A model generated the notes under the pieces. That model did not search any database. It was given only the letters and a program-made list of their open reading frames with translations, and was not told the DNA's origin. Source: Theobroma cacao (Eukaryota; Streptophyta; Magnoliopsida; Malvales; Malvaceae). Taken from it: a stretch of 64,000 bases of DNA. Location of the stretch: contig NC_030853.1 in assembly GCF_000208745.1 (NCBI RefSeq), positions 12,232,097 to 12,296,096 of the forward strand, read 5' to 3'. Made by a program: the position numbers and the translations under genes. This document shows positions 1 through 64,000 of this stretch, piece by piece (the first letter of the stretch is position 1; every line of letters begins with the position of its first letter).

Positions 1-796
1 AAAGGTAGATTTTAAGCTAAAATTGAAAAATCTTACCTTTGATTGTTTTGTTCTTTGAAATTCAACAAATTTCTCTTGAATTTTCCTCTCTAGGGTTTGT
101 TTCTATTCTTTTCTCTTTGTTCTTTGCTTTAGCCAGCCATGAAGAGTGAAATGGGAGAGTTTATGTTGAGTTTATAAAGGAAATTATAAAAAATTAAAAC
201 TTGACATGTGTCACCATGTGATTGGTCCATGGTTAAAACTTAACAATTAAGCATTTTCTCACCACCACATGTAATCTCTTAATTATCCATAGTATAAAAT
301 AATAATAGATAAAATTCATGGGCTTGACAAGTGTTATGGTGGTGTAAAATTCTAAAAATTCCAATTCAATCCTCGTGGACAAGTAAAATGACTGTTTTAC
401 CCTTATGTTCGGAAAAATGTCAAAATTAAAATTTTTCATTTCTCAAATTCAATTCATGCTCCAATTAGTCAAACTTGGTCAAAAATTTCTTCCAACATTC
501 CAATTTTGCCCTCGGGTGGCAAAATGACCATTTTGCCCATACATTATAAAAATTCTCAATTGGACTCCAAATCAATCTTCGAACTCCAAATCACCATATT
601 AAGACATTCTAAGGTTCAATAACTCTCAAATACATCCTAAAATCTCTATTTGGACTAGTTTGAGGTTTTAATCAACTTAATTGTACCACTAAGTTCGATA
701 CCGACTTTTAACGATTTTTTGAGGCATCCAAGTATGCAGACATGCTATCAAGTACATGAATGACATGGCAAGTATATTATAGAGCTAGGCTTGACA
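1..796 (-). mobile_element. Start of a gypsy-type LTR (family A1), cut by window edge
   Basis: Read on the minus strand from 796 leftward, this begins TGTCAAGCC and follows, with many substitutions, the first several hundred bases of the solo LTR at 2589. Shared landmarks are a run near 590-560 that reads 'gtgatttggagttcgaa' on minus and the gggcaaaatggtcat motif near 535. It is therefore the 5' end of a family A1 LTR on the minus strand, and the element continues left of the window. No coding capacity is visible. The LTR edge at 796 abuts a different LTR family, so it inserted into that older repeat. Confidence 0.65.
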
Positions 797-1944
797 CCCG
801 CTTGTAGTGTTTTAATGCCATCCATTGTCATTACTCCAGGTGATGTCGACTATTGGGAGATTACTCTTGTCGATGATATGATTCTCTGCTAGCTGCTCTG
901 GCACTACGCATGATAGTTCACTGCCCGTTGCTTCAACACGAGCGTGATTTGATTTTCCACCAACGACTTTCCCCTGAACGTGATTTGATTCTCCGTCGGC
1001 TAGCCATTGAACATGATTTGACTACATTTGGGGCAAAACCACTCATTTGATTTCGTTTGACTATGATGACGCGCATCGCTTATGGCATGATCTAATTTGA
1101 AAAATGAATAAATGGTGACCACTGTGAATGATATTTAATGAAATGGTTTGAAATAAGCAATTATTTGTAAATGGGATTTAAGCTTGTGCACAGCAACTAA
1201 GGTGTGCTTATGAAGCCCAATTTAATGATAGTGACTTTAAAGATAAGCCTTGAATCGATATGATTTGATGTGAGGACATAGAATTTGGGAATTTGTGGAT
1301 ATGATACGCCGTTGAGATGTGATCCGGTAGGACTTGATATGATGAGTTGTGCATGTAGAGTATTAAGATGATTCTTGCACCATTGAATTGGAGATGTCTA
1401 AATATGGAAGTCTTACAGCTAGATAGGCCTAAATATATTTTATATGTAAAATATGATGCTATGATAGCATCCCCTCACTGTGCATTAGATGACTCACCCT
1501 TCTGTTGTACCATGTGCAGATAAGAAAAGCTATGGGGTTACGTGGCAAGTGTCGTCAATTGGGCAGACACATAATTAGTATTCGGTAGGTCTCCCTCCCA
1601 ATAAGTCACTCTATTGAGTTTGTGTGGGCTTTTTGCCTTCAAGTTTGATTAGGTTGTAAAGAATGCCAAGCACGATGTGCCATTTGTATGTGTATAAGGG
1701 TTGTATGATACAAACCTGCTATGACGACCAATGTATGGCCTTGTGAGAAATGTACTAAACATTGTATGAACTATGTGCCAAGGGACTATTGATGTATTTG
1801 AACTTAATATTATATGAATGTATAAGATTAGGAATCCTTGGAAATGTGAATATGTTTGAAAACTCCAAGGCTTGCTCGAGTCTCGCAGGCTTCACTTGCC
1901 AAACTCATGCGTTGGTCACGAACCCTCGAGTTTGGTTCATGGCA
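797..1944 (+). mobile_element. 3' portion of a gypsy LTR (family B-like), plus orientation
   Basis: The sequence resembles, in inverse orientation, the family B LTRs at 10120 and 59570. It shows the block with 'ttgggagattactct' near 855, the caccatgtgcag-type block near 1510, and a terminal block (1866-1944) with 'ggcttgctcgagtctcgc' ending in tcatggca, matching the tcatgaca LTR end seen elsewhere. Its left part is missing because the A1 LTR lies there. No protein-coding remnant is visible. The short reading frame at 1762-1950 lies inside this LTR and is probably chance. Confidence 0.6.
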
Positions 1945-2588
1945 AAGTAAGGTTAAGGTAACAATAGGATAAAGGATATTACTGTAGCTCAAATCACCCT
2001 AAGCACATTAATCATTCTAGAACCCTTGTAAAGCTCAATTCATGCTCGAAAGTAACAACCCATACATGACTTTATCTTTTATTTTGTCATCACTTTATTC
2101 TTTTTTTTTACACAATTCTACACCCTTAACCTTATTTCTTTTTAATATAGATAATGGGGTGAACACTAAGCACAATTGAATTTTTCAACGACTCCACCCT
2201 TTTTACCTTATTCATTAGTTAGCTCAATACACTTCTTAAAATGATTAACATACTTAGAAGTGAGGGATGCAAAATTGGAATCTTATTTATAGGCTAAGGA
2301 TAAACAATTACGTGTTTGACAAAGAAAAGGTAAAATTAGGCTCAATGGGGTATACTAGGAATAAAAATAAATGAAGGTAGGCTTGAAAGGCTCAAATGGT
2401 CCAAAGATGGCCTAATTCATTTCCTTAACTTTGTATTGCCTAGGATTTGGCCTCAAGAAAGAATCAAACAAATTCTAGAATTCATGACATAATCCAAAAT
2501 TCACTTTAACATAAAATCATCTTTAAATATGCATAATAATTCTAAGCAAAAGATCAAGTGCTCATTTTATAGGAAATCTCATCTTAAC
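1945..2588 (-). mobile_element. Non-coding spacer of an Athila/Tat-like gypsy remnant (part 1)
   Basis: AT-rich with no sustained reading frame. The style (tcaatgggg..., ggctcaaatggtcc, tttggcctcaagaaag) resembles the spacer between pol and 3' LTR in Athila/Tat elements. It joins 5709-6012 and 9611-10119 once the two solo LTRs are removed, and the last of these segments carries recognisable integrase. The lineage assignment of this spacer is inference; its continuity across the solo LTRs is supported by their target-site duplications. Confidence 0.4.
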
Positions 2589-5500
2589 TGTCAAGCCCGA
2601 CCTTATAAAATACTTGCCATTTCATTCATATGATTGACAATATGCTTGCATACTTGGAAAGCCCAGAAAGCAAAATCGTTAAAAGACGACAATGTACCAA
2701 ATGGTACAATTAAGTTAATTTAAGTCTCGAACTAGATCAAATAGAGAATTTAAAATGAAATTAAGAATATTAAAGGCCCAGAATGGTTTAATATGGTGAT
2801 TTGGAGTTCGAGGATCAATTTGGAGTCAAACCGAAATTTTTACTGTCCAAGGGCAAAATGGTCATTTGCCACCTAGGGACACAATGAGAATTTTTAGAAA
2901 AGATTTTTTTTGGCGCGATTTGACTTGTTGGAGTATGATTTGAGTATTGGAGTATAATTTGAGGGTTTGGCAGTGAAAAAGTTTAATTCCGGTGATTTCT
3001 AGAGTGTAAGGGCAAAATCGTAATTTTGCCACTAAGGGATAAAATTTGAGATTTTGAGAGAATTTAGATTAAATTTGACAAATTAGAGAATGGTATGAGT
3101 ATAAGGGATGAAAAATATGTCTATGGGTAATTTTTCTGTTTTTGGGGTAAAAATATAATTTTTGACTTTTACGAGGGTAAAAGTGTAAATTTTAAAAAAA
3201 TTACTCCACCAAGACTTTGGATAAGTCTGAGAATTTTATCTAAGCTATGGATATGTGGGACAAGTGTATGGTGAAAATTTGGAAACAAATGGATGGCTAG
3301 AATTTAAGGAATTAATAAAACAAAAAAAATGAAATGAATAAAATAATATTATATTATTTTAGCCTTTAAAAAGGTAAAAATTCCGGAATTCTCATCTTCT
3401 TCAGCTGTCCAAACCAGGGGAGAAAAGGGGAAAAAAAAAACAAGAATCCTACCTGAAAAATTTGGGGAAAATCAAGAGAAATCAAGAAATCAAGCATTAA
3501 AAAGGTAAATTTCATTGATTTTCCTTGTGATTTTCACTACCCATGCATTTTTTTCTCATTTCCATGCAAAATTAGAAAGTGGGTATGGACACCCATGCTG
3601 GCCAAACCTCCATGGATGAGTTTTGAGCTTGATTTTTGGTTGATTTTAATTGAATTAAGTGATTTTAGTTAAGTTATATTGAAATATAGCAAAAATAAGC
3701 TAGAAATATAATTTTCTCCCATTGAAACCCATTATGCTGAATTTTCTAGGGGAATATTGGCTGCTGATCTTGATGTTTATTTGAGGAATTATGATGAATA
3801 ATGATGAATTATGAGCCTAGAAAAATAATGGAAATTTTCGGAGCAAAAATATAAATTTTTACCCACTAGGGGTATTTTCGTAATTTGTTATCGGGACTGA
3901 TAATTTGCACCACACTGAGGGACATTAAGTCAATTTGGGTGCAATTGAGGTATAGAAACTGAAAAAAATTAATTTGGAGTTTAAACGGACGCGTATATCA
4001 ATTTATCGGGTAAAAGACCGAAATAGGCTAACACCGCATTTAGGCAAAAATTTAGACATTTTTGCATTCCATATCAAGCATTAGTAGTCTAAATTAGTTT
4101 AATTTCAATTTACTACCAATGTGGTGAATTTCTCGATTTTTTACTGTGTCAAGGTGGTGAGTCCTCCGATAAAGGCAAAGGAATTGCACCCGAGGACTAG
4201 TAGTCTGAGTATTTCGAAAATCCCCACTCTAGACACGGTGAGTAACCTTACCATCATTTTAATTATCTAAAGTATGTTTTTATTCGGTTTTGGTGAATTT
4301 TATGAAAATGAGTTCAAATGGTAAATTTTTATGTTTTGTAAACAAAATGAGTTTAAATGAAAATATTTTATAAATTGTCTTGAAACGAAATAACGATTTT
4401 GAAAATAGAGTAATTGGAGACCACTGATATGTTGTAAATTTAAAATTGAATTAATGGCTTATGTTATTGTATTGGCATGACTGGCTGGGCTGTGTTTTTT
4501 ATGAATTGTATGAATTGCTTTATTTTACCCTTGCAGGCTGGGTAGTAATATATTAGCCCTGTCATGCTGTCAAAATTTTATTGTATGGTGGGTTTGACCT
4601 GCTGCAGTGGGCTGGATTCTGTGGACTAGCCTATTAGAGGGGCACGGAATCCTGTTATATTTTTACCTCGGTTGGAGAGGCGAGTAGGGTAACTCCTGAG
4701 GTATAACTTTTAGAGTTCACTTCACGCCAAACCACCTCGTGAAGGGGAACTCGGCCAACGCCAAGGAATGGCTATGTTTTCAAAATAAAAACATGACTTT
4801 CTAATAGCCTTGGCGGACTCAGTTGGGATAGCCCTCGGCCAAGGTATCCCAAATAACTGAGTATGATAATAATTTTTGGCATGAGCCAAGCTTTTTAAGA
4901 AATTCATAAGCCATACTGATTACTTGCTTTAAATAAATTGATTTCATTTGGTTGAAATAAGTTGAAAGATGATAAATTACAGTTTGATGAAATGTTTTAA
5001 TAGTCTCCTTTTACTCGACTTTAGATATTTTGAGTGATGTTTGTTTACTCACTGGGATTTTATAATCTCACCACCCTCATTTCCACCCATTTCAGGCTTA
5101 GAATAGATTGTAGATAACTGATATCGACGGGGATTACAATTGAACTTGCACATCCAAAAACTGTAGGTTCATTTCTTTTGATACTTTTGGTCATTCGTGG
5201 GCCCACGTGTCACTGTAAATTAAATTCTATACTTTGGTTATCTGCATTACGGTATATAGGAATTTATTTTGCTTTTATGCTGTAAAAGTTATTTATGCAA
5301 TGTTCTTAAAATATTGTTTTATGTGAAAATTGAATATTTTATTTAATACTTTTATTTTATTCTAATAGTCATAATTCCATTTTAAACGAATGTTTTAGAC
5401 ATCCAAAATTATTTTTTATTATGAAATATGTGTTTTCCACTTACATACTATATTTTTAACTGATTTTGAGATTTTTGAGATAAATGACCAAAATACCCCT

Positions 5501-5708
5501 GTGAGACGAAAATTATTATTTTATTTGTTTAAATTGGAAACAGTTTTAAATCTTTTAGAATGTGGTATTTGGCAACAGTTACCCACAAGGAAAATGAAAA
5601 ACTGATATTAAAGCCTTGCAAGATTTCGATTGACATTTCGGGTAATGAATGTCGATCGAGACGTCGCGGCAGTTGTCACGGGCTCGATGGGAGTTCCGGG
5701 TCGTGACA
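2589..5708 (+). mobile_element. Solo LTR, gypsy family A1, TSD ttaac
   Basis: Begins TGTCAAGCCC and ends GGGTCGTGACA (TG...CA). It is flanked by an identical 5-bp direct repeat, ttaac, at 2584-2588 and 5709-5713. Length is 3120 bp, in the range of long Tekay/Del-type chromovirus LTRs. No internal domain, primer-binding site or second LTR is present, so this is a solo LTR left by LTR-LTR recombination. The strand follows the conserved gggtcgtgaca end, which in the element at 40608-50308 adjoins the primer-binding site. Its last 160 bases are the inverse of the first 160 bases of the LTR at 6013. Confidence 0.85.
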
Positions 5709-6012
5709 TTAACAATGATACTCACACAAGAGTTAATCATAAACACAAATTATATCCACATTTTCCAATAGCTAAGATAGCAAGATAATTGAATTCTCAT
5801 CATAAGATTTGGACAAATCATTAGAAAAAATGGCACAACACAACTAAAGCTATAGACTTTTTAAAGTCAAATAAATAAACTTAAGGAAAAGCCAAATAAA
5901 TAAATAAACTTAAAGAAAAGCAACTAAATGAACTTCAAATGTAAAATAAATAAATTTAAAGCATAACTAAGAAGATAAATCCTTCTTCCAAACTTAAATT
6001 GAACATTGTCCC
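5709..6012 (-). mobile_element. Athila/Tat-like remnant (part 2)
   Basis: This 304-bp stretch lies between two solo LTRs. Its right end (about 5983-6012) together with 9611-9620 reads on minus as cattggggacaatgttcaa then tttaagtttgg, a purine-rich run characteristic of the region just after pol in Athila/Tat-type gypsy elements. The target duplication gtccc of the next LTR (6008-6012) interrupts exactly this motif, which shows the host sequence was once continuous. Confidence 0.5.
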
Positions 6013-8083
6013 TGTCACGACCCGGAACTCCCCTCGAGCTCGTGACAACCGCCGAGGCGCCCCGATGGGCACTCATCTCTCGAAATGCCAACTGAAACCC
6101 CGCAAGGCTTAATATCAGTTTCTCGTTTTCCCCGGTGAGTAACTATTGCCAAATATTATGTTTTAAAGGATTTTGAGCTATTTCCAATTTAAAACTGATA
6201 AAACAAAAATTTTATCTCATAGGGGCATTTTGGTCATTTTCCACTGAAAATTTCGAAACCAGTTAAAAAGGTAGTAAACAAGTACCAATCGCATAATTCA
6301 TATTCAAAAATAAGTTTAAGCAACTAAAACCTTTATTAAAAATGAAATTATAATTATTTGAATATAATAAGAAAAAACAAAATATTCAATAAAATTCTTT
6401 ATTTTCTTATAAACAGTAATTTTAGAGTTATACGTAAATACTTTTTGTAACATAAAAACAAAATAAATTCATTCTTACTGTAACACAATAAAATATTAAA
6501 TTTACAATATCAAGTGGACCCACAATAACTAGAATTAAAGAAACTGTGAACCTACTGTGTGGAGGACGCTAATCCAATAGAAGCCCTTGATGGAATCAGC
6601 TATCTACAGCTTACTCTGATCCTGAAATGGGTGGAAAGGAGGGTGGTGAGATTATAAAATCCTAGTGAGTAAACAAACATCATTTAAATCAGCTAAAGCC
6701 AAGTAAAAGGAGACAATTCAAATATCCCATCATTTTTAAGTATTTCACAATTTGAAAATTCATCCCAACCCATGCAAACAGTTGTATTTCATTTAATTTC
6801 TCATTAAGGCTTATGATTTTCATAAACATTTGGCTCATGCCATCAAATAGTACTCGGTGACACCTTGATTAGAGGTGTACACTCGAGCCCGCCAAGGCTG
6901 TTAAAATTTCGTATACACGTAAAACAGATTTTTAGTTTGAGAAAAACACAGTTGTTCCTTGGCGTTAGCGGAGTTCATCATCACGAGGTGGTTTGGCGTG
7001 ACGTGAACTCTAACCATACCTTAGGAGATACCCTACGTGCCTCTCCAACCGAGGTATATATATATATATATACGAATTCTGTGCCCCTCTAATAGGCTGG
7101 TCCACAGAATCTGCCCACTGCAGCAAGCTAAACCCACTATACAATAAAATTCATTCTAGCATGACATGACAATTATTGTAATTCACAACCTTTCAAGGTT
7201 AAATACACATTTCATATATTTCAACATAAATACCAATTCAGCCATTCATGCAAATATTATCATAAGCCATTTATTCAAATCATAAATTTTTCAACATAAC
7301 AAGTGGTCTCCAATTACTCTATTTTTCAAAATCATCATTCAATTTTAAAACAATTTATAACATCTTTTCATGTAGACACATTTTGTTTGTAAAACTCAAG
7401 ATTTACCATTTAATTTCATTTTCATAAAATTTCATCAAAATCGATTAAAAACATACTTTAGATAATAAAATTGATGATAAGGTTACTCACCTCACAATAG
7501 CGGGATTTCTACGTCGCTATTACTTCGTATATGCGTATAATTATACGTAATCACCCGTCACCTACTTCGTTCAACATGCTTTCGTAGCAACCATTTAAAT
7601 TCAATACATTTAGTGAATCAATTCTACTTTTCTCTCTCTCATTCTATCATAAATCTACTCGTCTAATTCACATCTTAATATATTTTTATTATAATTAATT
7701 ACATCCTTCGTTCACGTAATTCTTTAGAGTATTAACACCGGTAACTTACTTACGGTATTTAGTACCTATTTCAACCTTCTAAGCAATTTAAATTTATTTC
7801 ATATCACCAATTAACTAATGCATAATTAAATAAAATAATTTAGCCTCCATATAGTCCAATTTCAAAATAAATTATGGTGAAGAGTAAAGAAATTTTACCC
7901 AATTAAGCCAGGTTGGCGCAAATCTCCACCTTCCTTTTCTTTTGGATTTTTTTCCTTTGTTGTTTTTGGACACTTATTCATAGACTTCTCCCATTTCTTT
8001 TTAACTGGGTCATGTCCACTCTTCCTTTATTGGATCATGTCCAATTTTCCTTGCTTGTTGGGCCATGCCCATTTTCCTTGTTA

Positions 8084-8157
8084 TTTTCTTTTCCTTTCTT
8101 TTCTTTTCTTTTATTTTCTTTTCTTTTCTTTCTTTCTTTCTCTTCCTTCTTCCTCCA
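8084..8157. repeat. Pyrimidine-only tract (CTTTT/CTTT)n
   Basis: About 70 bases of nearly pure pyrimidine built from tttct and tttc units, inside solo LTR A2. It explains the long phenylalanine/leucine/serine-rich open frames on the plus strand and lysine/glutamate-rich frames on the minus strand. Confidence 0.9.
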
Positions 8158-8463
8158 GCCGACCAGCAGCCTTGTTGTCTTCCTTTTTCTTCTCTTCACA
8201 TGCACAAACCGTCCACTCTCTTCCTTTCTCTCCCTCTCACCACCGGTCACACTTATTGTCTTTCAATCTATAAATTTTCAGCAGCTAAACCTGCTCCTTT
8301 TTACTTCAAAATCAGCAGCTATGCTGCTCTGTTTTTCCTTCAAATTTCAGCAGCTAAGCTGCACCTTTCCTTTAAAAAAACTTGAAGCCAAAACAACCAC
8401 AATTAACCATCAAAACAGCACCTCAAACCTTAAATTTTCTACTGCAAAATTCTGCACTTTTTG

Positions 8464-8565
8464 GCCTCCAAAATTAGCAGAAAAATGGCACTTTCTAGCC
8501 TCCAAAACTAATAGAAAAATGGCTCTTTTCAGCCTCCAAAACCAGCCCTTAAATGGCTCTCTTTC
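8464..8565. repeat. Three tandem copies of a 34-bp unit in LTR A2
   Basis: The block gcctccaaaa recurs at 8464, 8498 and 8532, each followed by an a-rich segment ending in aaatggc. The period is 34 bp and the copies are imperfect. Confidence 0.75.
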
Positions 8566-9615
8566 TCTTCTTGAATGGTAGCAAAAACAGCCCCTCAACT
8601 CAACTATCTTTTCCTTTTGTTTTCCTTTCTCATGCACGGTTTTCTTTTTGTTTTTCTTGCTCTTGGTTCTTTCTTCTTCCTTTGCTCTTTTATTTATCCT
8701 TCAACCGACCTCTCTCTTCTTCTTGGTGTTCTTCACTTAGCTTGGTCAATTACACATATATATTTTTATTTCTTTCTTGAATGTTCCACAAATTTCCACA
8801 ACATTCCATCATGGCTGGCCACATCAAATTTTTTTTTCTTCCTTCACTATGTGTTCCACATGGCCGACCCCCCCCCTCCAATTCACCAAGAGTCTTTGAC
8901 TCTTTTATTGACCACATGGGCAGCTGCCCATGTTGATCCTATAATATTTTATTTTTTTTATACACATACTATTGTTATTTTACTCTATGTTAATTTTATT
9001 TTTCTCATTAATTTTCATTACATATCCTTTAACTTTTATATGTTAAATTTGATCTTTTTATTACGTCTAAAAATTCTAATTTTCATCTAACTTCCTTTCT
9101 CGATGCGTGTACCACCAAAATATAAAAATTGTACCTCAACGCGGTATTACCACAATATTTAAATATTTACTTATCCGCGTTGGTTCGACTTAACAAAACA
9201 CGCGTATTTCACTTTTATCACTTATTTCTACAAAAATTCACTTGTATTTTTTCTCCCCCACTTGGATCAACCATATGACCCTTTTTCATGACTAATTTCG
9301 ACATCCGATTAAATATTAATATTTTAATATTATTTAATTAATAAAAATATTATTTTATTCCAAAAATTTTTTCTTGTCTCCTTGGTATCCAAAATACCTT
9401 ATTATGCCTCACTTGACTTTCGAATCACCTTTTATTGCACAAATTCTGCTCTGATAAAATTATTATTATTTTATTGTTATTTTTTCGCGTGCGGAATATT
9501 TTATCTTAAACTACTCCTTTCGTATTTTATCACTTTTAAATATTTTAATTGACCTCAATTTGCATCCGATCAACTTTATTTATCACCATATCAAAGTATG
9601 GGGTATTTCAGTCCC

Positions 9616-10010
9616 CAATGTGAAAAATTGAAAAAGAAAAAGTAACAAAAAACTTCCCATTATTCGTAAGAATGCAAAGAAAGCTCTAATCCTCTTCTTC
9701 ATTTGCTTCATTGTCACCAAGGTTAGTGGAAAGATCTGATGAAGTGAGAAAAATTGCCATAAGAAATAAAAAGGAATTTGAAAGAAAAAGAGTTTTGAAA
9801 GCTTGGGTTGCCTCTCAATAAGCACTTCTTTATAGTCAATAGCTTGACTATGGCTAAGTATTCATTATTGAGGATAAACCTTAACCACCTCGAAGGGACT
9901 AGACCATCTTGATTAGTGTTTCCATGGAAAAAGCTTGAGATGTGAATTAGAAAGTAACACTTTTTGTCCCATTTCAAAATCTCTCTTATGAATATGCATA
10001 TCATGCCACT
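9616..10010 (-). pseudogene. Integrase C-terminal remnant of Athila/Tat-like gypsy element
   Basis: On the minus strand from about 10010 to 9880 a degenerate reading frame gives HKRDFEMGQKVLL followed by LKLFPW and SRWSSPFEV. This is the well-known C-terminal integrase signature of Athila/Tat-type elements (FxxGxKVLLxNSRLxLFPGKLxSRWxGPF). A stop codon interrupts it between the LFPW and SRW motifs. Downstream (lower coordinates) lies the purine-rich post-pol motif at 9611-9620. The catalytic integrase core is absent, so the product would be non-functional. Confidence 0.75.
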
Positions 10011-10019
10011 ACCTAGTTC

Positions 10020-10119
10020 TGAGATGTGGTGGTGGTGGCTTTAACTCAAGAGTTGGTGCTTGCTCAATTAAAGGTGGAGAAATAAGCTTACTTTTTCCCA
10101 ACCCATCAACTAAATCTAA
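10020..10119 (-). pseudogene. Protease-RT linker fragment of the same gypsy remnant
   Basis: The minus strand reads IEQAPTLELKPPPPHLR, matching the segment just before reverse transcriptase in Athila/Tat polyproteins (typically ...PxLELKxLPxHLxY). It runs straight into the integrase C-terminal segment at 10010, so RT, RNase H and most of integrase are missing between them. This indicates an internal deletion of several kilobases. The right edge is the LTR at 10120. Confidence 0.7.
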
Positions 10120-12713
10120 TGTCATGACCTAAATTCGGAGGTTTGTGATTGGCGCACAAGCCTAAAAGGCAAAGCTCGCAAGACCCAAGCAAGCCTCAAA
10201 AATTCAATCACATACCATATAGCTAAGGGATTCCACATTAGAGACATTCATAATTATAATTTAAATTTGAATACATAAAATTATCCCCGGCACATTGTCC
10301 ATATATAATTCTTAACACAATATTCATAAGGCTGCACATTGGCTGACAAACAGGTTTGTACTTTATTATCCTTACACTAGTTAAATGGCATAGCGTGCCT
10401 ACATACATAACAAATATATTGAGAGCAGAAGCTTGTGATAGATTTAGTGGAGTGACCTAATGGGATAGGGACTTACCAAATGCCAAAATTGGTTTGTCAA
10501 TGGACAACCTTTGCCATGTGCTATCCAATGGCCTTTTTATCTACACATGGTACAAAAATGAGTGAGTCATCTAATTCTCAGTAAGAGGTGAAGATAAATA
10601 ACACATATACATACATACATATACACAGCATTATCAATGCTAACCAAGTGCTTTAACAAATATCTCCAATATTAGGGGCATATCATTCATCCTTATGAAA
10701 TCTCTACAAATAGTACATATCAGCTAAACTTATCTATAAAGCCATTCAAAGTTATACTCCATAGGCACAGTCTAGTTTCTAGAATGTTGTATCATATCGA
10801 ATCAAATCAATCTTTGCCTATCCTAGGCTATGTCACATTATCCATAAATCATAATCATAAAGTGGACCTCCTTTGGACATCATCAAATCATGCATGATAG
10901 CCAACCAGTGGAGCCAAATTACGTTCAGGGCAAAGTTGTTGGCGGAGAACAAATCTTGCACGTACCAAAGCAACAAGCAAAGAATTAAAGTCATCATTCA
11001 GAGTAATCTCCCAATGGATGACATCACCTAGAGTATTCTTAGACGGGTGGCATCAAAACACTGCAAGTGAGAATCATAGGCAGGATTAATATCACTATCA
11101 ATGCTTACCACCATCCTTGTAGGCATATAACAAGGTCATAGGGAATAGGACTACACTCAACCTCAAATCAATCTGAAGGAATGCAAATTCCCAAATCAAG
11201 GCCATCATGCCTTGGGTATCACATAGACCACAATGTACATCATAGATCTTCGTTAATGAGCTTCAAACATCTCTAGTTTGATATCTCATCTAGGTGCCTT
11301 TGATTCTCTAAGGCATTAAATAATCAAAATCCACCAAGGGGTTAATTGTCTAGAGTAATCTACTCCTAGATGTTCATCATATCCTCTAGACTTCCTAGTC
11401 GAGGCTAACACAACATGGGCCACTATGTGGCTTACATTAAGGCAAACAACACAACATATAATCACATATATTTTCATTCTCTAGCCTAGGCACATTTCTC
11501 TAGGAAATTACAAATACATATGTAAATTTTTAATCTAGTACCATGGCAGCGCCTTCATCAAGGCATCATGCAACACATGCATTTTAATTAAACCCACTGA
11601 TAGTGATAATCAAAGGCGCCCCTACACCCAAGCTCTAATTGTTAGCTTCCAACCGTCTTACTACTCTCTAACAGGTTAGATGGCTCCAATTTCCATTTAC
11701 ACACATCAAAACACCACAAACATCATAAATCTAATTATTTCATAGCTTTCGAAAATACACAACTTTTCCAAAAATTGCTAAACTCTTTGCAATCTGTTAT
11801 ACAAGCTCAAACCCTTATCTTAGAAGCTGGATTGCACAATCTAGGACCCAAATCTCTAGCTAAAATCAAAAGGGAAGATCACCAAATTTGGAGAAATCGG
11901 ATTTTAAAATTGTTAACCAATTAATTTGAAAATCAATTGGCAAAAACATTTAATCTTACTTACAAAGTGGTTTCCAAAGCTTCAATCAACCCCAAATGGC
12001 TCCAAAAATCTATTTGGGAGGTTAGGGTTTTTGAGCGTTTGAGAGAGAGTGTTTTTTTTTTGTTTTGAGGCTTAAATGGCTCGAATCTCTTTTTTTATTT
12101 TTGCATTTTCGAGGTGATTTATCATAAATGGGAGGCATCTATCGATAGACCTCTCTTAAAAATTTTAGTCTTTGACTTTCATCTAGTGATAAATTCCTCG
12201 AATCTATCGATAGATTATGCCTTAGACCCTCTTCACAATTGTTCCCGTTTAGTTATCTATCAATAAATTTCATGCATTTATCGATAAATACTTTTCAGTT
12301 TGTTTACTTTCCATTTCATGCGATCATCTATGGATAGATTTCGCGGATCTATGGATGGTTTTCGGGCCTCTTTACTTTGCAAGGCTCTCAAGTGGTCATC
12401 TATCCATAGTTGAGAAGATCTATCAAAAGATGTTCATCCAACTTATTTTTCCTGTGCTTTCTGTAGTGCATCGATTGATGGATGTAGAACATTTATCGAC
12501 AAATCCTGCTTAGATTTCATATTTTCACTTTTTTAACCTTTTGCACATATTTCTTTAACTTTCCAACTGATCTTTTATTCAAGCAACACCCCAACTCATT
12601 CGTATATCTGAAAGTTCTCACATATATACCCTCATCTATGATCAAATGCTTAGATCAAAACCTCAAAGTTTTTCAAAACTTACCACTTATCCTTAAATGT
12701 TTAAATGGTGCGC
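10120..12713 (-). mobile_element. 3' LTR (family B) of a deleted chromovirus-like element
   Basis: Starts tgtcatgacc at 10120 and follows the complete family B solo LTR at 59570-62260 throughout. It stops about 120 bp short of that LTR's other end, at roughly 12713, where integrase coding remnants begin. In element orientation (minus) the order gag, RNase H, integrase, LTR is correct, so this is the 3' LTR with its first bases deleted. It carries repeated palindromes around ATCGAT (perfect copies at 12138-12149 and 12201-12216). The exact right boundary is uncertain by about 15 bp. Confidence 0.7.
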
Positions 12714-13306
12714 TCGGATTTGCCATCCATCTGTGGGTGGAAGGTCATACTAAAATCTAATCTTATGCCTAAGCCCTCTCACAATTTCCTCTACAACTTA
12801 CTCTTGAATTATAGTTCTCTATCAGACACTATCGTTACCGTAATACCATGTAGCCTTACAACCTCATTGATATAGATTTGGGCATATTGAGCTACTCTAT
12901 ACTTAGTCTTGATAGGCAAAAAGTGAGCTGACTTAGTTAGCCAATCGATTATCACCTAAATGGCATCGTAACTACCCTTAGCTCATGGCAAACCCGTTAC
13001 AAAGTCCATAGCTACATGTTTCCATTTTCACTATGGTATCGGTAATGGTTGCAATAGTCTTGAAGGTCTTTGAAGTTTAGCCTTCACTTTTTGACAATTC
13101 AAACACCTAGAGACATATTTAGCCATGTCTTTCTTTAATCCTGGCCAGTAGAAAACAAACTTCAAATCATGATACATCTTGGTGGCTCCTGAATGTATCG
13201 CATAGGCTGCCACATGAGCTTCTTCTAGTATCTCATCCCTTAGACTTTCCATGTTCGGCATGTAAACTCTTGATCGATATCTCATTGAATCATTAGTGCC
13301 ACACAT
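12714..13306 (-). pseudogene. Ty3/gypsy integrase remnant (zinc-binding domain and broken core)
   Basis: An open frame at 13306-13031 contains the H2C2 zinc-binding region (ILEEAHVAAYAIHSG, YHDLKFVFYWPGLK, CLNCQKVKA), typical of chromovirus integrase. Below 13031 the core continues in shifted frames: a VAMDFVTG-like start near 13005, a WLTKSAHFLP-like stretch near 12935 and a DRE catalytic-region relative near 12820, with several frameshifts and stops. The sequence ends near 12714, before the C-terminal end and any chromodomain, and joins the LTR directly. Not functional. Confidence 0.8.
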
Positions 13307-13970
13307 AAAGTCTCAAGCTTTATCTTCACTCATGTCTCCAAATATTTTCACCAAATATTCAACCTGATCCTAGGTAACTTTAATTTGATCTAAAATCATC
13401 AATCGAACCCTAAAATGTGCCAATAAGGCATTCAAATTATTAACCTCAAAATGTACTCCTATATTGCCTAGATCATAGAAACTCTGAACCAAAGATCATT
13501 TCTCCACTGTTACGTGTGCCAACCTTCCCATTGACTTCCGAGCAAAGGCATCCATCACCACATTAGCTTTGCTGGGATGGTAGAGTATAGTATAGTCACA
13601 ATCTTTCAACAACTCCAACCACCTATGCTATCTCAAATTCAAATCCCTCTACTAAAATATATACTTGAAACTCTTGTGATTCATATATATTTCACAAGTC
13701 TCTCCATACAAATAATGCCTCTAAATTTTCAAGACAAGTACAATCACTACTATCTCCAGATCATGCGCATGTTAGCTTTGTTCATGCTTCTTTAATTGTC
13801 GGGAGGCATCTGTTATAACTCTTTCGTGTTGCATCAACACACAACTTAATCCAATCCGTGATGCATCACAATACACAATATAACCTCTGGATCCATACGA
13901 CAGAATAAATATAGGTGCAAAAGTGAGATAGGCCTTAAGCTTCTAAAACCTATCTCCAGATCCATATCTG
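13307..13970 (-). pseudogene. Ty3/gypsy RNase H remnant
   Basis: Degenerate minus-strand frames show the gypsy RNase H pattern. A YCDASRIGLSCVLMQ segment lies near 13860 with the family's catalytic Asp. Further along are a SRQLKKHE-like segment near 13800, and a YHPSKANVVMDAFARKS segment near 13560 leading toward integrase. Stops and frameshifts separate the pieces. Upstream, at 14040, lies the gag zinc knuckle, so protease and reverse transcriptase are missing. Confidence 0.72.
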
Positions 13971-14039
13971 CCATTCTAGGAAAAGTATTTACCATTTGAC
14001 TCAGATATTCATGGTTAACCTTTACTGACTACCTTTGTA

Positions 14040-14814
14040 TTGGGCAATCTCTCATCAAATACCTAAGGTAGCCACACCCAAAGCATAACCCAACTACTTT
14101 ATGGGACTGTCCACCATGTGCTTTCTCACTATAATTACACAAAACACCCTTTTCTTTAGGGTCCAAGTTAGATGCTCTACTACACTGCTCCTGTATAGAA
14201 AGTGGGCTAAATGAATCACTATTCCTTGGTGGCCTATGCGTAAGAGTGGTTCCCTCATGACTCTAATGGTGTATCAATGTCAGACTCATAGTCACATCAG
14301 AATCTTTACAGTCCAATTGACCTTGTGTCTAAGCTCTTCGACCCTACCTCTTTCCAATCTAGATTCCATTCTTCTAGTTTCAATCATTCTAGTCATATCC
14401 ACCACTGCCGTATAGGAGGTAAACTTTTATGTGGCAAGAATTCTAAATAGCGGCTCAATTAGTTCCCTAATAAATATGTTTATCCTCTTTTGCTTTGTTA
14501 AGACCAAGTTAGAAGCATATCTTGATAATTGGCTGAACCGTACTTCATACTCCGTCACCATCATGTATAGGGTTTGTACCAACATCTCAAACTCTTGCAC
14601 CTTTGCGTCTCTTATACTCTCAGGTAAAAAGTGATCCAAAAAAGCTTGGACAAACTCTTCCCATGTCATCGAGGCTACTCTAGATAGTCTACTCCTCTTG
14701 AGTGACAGAAACCATATTCTGGCCACATTTTTTAATTTGAATCCCACCAATTCAATTGACTTGTGTGTGGAGAATCCCAAAGCTAAGCATATACATTCCA
14801 TATCCTCCAATTAG
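14040..14814 (-). pseudogene. Gag remnant with damaged zinc knuckle
   Basis: An open frame at 14810-14427 contains a gypsy capsid signature (MTWEEFVQAFLDHFLPESIRD followed shortly by EFEML and VRFSQLSRYA), as in chromovirus gag. The frame then breaks. A nucleocapsid knuckle is recognisable near 14043-14087 as CFGCGYLRYLMRDC: the CX2CX4HX4C pattern with Tyr in place of His (tat for an expected cat). The N-terminal part of gag and the 5' LTR are absent; a Sirevirus LTR begins 26 bp to the right. Confidence 0.78.
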
Positions 14815-14839
14815 GAACTTGATTGTTTCGTCTACTAAT

Positions 14840-16228
14840 TGTTGGTTCCAATGGAGTGTTAAAAGGGGTGAATAGTAGTTGAAAGATATCTTGAAATCAA
14901 CTCTTGAGCTTTAAAAATATTTTGGGTTATTTGAAATAGAAGGTTTAAAACTTGTTGAAGCTAAAACACACAAAGTAAGGAAAAGTGGACAAAATACAAA
15001 TATTTATAGTGGTTCAGTCCCCTTGACCTACATCCACTACTTGATCTCCTAATCAAGGATTTTCAACCTAACTTCACTAAACTAGTGGAATTAACAGCTT
15101 CCACCAAGCTTTTACAAAGTGAGCTTCTAACCCAAGCTTTAAACCATTACAACAACCCTTAAATTGCCTTGCACACTCTGATTAATCAAGAAATGAAAAA
15201 TATATGGAGTCCAATTGATCACCTAACTGATCTAAGATGTATAAATTCAAGCTCAAACACTTTACAAAGGATAAAAGTGAAGAACAAGTGTGTAAGACAA
15301 AGTTTTTGCTCTTTTTGGCTCTCTAAAACTCAATGGAACTTCTCTATCTTCTTTTTGATTGTCAAAGGGCTTTTTGTACTTAGAAGATCACATTTAGTCG
15401 TTGGAGACAAATTTTGCTCATTGGAAACAATTCTAGCCTAGTTTTAGTCGTTATTTTGCCCCTTTATGCTTAAATTCAAATGTGCAGACAATGCTTCAAT
15501 AATCAGTTAAAGGCAACCTTTAACCGATTAAGCTTTCTCTAACTTACAATGTTTGTCAATTCTCTTCACTATGTTAAGTAGTTAAAGGAAACTATAACCA
15601 ATTAAGAGCTTTTTCTTTTGGAACACTTTCAAGCGTTGTTTTTCACTAGCCTTCTTTCAATCGATTAATGCTCCCTTTAACTAATTGAAGTTTCTCTCTC
15701 TTCATCCTTAACTAATTAAAATGGTCTTCAACCGATTAAGAAATATTCAAATTTGAATTTCTTCGTTTAGCACCCTTTAAAGGTCAACATCACTTTGAAT
15801 TTAAATTTTGGCACTTCTTGGTACTTCAAGCTTGAGTTTTAACCGGTTAACCAAAGTTTAACCCATTAACCCCTTTGGTTAACCAATTAACACCTTTCTA
15901 TTTTGCATGCAGCACCTCATTAATTAGTTTTGTCTTGTGCTAGTTGATTAAAGCTTTTCTGTTTTCTTTTAAGTGCAGTGCCCTACTTTGCCTTAACTGA
16001 TTAAGGCTTCATGTTAATTAGTTAACAACATTCTATTTTTACTAAGTCTTTCATTCTTTGCTCCTTTCACTGATTAATCATTCTTGTATTGTGGCAATCT
16101 TTTTAACTTGCTTTCAAACAACATTTTCATCAAGAGATTCTATCTTAATCCTGCACACTTAAATAATGTAGTAAGAAGTCAAAGAATAAGGAATGTTTTG
16201 TTATCATCAAAAATATACAGAGTCAACA
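14840..16228 (-). mobile_element. Sirevirus-type copia 3' LTR
   Basis: Plus-strand ends are TGTTGGTTCC and GAGTCAACA. On minus it starts TGTTGACTCTG with a 'tttttgatgataac' block and ends with ...ccattggaaccaaca, as Sirevirus LTRs do. Length is 1389 bp. The U3 part (plus 15480-16090) holds many TTAACCGATTAA/TTAACCGGTTAA-type palindromes. A weak TATA-like ataaagggg (minus) lies near 15462. It is followed at 16229 by the polypurine tract, which fixes it as the 3' LTR of a minus-strand element. Confidence 0.8.
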
Positions 16229-17080
16229 TTCTCCCTTTTTTCTAATGATGACAAAACACTCCTGGATTAAGATTGCAATGTTTATGTTCATTTTGCATTT
16301 ATGTGTAAATTAGGGATTGCTCCCCCTATATATGTGCTTGAGAAAAATGATGAAGAATGTAAATATTTTCTTGCATATTTATTGTATATCTATTTACACA
16401 TTCAACATAGATATCCATTTGCACCTCAACCATTGATATATAAATATTCATGAGCAACCATGGATTTTCATATTAATTAACCAAAAATTGCTCACAGACA
16501 TCGTACAAAACAATGCAACGTTCCGAACAACAATAATTGTTCACATAAACGAACAAAATAAATTAACAGTCAATCCTATCTTCTATTTTCGCCCCCTTTT
16601 TGCCATCAATCAAAAGAGGGGTTTTTCCTTTTTTTTTTCTCTAGTCTAAGTTAGTGGGGGATTCATCGTGCCTAAATCAGTGACTAAGGGTTGAACATGG
16701 AGAGGTTCAAGAGTTTCAGGTTCAGATGAAGATGAGGATATGGGTTATGGGGAAACAGCTATAGGTTTAAGAGTTGTCTTAGGAAAGGATGTAATCAGTC
16801 TAGCAAATTTTCTTCCTCAGAAGACTTTGGTTTTGGTGGCTATTGTCTTTCTGCCTCTTCTAAAAGGTTTTGCCTATGTGGATTTAACTTTCGTTGTCCT
16901 CTAGCTTGTTTGACTCATCTTCTAGTACTCTAGATTTGGCCCCTGCTTGCTCATCTTAGTTTTCCTTTACAAGTTGGTTGATGCAGTCAGAAACTAGGAT
17001 TTCTTCTAAGGTGGTAAGATTTTCTTTTGAGGGATTTTCAATGTTTTCTGTTTGGAAATCATGCTCAACAATAATCCATC
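16229..17080 (-). pseudogene. Sirevirus 3' region: polypurine tracts and extra-ORF remnant
   Basis: Immediately inside the LTR the minus strand reads aaaaaagggagaa, the polypurine tract. Further purine-rich tracts occur near 16317 and 16593, the repeated arrangement known for Sireviruses. From about 16640 to 17080 the minus strand has a degenerate, Ser/Glu/Lys-rich frame (a SSSSEPETLEPL segment near 16735). This resembles the variable extra ORF lying between pol and 3' LTR in this lineage. It is interrupted by stops. The rest of the element is missing; another repeat begins near 17081. Confidence 0.55.
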
Positions 17081-17857
17081 AAATCATTCAACTATGTTTT
17101 CAACTTTACATACTCAAATAGTTTCGAAAGTGGTGTACCCACTCGCCTCGAAAGTTGATTTTTACCAAGTACGGGAAAGTCTACATTAACAAAATTTTTT
17201 GAGTTTCAACGATTCCTAAACACCAAAATAAATATTTCAGTTAATACTTAGCCTAGGAATTGTGTAATAATTGTTCTATGCTACTTTGAACTATTTGAGT
17301 TTGCCTGAACTAATTTTTTATACTAAATCCATTGCTCATCAAAATACCCATTTAGAGAAACCCATAAAATCAACATTCGTACCTTAAGTGAGCTATAGCA
17401 AGTGAGAAAATCCACCCAAATCCTCTAGTTCACAAACATCAATAATTCTGGAACAATAAACCTTACTTTCATAATTAAAAATCCAAGATTTAAAGATTCA
17501 AGAGTGGGAAAAATCTCATTTTCTCATTTAAAACCCAAAACTAAGCTCAAATCTTTAAAAAATGGTGATTTTGAGCCGAAATGGGTTGTAAGAGCTTAAA
17601 AGTTAGGGTTTTACCTTGCAAATGCAAATGAGGGCTAACAACTCTCAAAATATGTGGTATATTTATGAGGTAGGTTGTGAAAATGCATTTTTACCCCTTT
17701 TATTTTTCTAAAATCGATGAAATGTATTGATACATTTGGCCCATATATTGATAAATTTAGTTTTGGAAAAATTGTATCGATACATTATGAACATGTATCG
17801 ATACATTTGAAATAGAATGCAGTTTCTAAGATAAATTACCTATAAAACCTGTCTAGT
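17081..17857 (-). mobile_element. LTR-like fragment with ATGTATCGATACAT palindromes (family C)
   Basis: No coding frame. The composition (gggttttaccttgc, aaatgagggctaacaact) resembles plant LTR/leader sequence. Within 110 bp (17720-17806) there are four related palindromes; perfect ones are at 17773-17784 (TGTATCGATACA) and 17793-17806 (ATGTATCGATACAT). I could not find both ends, so the boundaries and orientation are guesses. Confidence 0.4.
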
Positions 17858-17949
17858 TTATTTACATTAAATACCATTTTAGTAAATGTCCTCATTTTTT
17901 CTTCTTTCCTTTTTGCTCTCCATTTACTTAATATATTTAATGTAAATAA
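17858..17949. repeat. Imperfect 92-bp hairpin
   Basis: The 16-base arm TTATTTACATTAAATA at 17858-17873 is matched exactly by its reverse complement at 17934-17949. Inside it a second pair of arms, AGTAAATG (17881-17888) and CATTTACT (17921-17928), continues the stem. It could be a small foldback element or part of a neighbouring repeat. Confidence 0.7.
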
Positions 17950-18840
17950 GGAAACACCCCCCACTTGGATTTAATAAAAATATAAAAAAATCAAAATCCA
18001 AAAGAATGAAAATCTAAATTTTGGTTTCAAAAACCAAATAAAAAAAGTTCGACTAAAATTAATTTGTAGCTCCCATTTACCTTAGCAACCATACTCTAAA
18101 AATTATGGAAAAATCATTTTTGTTTATCTAAATATTGAGGGAATCATTACTGCCATTTTTTATTTTTAAAAGATTATTCTATAAAAATCACATATTTTAA
18201 CCGCTTCAAGACTTAGAAAAATTTCTACTTTAGCAGTCCATGAATTCTTTTTGAAAGTCAAAACTAAGTTTGATATTCAAAACATGAAATCTATATGCTC
18301 ACCTAAGGATTTCCTAACTTATCCTCTTGCACAAGGTAGGATTTTAGAACTTCAGCAAGATTGGAGTACAAACAGCCATGATTTTGCAAGTCCTTGTTAC
18401 ACAAAAATAAGTTTGCAACAAACTATTTGTGCACAAACATCATCAGATCACCACCCAAACAAAGTCATTAGAAGTTGTAAATTTTCAAAGGTTGAGATCA
18501 TCCTCTTGACCTTCTACCCTTAAAACATCATGCACAAACTCCTTCTCTTAGTCCTTCAAACAAATTTCGAAAACAAATCTTGTTATACTACAAGATTTTA
18601 TAGATATGAATTTTCTTAAAACAAATCCATAAAATCTTTAAAAATTTATTAAAACTGGATTTTAAATCTATAAATCAAGACTTTAAAGGACTTTTAAAAT
18701 ATAAATCATATTTAGGAAACTCCATTTAGAGTTGTTCAAAAAATATTTTTCAAACTTTGCATCCAATCAACATATAAACAAAAATAGTTTTTGTAATCTT
18801 CAACAATTAAACTTAAAACTAGATCAAATTAATAAAAAGA
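17950..18840 (-). mobile_element. Non-coding interior next to the LTR at 18855
   Basis: AT-rich with no credible reading frame. On minus the primer-binding site at 18841-18854 is followed leftward by this leader-like sequence. At its far end the minus strand reads aagtggggggtg near 17961-17950, which resembles a polypurine tract, but the sequence beyond it does not match the LTR. The element is therefore incomplete. The frame at 18251-18523 is on the opposite strand and is probably chance. Confidence 0.4.
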
Positions 18841-18854
18841 GGCTTTGATACCAC
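18841..18854 (-). promoter_or_regulatory. Primer-binding site (initiator tRNA-Met type)
   Basis: The minus strand reads TGGTATCAAAGCC immediately after the LTR end, one base off the usual TGGTATCAGAGC primer-binding core. This fixes the orientation of the adjoining LTR as minus. Confidence 0.75.
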
Positions 18855-20763
18855 TGTTAGGGATTGGAAACATGCTAAGGCGGATCATACACAGTGGAAT
18901 ATTAAAAATTTTCATCCCCTAAGTCATGGATCACTTTAATTGAAACTACTTTAGAGAAACCACAAGCAAAAGATTTCGACATGTACTTGAAAGTTCGATG
19001 CCTGCCTTCCTTTGGTGAAGGCCTCCTTGGTTTTGCTCTTCTTGTACATCAATTAGGACTTATTAAACCATAACAACACAGTTGTCTTACCTCTAATGAT
19101 GATCCATATAGTGATTTGTCAAAATCTCGTAGCTAATAGTGAGTGAATTCCTTAGTCAAAGTTTGTGCTAGCAAACTCTCAACTTCGAACTTCCTTGTGT
19201 TTTTCTTTTTTGGTTATGATCCTATCTCAACAAATGAGAGACTAAAATTAGAATTTTTTTGTACATTCAAGGGGTGACTAAAGGATCCTTTTATAGAGTA
19301 AATTGACATACTTCATGCCCTATAAGGATTAGAAGATGTCTTGGGCTAATTGGGCCTAATTGGACCTTTGTTTAATTACATAAATTTAATTAACTTTCAA
19401 ACTTATGTGTAACTAGGCCCAATTGTATAAAACACATAAATCAAGTCCAAAACAAAGCCAAAGGGATTAATTCATGTTGGGTTGATATCCCTCGCCTAAC
19501 CAAGAGAAATCGTAAATCTCATGTTTTATGGATTTTGCTAATTCTCCTTTGCTTTATATTCCATCAAATCACATTTGATTTACCCTAATACATAATTAGA
19601 TTAAACCGTTATAAAATCAATTAGATCACATTCGATTGAACTCAAATTAATTTGGACAATTCGCCTTATGTATGTGACCCATTAGGTTTTTAATTATGTT
19701 GGCAATGAATTTAATTATTATCCTAAATCATATTTAGAATTAGATTAATCAAATCTCCATTTAATTAATCTCAAATCTCTAATTGATCAATCTATACTCA
19801 TTTACCAAGATTGATGTCTAGCAACACATCGTAGCCCCCAATTATGAGAAAGGTCAATGTGGTTTGACCAACGTAGTCAGTGCACGTTTATCTAGTAATT
19901 CAATTCCATCATCTTTATGTCTTTCCATGTTTGCTATTGACTTTAAAATTTGCTTAATGAAGATTCCATGAAAACTCACTTTTCTCAAATCCTCATTATA
20001 CCTTGGCCAAGGATTTGCATAAGAGCAAATACAAGTCAAATAGTCTATAAGATACTTCCCATTGCATATCACTAGGGTGATGATTCCTATTTGGACAATT
20101 CATATACCTACATATAATTCATGCTATACCCAATGACAACCTTTTTTAGCATCCTTAATTAGGACCTAAAGAGATAGAATCAAAGTATAACACTTTTTGT
20201 ACAAGATAACAATGGTGTCGCAAGTCTAAGGATCATTTACATAACTATCACTTGAGAATTATCCCCATAGACACTTAAATGAATGACCAAATGGAATTCT
20301 TTTGTCGGGTCATGTTCAATGCACTCGTTCTAGCTTGAACAAGTACCCACATGTTTGTTCTAAGTATCCTTATACTATCAATCTAAGAGATCAATTGCCT
20401 ACCAATGCGAGGAACATAACATGCGCTGACCTTCGAGCATTATAGGTGCCCCATCTCTATAATACAATGGCTAAGAACATTTAAGATATATGCTTTGATG
20501 CACAAGAATGTCATAATTGTAACTCTTTACAATCTCTTTGCAAATCATAAGTTTATCTAAGGGCTTTATCTAAGAAGTGAATAGTAAACTATTTCACATG
20601 CATTGACTTATTGATAAAGTGAATAACTCAATATTTATTAATAAAAAGATAAACGAATATCCAAAATACAAGAAAAAAAAGTGTATCTCTAATCCAATTC
20701 AATTGGCTTCTAAGGCATATACTTATAGGTGCAATATCATTTTTCCCTTATCCCTCACTAACA
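18855..20763 (-). mobile_element. 5' LTR of an incomplete retrotransposon
   Basis: Plus-strand ends are TGTTAGGGATTGG and CCCTCACTAACA, giving imperfect inverted ends TGTTAG...CTAACA over 1909 bp. The primer-binding site on the left shows it is a 5' LTR on minus. No coding capacity. The 3' LTR was not found to the left. The right edge abuts LINE coding remnants. The copia/gypsy assignment is not decided by what is visible; the primer and LTR style favour copia. Confidence 0.65.
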
Positions 20764-22110
20764 TTTATCATAATGTGGTTCTTATAGGTTTAGGCAGTTT
20801 AATTGGAGATGGTCATAAGATATCATTCTAGCATGATTCTTGGCTTGATGATATTCCTCTAAAATTTCCTATCCTCATATTTTTTCCTTGGTTGAAAAGA
20901 AAGTTGGTTTCTTACATGAGTATGGTATCTGGGTGATGGTAAATGGATTTGGGAAGTTATACTTAAAAGGAGGCTATTTAATTGGGAGGAAAGTCAATAG
21001 GTGGGTTTCAATCAAACAATTAGGGACATTACTCTGAATCCTAATATAAGGGATAAGATTATTTGGAAAGGATCATCGTGTGGATTATATAACGCAAAAG
21101 ATTTTTGTAATGTTGTTTACACGGGTGATTATAGCAACAGATTGGTTTGGAAATCGATGTGCAATGGCCTTACACCTCTTGAGGTGGAAGTTTTTTGCTG
21201 GTTTTTATTGTAGGGCAGATTATCAGTTAAATCTAAATTGTTGAGAAGGGTTTCTTATCGAGTAATTTGACTAGTTGTTTGTTGTGTATAAATGAGGTGG
21301 AAACACTTGATCATCTTTTCTTTAACTGTGTGGAAAGTTGAAAAGTTTGGGTTGATTGGTGTCATGAAAGAGGCATTTTGTGGACCACCCCTAACAATGC
21401 TTGGCACTTTTTCAATGCTTGGAATGGCTTGATTTTTAATTGTGATAGTTTACAATTTTGGAGAATGGCTTTATATGGCATTGTGTGCTCTATTTGGCTA
21501 TTTCATAACAATTTGGTTTTTATTGGAAAGGTATGGGATAGTTCACAGCTTTATGATAAAATTAAAACTAAAGTTGCTTGGTGGGCTAAGTCTAAGTGGT
21601 GGGATCTCTTAGTGTTTATTTTAGATATTTTTCGAAATCCAAGTTTAGTTAAGAATACCATTAGTTTGAAAAAAGAGAGTGTTGATTTTCAATGGAGACA
21701 TCCTAGGCTTGGTCAGCTTAAATTCAACATTAATGGGGCATTTAGAGGATGTCCAAGTCATACTAGAATTGGTGGTGTGCTTAGGGATCATGAAGGTAGA
21801 GTTAAACTACAATTTCAAAGGCTACGAGATGAGTTGACACTAACTTGGTTGAGATTTTAGCTATGAAAAAGGCTTTTATTTTGTTTGTAGTTTCTACATG
21901 GGTTGGTTCTTATGAGTTAGTTATTGAAAATGACTTTACCAATGCAGTTAAACGGACTTGTGAGCTTGTTGGAGCTCCTTGGAGGTTTCAAAATATTATG
22001 TTATGTTTTGAAAAGCTTAAATCGAGAGTTGGCAATTGGGAGATTTGGTATTATCTGTTGTTGAATTTCTTCACACAAATGCGCATATTGCAACAAATAA
22101 TATATAAATA
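20764..22110 (+). pseudogene. L1-type LINE, zinc-binding and RNase H-like C-terminus
   Basis: From about 20790 shifted frames give GLGSLIGDGHKISF and HDSWLDDIPL, the end of the plant LINE reverse transcriptase ORF. Around 21250-21340 a zinc-binding segment, LLCINEVETLDHLFFNC, is visible, matching the zf-RVT family. The 21378-21860 frame runs on to QLKFNINGAFRGC and IGGVLRDHEG, an RNase H-like domain with Asn where this family usually has the catalytic Asp (D-G-A becomes N-G-A). The 21845-22111 frame continues it (VEILAMKKAF, ELVIENDFTNAV). Frameshifts and stops make it a pseudogene. The catalytic RT core is missing at the left. Confidence 0.85.
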
Positions 22111-23654
22111 AGTAGAGTGTCAAATCCCATATGGAATTGCACCAACTTAAGCTAAGTACTAAATTTGTGGCAAACTATTTTTATGCAAGTATTCAAAATT
22201 AAAAGATTAATTGAAAGCAAAACTGAACTAAAAAACCAAAACTAATAAGTGAATAACAAAGTTTAGTAGAAACACAATTAATTAAAAGCCTAGGATAATA
22301 ATATCCCTCAACACTACATCTGAATCCTCTTTCTCTCTCCAAACTTACTTCAATGGATTGAGTTGCCAAACTAGAATCTCAAGCTATTTACAAGTCTTTG
22401 TGGAGGTACTCACAGAAATATATATCTCAATTAATTTACTATATGTCTATTTAAATGCAACTGAAGACAGATTCATTAAGTTTATACTCTAATCTTGGCT
22501 ACATGCAACACATAGGTATATATTTGTCCTATATACAAATCAAATCACCTTATTAATTAAGTGAATTTGAACACATGCTATTCCATTCATGGCCTAATCT
22601 AAACTCCCTTCATCAAATTATATTTAGATATCGAAATCAATCTAATTGGTGATCAAGCAATTAAAAGCAGGGAACACAAAATTAGAATAAACAACACATA
22701 TTCCATTGAAAATAAGCAAAAGAGAGATTAAAAATCTAAATTACGTATTGAGTTCCATCATAATCCTAGAAAAATTAAATTAGTTCATAGTATTAACTAA
22801 AGACATCATCCAAAGAAAAGTAACCATTAATCCAAGTCAAAGAAAGTAAGAGAAAAACAAAAGTAGCGAGAGAGAAACTAATAGTTTAAAGCTTTTTTAT
22901 CACAATGCTCCCTAAAATTCTCTTGCTTTCTTGCTTTGTCTTTTTTACTCTTTTTCTCTAGAATAGTTGCTTCTTATCTTCTCTTGAGAACCTTTGAAAA
23001 AGGCCCCTTAAATAGTCCTTAAAAGCCCTAGTTTTAAAAATCCCATCAAAGCATATTTTTGGAAGTTTATCTAGCGTCGTAGCTTTGCTTTCCTTGGGGC
23101 CGTGGAACCGTGGTCTCAAACCAATGTATGGTGCATCAACTTCCACCAATGCCACGACGCTTTGCTCTCAGGTCTTACTATGGTACTCTAGTGCATCTTG
23201 GCACCGTAGCCTTTAGCAACTCAAAGCTGCGGCCTTCATCCATGAGCTGTCTTGTGCAAAATTTTAGCAGTCCAGCCTCTCCAAACATGATTTTTGCCTT
23301 GATCTGATCTGAAATGGGCATAGTGATAAATAAAAAGTTGCAACCCTACCTCTTAGCTTTCCAATGGCTTAAGAATCAAGTCAATTGAACTTTTGTAGCT
23401 CAAGTTTTGCTGAAAATACTGTAGTATGTACGAACAAAATCATCACCATACTTCATGGATTTTCATCAACTAAAGCCTTTTTATCAAATCTCCTACAAAA
23501 ACAATAAACTAAATCAACAATAACTAAACTTAAAGTAATTTAAAGCAAAATAACATAAAATTAAACTAACCTAACTTAAACTAAACTAATCAACATGTAT
23601 TAAACTAAATTAAGATAAATAACTAAAATACATAAATTCCAAATCTAAAATCTT
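22111..23654. mobile_element. Insertion in the LINE; Athila/Tat-spacer-like repeat
   Basis: The LINE RNase H ends near 22110 and a LINE-tail-like sequence resumes near 23655, so this 1.5 kb appears inserted. It begins aagtagagtgtcaaatccc, resembling a motif widespread in plant Athila/Tat non-coding regions. It also has a GC-richer block (23070-23250) with repeated cgtagc/cgtggc words. No coding frame is convincing. Ends and target duplication could not be established. Confidence 0.4.
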
Positions 23655-24092
23655 AAAAACTTAGTTATTTCTCTTTGAGTGTGCTCTGTTTTGGTCATGG
23701 TGTTAGCTGTGATCGATATTGCTGCAGCGATTATTGTGTTGTGCATTATTATGATTGTTCTCTTCTGGATTTTGCATTGTTTTCTGGGATTTTGGTTGGA
23801 AGAGTTTTGTGATGCAGTTGTGCAGTTGTTTTGTGCTCCGTTATTTTGTGAGTTGATTTCGCCATTTTCAGAGTTGTTTTTTTCTGGTTCTTGATTGATT
23901 TGGCGTATAATTATATAGGTTATTCTTATATATATATATTTGGTTTTCTTGGGAGTTGTTTCTTGTTCATGTTGTTATTGTGGCTTTGGTTAGTTTGTTT
24001 TTTGTTTCACGAACTACCAACTGCCTGTTCTGGTTGTAAGTACAAGGAAATTCTTGTTCCTTGATTATAGTAACTTATACCTTTAAAAAAAA
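23655..24092 (+). mobile_element. LINE 3' untranslated region with short poly-A tail
   Basis: Very G/T-rich plus-strand sequence (repeated gttgttttg, tttctgg) typical of plant L1 3' UTRs. It ends ctttaaaaaaaaa at about 24081-24092. The unit that follows (aacatgaaaatg...) has an independent duplicate at 25732 without any LINE before it, which supports 24092 as the insertion end. The open frame at 23679-23894 lies in this UTR and is not a credible gene. Confidence 0.5.
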
Positions 24093-24450
24093 ACATGAAA
24101 ATGTTGTAAAAATGATAACGATTGCTACTGTGATTACTTTTTTATCTTGCCTTTATGATGGATGATAGAGCTTGAAGTTAAAGTTGGAAATCAGTATAAC
24201 TTGGAAAAGTCAGCAGATTTATTTGGCAATTTACAGGAAGCAACCCAAATGACTTGAAGGCTGCTAGCTCAGTCTACTCCACCCCACCTAACCCACCAAA
24301 TTAAACTAGACTGTCTTCCCTTGATCGACATTTACTAGCTGTGGAGAGAATATTGGAGATTTGTTGTCAGAACACCAAAGACTTGGAGACATATATACAT
24401 GCCATATCATTATCAAGTTACCTTTGGTTCATAACTTTAAGCATTAAAAG
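24092..24450 (+). repeat. Direct duplication, copy 1
   Basis: Matches 25732-26110 over about 370 bp with small indels. Both copies share ttggaaatcagtataacttg, agtcagcagatttatttggc, the ctccaccccacctaac block and atatgccatatcat-type ends. No coding frame is conserved between the copies. The surrounding sequence does not resemble the retroelements nearby, so this could be ancestral low-copy DNA. Confidence 0.8.
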
Positions 24451-25731
24451 GGTTCGCGGTTGACATGGAAAAAAGTTTCACAGATGTGAAGGAGTTAATG
24501 TGAAAGGAATTCGAGATTTTAAGTGTGCATTTCTTGCAATTTATGCTTATTTGTTTGTTTTGATTTATTTGAATAAAAATGATTATTTATTTATTAATAA
24601 ATGCTTTTATGTTAGGAAAAATGTATGAGCTCTCAACAACAGGCTTCTCTGATTGGGCGTATATGAGAAAAGATTTATATTGATCGGTTAAAAGATATAT
24701 TAGGAGAACAGAGGAAACATGCAATAGATCCAATATGAAAGCAAGAAAATATTGCTTAATGCAAAAGGAGGAAAGTATTACCAAACACAAAGGCAATTCA
24801 ACTCCTTCTTTTCACATGCAAAGAAGATGGTGTAAAGTTTTTTTCAAAAAAAAAAAATTTCTCCAAAAATTGCAATCTTTAATACTAAAAAAGGGATAAT
24901 TCAATGCAAAATTTTTGCCGTTAATACTCATATATTAATGATAGAAATTAGACATTATCAAAAGATGAGTAATTGTTATTTTTATATTCACTATCAAGAT
25001 TTTTACCCATAATTTTAGTCAATAATATTATTTTAGATGAAATTTGAATCTTATCGATGAAAATTTTGTCAATAATACATAATTTTCTTGTTGTGACTTT
25101 AAGCAACGCCATTGTATATTTCTTGGGCTGTCAGCTATTGAAGCATCAAAAGAAAAGAAAAGAAAAAGAAAAGTCACTGATGACGGCTAAACATTTGGCA
25201 GCTCTCAAGTTGGAAAACCACCATCCATGAATGTCTTGTCAGATTGGAAACAATGTGAATTTAAGTGAAATGTTGGCGTTAAATGAGGCCAAATTTGTTC
25301 TATTTGTAGAAGTTCTGTGAAGTCCATTTTCCACTTAATAATATTGATTTAAGGTTGGTTAAATAAATTGACTTGCAATTGCCTTTCTGTCTCCATCATT
25401 GAAATTTCATGCCAAGCTTCAACAGAAAAAATAATGACAGAAAAGAAAAAGAATAATAATAAAAACAATTTGTTTTTAATTCAATTGGGGAATTGGCTAA
25501 AATCTTTATTGGGAAATTGCTAGGTCATGACCATCGTGGCTTGATTCAATTATACAGAGTGTTCTCATCAATATTCTACTTCCATGCTGTCCGAAACAAA
25601 GTGGCAAGCGACCTGACTTATTCAATTAAAAAAAATAAAATTCATTGACTTAAGTCCACTATAAACCTTAGCCATTCTACATTACTAATAAATGGTTTCC
25701 ATAATTGAAGAAAAAGACGGCTAAACCAATT
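24451..25731. other. AT-rich intergenic DNA, nothing recognised
   Basis: I see no coding signature or LTR end here. A short purine run of aaaag units lies near 25147-25172. The open frames in this stretch are short and low in complexity. Confidence 0.5.
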
Positions 25732-26110
25732 AACATGAAAATGGTGTAAAAATGATAAAGACTGCTATTGTGTTTACATTTTTGTTTTGTCTTTATGATG
25801 GAAAAAAAAAGTTGGAAATCAGTATAACTTGGAAGAGTCAGCAGATTTATTTGGCAATTTACTGGAAACAACCCAAAGGACTTGTAGGTGACTAGCTTAG
25901 TCCACTCCACCCCACCTAACACACCAAATTAAACTAGATTTTCTTGCCTGGGTCATGTACTACTTGTGGGGGGTATGGGATGGAATTGGGAAGGGAAAGA
26001 ATATTCGAGATTTGGAGTTAGAATACTCAAGACTTGGATATATTTGCCATATCATAATCCTTTTGATTGATCAGTTCATAAATTTCTGTATTAAAATGGT
26101 CTAAAAGATC
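25732..26110 (+). repeat. Direct duplication, copy 2
   Basis: Second copy of the 24092-24450 block, about 1640 bp to its right in the same orientation. It has a short insertion (gtggggggtatgggatgg) relative to copy 1. The minus-strand open frame across it is not shared with copy 1. Confidence 0.8.
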
Positions 26111-26821
26111 ATCCATATACGAGTATAATTTTATTTCATCGTAATTTTTTTAAAAATTTACTGTAGTTATTGACTGCTTTTTTAATAAGGTTAAGATTTG
26201 ATATTGGAACAGTTTTATACCGATTAAATAATAAAAAATTGCTAATTTAAACATTTTAAGAAACATTATATTGTTACATATATACTATATGCTACTTTTA
26301 AATAATATGTAAAGAGTAAAAATATATATGCGAGCAAAAACTTGTGAAGTTAAGATGAAAATGAAAATGAAACTAAAGAGATTATCACCTCTTCATTGAA
26401 TTTATAATAAAATTTTGATTCCAATAAGAGTAGAGCCAGCTCTCCTAGCTTTATCATTTATACTTAACTTCTCTAAACCTTCTCTCCATCAATGATATAC
26501 ATTCATATATAGATAAATCTTCACTTTTACACTAAGAACATTGATTTAATCAACAAATAAAAAGAATAGACCTTTTCTTTAGGGTGAAAAAAAAAGGTCA
26601 ACAAAACATATAGACTGCACCATCAAATGAATTGCCTCCCACATTTGGTAGATTTTATTTATTCACAAAATAAGGAAAGCAATAAATGGAGGTCATAGCC
26701 AACTATCAAACACTAAACTACGGATGACGATGAGTACTTTGTAATCGTGCCTCTGCATTACTTGACTAGATCAAACAAGATTAAAGAATCTTATAATCTA
26801 TTCAAATAGTAAAATTGCTAC
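26111..26821. other. AT-rich intergenic DNA, nothing recognised
   Basis: No gene, LTR end or repeat structure seen up to the Sirevirus LTR that begins near 26822. Confidence 0.5.
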
Positions 26822-28516
26822 CTATTAGCTTTACTTTTGTTTTGACATGACAAAATTGATTGAACTTAATGACCTGTGAAAATGAATGAAAGATATTTTT
26901 GAATATGAAAAAAATCCTCAAAAGAGTGTTAAAGATGAATTTAAAAGAAAGATATATTGAAATAATTTGATTGTTTGAACATGTTTTGAATATGAAAGAT
27001 CATGTTCTTGAACTTAAAGAAATATCTCTTATTTTTTTCAAAGATCTCTTATTTTCAAAATTCAAAGTGTCAACCTAAGAATCAAGTTCTCAAAAGAAAT
27101 GACTTGATTTTTAAATGAAAGAAAGCAAAATCTATTTCTTTGATTAATGGAAAGAATCGATTCTAGCAAAGAAGAAGTCAGTTCTTAAGCAAATATCAAT
27201 AGTGAAGAATTGATTCTAAGAAACAAAGAAGTCAGTCCTTGAAAGACAAGAACTTCAAGATTTGTGAAGAACTGACACCTTGGAGACAAAGAATCAATTC
27301 TGGAAAGACAGAATACAGAAGGAGAAAAGCAAGAAAGAGAGAATAGATTCTACATTGAGAAAATATCAATTCTTGAAGTACCAAAAATACAATTTAGAAA
27401 CTTAGTGACCAAGAAAGAAATGGAACAACTAGAAAAAAGTAAAGTAGTAAAAATCAAGCTTAAATTCAAATTTTCATGTCAAACCACAATGAAGAATGGA
27501 TACCTTGAGGCAAAGGAATGAATTGTCCAAGATTGTCAAGGTGTCACCTTTGAACCTAGTTGTAGAAGAATCAACATTTCAAAATAAAAGAATCGATTCT
27601 CTAGGGACAAAAAGTTACAAACTTTGCAAAGAACTGACAGCTCAACAATAAAGAATCGATTCTACAAATGGGACAAAAATTTACATGCTGGTTGGAATGT
27701 ACATGAAATGATTCAAATTTCTGTTCAACAGGTAGAAAATCACAAAGTTTATAAATATTCATCTTGAGGGCATTAAAGCAAGAAAAAAAGAGGAATTTGA
27801 AAGAATTTGAATCATCCTTGAAGAAGAAAAGAGTGTAAAAACAAGAGAAAAAGCTGTGAGCAAAAGGTTCTCACCTTTGAGCAAGAAAAGAGACTAAATA
27901 TCACTTTTTTATTCTTTAGCCAATCTTTCTTGATCTTAAACCTTCTTTGATCATCCATATCTCTGTGAAAGCTCTCACTTTTCTAATCCTAAACTTCTTT
28001 ATCAACTTTTTTAGAGATTTTGAGTTAGAGATTCATTAGAATCCACTATTGTATTGGTTATACCTCTAAGCAAAAGGTAGAAGGGTTTTGCTTGATCCTT
28101 TAAAAGACTTCATCTTGTGTAATGGTTGTCCTTAAACTTGAAAAAATGAATGTCTTTGTAAAGGTTATGCCTGATCCTACAAAAGACATGTTGTAAAGGT
28201 TATGCTTGTTTCTGCAAAAGGCATGTTATGAATGTTATGTCTAACCTTGTTGAACAAGCAAGATAATATTGGATTCAAACTCTTTGTGCTATTAAGGGAA
28301 AAGAAGTAGGCATTGGAAGGTCGAACCTTTATAAAAATCCTATTGAGTGCTCTTTATTTTTCTATTCTTTAATCATTCAATTTATACTTTGCTTTGTTGT
28401 TTTATTCCTTTAATTTTTGCTTCATTTTCAAAGATATTCAAAAAAGGGGAAACTTTTACTTAACAAACAATTCACCCCTTCTTGGTAGTTTTACTTTAAA
28501 CTTATCTTTCTAACCA
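26822..28516 (+). mobile_element. Sirevirus-1 5' LTR
   Basis: Starts tattagctttac...tttgacatgacaaaa (a decayed form of the Sirevirus tgttggctct...gatgataataaaac start) and ends just before the primer-binding site at 28518. Length is about 1.7 kb. Its U3 part carries at least six AGAATCGATTCT palindromes; exact copies are at 27153-27164, 27589-27600 and 27652-27663. A TATA-like tttataaat lies near 27741. Between 28060 and 28250 a phrase with 'aaggttatgc...gatcct' recurs three times. The left boundary is inferred. Confidence 0.65.
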
Positions 28517-28517
28517 T

Positions 28518-28530
28518 TGGTATCAGAATA
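28518..28530 (+). promoter_or_regulatory. Primer-binding site of Sirevirus-1
   Basis: TGGTATCAGAATA directly follows the LTR. It matches the initiator tRNA-Met type core with changes at its end. Confidence 0.75.
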
Positions 28531-28598
28531 GGTTTTCAAGTCTTTGCAAGCTTAACAACTTTTGAGAGATCCTAAACAAAAAGCTTAAAGTAACAACC

Positions 28599-29577
28599 AT
28601 GGCATCCTCGAACTTCGTTGGTGAAAGAGAATCTATTATGCGGCCTCTTTTGTTCAAAGAGGAGAACTACCCATTCTGGAGAAAATGAGGTTTAATTACT
28701 TCATACAATTTGTTGATTTAGATCTTTGGGATATTATTGTTGATGGATCTCATAATGTGACCAAAACTATTGATAATGTAAAACATATTAAAACAAGAGC
28801 TAAAAGGGATGATAAAGACAAAAAGTTGATATAGCTAAATCACAAAGCTGTAACGGCTATTTTGTGTGCTCCTACTAAAGATGAATTTAATAGGGTAGCT
28901 ATTAGATTTGATATACTTTAGAAAACTATTATGAAGGGACAAGTCAAGTAAAGGAATCCAAGATTAGTATGTTGATACTTGACTATGAGTTGTTTAAAAT
29001 GAAAGATGAGTAGCTTATAAAAGAGATGTTTGAGATATTTACAAAGATCATAGGAGGACTTAAACTTTAGGAAGAGAGTTCCCAAATGCACAGCTGGTGA
29101 AAAAATCCTTCACTATTTACCAAGATCATGGAGACCTAAAGTCACTACTATTGAGGAAGCTAAGGACTTAAATGTCCTCAAGCTTGATAAGCTCCTAGGA
29201 TCTTTGCTCACTTATGAAATTACTTCTAGGCACGAAAAAGAAATAGATAAGGCAATTAAAGAAGAAATAAAAAGAAAATACATTACTCTCAAGGCTATAA
29301 AACAGAGTGATGTAAAGTCACTCGAGAGTAACAAAGAAAAGGAGGAGGATGAAGAGATAAACCATTAAATAGAAGGTTCAATAAATTTTTGAGGAACAAA
29401 CAAGGAAAAAGGAGATTTTTCAAGAGAAAAGAACTAAAAAGAAACATGGCAAAGGATGATCAAGAGATAGATGACATTATCTATTATGAATTTAAGCAGC
29501 CTGGTCTTACCAGATATGAGTGTCCAAATAAAAAAAAGAAATACCCCAAGGGATCCAAGAAGAAAATAATGATAGTT
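28599..29577 (+). pseudogene. Sirevirus-1 gag remnant
   Basis: Start codon at 28599, 82 bp after the primer-binding site, gives MASSNFVGERESIM and FKEENYPFW, the N-terminus of copia capsid (retrotrans_gag/UBN2 type). A tga stop follows at 28687. The homology continues in other frames through LWDIIVDGSHNVT, LPRSWRPKVT and LNVLKLDKLLGSLLTYE. The nucleocapsid knuckle near 29490-29530 is badly damaged: YYEFKQPGLTRYEC, where two Cys and the His of CX2CX4HX4C are replaced. Right after this the coding sequence is split by the hAT-like element at 29586. Confidence 0.85.
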
Positions 29578-29950
29578 GCTTGGATAAGGTGGTCAACGGT
29601 AAGGTACTCACTAATTTTGAGGTACCCAAACCCTAATCCTATAAGATATAAAGTACCTGAACCTTATTAACCACCTAAATATTTTTGAAAATTATTACCC
29701 TAACCCTAACCTTAATACATTCTCACTACCCTATAATTACCATAATCTATTTAAAAACCTGATTATGTAAAAAAATTATTAAAATGCTATTCATGGATAC
29801 CTAATTACCAAAACCTGAATCCGTACCCATATCCATATACAATAATATTTCTCTTACATATTCCATATAATTTACTAATAATTAAATTAATAAAACACAC
29901 AAATAATAAAATTTAAATTTAAATAATCAGAAACAAATATCTCAAACATA

Positions 29951-30770
29951 ATTAATAATTTTATAAGTTATAATTTTTGTAATGTTAACACAAAATAGAA
30001 AGTAAATATGTTTATATTTAAAGTACATATATATATATATATATACTAAAAGTATTTTAATACATATATAATAGTAATTGTACTCCTCATAAATGAACCT
30101 AATCATATAAAGTATATATAGTAAAAGGCATTACAAGTTAATTAATAATTATAGTTTCATGAATTAATTTAATTAACTATATGAGTTTGTCCTTAATTAC
30201 ATGAAACTTAAAAAAATAACTAGGTTTCAAAACTATTCTAATCTCACAACTTCTCATTAGGTTTATATATTATACGTTGATATAAACTAAGGTGTATACT
30301 TTACAATTAATAATTTTATAAATTATAATTTTTGCAATGTTAACACAAAATAGAAAGTAAATATGTTTATATTTGAAGTATATATATACTAAAAATATTT
30401 TAGTATATATATATAATANGTTTATATTTGAAGTATATATATACTAAAAATATTTTAGTATATATATATAATAGTAAATATTTTTCTTATAAATTAACAC
30501 AATATATAAACTATATATATTAAAAGACATCACAAGTTAATTAATAATCATAGTTTCATGAATCAATTTAATGAACTATATAGATTTGTCCTTAATTTCA
30601 TGAAATTTTAAAAAAAATAGTTAGGTTCCAAAACTATTCCAATCTTAAAAGCTCTCTTTGAGTTTATATATATATATATTATGAGTTTATATAAATAATG
30701 CTATATAAATTATAATTAATAATTTTATAAGTTATAATTTTTGTAATGTAACACAAAATAGAAAGTAATA
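29951..30770. repeat. Three tandem copies of a ~355-bp AT-rich unit
   Basis: The phrase attaataattttata followed by acacaaaatagaaagtaa recurs at 29951, 30306 and 30715. The spacings are 355 and 409 bp; the second includes a 55-bp exact duplication around the N at 30419. Confidence 0.8.
30365..30473. other. Exact 54-bp duplication on either side of a single N
   Basis: Positions 30365-30418 and 30420-30473 are identical and are separated only by the ambiguous base at 30419. This looks like two overlapping contig ends joined without merging. Confidence 0.8.
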
Positions 30771-31165
30771 TAGTTATATTAAAAGTATATATATATATAT
30801 AATAGTAATTATATTCCTTTATAATATGATATGATATTCATATTATTTAAACATAATTAATAATCTAATAATTTTTTAATTTATATATATTAACGTCATC
30901 ACACTAATAAGTAGAGTAACCATACTTTTCATATATTTGTTAATTTTTAACAAAAATAATTGCTTGTAAAGTTGGTAAAAATTGTATATTTTTAATTTAA
31001 TTATTAAAATAATAATAAAATATTTATAAATGGTAATCAGGTTCAAGTAGCGGGTACCCAAGGGGTGGTACCTGAACTCGCTTCAAACTTGGTTATAGAG
31101 TACCCTAACCCTATATAATCGAATTGGGTATCCACAGGTACCCATTTCCAACCTTGTGCTTAGAG

Positions 31166-31868
31166 TGATAATGATAAGTCACAAAATGAAAAATTATTTT
31201 GTAGGTTGATCAAGAGCAAAAGGAACAATGTTTGAAAGCTCAACCAAAGGAAAAGTAGCCTTGGTACTTGGAGAACAGTTACTTAAGGCAAATGACTAAA
31301 AATGAAAACTTGTTTGTCAAGCTTAATATAAAGAAAAGTGGTAATGTTTCATTTGGTGGCAACTCCAAAGGTATCATCCAAGGAATGGGAATTATTGGTG
31401 TTCTCAAACTCAAATCAAGCATGTTTTATTTGTTAAAGATTTGAAGTATAACTTGTTGAGCATTAGTCAACTTTTTGATAAAGGATTTAAAATTTGCTTT
31501 GACTCTCATGCGTGCCATTTGATTGACATTGATACAAATAAAGTTGTACTCATTGGTAAAAGAGTTGAAAATATGTATGTGATTTTTCTTGATGAAATTG
31601 ATATTCAAAATGAATCTTGTCTTATGGCCAATGATGTATGTGATAATTTGTTGTGCCTTAAGGAAAGATTTAGTTATAGGACTTCCAATGGTTTTTTTTG
31701 AAAATGATCAGATTTGTGGTGCATGTCAATTTAGAAAACAAGTAAAAAGCTCTTTTAAGTCAAAAAAAGTGATTTCAATTTCTAATCCACTTGAACTATT
31801 GCATATTGACTTGATATATTATTCAGTGTATGCCTATGTGCAAGATTTTTATCATGTCCTAAGGAAAT
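31166..31868 (+). pseudogene. Sirevirus-1 pre-integrase and integrase start remnant
   Basis: Continues the polyprotein after the hAT-like insertion. Near 31330-31440 is a degenerate protease-downstream segment (GNVSFGGNSKG). The frame at 31441-31701 gives MKYNLLSISQLFDKGFKICF and GKRVENMYVIFLDE, the GAG-pre-integrase domain. It then continues in another frame as CGACQFRKQVKSSFKSKK and LELLHIDL, the first part of the integrase core. After about 31868 the sequence jumps to RNase H, so the rest of integrase and all of RT are absent. Confidence 0.8.
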
Positions 31869-32430
31869 ACACTTAACCGTTGTAAAGAGGATCTTTAGAT
31901 ACCTTTTGGGTATCTAAGGCTTAAGCTTACGATATCTAAAAGGGTCATCTTTTGATATTCTTGGCTATTTTTATGTTGATTTTGCTAGTAGCGAAGTTGA
32001 TCAGAAGAGTAATAGTGGTACTTGTCAATTCCTTAGAAACATTATTGTATCTTGGTCCTGTATAAAACAAAATTCAATTGCTTTTTTAACTGTTGAAGTT
32101 GAGTATATTTTAGTAGGTAGTTACTGTACATAAATTTTACGGATTAGGCAACAATTGAATGACTTTGGCATGTCTATGTATAAAATTCCTATATTCTGTG
32201 ACAACACTAGTTCATTAATAACTCTAAGAATCATGTTCAACACTCTAGAACTAAGCATATTGAGATTAAACATCATTTTATCAGAGATCATGTGCTTAAG
32301 GGAGATGTTAAAATTGAATTTGTTGATGCCTTTCATCAATTGGCTGATATTTTCACAAAACCTTTAAGTGAAGACTAATTTTGTAAGATTATAAGGGAAT
32401 TAGGAATGCTTGATATGCATGAACTTGGAT
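31869..32430 (+). pseudogene. Sirevirus-1 RNase H remnant
   Basis: Begins with the segment that joins RT and RNase H (VVKRIFRYL-like) and continues through a SNSGTCQFLRN-like stretch near 32010. A YCDNTS-type region follows (FCDNTSSLI, 32190), then [38 protein letters not shown], ending near 32425. Same domain order as Sirevirus-2 at 39180-39750. Several stops and frame changes are present. Confidence 0.8.
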
Positions 32431-32620
32431 TGAATTGATTTGAATATGTTTTTGATGAACTCTTAAGTCTATTATATTTTTAATCCCTTGTTTTGATTGA
32501 TTAAAAGTGGTTTTAAGTACTTGAAATGAAATTTTAATTGACTAAAATCACTATTTAATCAATTATACTAATTCTAGAATAGAGTACACTTAAATTAATC
32601 GATTAAAATGCTTTTCAATC
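32431..32620 (+). mobile_element. Sirevirus-1 post-pol spacer, left piece
   Basis: Non-coding. It contains ttgattgattaaaa, ttaatcaatta and a perfect TTAATCGATTAA (32595-32606), the same palindrome family that continues at 51342-51560 and in the LTR at 53595. This supports continuity across the nested insertion. The final caatc (32616-32620) is the target duplication of the LTR inserted at 32621. Confidence 0.65.
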
Positions 32621-34527
32621 TATCACGACCCAAACCTAGAGGTTCGTGACTGAAGCACGAGCCCAGCAGCCAAAGCCCACGATACCCGAGCAAGCCTCAA
32701 AATTCAAAATCATATTACATAAAGCCATGGGACTTCATAACCAAATATTCATAAATGACATTTAAATTCAACATAATATGTTATACCCGCCACATAGTTC
32801 ATACAAATATCCATAAGGCCATACATAGGCCAATCATTGGGCTCGTACCATACAACCTTTTGCACACAACATCACATGGCACTCAGTGTCTACAATATAT
32901 GAAATACATTTTTTCTAAACGTTAATATTTCAAGTGAGGAAGGTAGTGTGGATTGGACTCAGCGAAGTGAACCATTGGGTGGAAAACCCATCGAATGCCT
33001 AAATCGATCTATCAATAGACAACCTTTGCCACACTCTATCTAGTGGCCTATTTATCTACACATGGTAGAAAATGGGTGAATACTGTAATACTCAGTGAGA
33101 TAAGGGTATTAACACAACATAATAAAGTATAGGTAAAACAAATCAAGCACAAGGCAAAGTCGCTAACGGAGCACAAATCACGTGCATGCTGAAACAATGG
33201 GTGGAGAATCATATCACACCCAACGCCGAAGCAGTTAGCGGAGAATCATGTCATCAATCAGAGTAATCTCCCAATGATTGGCATCATTTAGAGTAACCTC
33301 CTGTTGGCAGCATTGCCCAAAGTAATCTATCAGCAGGCAGCATCACGACACTACAGGCAGGAATCATAGGCAGGACTAAATCATAACCCCTGTTTACCAC
33401 CATCCCTGCATGCACACACACATGGTCACAAGGTAACAGGACCCATTCAACCTCAAGTCAAATCAACATCCGAAATTCATTCCTCAGATGGAACACAATT
33501 TCACAATGAAACCATCATGTCTCTATCTTTTTATATGTCCACAATATAGCAACAATCACATTTATCGAGCTTCATTTGTCAATAAGCTTATTAAAGTTCT
33601 AAGTGCCTCAACAATCATGGCTTACTGGCTACATATCCATCAACAATCTCATTTTAATTTAATCATGGCCTAATAACCGTATATACATGAATACTATCAC
33701 AACAGATAATGAATCAATATTTCGTTAACAAATGGGCAATCTAATCCCACATCGTAGTATCACCATCACACTAATTTAGTCACAACTTATCCACTAGCCA
33801 TTAAAATCATACATCACCTAAATGTCTAATAACTCATGCTTCCCAATGGAATTCACAAGCAAACACATATATTAATATGTACATTAACAATATACTAGCC
33901 TAGGCACACCCATCTAGGCAATCACATTCACATATATACATACATAGTTCTCTAGCCTAGGCATGTTCAACTAGGCCTACATTCATAATATAGTACCAGT
34001 GCAACGCATTTTCCATGCATTATGCATCATATGCATTTAATTAACCCATTTACAATGACAAATTGGAGGTACTCCATAGCTAAGCTTCAATCTTTAGCCT
34101 CCAATCGTATTTCAGCTCACAAATGTGCCCAATTGGCTTAATCTTCCCCTAAGCATATCAAAACATCACAAAACAACTTAAATCTTGGCTTTCAAAAAAT
34201 GCCAACTTTCTAAAAATAATCAAATCCTTAACAATCCAACATAAAAGCTCAAATCCTTCAATAATGAGCTAGACTTATACTTTAGGGACTAGATTGTACA
34301 ATTATTTACCCCAAATCCTTAGTCAACTCAAGAAAGCCAATTTCTTCAAAGTTGGATCAAACTAACTAAGTCATTAGCCAATTAAATTGAAAATCAATCA
34401 TTCAAAATGCTTAATCTTACCTCTAGAAGTGTTTCCCAAGCTCCAATCCACTTTAATCTACCCAAAATAGATTCAAAAATCGTTTTAGGAGGTTAAGGTT
34501 TTGAGTTCTAAAAAGAGAAAGCAAAAC
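32621..34527 (-). mobile_element. Solo gypsy LTR family B', left piece
   Basis: Starts tatcacgaccc (an altered tgtcacgaccc). It shares with the family B LTRs the caaagtcgctaacggag, agagtaatctcccaatgattgg and 'ctagcctaggca' blocks. It is broken at 34527 by Sirevirus-2 and resumes at 50506. The pieces sum to about 2738 bp, close to the 2691 bp of the complete family B LTR. Flanking caatc duplications (32616-32620, 51337-51341) mark it as a solo LTR. Confidence 0.82.
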
Positions 34528-35602
34528 TGTTGGCTCTATTAGTTTTTGATGATAATAAAACATTCCCATTTATTTGTGTCTAATATCTTTACTTGAGTGT
34601 GCAGGAAAATTAATATATGAAATCAATTATTTAACTTTTCAAAGAGTATATCAAAAGAAAAAGAGGGATAAAAATAAAAAGATGTAACTGTCTAACAAGG
34701 AGAAAGCTTATTGGTGAAACAAGGAAGAATGTTGGTTGACCAAGTTTCAAATTAGAGGAATGACGGGTTGAAGAGTTTGAGAAATAGAACCAACTTAGTC
34801 AACCAAATCAGTTGACTAAGTGCTCTCTGCCAGAATCTGCAACCTGAAATAGAACGAACTTAGTCGACCAAGTCAATCAACTAAGAGCTCTCTGTCTACA
34901 AATTGAACCAGAGCACTACAAGATAGATTAGCGACTAGAACTCATCCTCAACTATTTCCAACGGACATAAAACTGCCAAACTGCCATCAAAGTTGCATCT
35001 CCAAGTATAAAAGGGTCTTCCAACAATTAGAAACTAGTTTTAAGAAGCCTTGAATGAGATTTGAGCTATAGAGAGTTGAAAAACCAAAAAATCTTCACTG
35101 CACTTGTCTGCACTTAAATGCCTACTCTTTGCATTTGTATTTTGCACTCAATCTTGTACCAATTAGATCAACCAATGATCATAGGTACTTTCTTTTACTA
35201 CTCTTCTTGTATTCTTAGAGTGAGGAAGTCACTCTAAGGGGTTGTTCAAGCTTGAGATAGCTTGATTGTTATAGGTTGTGGTTGAGCCTTGGAAAAACCA
35301 CTTTGGGTTTTAGTTTAGCCCGTGAAAAACTAGTGTAAAAGGTTTTGGCTGAGCCTTGAAAAGCCATTGTAAAGCTTGGTGAAAGCTTGTGAATTTCACC
35401 AGTTCTTAGTGGATTTGTTGGAAAAATCCTTGGTTGAGTAATCAAGGTAGTGGATGTAAGTCTTGGATCGAACCACTCTAAATTGTTGTGCATCTTGTAC
35501 TCTGTTTTTATTTTGTTAAGTTCTGGAAATTAGTTTCCAATATTGTTAAGAGCCAAATTGTGCTATTCACCCTCCCTCTAGCACATATTATCGGGACCAA
35601 CA
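34528..35602 (+). mobile_element. Sirevirus-2 5' LTR
   Basis: TGTTGGCTCTATTAG start with the tttttgatgataataaaac block, GGGACCAACA end, 1075 bp. The target duplication aaaac is at 34523-34527 and is matched at 50501-50505. U3 contains long inverted repeats: CTTAGTCAAC (34794-34803) pairs with GTTGACTAAG (34811-34820), and a second related pair follows at 34857-34885. A TATA-like tataaaag lies near 35006. The primer-binding site follows at 35605. Confidence 0.92.
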
Positions 35603-35604
35603 AG

Positions 35605-35616
35605 TGGTATCAGAGC
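35605..35616 (+). promoter_or_regulatory. Primer-binding site of Sirevirus-2
   Basis: TGGTATCAGAGC, the exact initiator tRNA-Met complement used by plant copia elements, lies 2 bp after the LTR end. Confidence 0.92.
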
Positions 35617-35660
35617 TAGTTCCCTGTTATTAAGGCTTAACATCCTTAGGGAGGATCCAA

Positions 35661-37218
35661 ATGGCTCTCCAAAAATCAATAGTGGCTGAGGGACAATCAA
35701 CAAACAGACCACCTCTGTTTGATGGCTCTAATTACCCTTATTGGAGCACTAGAATGTCAATTTACGTTAGAGCTATAGACTTGAAATGTGAGACATCATA
35801 ACTGATGGACCCTTTATGCCCTCAACCATGAATGTGTTGACAAATGAGTTGTTGCCCAAGCCAAGGTCTGAATGGACCGAGGCTAAAACTAAGAAAGTTC
35901 AAATAAACTTTAAAGCCATTAACACATTGCATTGTGCATTAACCCCCACTGAGTTAACAAAGTCTCAAGCTGTACAACAGCTAAAGAAGTGTAGGAAAAA
36001 CTTAGAATAATCCATGAAGGGACTTCTCAAGTAAAGGAGTCCAAAATTGCTCTCTTAACACATAATTATGAAATGTTCAAAATGGAGCCTGGTGAAGACA
36101 TCACCAGCATATTTGATAGGTTTACAAACATCACAAATAAATTGAGTCAACTAAGCAAGCCTATCCCTGAACAGGAATTAGTAAAAAGATTGCTTAGGTG
36201 TCTACCAAAAAATTGAAAGCCTAAAGTGACTGCAATCCGAAAGGCAAAAGATCTAAATGTTATCACCTTAGATGAGATTTGTGGCTCTCTCCTAACTCAT
36301 AAGCTGGAGCTTAAAGAGGAAGAAGAAGAAGATAGGAGGGAAGCAAAAGAAAAGAAAAAGAGCATTGCACTTAAAGCTAGCATCCTTGAAGAAGAGTTAG
36401 AAGAGTTGTCTTATGATGATGATGAAGAGTTAGCTCTGGTTGCAAGAAAATTCATAACGCTTATGGACAGAAAAAACCAGAGATTAGCTAGAAAAGGATT
36501 TAGAAAAGATCAAGGTGCTTCATGAAAAATAAGGAACAAAAATGACTCCAACAAAAAGGAGGAGCTAATCTGCTACGAATACAAGAAACCTGGTCACTTC
36601 AAGTCTGAGTGTCCATTGTTGAAAGATGAGACTCTAAAGAAAAATAAAAAATCTAGGAAAGCAATGGTGGCAGTTGCATGGTCGGACAGTGACACATCAA
36701 GCTCTGAAACTAATGATGAAAAATCTGAGGAAAGAGCAAACATCTGTTTAATGGCACAAGAGGATGAAACCGAGGTAACCTCATCCCCCTGCATTAATTC
36801 TTTTGATGATTTACAAGATGAGTATGAGTGCCTTTATGATGAATTTGAAAAACTTTTTTCGAAATACAAAACATTAAAGAAAAAGGTTGCATCTATTGAA
36901 AATGATTTGGAAAAGATGAGACAAGAGTTCAATTCTATTTTTGGGCAAAGAAATATTTTGCAAATTGAGTTAGAACACTCAAAAACAGACTTTGAAGTTT
37001 TAAAAGTAGAGCTAGATAATAAGTCTGATGCTTTGCAAAAATTACTTGATGAAAACACAGCTCTCAAATGTTTGAAAAATGAATCTTCAAAAAGAGATGT
37101 ATACCACAATAAAAATTCAGCTAAAGCATTACCTAGATGTTATAATTGTGGTAAACATGGTCATTTATCATATGATTGTTTTAAGAAAAGAAATGTGCAG
37201 AAAATCAAAAAAATTTAG
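35661..37218 (+). pseudogene. Sirevirus-2 gag remnant
   Basis: Start codon at 35661 (MALQKSIVAEGQ, then NRPPLFDGSNYPYW), the capsid start of the copia gag family. Frame breaks follow near 35800 and 36007. The 36226-36525 frame holds VTAIRKAKDLNVITLDEICGSL and an acidic/basic stretch. A first knuckle near 36567 reads CYEYKKPGHFKSEC, with Tyr for the second Cys. The 36616-37218 frame has an acidic region, a probable coiled coil of about 90 residues (KYKTLKKKVASIENDLEKM... heptad-like) and a second, intact knuckle, CYNCGKHGHLSYDC. A coiled coil plus two knuckles suits Sirevirus gag. Several stops make it inactive. Confidence 0.88.
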
Positions 37219-37359
37219 GTTCCTAAAGGATACTATATTGCAACTAACACTCAAGGACCCATCAAAGTATGGGTACCTATAAAGAAAAACCGAAATGCTA
37301 TTTTATAGGTTGAGCTACACTTAAAAGAGGCATGTTCAAGAGCTCAACTCAAGAAGAAG

Positions 37360-38485
37360 CAGCCTTGGTACATGGACAGTGGCTGCTCACAGCACATGAC
37401 AGGAGATGAAATGTTATTTGCTCATATGGACAAAAGAAATGGAGGAACCATATCTTTTGGTGATGATTCAAAAGGTAGAATTCATGGGATAGGTACAGTT
37501 AGTAAGAACTCCCAAACTCAAATCAGTCATGTGTTGTTAGTTAATGGTTTGAAGCATAATTTATTGAGCATTAGTCAATTATGTGACAAAGGATTTAAAG
37601 TATGCTTTGATTCAAACAAGTGTGAAGTAATAGATATAAGTACAAACAAAATCTCATTTATAGGAAAGAAATTAAAGAATATGTATGTGATATTTCTCGA
37701 GGATCTTGAAATAAATAATGAAATATGTTTAGTTGCAAATGCTGATAGTGATAGCTAGTTTTTGCATAGGAGATTAGGACATGTTAGCTTGCATACCATT
37801 TCAAAATTAATCAAGAAAAATCTAGTTGTTGGGCTGCCAAATATAAAATTTGAAAGCAACAAAATATGTGATGCTTGCCAACTAGGAAAACAAGTTAGAA
37901 CATCTTTCAAGTCTAAGAAGATTGTGTCAACATTTAGACCTTTTGAATTGCTTCAGATTGATCTATTTGGTCCAATAAGCACAACTAGCTTAGGAGGAAA
38001 ATCTTATGGCTTTGTAATAGTTGATGACTATTCTAGATATACTTAGGTTCATTTTCTTGCTCATAAGAATGATGCTTTATCAGCTTTTTTAAGTCATTGT
38101 AAGAAAGTAGAAAATGAAAAAGGACTAGCCATAGTTAGCATAAGAGTGATCATGGAGGAGAATTTCAAAATGATAAGTTTGAAAAATTTTGTAATGAAAA
38201 AAGGTTGGATCACAATTTTTCTACACCTAGAACACCCTAGCAAAAAGGAGTTATGGAAAGGAAAAACTAAACCCTAAAAGAAATGGCTAGGACTATGCTA
38301 TGTGAGAACAACCTACCTAAATATCTTTGGGCTGAGGTAGTAAATATAGCAACTTATATTCTTAATAGAGTCTCAATAAGACCTTTGATTTCAAAGACTC
38401 CATACGAACTTTACAAGGGTAGGAAACCAAATATTTCTCACTTTAGGAGTTTTGGTTGTAAGTGCTTTGGATTGAACAATGGAAA
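37360..38485 (+). pseudogene. Sirevirus-2 protease and integrase remnant
   Basis: The 37372-37758 frame starts MDSGCSQHMTGDE, the copia aspartic protease active site (D-S-G). It runs into the GAG-pre-integrase domain (LKHNLLSISQLCDKGFKVCF). After one stop the 37762-38046 frame carries HRRLGHVSLHTISKL (zinc-binding HxxxH with CDACQLGKQ) and the integrase core start LLQIDLFGP with the first catalytic Asp, then DDYSRYT. A stop and frame changes follow. Relatives of DHGGEF, STPRTP and VMERKN are readable near 38150-38260, and the 38283 frame resumes with MARTMLCENNLPKYLWAE and SFGCKCFGLNNGK before the deletion junction. Confidence 0.9.
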
Positions 38486-39750
38486 ACAGCCCATAAGGTT
38501 GTTGCTAGCTTTTGCATGTTTCATGAATTTTAAATTGTTCCAAATGGATGTAAAAAGTGCATTCTTAAATAGATTAATTCAAGAGGAAGTATATGTAGAA
38601 CAACCACCTGGTTTTGAAGACTTTGAAAAATCTGATCATGTTTTCAAACTTCATAGAGCCTTGTATAGATTGAAACAAGCTCCTAGAGCTTGGTATGAAA
38701 GGCTTTCAAAATTTTTAGTTGAAAAAGGGTATGATAGAGGCAGCATTGATACTACATTGTTCATTAAGAGATATCTAAATGATTTAATTGTTGTGCAAAT
38801 ATATGTGGATGACATTGTATTTAGTGCAAGTAATGAGGCTTTATGCAAAAACTTTGCTAAGAAAATACAAGGTGAATTTGAGATGAGCATGATGAGAGAG
38901 TTGAAGTACTTCCTTGGTCTTCAAATTAAACAAAGTGAGGAAGGAATCTTCATCAACCAAGAAAGATACACTCAAGATATGCTCAAGAAATTCGATATGC
39001 TGAAACTGAAATTAATTTCCACACCAATGAGTCCATCCACCAAACTCGACTTAGATGAAAAAGGTAAGGATGTAGATCAAAAGCTCTATAGAGGTATGAT
39101 CGGCTTTCTTCTCTACTTAACAGAAAGTAGACCGAATATTCAGTTTAGTGTGTATGTGTGCTAAAATTCAGTCACAGCCTAAAGAATCACACCTAATAGC
39201 TATTAAGAGAATTTTTAGATACCTCATAGACACTCAAGGGCTAGGAATATGGTACTCTGGAGACTCAACTCTTAACTTAGTTGGATATTCAGATGCTGAC
39301 TTTGCTGGCAGTAAAACTGATAGAAAAAGCACTAGTGGAACATGTCAATTTTTAGGAAGCATGCTTGTGTCTTAGACCAGCAAGAAGCAAAATTCAATAG
39401 CTTTGTCAACAGCCGAAGCAGAGTATATATCACTAGGTAGCTACCGTGCATAAATTCTTTGGATCAAGCAACAATTAAAAGACTATGGATTAACTATGCA
39501 TAACGTACCAATATACTGTGATAACACAAGTGTAATCAATATATCAAAAAACCCTATGCAACACTCTAGGACAAAGCACATTGAAATTAGACACCATTTT
39601 ATTAGAGACCATGTAGTGATAAATGATATTAAGATCAAATTTGTGAACACTTTACATCAATCAGCAGACATTTTTACCAAACCTCTGAATGAAGATAGAT
39701 TCTGTAAGATTAGAAGAAATTTAGGGATGATTAGTATGAAGGAATTATAG
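38486..39750 (+). pseudogene. Sirevirus-2 reverse transcriptase and RNase H, N-terminus deleted
   Basis: Open in frame with integrase through 39164. RT begins abruptly at IRLLLAFACFMNFKLFQMDVKS; the MDVKSAFLN motif, LYRLKQAPRAWYERL and the catalytic YVDD (38807-38818) are intact. The normal integrase C-terminus and first part of RT (roughly 250 residues in related elements) are missing. After a stop near 39164 a second frame (39148-39375) gives the RNase H start with SDADFAGSKTDRKSTSGTC. The 39496-39750 frame gives [24 protein letters not shown] and DIFTKPLNED, ending with tag at 39750. The polymerase cannot be complete, but the YVDD and RNase H motifs are well preserved, so this is the youngest-looking pol here. 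Confidence 0.92.
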
Positions 39751-40607
39751 GAAAACCTTTGACTCTCACATAGAAAACAAAGTGCATTTAGTCGACTAAG
39801 GAATTCTTAGTCAACTGATAGTGGTCTGACAGCATTAAATAGTAAGACTTAGTCAGTTTAGAGAAAGAGGAGTAAAATGAGGTAAAAATTGGGTTTACCG
39901 AGTGCAAAAAGAATGAAGAAAAACTGCCAAAGGTAAAAAACCAAAATTTTAAAGGGAATTTTGAAATTATGAAGAAATAAAAGTAAGGCAGTACTTAAGG
40001 GAAAGTGAGCAGTTTTTCTAAGAAATAATTGCTGACAACCTCTCTTTTTCTCTCCCCTCAAACCCATTGCTCTAAAAACAAAAACCCAAATCTTCCTGTT
40101 TGCCTTTGAAACTGACTCAAACCCTCACCATTAAAAAAAAAAAACTTGGTCAGAAATTTCTGGAATCAAAATGGCTAGAACATCTCAGAGTAAAGAGATA
40201 TCAGAAAAGAAGAAAGGGAAAAAGCCAATGGAGGAAGGAACAAGAACAGAAAGTCTGAAGAAGAAATAAAAAATCATGCCTGCTTTAGTGAAAGAAATAT
40301 CCAAGAAACTAAGAGAAAAGAAGCAGAAAACTAACAAGAAGAAAGATACAGAATCCTCACTCCACAAAGGTACTAGTTCTTCTTCTTTGAAGTTCAGGAA
40401 TAAGTTGCATGAATATAGGTTCAAAAATATTGAGGATGCATCAACCTCCTATGGCAAATTTATTGATTAGAAGAGTTTTACTGAAAATGTATAAATCCAT
40501 ACTAGTTTATCTGAGTACTTTGATGAACTGAAACTAAAAGGTTACAACACCTTTAAGAATAAGTCTTATAGTGCAAGTCTGGTTAAAGAGTTCTATTTTG
40601 GCATTGT
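39751..40607 (+). pseudogene. Sirevirus-2 spacer and extra-ORF remnant
   Basis: The spacer contains a perfect TTAGTCGACTAA palindrome (39788-39799), matching the palindrome family of this element's LTR. A start at 40171 opens MARTSQSKEISEKKKGKKPM, a lysine-rich N-terminus. After a stop, the 40276-40470 frame goes on (basic, then FRNKLHEYRFKNIEDAS). A degenerate continuation to 40607 (ELKLKGYNTF, VKEFYFGIV) parallels the extra ORF of Sirevirus-1 at 52030-52170. The gypsy-like element at 40608 cuts it. Function of this ORF in the lineage is unknown to me. Confidence 0.65.
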
Positions 40608-43250
40608 TGTCACGACCCAAGTTCTGAGCCATAACCGGTGCATGGGCCCAATGGGCATAGCCCACCAAACCTAAGCAAGCCTATTATATAATCTTGCTCA
40701 ACATTCCATCAACTATTCTCAAGTCACCTTTCATAAGTCCAACTTATAATCACTTTAATAATGGGCTATAGCAATCAAGAATTGCATTAATATAAACCCA
40801 AAACGATGCTAACATTTTCAACTCATGGTGGCATTAACAGTTAAAATATACATATTTTGTCTAAGAAATGCATCTTAGTATTTTACATCACATAAACGTA
40901 TTCATAAAACAAAATGACTCTTGACTTCCAGCGAAGTGACCACAGTGAAGGTGCGGCTACTGAATGCCAAAATACTTACCAAGAAGACAAAACTACGTGG
41001 ATACCTCAACCTAGGTTCCAACTGCCTCTTGATCTGAAAACATGAAATTGAAAATAGTGAGTACAAACTTAGTGAGTGAACATAAGAAGGGAACAAGCAA
41101 CGACAAGGAACGTTTTAGAAAACATTATGCACTTGTTTTAAAAAAATAATGCAATTGAGTTAATTTCTTACTAAAAACCCCTCATTTAAAACTTTTATTA
41201 ATAACCTTATAGTGTTTCAAAAACCCATGATCAATCCATGAAGTTAAATGGGAGAAAAATAGGTCAAAATCAAACAAGGTAGCAAGCATGACAGCAAGTT
41301 TCTCGTTGCAGCGAGAAACAGTCTTAGTTTGCATATGTTTCTGGTTTTCTTGTATATCTCCCACTACAGAAATCCAATTGACCTGATTTTTAGACCATTA
41401 GAAATCTAAGAGGTAGGGCTACAACTTTTATGTTTACCATATTTCCAATTTCGGAAGGGAAGATGGCCAAAATCTTCATCGAAGTGAAAGTACTGCACCA
41501 AAACTTGAGAGTTTCTCGCTGCAGCGAGTTGCTAGCTGCCAAAACAGAATGTTTCTCGCTGCAGCGAGAAGCAGAGCACCTAAATGTAAAATGGACCTCC
41601 TTTGCACTAAAAATCCATTTGGTGCTGCAATAAAATCAATTTGCAAGAAAAATGGGAAATTCTCAAGATTCATCATGCCAATTTCAACATGCCATACAAT
41701 CACATTTTACAATCACACACATTCTATCATATATCTATAGATATAATCATATATAACACTTACACCAGCCCACCTTCTTCAGCTCTTGTGCACTCCCTAC
41801 ACGCACAAGGCAATACCACCATATGTGCACTCCCTACTCGCATATTTCAATGTCATAATGCGTGCATTCCCTACTCGCACACCTCATTATTATCATATAA
41901 CATCATTTATCATTACACAACATACATTCAAATATGTATACCAACACAATATAGGAGCACATGAATTCATCCTCTTTACACATTTCACACCTTTTACAAC
42001 ATCAAAGCATTTATCAAGGGCTTGTTCCCAAGCACCCATTTTTAATGAAAAGTTGGATAAAATCATGCAAATAATTCATCTCAACACAATTCTATTTTCC
42101 AAAACAATTTTGAAATGCAAGTTCACTCACCGATATTGTTGAACCTCTAATCGACTCTAACCTCCACTAATGGTTCAAATGAGCAGGTGAGGCCTTGTTG
42201 GAACCTATACACACACAACATCACAACCAACCCAAATTGGCATTAATATAATTCTAAAAGTTATTTCTTAACTCATGTTCAGCTAGTTATTCCTAACTAG
42301 CTTTCAATCACCATTAGGTGGCTATTTATTTCACTACTCTAGTCACCTTAAAAATGAATAACAATCTCAACAATAGATTAACTCACCACTCTAATCATCA
42401 ACCATTATCAACAACTTGAAAATTTATCCTGATTCATTACTCACTTTAGTGGTTTTTTGTAGTTGAATTCCTTTTCAAAAGCTTCCAAGCTACTATGACA
42501 ATCTCTCTTTTTCTCTCTAAAACTTTCAACTAGTGAGAGAAAGTGTTGAACAAAGACTTTTGAGGGTTTTAAGGTGGGAGAGTGAAAGAGCACAAAGGTT
42601 CTATGAAAAAGTGCACAAAAGCATAAAAATTGGAGCTAGAGAGAGAAAGTTAAAGAAGTTGCAAAGCAAGCTTCCATGGAGGACAAAAGGAACGTGAAAT
42701 GGGAGGAAGAAGAAGAAGAAGAAGTTGCTGGAAGCTGTTGGAGCTTGGATATTTATGCTTCAAGTTAATCCAAATTTCCATTGAAATTACCAAAATGCCC
42801 TTAACATGGTGGCTTTGTGTTCCTCCCATCCTTTGTGCAACCTTTTACTTTTTCGACACTAGGGCAAGGTACATAATAGTCTAGAAATACTCAAATTCAC
42901 AAAAACATAAAAATTTAGACCTGAGATACGAAATGACCATTTTGCCCCTATCATGGAAATTATCATTATTTTTATCTTCTTCATTTATTTACCATCATAA
43001 ACATCTTTCATTCATTTCTTAGGCCTATTTAGACCTTAATAGCATCAAAAAAACCCACTCGTAGGAGCTTACCAAGAGAAATTACGAAATTACCCCTAGT
43101 TTGCATTATCGCGTCTACTTCTAGTTACGTGTCTATAGAGGTCAAGATTTCATAGGTTCACTTTTGAATTACCCTTTTTAACTCGGTAATTAACCTCAAT
43201 TGGCATCTGTAAACTTTATTAACCACCGTATCAAAATACAGGGTACTACA
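40608..43250 (-). mobile_element. 3' LTR of the innermost gypsy-like element
   Basis: Plus ends are TGTCACGACCCAAG and GGGTACTACA; on minus it runs TGTAGTACCC...GGGTCGTGACA, 2643 bp. Near-identical to 47787-50308 apart from scattered substitutions and two deletions in the other copy. It includes a palindrome, TTCTCGCTGCAGCGAGAA, with three copies (41299-41318, 41515-41528, 41553-41570), and a tandem repeat of 37-bp units starting at 41788, 41825 and 41862. A polypurine tract lies inside at 43251. Short open frames across it are chance. Confidence 0.9.
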
Positions 43251-43262
43251 ATCTCCCCCACT
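43251..43262 (-). promoter_or_regulatory. Polypurine tract of the gypsy-like element
   Basis: The minus strand reads agtgggggagat immediately before the LTR start TGTAGTACCC, as expected for the plus-strand primer. Confidence 0.85.
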
Positions 43263-46200
43263 TAAAATGAATTCGTCCTCAAATTCAAATTGGCGTAGGG
43301 TGAATAATCAAAGTTCTAAAGTTCTGCCACATCACTTTTGTCGAGTATTCTGAACATAGAATCTTGGTTTATGCATCATATCGACTTCCAATCTTATAGA
43401 AAACTCGACAAGGTCATAATATATAGTTATGTGCACTACTCTTGTTAGATCAAAACAATATCATCCTTCATCTTATGAAGAGAATTCAAATAAGCTATTA
43501 ATTCTGGTCACACCTCAATCAAATCATCCTTAAATCATTAATTATGCATGTTTACTTAACCATCCGCAACTCCTCTACCTTGCTCCTTTATCAAACCCTA
43601 AAATATTCAAGCATCTATTCCACCATTGACTAGGGGTCTAATTTGTCAACCAATCTCTATTTCATTTTTCATTATCCCATATAAATTCCATTTAAGCATT
43701 TCATAATACATAAGGATCAAATGCTCTTTATTCATTTCATCTATTGTTTTTTTTAATATCAAAGATGATTCAAATCTAGCAACCATTAGTCATCATATTC
43801 CCAAAAACAAACTCCAATATCTTCATGATCAAATGCTCACTAGATAAATCTCAACTTATACCATAAGGCATTTCAATAAATCATGACATTCCACATACCC
43901 CCTTATAATCTTAACCAATCTCTTTAATCAATAACTCAACCTCACAAGATTAAAGTTGCTCAAAATTTTTCCTTTAAGGTTCCTTTCCAAGTCTCATCTT
44001 GATTACTAATCGTTTTCATATTTCCAATGTCGTAGCTAATTTGTTCATCATCAATCACATACAACATATATAACTTGAAATTCTTCAAATTTACTCCAAA
44101 CATCAGATCTCATGGCCTTATTAGTTTATCAATATGAAGATCAAATTAAACATTTATCTCTCCTTAAGTGCACTTTAAAATTTAAAATCATCTATTAAGA
44201 CCTTTCTGATATTAACTTCTTTTAGTCCTTTTAACCTTAGAAAATTAAATCCATAATCATTCATTTTGAATCATGAGCTTTATACCAATCAAGGCAGATT
44301 TTACACTTTTAATTATACGAATTCAAATGCAAACCTTTGCACATAAGCTATAAACATTTCCCCACATCTTTATATATCAAAACTATATTTATTGAAGCTA
44401 TACCAGAACTGATACATCATTTTCCATTGCCCCTTAGGATATTAAATTCATGTCATACTTTTCAATTTGTGTACTTCATAATAACCTAACAATTTCTAGC
44501 TCACAGTTAAGCTAGTTCATATGCCAAGCCTCTCAAGCTATATCAAAACACCAAGTTTTATCACGATATAATAGAATTTGATGAACTCATACCAAAAGTA
44601 TAGACACTTACTTTTAAGCTAACAACATTATAGTCCACTTGTTCACTGCCAAAATCAGTGATAAATTATCTTAATCATTGTCTATCACTATAACCATTGA
44701 TAAAATGTCATCATCGAATCAAATTATAACTAACTCCGCATGAGCGTTTATACCAATATGCAACATATATATCCATACATATATATTTCCAAAAATTTTA
44801 ACTTCGAATAGCCTTAGGCATATCAAGCTCAATAAGCCGTCTGTAAAACCAAAATAACCAACAATCAAGTTTAGAATCATTTCTTCTCTTGGTTGGTTAG
44901 ATCATGCTCATCATTTGTGGTGAATACACAAAGCTGATTTCAATATTCCATTCTCATACAAAAGTCAACCACTAATTGGCACAATCTCCAAACACCATGT
45001 GTTTTATAAGTCGATTTTCTTAGTCAAAATTCATATTGTAGTATTCCAACTTTAGGTCACGTCTCATTACCAAATCTTTACTCGTATACGAGTACTTGAA
45101 TTCTCAAATCATCATCTCTTTTCTAAGTAGATCTCTGCAATTTCCGTAGCGTATTTCTATTCCCTCACCAGTAGTAGTATCATTTAATCAACCCGTGTCA
45201 CCCTCGTTCTCTAAACATTTGAAACACAATTCAACCTTTGCCTACCCTTACCAAGCACTTTACCTTAATAATTACTCAAAATAAATTGAAACTTGTGGGG
45301 GAAACACATTTCACCATTTATGCCTTGCATCTACGAGCATATCGAGACCACAACTTTATCAGATCTAGATATCAGCAAGATAATCGTTGCCTCAAACCAA
45401 CATTTCCATGCACCTTTATATTTGCAACATATTTTTTATTTTTTTTAATTTATTTTTTTTTACTCATGTGGCATATTTGTTACGAGTCCCAACTTAATTA
45501 TACAGCCATTTGCTCTTTGAGCTTTAGTGTTTTCTCATTATGAAAAATCTCTCAAATTTATCTCATCAAGGTATTCACAAAGTGGATACATGTCCATAAC
45601 TTACAGTTCAAGGTCTAAAGCATTGAACACTATCCCATCATTAAAGTTCTACACTATATCATATAATACAAAATATAAGCTAATAACTATGATAGTGAAA
45701 TTCTAAAGTTCCACCTTTATCTACCAATCATAGCTCCCTTTATGAGCACATACTTTATACTGCTTGATTGTTCACAAGCCACTCATGGCCATCCAAATTC
45801 AACCTCTTATAGCAAGTCAAGCTAATATATTCACTTATGCTTTTCCATACACTTCCAAAACACTTAAACACTTCCTTTAATAGGGTTCCATTGAGAACTT
45901 AATCAATCAAAGGCTTATCTTCAAAGCCACTCATAACTTTAATTGTTCATTGTATGCTCGATAACACTTTAGCTCACTAACCCCACTAGACATTATTTTA
46001 AAATCTCCTAAGGTGTTCGTGTTCTTAGTTCGAATCATACCATCTAACTTAGTATAATTGCATTAATTATCCTTAAGCTCTTTATGCTCAGCATATCAAC
46101 ATCCATATTTCCCCCTCATTCATGTTATTGACCTTGTTAAAGTATATGTGGCTTTTCAACCTTTCACAATACATTCTACATTTATGCCAAGGCATTCTCA

Positions 46201-47770
46201 ATCACATGCCAAGCCTATAGTCATGTAATTATAAATCAAGGTAAACTCCCCTATGGGATATCTCCTTCCATATGATGCATGGGGATCACAAGATGTACAA
46301 CTCCAAGTGTATGCCTACATATTGATAACCTCCATATATTTTATGATCATGGAAACCGCAATTTGCAAAACTAGCTTTCTATCACAAGTTTGTGATCGGA
46401 ACATTAGTCTCCACATATCTCACTTTGGACATACTTCACTACCAACATTCATATACCTTTACCACAACATTCAGTGCAAATTGATTAAGCAATGATCTCC
46501 AAATTTACTCTTAGGTACACATATATCAAATTGTACACCACTTAATGTTAAGATCTTGACTTTACTAATCAATTCTTAACCAATTACATCCATAAGATAG
46601 ACAATTCACATAATTTTTGTATCTTGTCTTTGCAGTCATAAGATCAAAATTTCTTAAGCTTAGGATGCAGAAGCTTCCTTTTAAGAGCATATCCGAAAAT
46701 CCACATGTTTTAAGTCCCTTACCTTTGGAAAAGTCACATTCAAGACTAATCATTTACATCATAGGTTGCATATTGAACCAAACATATTTTTAAATTGACC
46801 TTTAAAGCAATTCATATATCGATCTTCATATAGAACTTCATATGGCACTTAGACTAAATTTGTCATTTCCATGTCATTTAATTTCAAACTGCTAAATCCA
46901 CATCTAGTCCTTTAACCCTTTGGCTCCACACTAAGCATAGCAAAATTCAAGCTCATCCTTAAAGTAGATCATTTACTAGCCTTTTACTTCATAACCATAC
47001 ATCATTTATAATAATCAGTGATTTTCACCCTTGAGCTAATTCATGCAATTATAACCATAAACCATAATAATTCAATTCAAGCCTTGGGATCTCGCAGTTA
47101 CTTAATTAGAATCAAAACCAACTCCATCCAAGCTACTACATACATATTCGCATATAAATTATTTCAGAATCCCAACACCATTTCTATAGGGGCATGACAA
47201 GCTCATTTAACGTAGTGCACTTACCTATGTGCACTTAAACGTTGGTTTACACTTTCCTTGATACTTAAATTTATAAATCCCAAGCGAGTCATAACAATCA
47301 CTATTCATTTCAATCAAAATACAGCTCTTATTACCATTATCGTACGTCCTCCCTAGATTGACCTCAAATACAATTCATAGTCTCCAAAATTTTAATTTTT
47401 TTTATAACCATGTGTTCAAATAATAATTCCACCAAATGAATAAATTATTACGAACCTAACAGTCCAACTCCATTTTCCTCCATCCTTAGTCGGAAGAATA
47501 TATCATTATATTGACCTTTCATTAGGAGCATTTGCTTAAAAATCTTTCCAATAATGGTTTGTGTCTCGGATGCATCTCAAACCTGAGCAGCGATACCATT
47601 TATGCCCTTTACATGACAATAGCAAAAGGGTAGGTTACTTGGAATAGGAGTTCATATAGTCTCCTGTCTATGACTTGTGCTGCAATTACAAACCATAGAC
47701 AAGAATCTACATTAACTCTGACAACTCCGCTGGTTGACACGAGAATCCCTAGGACTCGACTAAACCTAGA
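43263..47770 (-). mobile_element. 4.5-kb apparently non-coding interior
   Basis: AT-rich throughout. I found no gag, protease, RT, RNase H or integrase motif on either strand, and the longest open frame is about 100 residues on the wrong strand. Only the first 30 bases next to the polypurine tract resemble the end of a gypsy pol (minus: ttgaatttgaggacgaattc). This points to a non-autonomous large retrotransposon derivative dependent on a relative for its proteins. A heavily decayed coding region cannot be fully excluded without a profile search. Confidence 0.6.
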
Positions 47771-47782
47771 GTTCTAATACCA
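47771..47782 (-). promoter_or_regulatory. Primer-binding site of the gypsy-like element
   Basis: The minus strand reads TGGTATTAGAAC four bases after the LTR end, close to the TGGTATCAGAGC initiator tRNA-Met complement, with C-to-T and G-to-A differences. It confirms minus orientation. Confidence 0.75.
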
Positions 47783-47786
47783 CTTT

Positions 47787-50308
47787 TGTCACGACCCAAT
47801 TTTCGAGTCATGACTGGGGCATAGGCCCAATGGGCATAGCCCACCAAGCCCAAGCAAGCCTATTATATAATCTTGCTCAACATTCTATCAACTATTCTCA
47901 AGTCACCTTTCAGAAGTCCAACTTATAATCACTTTAATAATGGGCTATAGCAATCAAGAATTGCATTAATATAAACCCAAAATGATGCTAACATTTTCAA
48001 CTCATGGTGGCATTAACAGTTAAAATATACATATTTTATCTAAGACACGTATCTTAGTATTTTACATCACATGAACGTATTCATAAAACAAAATTACTCT
48101 TGACTTTCAGCGGTGTAACCACAGTGAAGGTGCGGCTACTAAATGCCAAAATACCTACCAAAAAGACAAAACGATGTGGACACCTCAACCTAGGTTCCAA
48201 CTGCCTCCTGATCTAAAAACATGAAATTGAAAATAGTGAGTACAAACTCAGTGAGTGAACATAAGAAGGGAACAAGCAACGACAAGGAACGTTTTAGAAA
48301 ACATGATGCACTTGTTTTAAAAAAACAATGCAATTGAGTTAATTTCTTCCTAAAAACCCCTCATTTAAAACTTTTATTAATAACCTTATAGTGTTGCAAA
48401 AGCTCATGATCAATCCATGAAGTTAAATGGGTGAAAAATAGGTCAAAATCAAACAAGGTAGCAAGCATGATAGCAAGTTTCTCGCTGCAGTGAGAAACAG
48501 TCTTAGTTTGCATATATTTTGGTTTTTCTAAAATATCTCCTACAAAATACGTCCAATTAACCTGATTTTTAAACCATTAGAAAGATAAGAGGCAGGGCTA
48601 CAACTTTTATGTTTACCATTTTTCCCAGTTCGAACGGGAAGGTGGTCAAAATATTCATTGAAGTGACAGAACTACACTAGAACCTGAGAGTTTCTCGCTG
48701 CAGCAAGAAGCAGGGCACCTAAATGTAAAATGGACCTCCTTTGCACTAAAAATTCATTTGGTGTTGCAATAAAATCAATTTGCAGGAAAAATGGAAAATT
48801 TTCAAGATTCATCATGCCAATTTCAACATGCCATACAATCACATTTTACAATCACACACATTCTATCACATATATATAGATATAATCATATATAACACTT
48901 ACACCAGCCCACCTTCTTCAGCTCTTGTGCACTCCCTACTCGCACACCTCATTATCATCATATAACATCATTTATCATTGCACAACATACATTTAAATAT
49001 GTATACCAACCAAATATAGGAGCACATGAATTCATCCTCTTTACACATTTCACAACTTTTACAACATCAAAGCATTTTTCAAGGGCTTGTTCCCAAGCAC
49101 CCATTTTTAATGAAAAGTTAGATAAAATCATGCAAATAATTCATCTCAACACAATTCTATTTTCCAAAATAATTTTGAAATACAAGTTCACTCACCGGTA
49201 TTGTTGAAACTCTAATCGACTCTAACCTCCACTAATAGTTCAAATGGGCAGGTGAGGCCTTGTTGGAACCTATACACACACAACATCACAACCAACCCAA
49301 ATTGGCATTAATATAATTCTAAAAGCTATTTCTTAACTCAAGTTCAGCTAGTTATTCCTAACTAGCTTTCAATCACCATTAGGTGGCTATTTATTTCACT
49401 ACTCTAGTTACCTTAAAAATGAAAAACAATCTCAACAATAGATTAACTCACCACTCTAATCATCAACCATTATCAACAACTTGAAAATTTGTCCTAATTC
49501 ATTACTCACCTTGGTGGTCTTTTGTAGTTGAATTCCTTTTCAAAAGCTTCCAAGCTATTATGGCAAGTCTCTCTTTCTCTCTCTAAAACTTTCAACTAGT
49601 GAGAGAAAGTGTTGAACAAAGACTTTTGAGGGTTTTAAGGTGGGAGAGTGAAAAAGCACAAAGGTTCTATGAAAAAGTGCACAAAAGCATAAAAATTAGA
49701 GCTAGAGAGAGAAAGTTATGGAAGTTGCAAAGCAAGCTTCCATGGAGGATAAAAGGAACGTGAAATGGGAGGAAGAAGAAGAAGAAGAAGAAGCTGCTGG
49801 AAGCTGTTGGAGCTTAGATATTTATGCTTCAAGTTAATCCAAATTTCCATTGAAATTACCAAAATGCCCTTAACATGGTGGCTTTGTGTTCCTCCCATCC
49901 TTTGTGCAACCTTTTACTCTTTTGACACTGGAGAAAGGTACATAATAGTCTAGAATTACTCGAGTTCACAAAAACATAAAAATTTAGACTCGAGTGCAAA
50001 ATGACCATTTTACCCCTATCATGAAAATTATCATTATTTTTATCTTCTTCATTTATTTACCATCATAAACATCATTCATTCATTCCTTAGGCCTATTTAG
50101 ACCTTAATAGCATAAAAAAAACCCACTCGTAGGAGCCTACCAAGAGAAATTATGAAATTACCCCTGGTCCGTATTATCGCATCTACTTCTAGTTACGTAT
50201 CTATAGAGGTCGAGATTTCATAGGTTCACTTCTAAATTACCCTTTTTAACTCGGTAATTAACCTCAATTAGCATCCATAAACTTTATTAGCCACCGTATC
50301 AAAATACG
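47787..50308 (-). mobile_element. 5' LTR of the gypsy-like element, outer end deleted
   Basis: Starts tgtcacgaccc and follows the 40608 LTR to ccgtatcaaaatacg. There it lacks the last roughly 10 bases and joins Sirevirus LTR sequence. It has lost 40 bp between two palindrome copies (around 48691-48709) and 74 bp of the 37-bp tandem repeat (around 48928). Those two losses account for almost all of its length difference from the 2643-bp partner. Confidence 0.9.
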
Positions 50309-50500
50309 ATATTTGTTAGGAAAATCCTTGGTTGGATAATCAAGGTAGTGGATGTAGGTCTTGGAGACCGAACCACTCTAAATTGTTATGCATCTTGTAC
50401 TCTATTTTTATTTTCTTAAGTTCTGAAAATTAGTTTCCAATATTGTTAAAGCCAAATTGTGCTATTCACCCCCCTCTAGCACATATTATCGGGACCAACA
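50309..50500 (+). mobile_element. Sirevirus-2 3' LTR, last ~190 bp only
   Basis: Matches 35410-35602 of the 5' LTR closely, including the ggaccgaaccactctaaattg-type block and the terminal gggaccaaca. It is followed by the target duplication aaaac. The upstream 880 bp of this LTR and the remaining extra ORF are gone. Confidence 0.92.
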
Positions 50501-50505
50501 AAAAC

Positions 50506-51336
50506 CACACAATCAAGCTTTTAGAAGTGAAATATCCTTCCTTTAACACTTAGAATCCATGATTTACAGTTGGAGTTTAATGGGTTTGAAGGGTGTGAGT
50601 GTTGAATGAAAATGGGTGGAGAAATGTGGAGTTAAGAGAAAATGAGGAAATTTTTGGTTTTGGGGTTTTTAAGCTCGTTTTAAGCTGATTGGGCATCCTA
50701 AGATTGACTATAGAGGGTCTGTAGTCGATCCTAGATCAAAAAGTTTGTTTTCACCATTTTTCCTTTCACAAGATCAACTATAGAGGGTCTATAGTCAATC
50801 TTAGACTATAATGTCCATTTTTCATCGATTTCGCTTCACAAGATTGACTATGGAGGGTCTATTAGTCAATCTTGGACCAAAATGTTCACATTTCTTCCAC
50901 TTTTCCTTCCTAGGATTGACTATGTAGGGCCTATAGTCAATCTTGGGCCAAAATGCTTGACTTCCCCTGCTTTTTACTTCATAAGTTCGACCCTCTATGC
51001 ACTAGGATCAACTTCTTTGGTATAGATTCATAAAAATTGTTTATTTTTTAAGTTTAAACTCATTCTAAATCTCTTCCACAACCTCAAATCATTCATAAAA
51101 TCCAATCCACACATACATGCCCTCAATTATCACATTAAATACAAATCAAAACCTCAAACCATAAAGTTTATTCATCATTTCTCATATTTTCTAAAATAAA
51201 TTCATCTAAGTGTAAATGTATACACTCTCAACACTTGACATACATGACATATCATTAATGTCCTCAAAAGCACAACATATTTTTAATAGGTCTTTTTCAA
51301 TTAACTTAATTTACCTCAAAAATTAAGGGTGTTCCA
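50506..51336 (-). mobile_element. Solo gypsy LTR family B', right piece
   Basis: Continues the LTR split at 34527 and ends gtgttcca, followed by the caatc duplication. It contains four copies of a hairpin of about 34 bp at roughly 50701, 50765, 50833 and 50912. The consensus arms are AGATTGACTATAGA and TCTATAGTCAATCT, around a short ggg spacer. Family B LTRs have ATCTATCGATAGAT palindromes in the corresponding position instead. Confidence 0.82.
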
Positions 51337-51341
51337 CAATC

Positions 51342-53594
51342 ATTTAATTTACTTCTATGTAAAATTGGTTTTAAAGTCAAAAGAATTTGAATCGATTAAA
51401 GTTCACTTTAATCGATTAAAATAGTTTTCTGTAAAATTAAGTTTTAAAGTCAAAAGAGTTTTAATCAATTAAATTTCACTTCAATTGATTAAAATGGTTC
51501 TGTGCTTTTCAATTATATTTCTAAATACACTTTAATCGATTAAAGCGTTGGGTTTTAAAATCTACCATTGTTTTTCTCTCTCCTCTCCCACGATTTCTCT
51601 TTAAAAATGATTTCTTTTTAGAAAACATTCAGAACCCAAACCCTTAAATCGACATCTGATCATGAGAAATCACAATCAACCTCTTTAAAATCCTTCCAAA
51701 CTTAAAACCCCCAAATCCAAAAATTGTAAACATCAATTACTATGGAAAAAACTTCTCAAGATGAAACAATGGTAGAAAAGAGAAAAAGAAAGAAAACTAG
51801 TGAGGAAGTTTCAAACCCTTCTAGCAAGAAGAAAGGGAAAATGAGCATGGACACTCCTTCATAAAAGATTGGCACTCACATCAAACACACGACAACAAAA
51901 ACCAAGGGAAAAGGGTCTGTAGGCGCGAAAATCAATGAAGATAACCATCCCCCCTTGGTTTAGAAATAAGGAACATAATGGCAAATTCAAGAAATTTGAA
52001 AATGTAGGGATTACATGTGGAAAGAAGTTTGTCTAGGATAGTTTTACTGAATTTCCTACACATAGTCAAGTCTTTAGACTCTTTGAATCCTTGAAATTGG
52101 TACGATTGAGCTCTATTGATGAATTTAAGTATTGTCTTACCTTGGTTAGGGAATTTTATGCTAGTATTGCTACTAATAAAAAAAGGATCAGAGGATGATG
52201 AGTTGCATGTTTTTGTAAATGGCAAAGAATTTGTTGTCACCCTTGAGGATTTAGGAAAATTACTCAAAACGAAGTACAAAGAGGGTGAATTTGAGATTCC
52301 AAAGGGCTTTGACGTCAACCCAGTTTGGAGAGAAGTTACTAGCAAGGATGAAAATAACCCTCTAAGAGCTATGCAATTAATATTAACAATGGAAAGTTGA
52401 GGTTGCTTCATCACTTTATTACCACTTCACTTCACTGCAGCGCAAGCAGCTTTAGTTATGTCACCCTTCTAAACTTATGGATACTTAGTTGTGCTGTAAA
52501 TGGAACTCCATTTAATATAGCCAAATTTATGATATAGAGGATGAAGGAGGCTTGTAGAAAGGACAAGACAAGTTTCCTTTATGGAAACATTATCACTAAG
52601 TTAGTCAAATAGAAAGGAGCCTGGAATGATAGGTATTTCGATAATTTAATGACAACAAAAATGAGTCATACTAGATTAGCGATCTCAAGAAAATGATATT
52701 CAAACATAGAGGAATCCAATGGGTTAAATAGCCAAAAGGTATTTTAAGAACAAGCACTGTAGAGTTAGAAACCCCTTTCACTCTTCCATCTAGAGTTAGT
52801 CAAGTACCACCCTCCATGGAAATACTTTACATTCTGATGATGATAATTAACGGAAAATTAACTGAAGGTAGCAAGACCTTCTAGGGCCACACTATCAAAG
52901 GGAGAACCTAAACCACAACAAGTTGAAGCTAAGGATGAGATTTTGGATTTAGATGATGAGCATAAGATTAGTATGGCACAGATTCATGCTGACATTAATA
53001 GATCCATCCTTTACAATTCATATCAAGACCCCCAATCTTGACCTACTGTACCTACTAACCCCTCCCCAGCCTTTAGTCTTCACCGCACCAACCTTACCCA
53101 AAACTTAGCCAATTCATCACTTTAACTCTTTCTTTAACCATTTTCTAAGACTCTACTTTATAATGTAGAAAAGGGGAGCTCTTTCTTCTAATGATGACAA
53201 AAAGAGGGAGCAAAAAGAAATATTGTGATTATCTTTGTGTTATGGTTAAATGTAGTTATTATGGTTGTGTGTTGTCGTTGTGTGTACTGATGTACTAAGA
53301 GATAAGAAGTTTTATGACTATCTAATATAGCTTATAACTTTTTTGAAATGTTTACTATATTGCCTAGTTGAATATTGCACATGCCTATACTTGTAAATTT
53401 CTTTTAAGTGCAAAAGGATAGCCTACATGATAAGGAGAAATTCTTGCAAAATTTCTTTAAATTAGATGCACTCACTAAAGGGGAGCAATTCCCATTTTAC
53501 ATAAAGAATTGCTTAAGTTGTTCATACTTAACATAGTAAGGACATTACACTCTTAACTCTAGGGGTTTTTTGTCATCATTAAAAAAGGGAGAGA
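51342..53594 (+). pseudogene. Sirevirus-1 spacer, extra-ORF remnant and polypurine tracts
   Basis: The spacer 51342-51560 has repeated TTTAATCGATTAAA (51407-51420, 51531-51544). A start at 51741 opens a lysine-rich N-terminus (MEKTSQDETMVEKRKRKK) like that of Sirevirus-2. The 52116-52400 frame carries ELHVFVNGKEFVVTLEDLGKLL and GFDVNPVWREV, with an upstream REFYA-like segment in another frame. This resembles the 'putative plant transposon protein' domain often found next to plant retroelements. The rest is stops. Purine-rich tracts at about 53166, 53195, 53476 and 53581 form the multiple polypurine-tract region. Confidence 0.65.
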
Positions 53595-55070
53595 TAGTTG
53601 ACTCCATGTACTCTTGATGATAACAAAAAATTCTTTTTTCCTTAAAGTCTAACTATGTTACTTGAGTGTATAAGGGTAAAATTAGTATATTATTGTTTAT
53701 CTCACATCCCAAATTCTCCATGATAAGTCTCAAGTCCAAAGAAAGTGACGCAAGCAAGATAAAAGACACTTTATGAAGATTAATCAATTAACATTTTAGT
53801 TTGATCAATCGAACAAGTCAAAAAAAATTTAAAGCTTCATAAAAAGATTTTAATCAATCAATTCACAATTTAATCTATTAAAGTAACATTGGAAGGGACA
53901 TTGAGACAAACAAAAAGGTTTTAATTGATTAACACAATGTTTAATTGATTAAATCAACACTAGAAGGCACACTGAGACAAACAGAAAGATTTTAATTGGC
54001 TAACACAAGGTTTAATTGATAAAACAACACCATAAGAGATTATGCAATAGAATTGATTGATTAACCATAGGATTTAATCGATTAAAATTCAAACAGAAGG
54101 TATTTTATCACCTCAAAATGAATATTTAAATTTGAGTTAGCTGTTGAAAGGTGCCAATTTAAGAAATTTGAACCCAAGATGATTTTAATCGACTAAAGAT
54201 CATATTAATTGATTAAAGAGGAAACAGAGAACTTTTAATCGATTAAAGTCAAGTTTAGTCAATTAACTTAGAGCACATGGAGACAAACAAAATGGTTTTA
54301 ATTAGTTAACATCGAGATTAATCAATTAAAGCGAAGCATAGGAAGACAGACAAAAAGCTTTTAATCGATTAAAATCCATATTAATTGTTTAGGCATGCCA
54401 GCTGATATGAATTCAAAAACCACTGCAATACAAAATAATAGGTAGATTTTTCCCAAATTGTCTCTAATGGTCAAATTTCACTTTCCAAGTATAAAAGGGG
54501 TTTCAAACGGTTATAAATGCAAGAGAGAGCCTTCCAAGAGCAAGATTGAGCTAAGTAGAGTCAAAAAGTTCTCCTTTCAAATGTATTTCACTCCTGTTCT
54601 TTGTAAAAGAGTTTGAGCTTAAATTTATATATCTCATATCAGCCAAGTGATCAATTGTAATCCATCTTTTATTTATTTCTTATTTACTTAAAGTGTGCGA
54701 GGCACTCTAAGGGGTAAATTAAGCTTAGGAAAGCTTAGGGAATCTTATAAGAGGTTGGAGTTTAGGTTTAAAGCTCAACTTGTAAAAGCTTGGTGGAAGT
54801 TATAGATTCCACTAGTTTAGTGAAGTTGGGTTGAAAATCCTTGATTGAGAGATCAAGGTAGTGGATATAGGTCAAAGGGACCAAACCACTACAAATATTG
54901 TGCTTTGTCCACTTCTCTTTACCTTTTCCTTGCTTAGTGCCTTTTAACCTCAACAAGTTTTAAACTCTCCATTCCAAAATTCTTCAAAACTTTTTCAAGC
55001 CAAAGTGTTTCCTTCAAAATATTTTTAAGTGCTATTTGCCCCCACTTCTAGCATTCCATTAGGACCAATA
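53595..55070 (+). mobile_element. Sirevirus 3' LTR at the right end of the nest
   Basis: Follows the polypurine tract aaaaaagggagagat and begins tagttgactcc...gatgataacaaaa (decayed tgttgac). It ends cattaggaccaata (decayed ccaaca), about 1476 bp. U3 holds a dozen TTTAATCGATTAAA-type palindromes between 53780 and 54375; exact copies are at 54073-54086, 54234-54247 and 54359-54374. A TATA-like tataaaag is at 54490. It does not visibly match the 5' LTR at 26822. Confidence 0.78.
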
Positions 55071-55981
55071 GCCCTTACTTGGCATTTGTATTGGCTTGAG
55101 TATGCCATAATTCTATGCATTTGATTTACATGTTATTTAAGATTGAGGTTAAATTTAAAAGTTTTTATATATCTTATTTACCTTGGAAATGACATTTTGC
55201 TTAATACAAATTTGTTGGTTAGCAAGGGGAAAGTAAACTCTTTATATTTTAGGCCCCTCGTTTAGCAATATGGGTAACTAAAATAGCCCTTATATAAACT
55301 TTTTGTTTGATTTGGAGATGTTCTGTTTCTATAATTTTGTTTACATTATAATTGCATTATATTGTATATTTCTATAATTTTCCATTTGAACTAAATATTC
55401 TTTCACATTGACTTGTTTTCTTTCCATGCTCACTCACTGAGTCTATGAGACTTACCCCAATTAATTTTCATGTGCAAATAAGTAGCTTCATGGGGATTTC
55501 CATGTAGGAAGAGCATGGTTAGCATTCCTTACGTAGACAGACATTTTGGCATCTGGTAGGCACTTCCGATTGGACCAGTCCACTCCACTAGTTCTACCTT
55601 GGTTTTGGTTTTTGGTTTCAGTTTCAGTTTGTTTTTGACTTTGTAGGCACTATGTTTCCGTCTGTTTCTGTTTGATCGTTTTGCACAGGCTTGGACCCTT
55701 TACGTCTTCCAAGACATGGCTTTTCTGTACATAGTGTGTGTTTGCACTTCTGTTTCCATTTAAGCACAAAGATACGTTGAACTACGTGCCACAGTGCAAT
55801 GTTTATAAGAATGTTTTGAATTTATGCTATAAAAGCAATTTTAGTGTGCACTTTTTGTTTATACGAGGATGGCTAATTATAAGCTATTTTCGTATTTTTA
55901 TGTTCTGAGGCTTGCCTGAGTCTCGCGAACTACGCTTATCGGACTTGTGTGCTAGCCTTGTCGCCAAGTTTGGTCATGACA
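55071..55981 (+). mobile_element. 3' portion of a gypsy LTR, plus orientation
   Basis: Ends with aggcttgcctgagtctcgc...tttggtcatgaca, the same terminal block as 1866-1944 and the inverse of the family B LTR starts. The left part is missing at the Sirevirus LTR edge. No coding remnant. Confidence 0.6.
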
Positions 55982-56739
55982 ATTCGTTTAAAAAGGATAA
56001 ATGTATTATTTAGTTTGAATTTATATATTTTAACAAGGAATAATTTAAAATTATTAAAATAAATAATATTCATGAATCATGAATTTTGAATCATGAGGTT
56101 AGATTTTATTGATTTGAGTTATGAATTATGATTTGTGTGTGAGTGATTTACATGCAAGAAAAACCCTTAAGAGTGGTTTACATGCAAGAAAACCCTTTTA
56201 TAATCTAGATGCCATTAAAGCCCTAGGTTAAAATCAATTAATTTCGTTAACCCATTTTAAAATTTTCTTAACCAAATAAATCCAACTCTTTGATAAATTA
56301 ATCATTTGAACCAACTTAAACAAACCGAATTAATTGATTTTTGTTAACTAACTTTCCACACCTTTACGTGTCACGACTTTGGTTACTAATATTAGGATAT
56401 TCATTATTGACATCCAATTATAAATATTGATTTAATATTAAATTTTAAACTTTTATATATTAATTTTTATTTATAAATTTCTTATGATTAATGTAACACT
56501 TATTAAAATTCATTAATTACCTTAAATATGATTTTGAATTTTAAGTTAAATTTTACAAATTAAATTTAATTATTAATTTATTTTTATTAATAGTATACAT
56601 AAAAATTCACTTTGAATTTATTTTAATTGAATATGTAAAGGGTTTGAATAATTAAGAATACTGTTTATAACAATATAAAAATTTAACCAGATAATTATAA
56701 AATTTAGATATTTTATCTAATAAACTATGACTCATCAAG
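55982..56739. other. AT-rich DNA, nothing recognised
   Basis: Contains a short direct repeat (agtgatttacatgcaagaaaa / agtggtttacatgcaagaaaa, 56142 and 56174) and otherwise long A/T runs. No coding signature. Confidence 0.5.
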
Positions 56740-56952
56740 GACGATGCTCATTGCCCACACGAATTTTGAACGCACGAGGAGTACTGTGTACATATGCGGA
56801 GGTCTGAAAAGTCCGTTATTACGGCGGTAAACTTTTGACCCATAAAGTTTTTGGTGGATGGATGAACAAAGCAGAGAAAGGCACTACTGTTACATGAACC
56901 CACAGCCTTAATTTCCCTAAAATTTCGTTTACTTTTTGGTTGGCATTGTTGG

Positions 56953-56986
<34 letters not shown>

Positions 56987-57056
56987 GCTTTGAGTCCTCT
57001 TCACCCCAATCTCCTCCAAGTTCACCTCAATCTCCTCCAAGATGAAAGTTGTATCT
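56740..57056 (+). promoter_or_regulatory. Promoter-like patch with CT and TA runs
   Basis: A less AT-rich patch is followed by a (TC)n run (about 56953-56972) and a (TA)n run to 56987. Then comes a leader with two near-identical copies of caatctcctccaagttcacc-like sequence, and an ATG at 57041 that opens only 14 codons (MKVVSLQTLAISLC). Pyrimidine patch, TATA run and leader in this order resemble a plant core promoter. No gene follows, so it may be the remnant of a displaced host gene or chance. Confidence 0.3.
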
Positions 57057-58068
57057 TTACAAACATTAGCAATTAGTCTTTGTTGAAAATAAAGTTTGTA
57101 GAGGCTGGCTATAGTCCAGAAAATAGAATAAAAGATGGAGCAAAATCTACCTTCTACTACATGTCAAATTCATCAAAGTTATGAAGCATAGGGACCGTAT
57201 CCAGTACTGTCAATAAAATGAAAGAAAAAGTTAAAAAAATGAAAAAGTGCGGCGCTTCTATTTATTAGCACCATGCTCCATCCAGGGCAGAAGCATTTTT
57301 GTGCATCATGTAAAAGGCCCACCATTTCCATCTTTTCAACCAAGAATTAATAGCGATAATGCCCTTTAGTTATTGCTTTTATTTGCTAGGATTGTGAGAT
57401 GATAAGAATTGGAAGACTAGTTTTGCTTCCAAATTGCACGTAAATAATGTATAATTTAGTGTAATACTTTTTTTATATTTTTCTCCAAATCTTCGAAATT
57501 TTCTTTTTTTTTTTTTATGTTCTTGCGAGGATGACATTTTCCAACACTTTTATGACGGAGGAATATCATTCCCCGCTTATTTCCCCTTTATTCTTATACT
57601 TTTGTTTGGTTTATTTTGCTAAAAGGAAATGACTAATCTCAGGGAATGATCATTACTTAAAAACATCAAATAATTAATTCCAACTCCTTTTGGTATTAGC
57701 TACTCCGCAAGGGTTGAAATGGGCTAAAAATATTTTTGTAAAATGTCCTTAATCATTTTATAAAATTATTATTTTAAATTATAAATTATTAATATTTTAA
57801 ATAAGTTATAAAAAGAATTAACATTCAAATTATAAATTAAAAAATTTAAAAATAAATTATTAATATTTGAATTACATATTATTAATAAATAATTATATAA
57901 TGATTATTAAAATCACAATAAATTATTAAAAGATTATTATTTAATAAATCATTATTAAATTATTAATTATTATTAAAATATTAATAAAATTGTTCTAATA
58001 AATTAATAATATTTTAGATGAATTATAAAAAATTAATATTGTAATTATTAATTTCAAAATTACAAAAA
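57057..58068. other. AT-rich DNA, nothing recognised
   Basis: 57700-58070 is a low-complexity field of attatta/aataat words. No gene or repeat boundary recognised before the LINE remnant. Confidence 0.5.
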
Positions 58069-59569
58069 TAAATATTGGATAATATATATGCACCAAATGA
58101 TGAGAGTGAAGACTTGTCTTTTGGGATGGGCTATTTATTGCTATTAGAGCTTTGGATATTATTTGGTGCGTTGGAGGTAACTTTAATGCCATCAAAAGCA
58201 TTGAGGAATGAATGGGTTGCACTACTATCGATAGGTCAATGATGCACTTTGGGAATATTATTGAGGAATTGGAACTTATCGATATTCCCATGGTAGGCGG
58301 TAGCTTTACTTGGTGTAGTTTTAGGGAAAATATCACCTTCAATAGATTGGACAATTTTCTCATTACGGCGGAAATTATGGAAAATTGTCCGAGTTTTACG
58401 CAAAGATGCATTTCATCCTCTATATCGGATTATAACCCAGTAATGCTTTGTCTAAGTGATTATAATTGGGGCTTGAAGTCGTTTTGATTCTACAATCATT
58501 GGCTTGAATAACAGAGCTTTAACAACTTGTTTATTAAGGCATGGAAGGAAACGAAGAACTTCAACAACAAAAGAGCAGCTATCTATCATAGGCTATATGG
58601 TACTAAGCAAAATATTAAAAAAAATGGTAGTAAAAGGTTATTGGCAACATAGGAGAGAAAATCAGCAAACTTGATTTGGAAATTCAACATTTGCCAACTG
58701 ATTTAGAGCATGGAGATCATAATAGTATTAAATGTAAAGAGTTAGCTAAGTTAAAAGGTGAGTTGTGCAAACTTTTGAGAGTTGATGAACTCGTTTGGCA
58801 TCAAAATCGCGTGTCAAATGGTTTTTGGAGAGAGATCACAACACACAGTATTTTTATAACATTGCATCAGCATGATGCAGAGCCAACTTTATTAGCAAAC
58901 TCTCCTGTCAAAACTGTGAGGTTGAAGACCCGTCTGAAATGAGGGAGGAAGTTGCTCGTCACTTTGAAAATCTTTATGGGCAGATGGCGGTCTCTAGAGT
59001 AAAGGAACTTAACTATGGGATATTAAAGTTAAAGAAACAACCAACCTCTTCCCTAGAGTTTCTTTTTACAGAATTAAAAATATGAGAGGTTATTAATAGT
59101 TGTGACTGTAATAAGGCACTAAGACATGACAATTTTAATTTCAATTCTTAAAAGTCAATGGGCTTTCATAAAATAAGAGGTGATGAGATTTGTGATCGAC
59201 GTCTAGAGTGCTGGATTTTTAGATAAGGGAGTTAATAACGCTTATTTTATTACCTTTGTGTCGAAATATGCTAATCTGGGTTCTCTTAATAACTATAGCC
59301 TAATTAGTCTAATGGATTGCCTTTATAAGATAATCACCAAAGCCTTTGCATAGCAGTTAATGAGTCATTGACAAGGTTGTTGGGTTCAACCAATTTGCAT
59401 TCATCCAAAGTAGCCAACTAATTGACTACGCCTTCATTGCCAATGAAATGGTTGATTTCATGAAAAAAAAAAATAAGAGAGGTGGGATTTTTCTCATAGT
59501 TGATTTTGAAAGACATTTGATAGAGTCTTTTGGGAATGTCTTGATTTAGTTTTGAGAAAAATGAGGTTT
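58069..59569 (+). pseudogene. L1-type LINE: endonuclease and start of RT
   Basis: Begins at the IYAPND motif of the apurinic-type endonuclease. The 58212-58487 frame gives LIDIPMVGGSFTW and NRLDNFL, followed by SDYNPV. Two catalytic positions are changed: GGNFN in place of the usual GGDFN near 58170, and SDY in place of SDH near 58430. Further on, in shifted frames, are linker sequence (SNGFWRE, FGNVLI) and RT motifs (a NNYSLISLMDCLYKIITK-like segment near 59290; FIQSSQLIDYAFIANE near 59395). A solo LTR interrupts the RT at 59570. 5'-truncated at about 58069. Confidence 0.85.
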
Positions 59570-62260
59570 TGTCATGACCCAAACTCGAGGGTCCGTGACA
59601 GGTGCATGAGCTCAGTTGGCGAAGCCCATGGAACACAAGCAAGCCTGAAAATTTCAAATTTCATAATACATAGCCAAAAGTCCTAAATATTCATATTCAT
59701 AAAAGTATTTAAATTCTAAATACAAGTAGTAACCCTTGGTACATTGTTCATACACAATATCTAATACATTATTCATAAAGCCATACATTAGCCAATATAG
59801 TGGGTTCGTACTTTACAACCCATAACTCAAGTTCAAATGGCGCATCGTGCCTACATATTTAACAAGCTAAACCGAACTCCAAAGGCAGAAGCTCATGATA
59901 GATTCAGTAGAGTAGACATGTCAGGATGGGAGCCTACTGGATGTCAAAATTGGTTTGTCAATGGCCGACTCTTGTCACATAGTCTTATGGCCTATTTCTC
60001 TGTACATGGTATAACAAATGGGTAAGTCATCTAGTACTTAGTGAAGGGTGTAGATAAATCAAACATATATATCAGACACATATACAAATATTACATAATC
60101 AATGCAAACAAATGTTCTAACAAACATCTCCAATGTTAGAGGCATATCAATCATCCTTAAGAGTCTCCACAAATAGTATATCACTAGGGTTATCCTCGAA
60201 GCCATATCAAAGTGAATATCCATAAGCACACCCTAGTTGCCAAGGTATTATATTAATTTCAAATCATGTTTATCTAAGCTTGTCCAAAGCTATGTCATAT
60301 CACTCACAATTTAAATCCCAATCGTACAGTGGTCCTACTTAAGACATCATCAAATCACACACGGTGGCCAATCGACAGAGTCAAATCATGCTCAAAGCTA
60401 AACTACTAACAGAGAATCAAATCATGCACATGTTAAAGCAATGGACGAAAAATCAGAGTCATTATTCAGAGTAATCTCCCAACAGATGGCATCATCCGGA
60501 GTAATCTTAAATGAGTGGCATTAAAGCACTAGAAGTGTGAATCACAAGCAGGATAAAACCACAACCCTTGCTTACCACCATCTTTATAGGCAAACACATG
60601 GTCACAAGGTGCAAGACTCCACTAAACCTCAAATTAAATCCACGTTTAAAATATCAGCATCGGACGAATCACAATTTCATGATAAGGCCATCATGCCTTA
60701 GGTATCATCAATACCACATTTCATATCAAATATCTCTCTTTTGAGCTTTAGACATCTTTAGCTTAATCTCATCTAGATGCCCTTAAATCTCTGAGGCATC
60801 AACTGCTCAATATCTTTTAAAGGGTTATTCGTCTAGAGTAATCTACTCCTAAACGTCCATAATATTCACTAGACTTCTTAGTTTAGGCAAAATCAAACAT
60901 AGGCCACTAAGTGGCTTGCTGCAACACACACACATAATTTGTTCTTTAGCCTAGGCATGTTCATCTAGACTTACATACATATTTTAGTGCCATGGCAACA
61001 CATCTATCATGCGTTATTCATCACATGCATTTTAATTAAACCCACTCATAATGACAGTTAAAGGCGCATTCCACCGCCAAACTCTAATCTTTAGCCTCTA
61101 ACCATTCTTTAGCTCACCAACGAGTTAGGTAGCTTCAACCTTCCCTTAAACACATTAGAACATTCAAAAAATATTTATTTCCTAGCTTTCAAAACTATCC
61201 AACTTTTCAAAAATAACTCAATTCAATATATGAGCTCAAATCCTTCAATAATGAGCTAAATGCTTACCTTAGTGGCTAGGTTGCTCAAATCTCAGCTTCA
61301 AATCCCCAGCAAACTCAAGGGAGAAAATCTCACCAAAGTTGGACTAAATTGATTCTAAGTTATTAATAGATTAATTGAAAATCAATAGATAAAAAGGCAT
61401 AATCTTACCTTTAGAAGTGTTTCCTAAGCTTCAATCTACTTCAAATAGCTCCAAAACTCAATTTGAGAGGTTAGGGTTTTGGGGGTTTGAGAGACAAAGG
61501 GTTTGTCTTTTGTTTTGGGTTAAAAATGATACCCCTTAGCCCTTTTTTATTTTTGCATTTTCCAAGTGATCTATCGATAGATGGGAGGCATCTATCGATA
61601 AATTCCTCTAAAAATTTTAGACGTTGACTTTCATTTATCAATAAATTCCTCAAATCTATCGATAGATTATACCCTAGCCCTCTTTCTATTTCTCCATGTT
61701 TGGCCATCTATGGATAGATTCTGTGGATCTATTGATAGATACTTCTCACTTTAGTTTCCATTAATTTCGTTTGACTTTCTATCAATAGATTCCATGGATC
61801 TATCAATTGTTTTCGAGCCTCTTTGCTTCGCAAAGTTCTCAAGTGGTCATTTGTCAATAGTTAAGAGAATCTATTGATAGATGTTCATCCAACTTGTTTT
61901 CCCAAGCTTTCTATCTTGCAACTATCGATAGATCATGCCCATATTTAATATTTTCACTTCCTTAGGTCCCCAAATTCATTCTTAAGGCCTCTAATTCACT
62001 TTGCTTCCATCAAAACACTTCAAATTATTCATATTACTTGAAATCCTTCATACATATACTCAATTATATGATCAAATCTTGATCAAAGTATCAAACTTTA
62101 ATGTTTACCAAATATATTCATAAAAATTTGCTTAAGTATCATTAGGCATGCTTCCACATACTTAACATATTCAATCTATCATCAAAGTCTTCATTACACA
62201 ATATATTTCATAAATCATTCTCAGTTAACCTAGTTTACACCGAAAATTGAGGGTGTTATA
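59570..62260 (-). mobile_element. Solo LTR, gypsy family B, TSD ggttt
   Basis: Starts tgtcatgaccc, ends gggtgttata, 2691 bp, flanked by perfect ggttt duplications (59565-59569, 62261-62265). The LINE reading continues directly across the empty site, confirming the ends. It carries ATCTATCGATAGAT palindromes: 61569-61582 and a 16-bp AATCTATCGATAGATT at 61653-61668, plus several decayed ones through 61930. It is the complete reference for the copies at 10120 and 32621. Confidence 0.92.
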
Positions 62261-62825
62261 GGTTTGGTGATAATGGCATCAGTGGGTGCTAGTGGGTCAA
62301 CTCTTGTGTCTCGACAACTACCATTTCTATCCTTGTTAATGGCACACCCATGAGAGAAATAAAGTTGGGAAAAGGTCTAAAGCAAGGCTGCGCTTTGTCC
62401 TTATTACTATTTAATATTGTTATGGAGTTTCTTAGTGCGCTCATTTATAAAGGAATGGATAAGCAGCTTATATAAAGGGTTAAGGTTGGCTCTTCAGTTG
62501 TTTTTATCTTGCAACTCTAATATGCAGATGCCACAATAATTCTCTGTGACCTAATCTCAATTATCTCTAAATATTAAAAAATTGCTCAAGTGCTTTTAGG
62601 TGGTCTCTAGTTGAGAATCAACTTCCTGAATAGTTGTCTCTATTATGTCAGAATTTATCAAAATTTGGTGTGTCAATGGGCTAATTTGATTAAATGTAAG
62701 GTTGGTTAATTCCTTTCTACGTATCTTGGACTTTTGCTTAGAGCTGCCTCAAGTGTTGTTAATATGTGGCAATTGGTCATACAAAAGTTTGAAGACAGCA
62801 TTGTTATTAAATTTTGGGTTTTGGG
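62261..62825 (+). pseudogene. LINE RT, second piece
   Basis: Continues the RT after the solo LTR with VSTTTISILVNGTP, KLGKGLKQGCALS and LLFNIVMEFLSALIYKG. The catalytic box reads YADA (62521-62532) where YADD is expected, and the preceding codon is a stop (taa, likely from caa). Later frames give a KCKVG...STYLGL-like segment near 62695. The element ends where a copia LTR begins at 62826. Confidence 0.85.
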
Positions 62826-63015
62826 TGTAACGGAATAGAGAAGAAGAAAGGAGTTGATTCTAGAATATTCTCCAATTTTCTCTTAATGAACAAAAAACGT
62901 TATAATGGTGTTTATATATAAGTTGAAAGAAAACCTTACCACTAAAATAATTACAAGAATAGCCCTACCACTAATTAATAATTACAAGGAAGCCAAGTGC
63001 TTATAAATCTCAACA
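62826..63015 (-). mobile_element. 3' LTR (190 bp) of a compact copia element
   Basis: Plus ends are TGTAACGGAATAG and AATCTCAACA; on minus TGTTGAGATT...TTCCGTTACA. Short for an LTR but within the range of small-LTR copia lineages. It is followed at 63016 by cgccccctt, which on minus is the polypurine tract aagggggcg. This makes it the 3' LTR of an element running rightward out of the window on the minus strand. Confidence 0.8.
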
Positions 63016-64000
63016 CGCCCCCTTAATATGAGCATGTATGTTTACAATGCTCATCTTGCCATGAAAGGTATGGAACTAGGCTAGTTGTAGTGCTTTTGTA
63101 AAAATATCTACAAGTTGTAATTATGTGGGAACATAGTTTGGAATTCCTATGCCATTTAATACCTTTTATCTAATGAAATGGCAATCTAATTAAATATGCT
63201 TTATCCTTTCATGGAAGACTAAGTTCCTACATATGTGCAAAGCCAAGCGATTGTCGTAAAATAACTCCACTACTTTAGCATCTTCTATGCCAAAATCTTT
63301 AAACAGATATAAAAACCACATAATTTCATAATAGGTGGAAGCCATTGCTCTGTATTCTACCTCTATGGAGTTCTTAGACACCACACTTAGTTTCTTTGAT
63401 TTCCAACTTATAAGAGAATTACCAAGAAATATGCCCAAAGCCTATGATATATCTTTTAGTATCTTGACTACAAGCCTAGTCACTATCAGAATAAGCTCTT
63501 AATGTCATATCTAAATTTGAAGATAATAGTATATCTAGGCTTAGTGCTTCATTAAGATACCTTCAAACCCTATATGTAGCTTGCATATGAACAATGGATG
63601 GCTTATCCATAAACTTAGACAAGGCTTACACTGTAAACATAATATCTAGTCTGGTAAAAGTTAAATATAACAACCTACCAACCAATTGTCTATAGCTTGT
63701 TGAATCTTCTATCAAGGATCATCATTACATGTGGACATTTTCTTATTGTAATCAATTGGAGTTGATGTTGGCTTAGAACTGAGAAACCCATAATCATTAA
63801 GTAAATCTAATGTGTGCTTCCTCTAGCAAACTAATATGCCCTTCACTGATCTAGCAATCTCTAGGCACAAGAAATACTTGGGATTTCCTAAATCCTTTAG
63901 CTTGAAATTTGATTCCAAGTGTTGTTTGACTTCATTTGCAATTGTTACGAAAGAACGAGCTACCAACATGTCATCAACATAAACTAAAATAGCTACAAAT
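63016..64000 (-). pseudogene. Copia RT C-terminus and RNase H, runs off window
   Basis: The minus strand from 64000 reads VYVDDMLVARSF (catalytic YVDD intact, near 63965), then NFKLKDLGNPKYFL and KHTLDLLNDYGFL, the RT thumb. Near 63710-63600 comes a SYRQLVGRLLYLTF-like and PDI-type segment. RNase H follows in the 63438-63190 frame: NSLISWKSKKLSVVSKNSIEVEYRAMA and FYDNRLALHICRN. The domain order and wording suit Ale-type copia. A few stops interrupt it (for example after ILVC near 63830), so it is probably inactive but recent-looking. Confidence 0.85.

Follow-up and report, generated by a model that had tools for sequence, protein, structure and literature searches.

Palindrome arrays with helical spacing in copia and gypsy LTRs of Theobroma cacao

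We find that LTRs of both the copia and the gypsy superfamily in Theobroma cacao carry arrays of short palindromes, each array built on one core (homogeneity tested for two motifs), in which neighbouring sites are phased with a period of about 10.2 bp. The analysis covers a stretch of 64,000 nucleotides, called the window, together with its flanks (200 kb) and genome-wide motif counts. The feature shared among the families is this geometry and not, as the first-pass annotation of the window had proposed, a common TCGA centre. Our preferred reading, to which we assign a probability of roughly 55%, is that the arrays are putative sequence-specific homodimer sites aligned along a single face of the helix, forming a U3 enhancer upstream of the TATA box. 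Few parts of LTR retrotransposons change as fast as U3, and we know of no U3 feature common to both superfamilies, the TATA box apart.

Results and Discussion

The arrays and the associated elements in the window are as follows.

12136..12340, minus strand: rm5a array (AATCTATCGATAGATT and variants), gypsy LTR
13034..14810, minus strand: broken gypsy coding stretch adjoining the rm5a LTR, with gag, RNase H-like and integrase H2C2 fragments
17721..17807, minus strand: rm4f array (ATGTATCGATACAT), three sites, spacings 50 and 21, LTR fragment
27153..27664, plus strand: rm1 array (AGAATCGATTCT), six sites, TATAAA 87 bp downstream
32492..32607, plus strand: rm2a array, four sites, spacings 41, 21 and 40
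34528..50500, plus strand: Sirevirus-type copia element, outer limits, 5-bp target duplication AAAAC
34859..34872, plus strand: rm3 site with one mismatch, in the 5' LTR (34528-35603) of the element 34528..50500
39787..39800, plus strand: rm3 site TTTAGTCGACTAAG, downstream of the copia RT, either in an LTR or in a linker
41516..41567, no strand assigned: rm7 pair, two copies of TCGCTGCAGCGA 40 bp apart, in the LTR-like repeat 40587-43239
51387..51545, plus strand: rm2b array (TTTAATCGATTAAA), five sites, spacings 20, 53, 20 and 51
53869..54373, plus strand: rm2c array, ten sites, Sirevirus-type LTR, TATAAA 117 bp downstream
61568..61934, minus strand: rm5b array, eight sites, spacings 21, 64, 52, 21, 50, 92 and 51

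Gypsy integrase, RNase H and gag fragments adjoin the rm4 and rm5 LTRs, which bears out the earlier claim that the palindromes occur in both superfamilies. Two fragments of the broken coding stretch have Pfam matches (PF17921 and PF03732/PF19259), and 13580-13954 is similar to an RT-RNaseH ORF. The rm5a LTR-like block (10120-12483) aligns with 59570-61933 at 71%, and its 14-bp sites start at 12137, 12202, 12255, 12276 and 12326 (spacings 65, 53, 21 and 50). The rm4f fragment is homologous to the rm4b LTR, which adjoins gypsy coding remains on L006. Further gypsy LTRs, those of rm7, hold arrays of the TGCA-centred palindrome TCGCTGCAGCGA; an ORF inside the rm7 LTR pair is 64.5% identical over 200 residues to a gypsy RT-RNaseH ORF, an assignment by similarity only.

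On the copia side, the rm1 array lies upstream of copia-like remains (29132-31813). The Sirevirus-type element has a PBS-like site at 35605 and a Pfam RVT_2 match at 38271-39161, and another LTR pair (40587-50307) is probably nested in its 3' LTR. At 54780-54935 the LTR of rm2c is similar to the rm3 LTRs, and the rm2a array has the edge of an rm5-type gypsy LTR nearby (about 32615-32623). The rm2b array is upstream of 52481-52636, which resembles an ORF judged env-like from its position; an rm3 site at -42869 lies between the RT and the env-like-by-position ORF, whose Transposase_32 match is far below the cutoff. No known RNA family reaches the gathering score in the window.

The families had been described as five unrelated ones. 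However, the rm2 and rm3 LTRs (copia) have common stretches of 105-160 bp at 72-76%, and the rm4e and rm5 LTRs (gypsy) have 523 bp in common at 75%. The family-specific flanks of the palindromes, also claimed, are supported. Exact copies in the window number three for AGAATCGATTCT (27153, 27589, 27652), five for TTTAATCGATTAAA (51407, 51531, 54073, 54234, 54360), two for AATCTATCGATAGATT (12201, 61653), one for ATGTATCGATACAT (17793) and one for TTAGTCGACTAA (39788), the sole 1-mismatch copy of the last being 4.9 kb off, at 34859. With at most two mismatches, ten sites are found in rm2c, six in rm1 and five or six in each rm3 LTR. The reported repetition within a few hundred bases stands in the window, with mismatches allowed, for four of the five motifs; it fails there for TTAGTCGACTAA, though LTRs in the 200-kb flanks carry this motif repeatedly.

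Palindromes and Chance

The window contains 89 exact palindromes of at least 12 bp, and 17 of these are TCGA-centred, compared with 0.5-0.9 expected from Markov simulations of order 1-3. The flanks (200 kb) give 20 against 1.9-2.6. The TGCA centre is also in excess (6 against 2 in the window, 15 against 4.2-4.7 in the flanks), as are GGCC in the flanks (6 against 1.4-1.6) and, weakly, CCGG (2 against 0-0.1 in the window, 0 in the flanks). The ATAT and TATA centres are likewise above expectation, which we ascribe to microsatellites. The full 264 kb contains 31 clusters in which one 10-bp palindrome is repeated identically, 11 of them TCGA-centred and three of CGCTGCAGCG, whereas ten order-3 simulations gave 1-7 clusters per run and none with TCGA. 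Nearly all TCGA palindromes (35 of 37) fall within the first 204 kb, where transposon remains abound, and two in the last 60 kb (49.6 kb of non-N sequence).

The excess of palindromes is genuine and well beyond what chance would give. The window is both AT-rich and repeat-rich, and this favours the view that AT-rich repetitive DNA alone produces such palindromes. In our judgement that view is refuted and its probability negligible, because the Markov nulls, the reversed-pattern controls and the control palindrome ATTCGAAT (see below) all stand against it.

Spacing of the Sites

Neighbouring palindromes are mostly 20-22, 30, 39-41, 50-53, 60-64 or 70-73 bp apart. The best period is 10.1-10.35 bp, separately in the copia, gypsy-TCGA and TGCA motifs: 10.35 for local copia (33 distances), 10.25 for local gypsy-TCGA (30 distances) and 10.25 for rm7 (22 distances), where the independent events are fewer than these counts since many distances come from related copies (e.g. 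two rm3 LTRs, one region). The helical phasing of neighbours fades or disappears if the count is confined to exact repeated palindromes, of whatever kind; all 23 of them score only 0.04-0.15, and exact palindromes alone, 16 with at least two G/C, score only 0.38 at 10.3, with a higher peak of 0.57 at 6.6.

Genome-wide, pairs of TATCGATA number 1665 against 76 for the reversed pattern (1965 against 22 at 41-71 bp), those of CGCTGCAGCG 470 against 0, those of AGTCGACT 306 against 4 and those of AATCGATT 95 against 19. Among the first 50 genome pairs listed for each motif, distances of 20-21 bp account for 35 with TATCGATA (the pairs listed also include 19, 29, 33, 35, 36 and 37 bp), 45 with AGTCGACT and 32 with AATCGATT, the remainder of the last being scattered; for CGCTGCAGCG, 48 of the 50 are at 20-22, 30 or 39-40 bp.

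The array cores are RTCGAY or CTGCAG, and each array has one core with dyad-symmetric sites, a homogeneity tested genome-wide for one motif pair: mixed AATCGATT-TATCGATA pairs are no more frequent than their reversed pattern (5 against 5, both strands summed), meaning that these two motifs do not mix. This permits the self-identity tag that had been suggested as a function, and does not demonstrate it. The TCGA-centred control ATTCGAAT gives 9 against 21 and forms no arrays genome-wide. We reject TCGA as the shared element, because gypsy LTRs carry TCGCTGCAGCGA with the same spacing and because ATTCGAAT is without arrays. Also rejected for this genome is a Vitis-type RM, as GGTCGACC pairs are absent genome-wide (0 against 2 for the reversed pattern).

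The distances could instead be a fossil of tandem duplication, in which a repeat unit, either 21 bp or about 73 bp (20+53) long, was amplified in each lineage, carrying the palindrome along, with the helical phase unselected. Sirevirus-type arrays indeed repeat a 20/53 pattern, tandem units of about 71 bp are seen at 53841-54036, and many of the genome matches, above all those of AGTCGACT, come from copies of a single family whose linkers are alike. We nevertheless consider this origin unlikely. The same set of distances recurs in three motif classes and two superfamilies, and spacings of 30, 40 and 60-64 bp fit no single unit except one of about 10.2 bp. Many linkers are unlike; in the 20-22 bp pairs the linker length is kept and the sequence is mostly different, with some linkers recurring within a family. 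Furthermore, a nearby TAATTAATTA array has another period (35-37 bp), and 388 blocks of repeated, non-palindromic 10-mers from the same DNA lack the 10.2 period (score -0.03).

Position in the LTR

A TATAAA lies at most 150 bp downstream, in sense orientation, of 9 of the 13 arrays and upstream in sense of none, compared with a background of 12% of random 150-bp stretches. By superfamily it is found for all five copia arrays, three of which are rm3, and for four of the eight gypsy arrays, where the orientation of rm6a was itself taken from its TATA. The four arrays with no TATAAA downstream are rm4f, rm5a, rm5b and rm6b; in rm4f and rm6b it is on the upstream side, reading outward.

In the few LTRs with ends that can be fixed, the arrays lie in U3. 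Gypsy LTR 5' ends were located near -88387 and 94164; measured inward from these ends, the rm4b site is at about 535-550 bp and the rm6b array at about 200-300 bp. The rm7 arrays are about 1.65-1.9 kb inside a 2.75-kb LTR, away from the U3 start; like the four arrays lacking a downstream TATAAA, this counts against the enhancer reading.

Proposed Mechanism

In the enhancer reading, each palindrome would bind one dimer, and dimers two to seven helical turns apart would lie on the same face of the DNA and could bind cooperatively, so that the array would drive LTR transcription. A dimeric-factor site, one of the functions offered in the first-pass annotation, is supported as the likeliest, putative function. 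GARP/type-B ARR, GATA, HD-Zip, LBD, ARF and DREF-like binders were considered; none is supported and none is claimed. The change of palindrome between families with the geometry kept may reflect a constant architecture of the factor, a coactivator or the nucleosome. More speculatively, a period nearer 10.2 than 10.5 would suit sites that all face outward on a nucleosome.

A further-reaching version, which we hold to be distinctly unlikely, is that one phased-array promoter is common to both superfamilies and that its lineage-specific palindrome acts as a password tracking fast-evolving dimeric host or element factors, perhaps on a nucleosome. If true, the arrays would license transcription, or escape from silencing, in a lineage-specific way.

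A shared spacing rule with interchangeable palindromes would allow LTR enhancers to be found independently of sequence, would make a precise prediction for binding and half-turn insertion tests, and would offer a handle on the activation or shielding of elements in a crop tree.

The palindromes might also act in the LTR transcript or as single-stranded DNA, with hairpins or pairing between palindromes giving rise to small RNAs or to dimerisation of the genome. The folding of three arrays is more stable than that of their shuffled versions (z -5.7, -3.8 and -3.0), as expected of palindrome arrays, and the LTR palindromes of maize Sireviruses are described as small-RNA mapping hotspots (Bousios et al. 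2016, Genome Res, as cited in PMC5311732). We find this quite improbable, however. At 165 sites with at most four mismatches, 180 changes are single and 7 complementary, with about 4.9 expected by chance; covariation inside the palindromes has no clear excess and was rejected, although selection would be invisible in old dead copies. In addition, helical phasing is superfluous for pairing, and mixed palindromes would do equally well, yet the two tested motifs are unmixed.

The arrays contain 1-10 CpG each, and 28 of the 35 central CpG changes are C>T or G>A. This decay, as in methylated DNA, suggests past methylation of the palindrome centres; the methylation-linked switch that had been envisaged finds no support in it. 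The same decay would suit an anti-silencing role, in which the arrays are recognition sites of a VANC-like factor that demethylates LTRs with the right motif. We know of no such accessory gene common to copia and gypsy, which counts against this role, and we rate it as very improbable. VANC targets of VANDAL elements resemble the present arrays in being dense, family-specific, non-coding and shaped by tandem duplication, but their motifs have a single orientation and are not described as palindromic in the available text of PMC5735166.

Comparison with Known Systems

The VANDAL elements are, moreover, DNA transposons with their own binding protein (PMC5735166). A variable region, in length and sequence, in the 5' part of gypsy LTRs has been suggested as a moving silencing target (PMC4029996, 2014) and is comparable to the arrays in position; the text available from that paper differs in having no mention of palindromes or of tandem or inverted repeats, and its eudicot Del elements are reported to have no CpG island. 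The maize Sireviruses likewise have complex palindromes in the LTR regulatory region, as cited in the accessible part of PMC5311732, but described there for copia families.

Among open-licence papers, in the matches listed, we found no account of gypsy arrays or of helical phasing. The Sirevirus palindromes to which the first-pass annotation referred are already in print: in the available text of Bousios et al. 2010 (PMC2829016), RM boxes are palindromic, present in many copies (at least eight per element) in the upper LTR and upstream of the TATA, with extra copies before the env-like gene; they form CpG islands, and their spacing is not discussed there. The cacao arrays are similar in being palindromic, repeated in the LTR and upstream of the TATA. 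According to the same text, a CGG-CCG core is present in all RMs but that of Tnd-1, and two of the RMs listed are TCGA-centred, ACAATCGATTGT (Tnd-1) and CGGTCGACCG (Vitis). The cacao cores AATCGATT, AGTCGACT, TATCGATA and CGCTGCAGCG depart from CGG-CCG, as does the Tnd-1 exception. Finally, the RM is called Sirevirus-specific relative to classic copia elements in PMC2829016, whereas in cacao the repeated palindromic LTR motif that serves as the RM criterion is found in copia and also in gypsy LTRs.

Results

All five palindromes of the first-pass annotation are present in the window, and they are called rm1 to rm5 in the following, while a letter suffix denotes an individual array or LTR of a motif. 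Coordinates are those of the window, with negative values and values above 64000 lying in the 100-kb flanks. The motifs are:

rm1: AGAATCGATTCT, 3 exact copies in the window
rm2: TTTAATCGATTAAA, 5 exact copies
rm3: CTTAGTCGACTAAG, 1 exact copy
rm4: AATGTATCGATACATT, 1 exact copy
rm5: AATCTATCGATAGATT, 2 exact copies
rm6: AAGTATCGATACTT
rm7: TCGCTGCAGCGA, used as scan pattern

The window contains 17 TCGA-centred palindromes of at least 12 bp, compared to 0.5-0.9 expected, and the flanks (200 kb) contain 20, compared to 1.9-2.6 expected. The arms are oddly long, as in the 264 kb they reach at least 5 in 43 TCGA palindromes and at least 6 in 37. Genome-wide, TTTAATCGATTAAA occurs 158 times and its reversed word 19 times. 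When 2 mismatches were tolerated (3 for 16-mers), the scan of the 264 kb yielded 129 motif sites, grouped in 21 arrays of at least two sites.

Superfamilies of the LTRs

The rm3 LTRs are classified as copia, because they are matched by the LTRs of an element (34528-50500) that has RVT_2 and zinc-knuckle domains inside. Copia-like remains are found downstream of rm1, where the sole Pfam match is Pol_BBD, below the cutoff. The Sirevirus identity is a name from the first-pass annotation that we also infer here. The rm4 and rm5 LTRs are assigned to gypsy, since SH3_Tf2-1, Integrase_H2C2, RT_RNaseH and gag domains adjoin them, and rm6 is placed there solely by the similarity of a neighbouring stretch; the ORF adjoining rm6 has no Pfam match. 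The gypsy elements here may be of chromovirus or Del/Tekay type. Superfamily was set by motif alone for five small arrays (-12505, -12080, 92254, 101583 and 154019). Three other coding or coding-like stretches were observed:

63193 to 66242 (in flank piece L015): remnant of a copia-like element on the minus strand, far removed from the Sirevirus type, with 27-34% identity to proteins of the Sirevirus-type element
135144-136226 (L022:1144-2226): 361-aa open frame that by eye looks like a LINE-type reverse transcriptase
-44423..-43788 (L010:5577-6212): 212-aa ORF 3' of a copia RT, in an env-like position, with only a sub-threshold Pfam match, Transposase_32

The palindromes had been attributed to five unrelated families, a number that has to be reduced. 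The rm2 and rm3 LTRs have stretches of 105-160 bp in common at 72-76%, and the rm4e and rm5 LTRs have 523 bp in common at 75%. With related LTRs merged, two superfamilies and a few clades are left. The proposed common TCGA centre does not hold either: rm7 arrays, which have another palindrome at the same spacing, occur in a gypsy-like LTR pair, and TCGA is therefore not the rule. Such arrays are found at other places also, and CGCTGCAGCG is among the listed clusters of repeated palindromes. LTR pairs with rm7 palindromes include:

-65839..-63088 / -57966..-55244: LTR pair with rm7 arrays, a gypsy-like RT between and a 5-bp target duplication
40587-43239 / 47768-50307: large LTR-like pair also carrying rm7 palindromes, in which neither coding nor a target duplication was found, probably inside the 3' LTR of the Sirevirus-type element at 34528-50500

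Spacing of the sites

Neighbouring sites in the 264 kb follow a period close to 10.3 in all three classes, and in 5000 trials each the jittered nulls never reached the observed score.

Neighbour distances in the 264 kb (last column: stricter count, at most 1.1 bp from a multiple of 10.3; chance 21%)
Class; distances; best period (bootstrap); jittered-null period; stricter count
copia; 33; 10.35 (10.20-10.45); 10.5; 21/33
gypsy TCGA; 30; 10.25 (10.15-10.40); 10.5; 18/30
rm7; 22; 10.25 (9.92-10.35); 10.3; 12/22

In the same DNA, non-palindromic repeats do not show the period. Exact palindromes by themselves are scarce, and their period is weak or absent, which counts against phasing. Outside the 8-bp core, letters can vary between adjacent sites. 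A TAATTAATTA-type array at -74647..-74434 (L007:5353-5566), a plain tandem repeat with a 35-37 bp period, falls outside the phasing rule.

Genome-wide distances were taken from the first 50 matches listed per search, in contig order, and are thus samples; the lists hold repeated copies of single families and are therefore not 50 independent events each.

Genome-wide distances among the first 50 matches listed
Core; contigs covered; distances
TATCGATA; C1; 35/50 at 20-21 bp
AATCGATT; C1-C5; 32/50 at 20-21 bp
AGTCGACT; C1-C2; 45/50 at 20-21 bp
CGCTGCAGCG; C1-C2; 26 at 20-22 bp, 6 at 30 bp, 16 at 39-40 bp, 2 other

At 41-71 bp, the listed TATCGATA matches peak at 41, 52, 60-61 and 71, with a score of 0.63, whereas none of 2000 nulls scored above 0.47. 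Among the matches listed, linkers are varied for TATCGATA and AATCGATT, and less so for AGTCGACT and CGCTGCAGCG. Reversed patterns, ATTCGAAT and GGTCGACC served as controls for the pair counts. Pairs made up of one AATCGATT and one TATCGATA are no more frequent than expected by chance: these two cores do not mix.

Position and decay

The gypsy PPT/LTR junction GGGAGAA-TGTGAAATCCC (minus strand) places LTR 5' ends near -88387 (0 mismatches) and 94164 (3 mismatches), and two LTR pairs have a similar junction, with 3 or 4 mismatches, at their edges. Measured from the gypsy LTR 5' end, the rm4b site is ca 535-550 bp inside and the rm6b array ca 200-300 bp, while rm7 arrays are deeper in the LTR. 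For RM, the repeated motif of Sirevirus LTRs, PMC2829016 gives 200-400 bp as the beginning of the clusters. TATAAA follows the array in 9 of 13 arrays.

In 74 sites from 15 arrays, the central C is changed 22 times and the central G 13 times, 28 of these 35 changes being C>T or G>A, and the T and A beside them show one change altogether. This pattern is methylation-type decay, with the core conserved.

LTR elements were noted in or close to palindromes at several places:

-98876..-88936 (L005:1124 to L006:1064): element with large LTRs (target duplication TGTAT), located within one of the palindromes of an rm4 array
-49554: rm4 array, ca 45-50 bp from the start of a Sirevirus-type LTR
32594-32623: end of an rm5-type gypsy LTR, at most ca 15 bp from an rm2 palindrome of a copia element

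With the two rm4 cases in view, palindrome arrays may be integration hot spots; according to the title of PMC6911290, LTR retrotransposons often target palindromes.

Discussion

Dyad symmetry, helical phasing and a place upstream of TATA would together be the expected look of cooperative homodimer sites. The surprise is that distantly related elements hold the geometry and swap the letters. The Sirevirus half of this is already known. Our searches of open-licence papers on the subject turned up no account of arrays in gypsy LTRs, of the TGCA class of palindromes or of the phasing.

TATCGATA, which forms the core of these gypsy arrays, is bound by DREF. Partners of DREF are reported (PMC3726405) as regulators of telomere retrotransposons in Drosophila. 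We claim no plant link.
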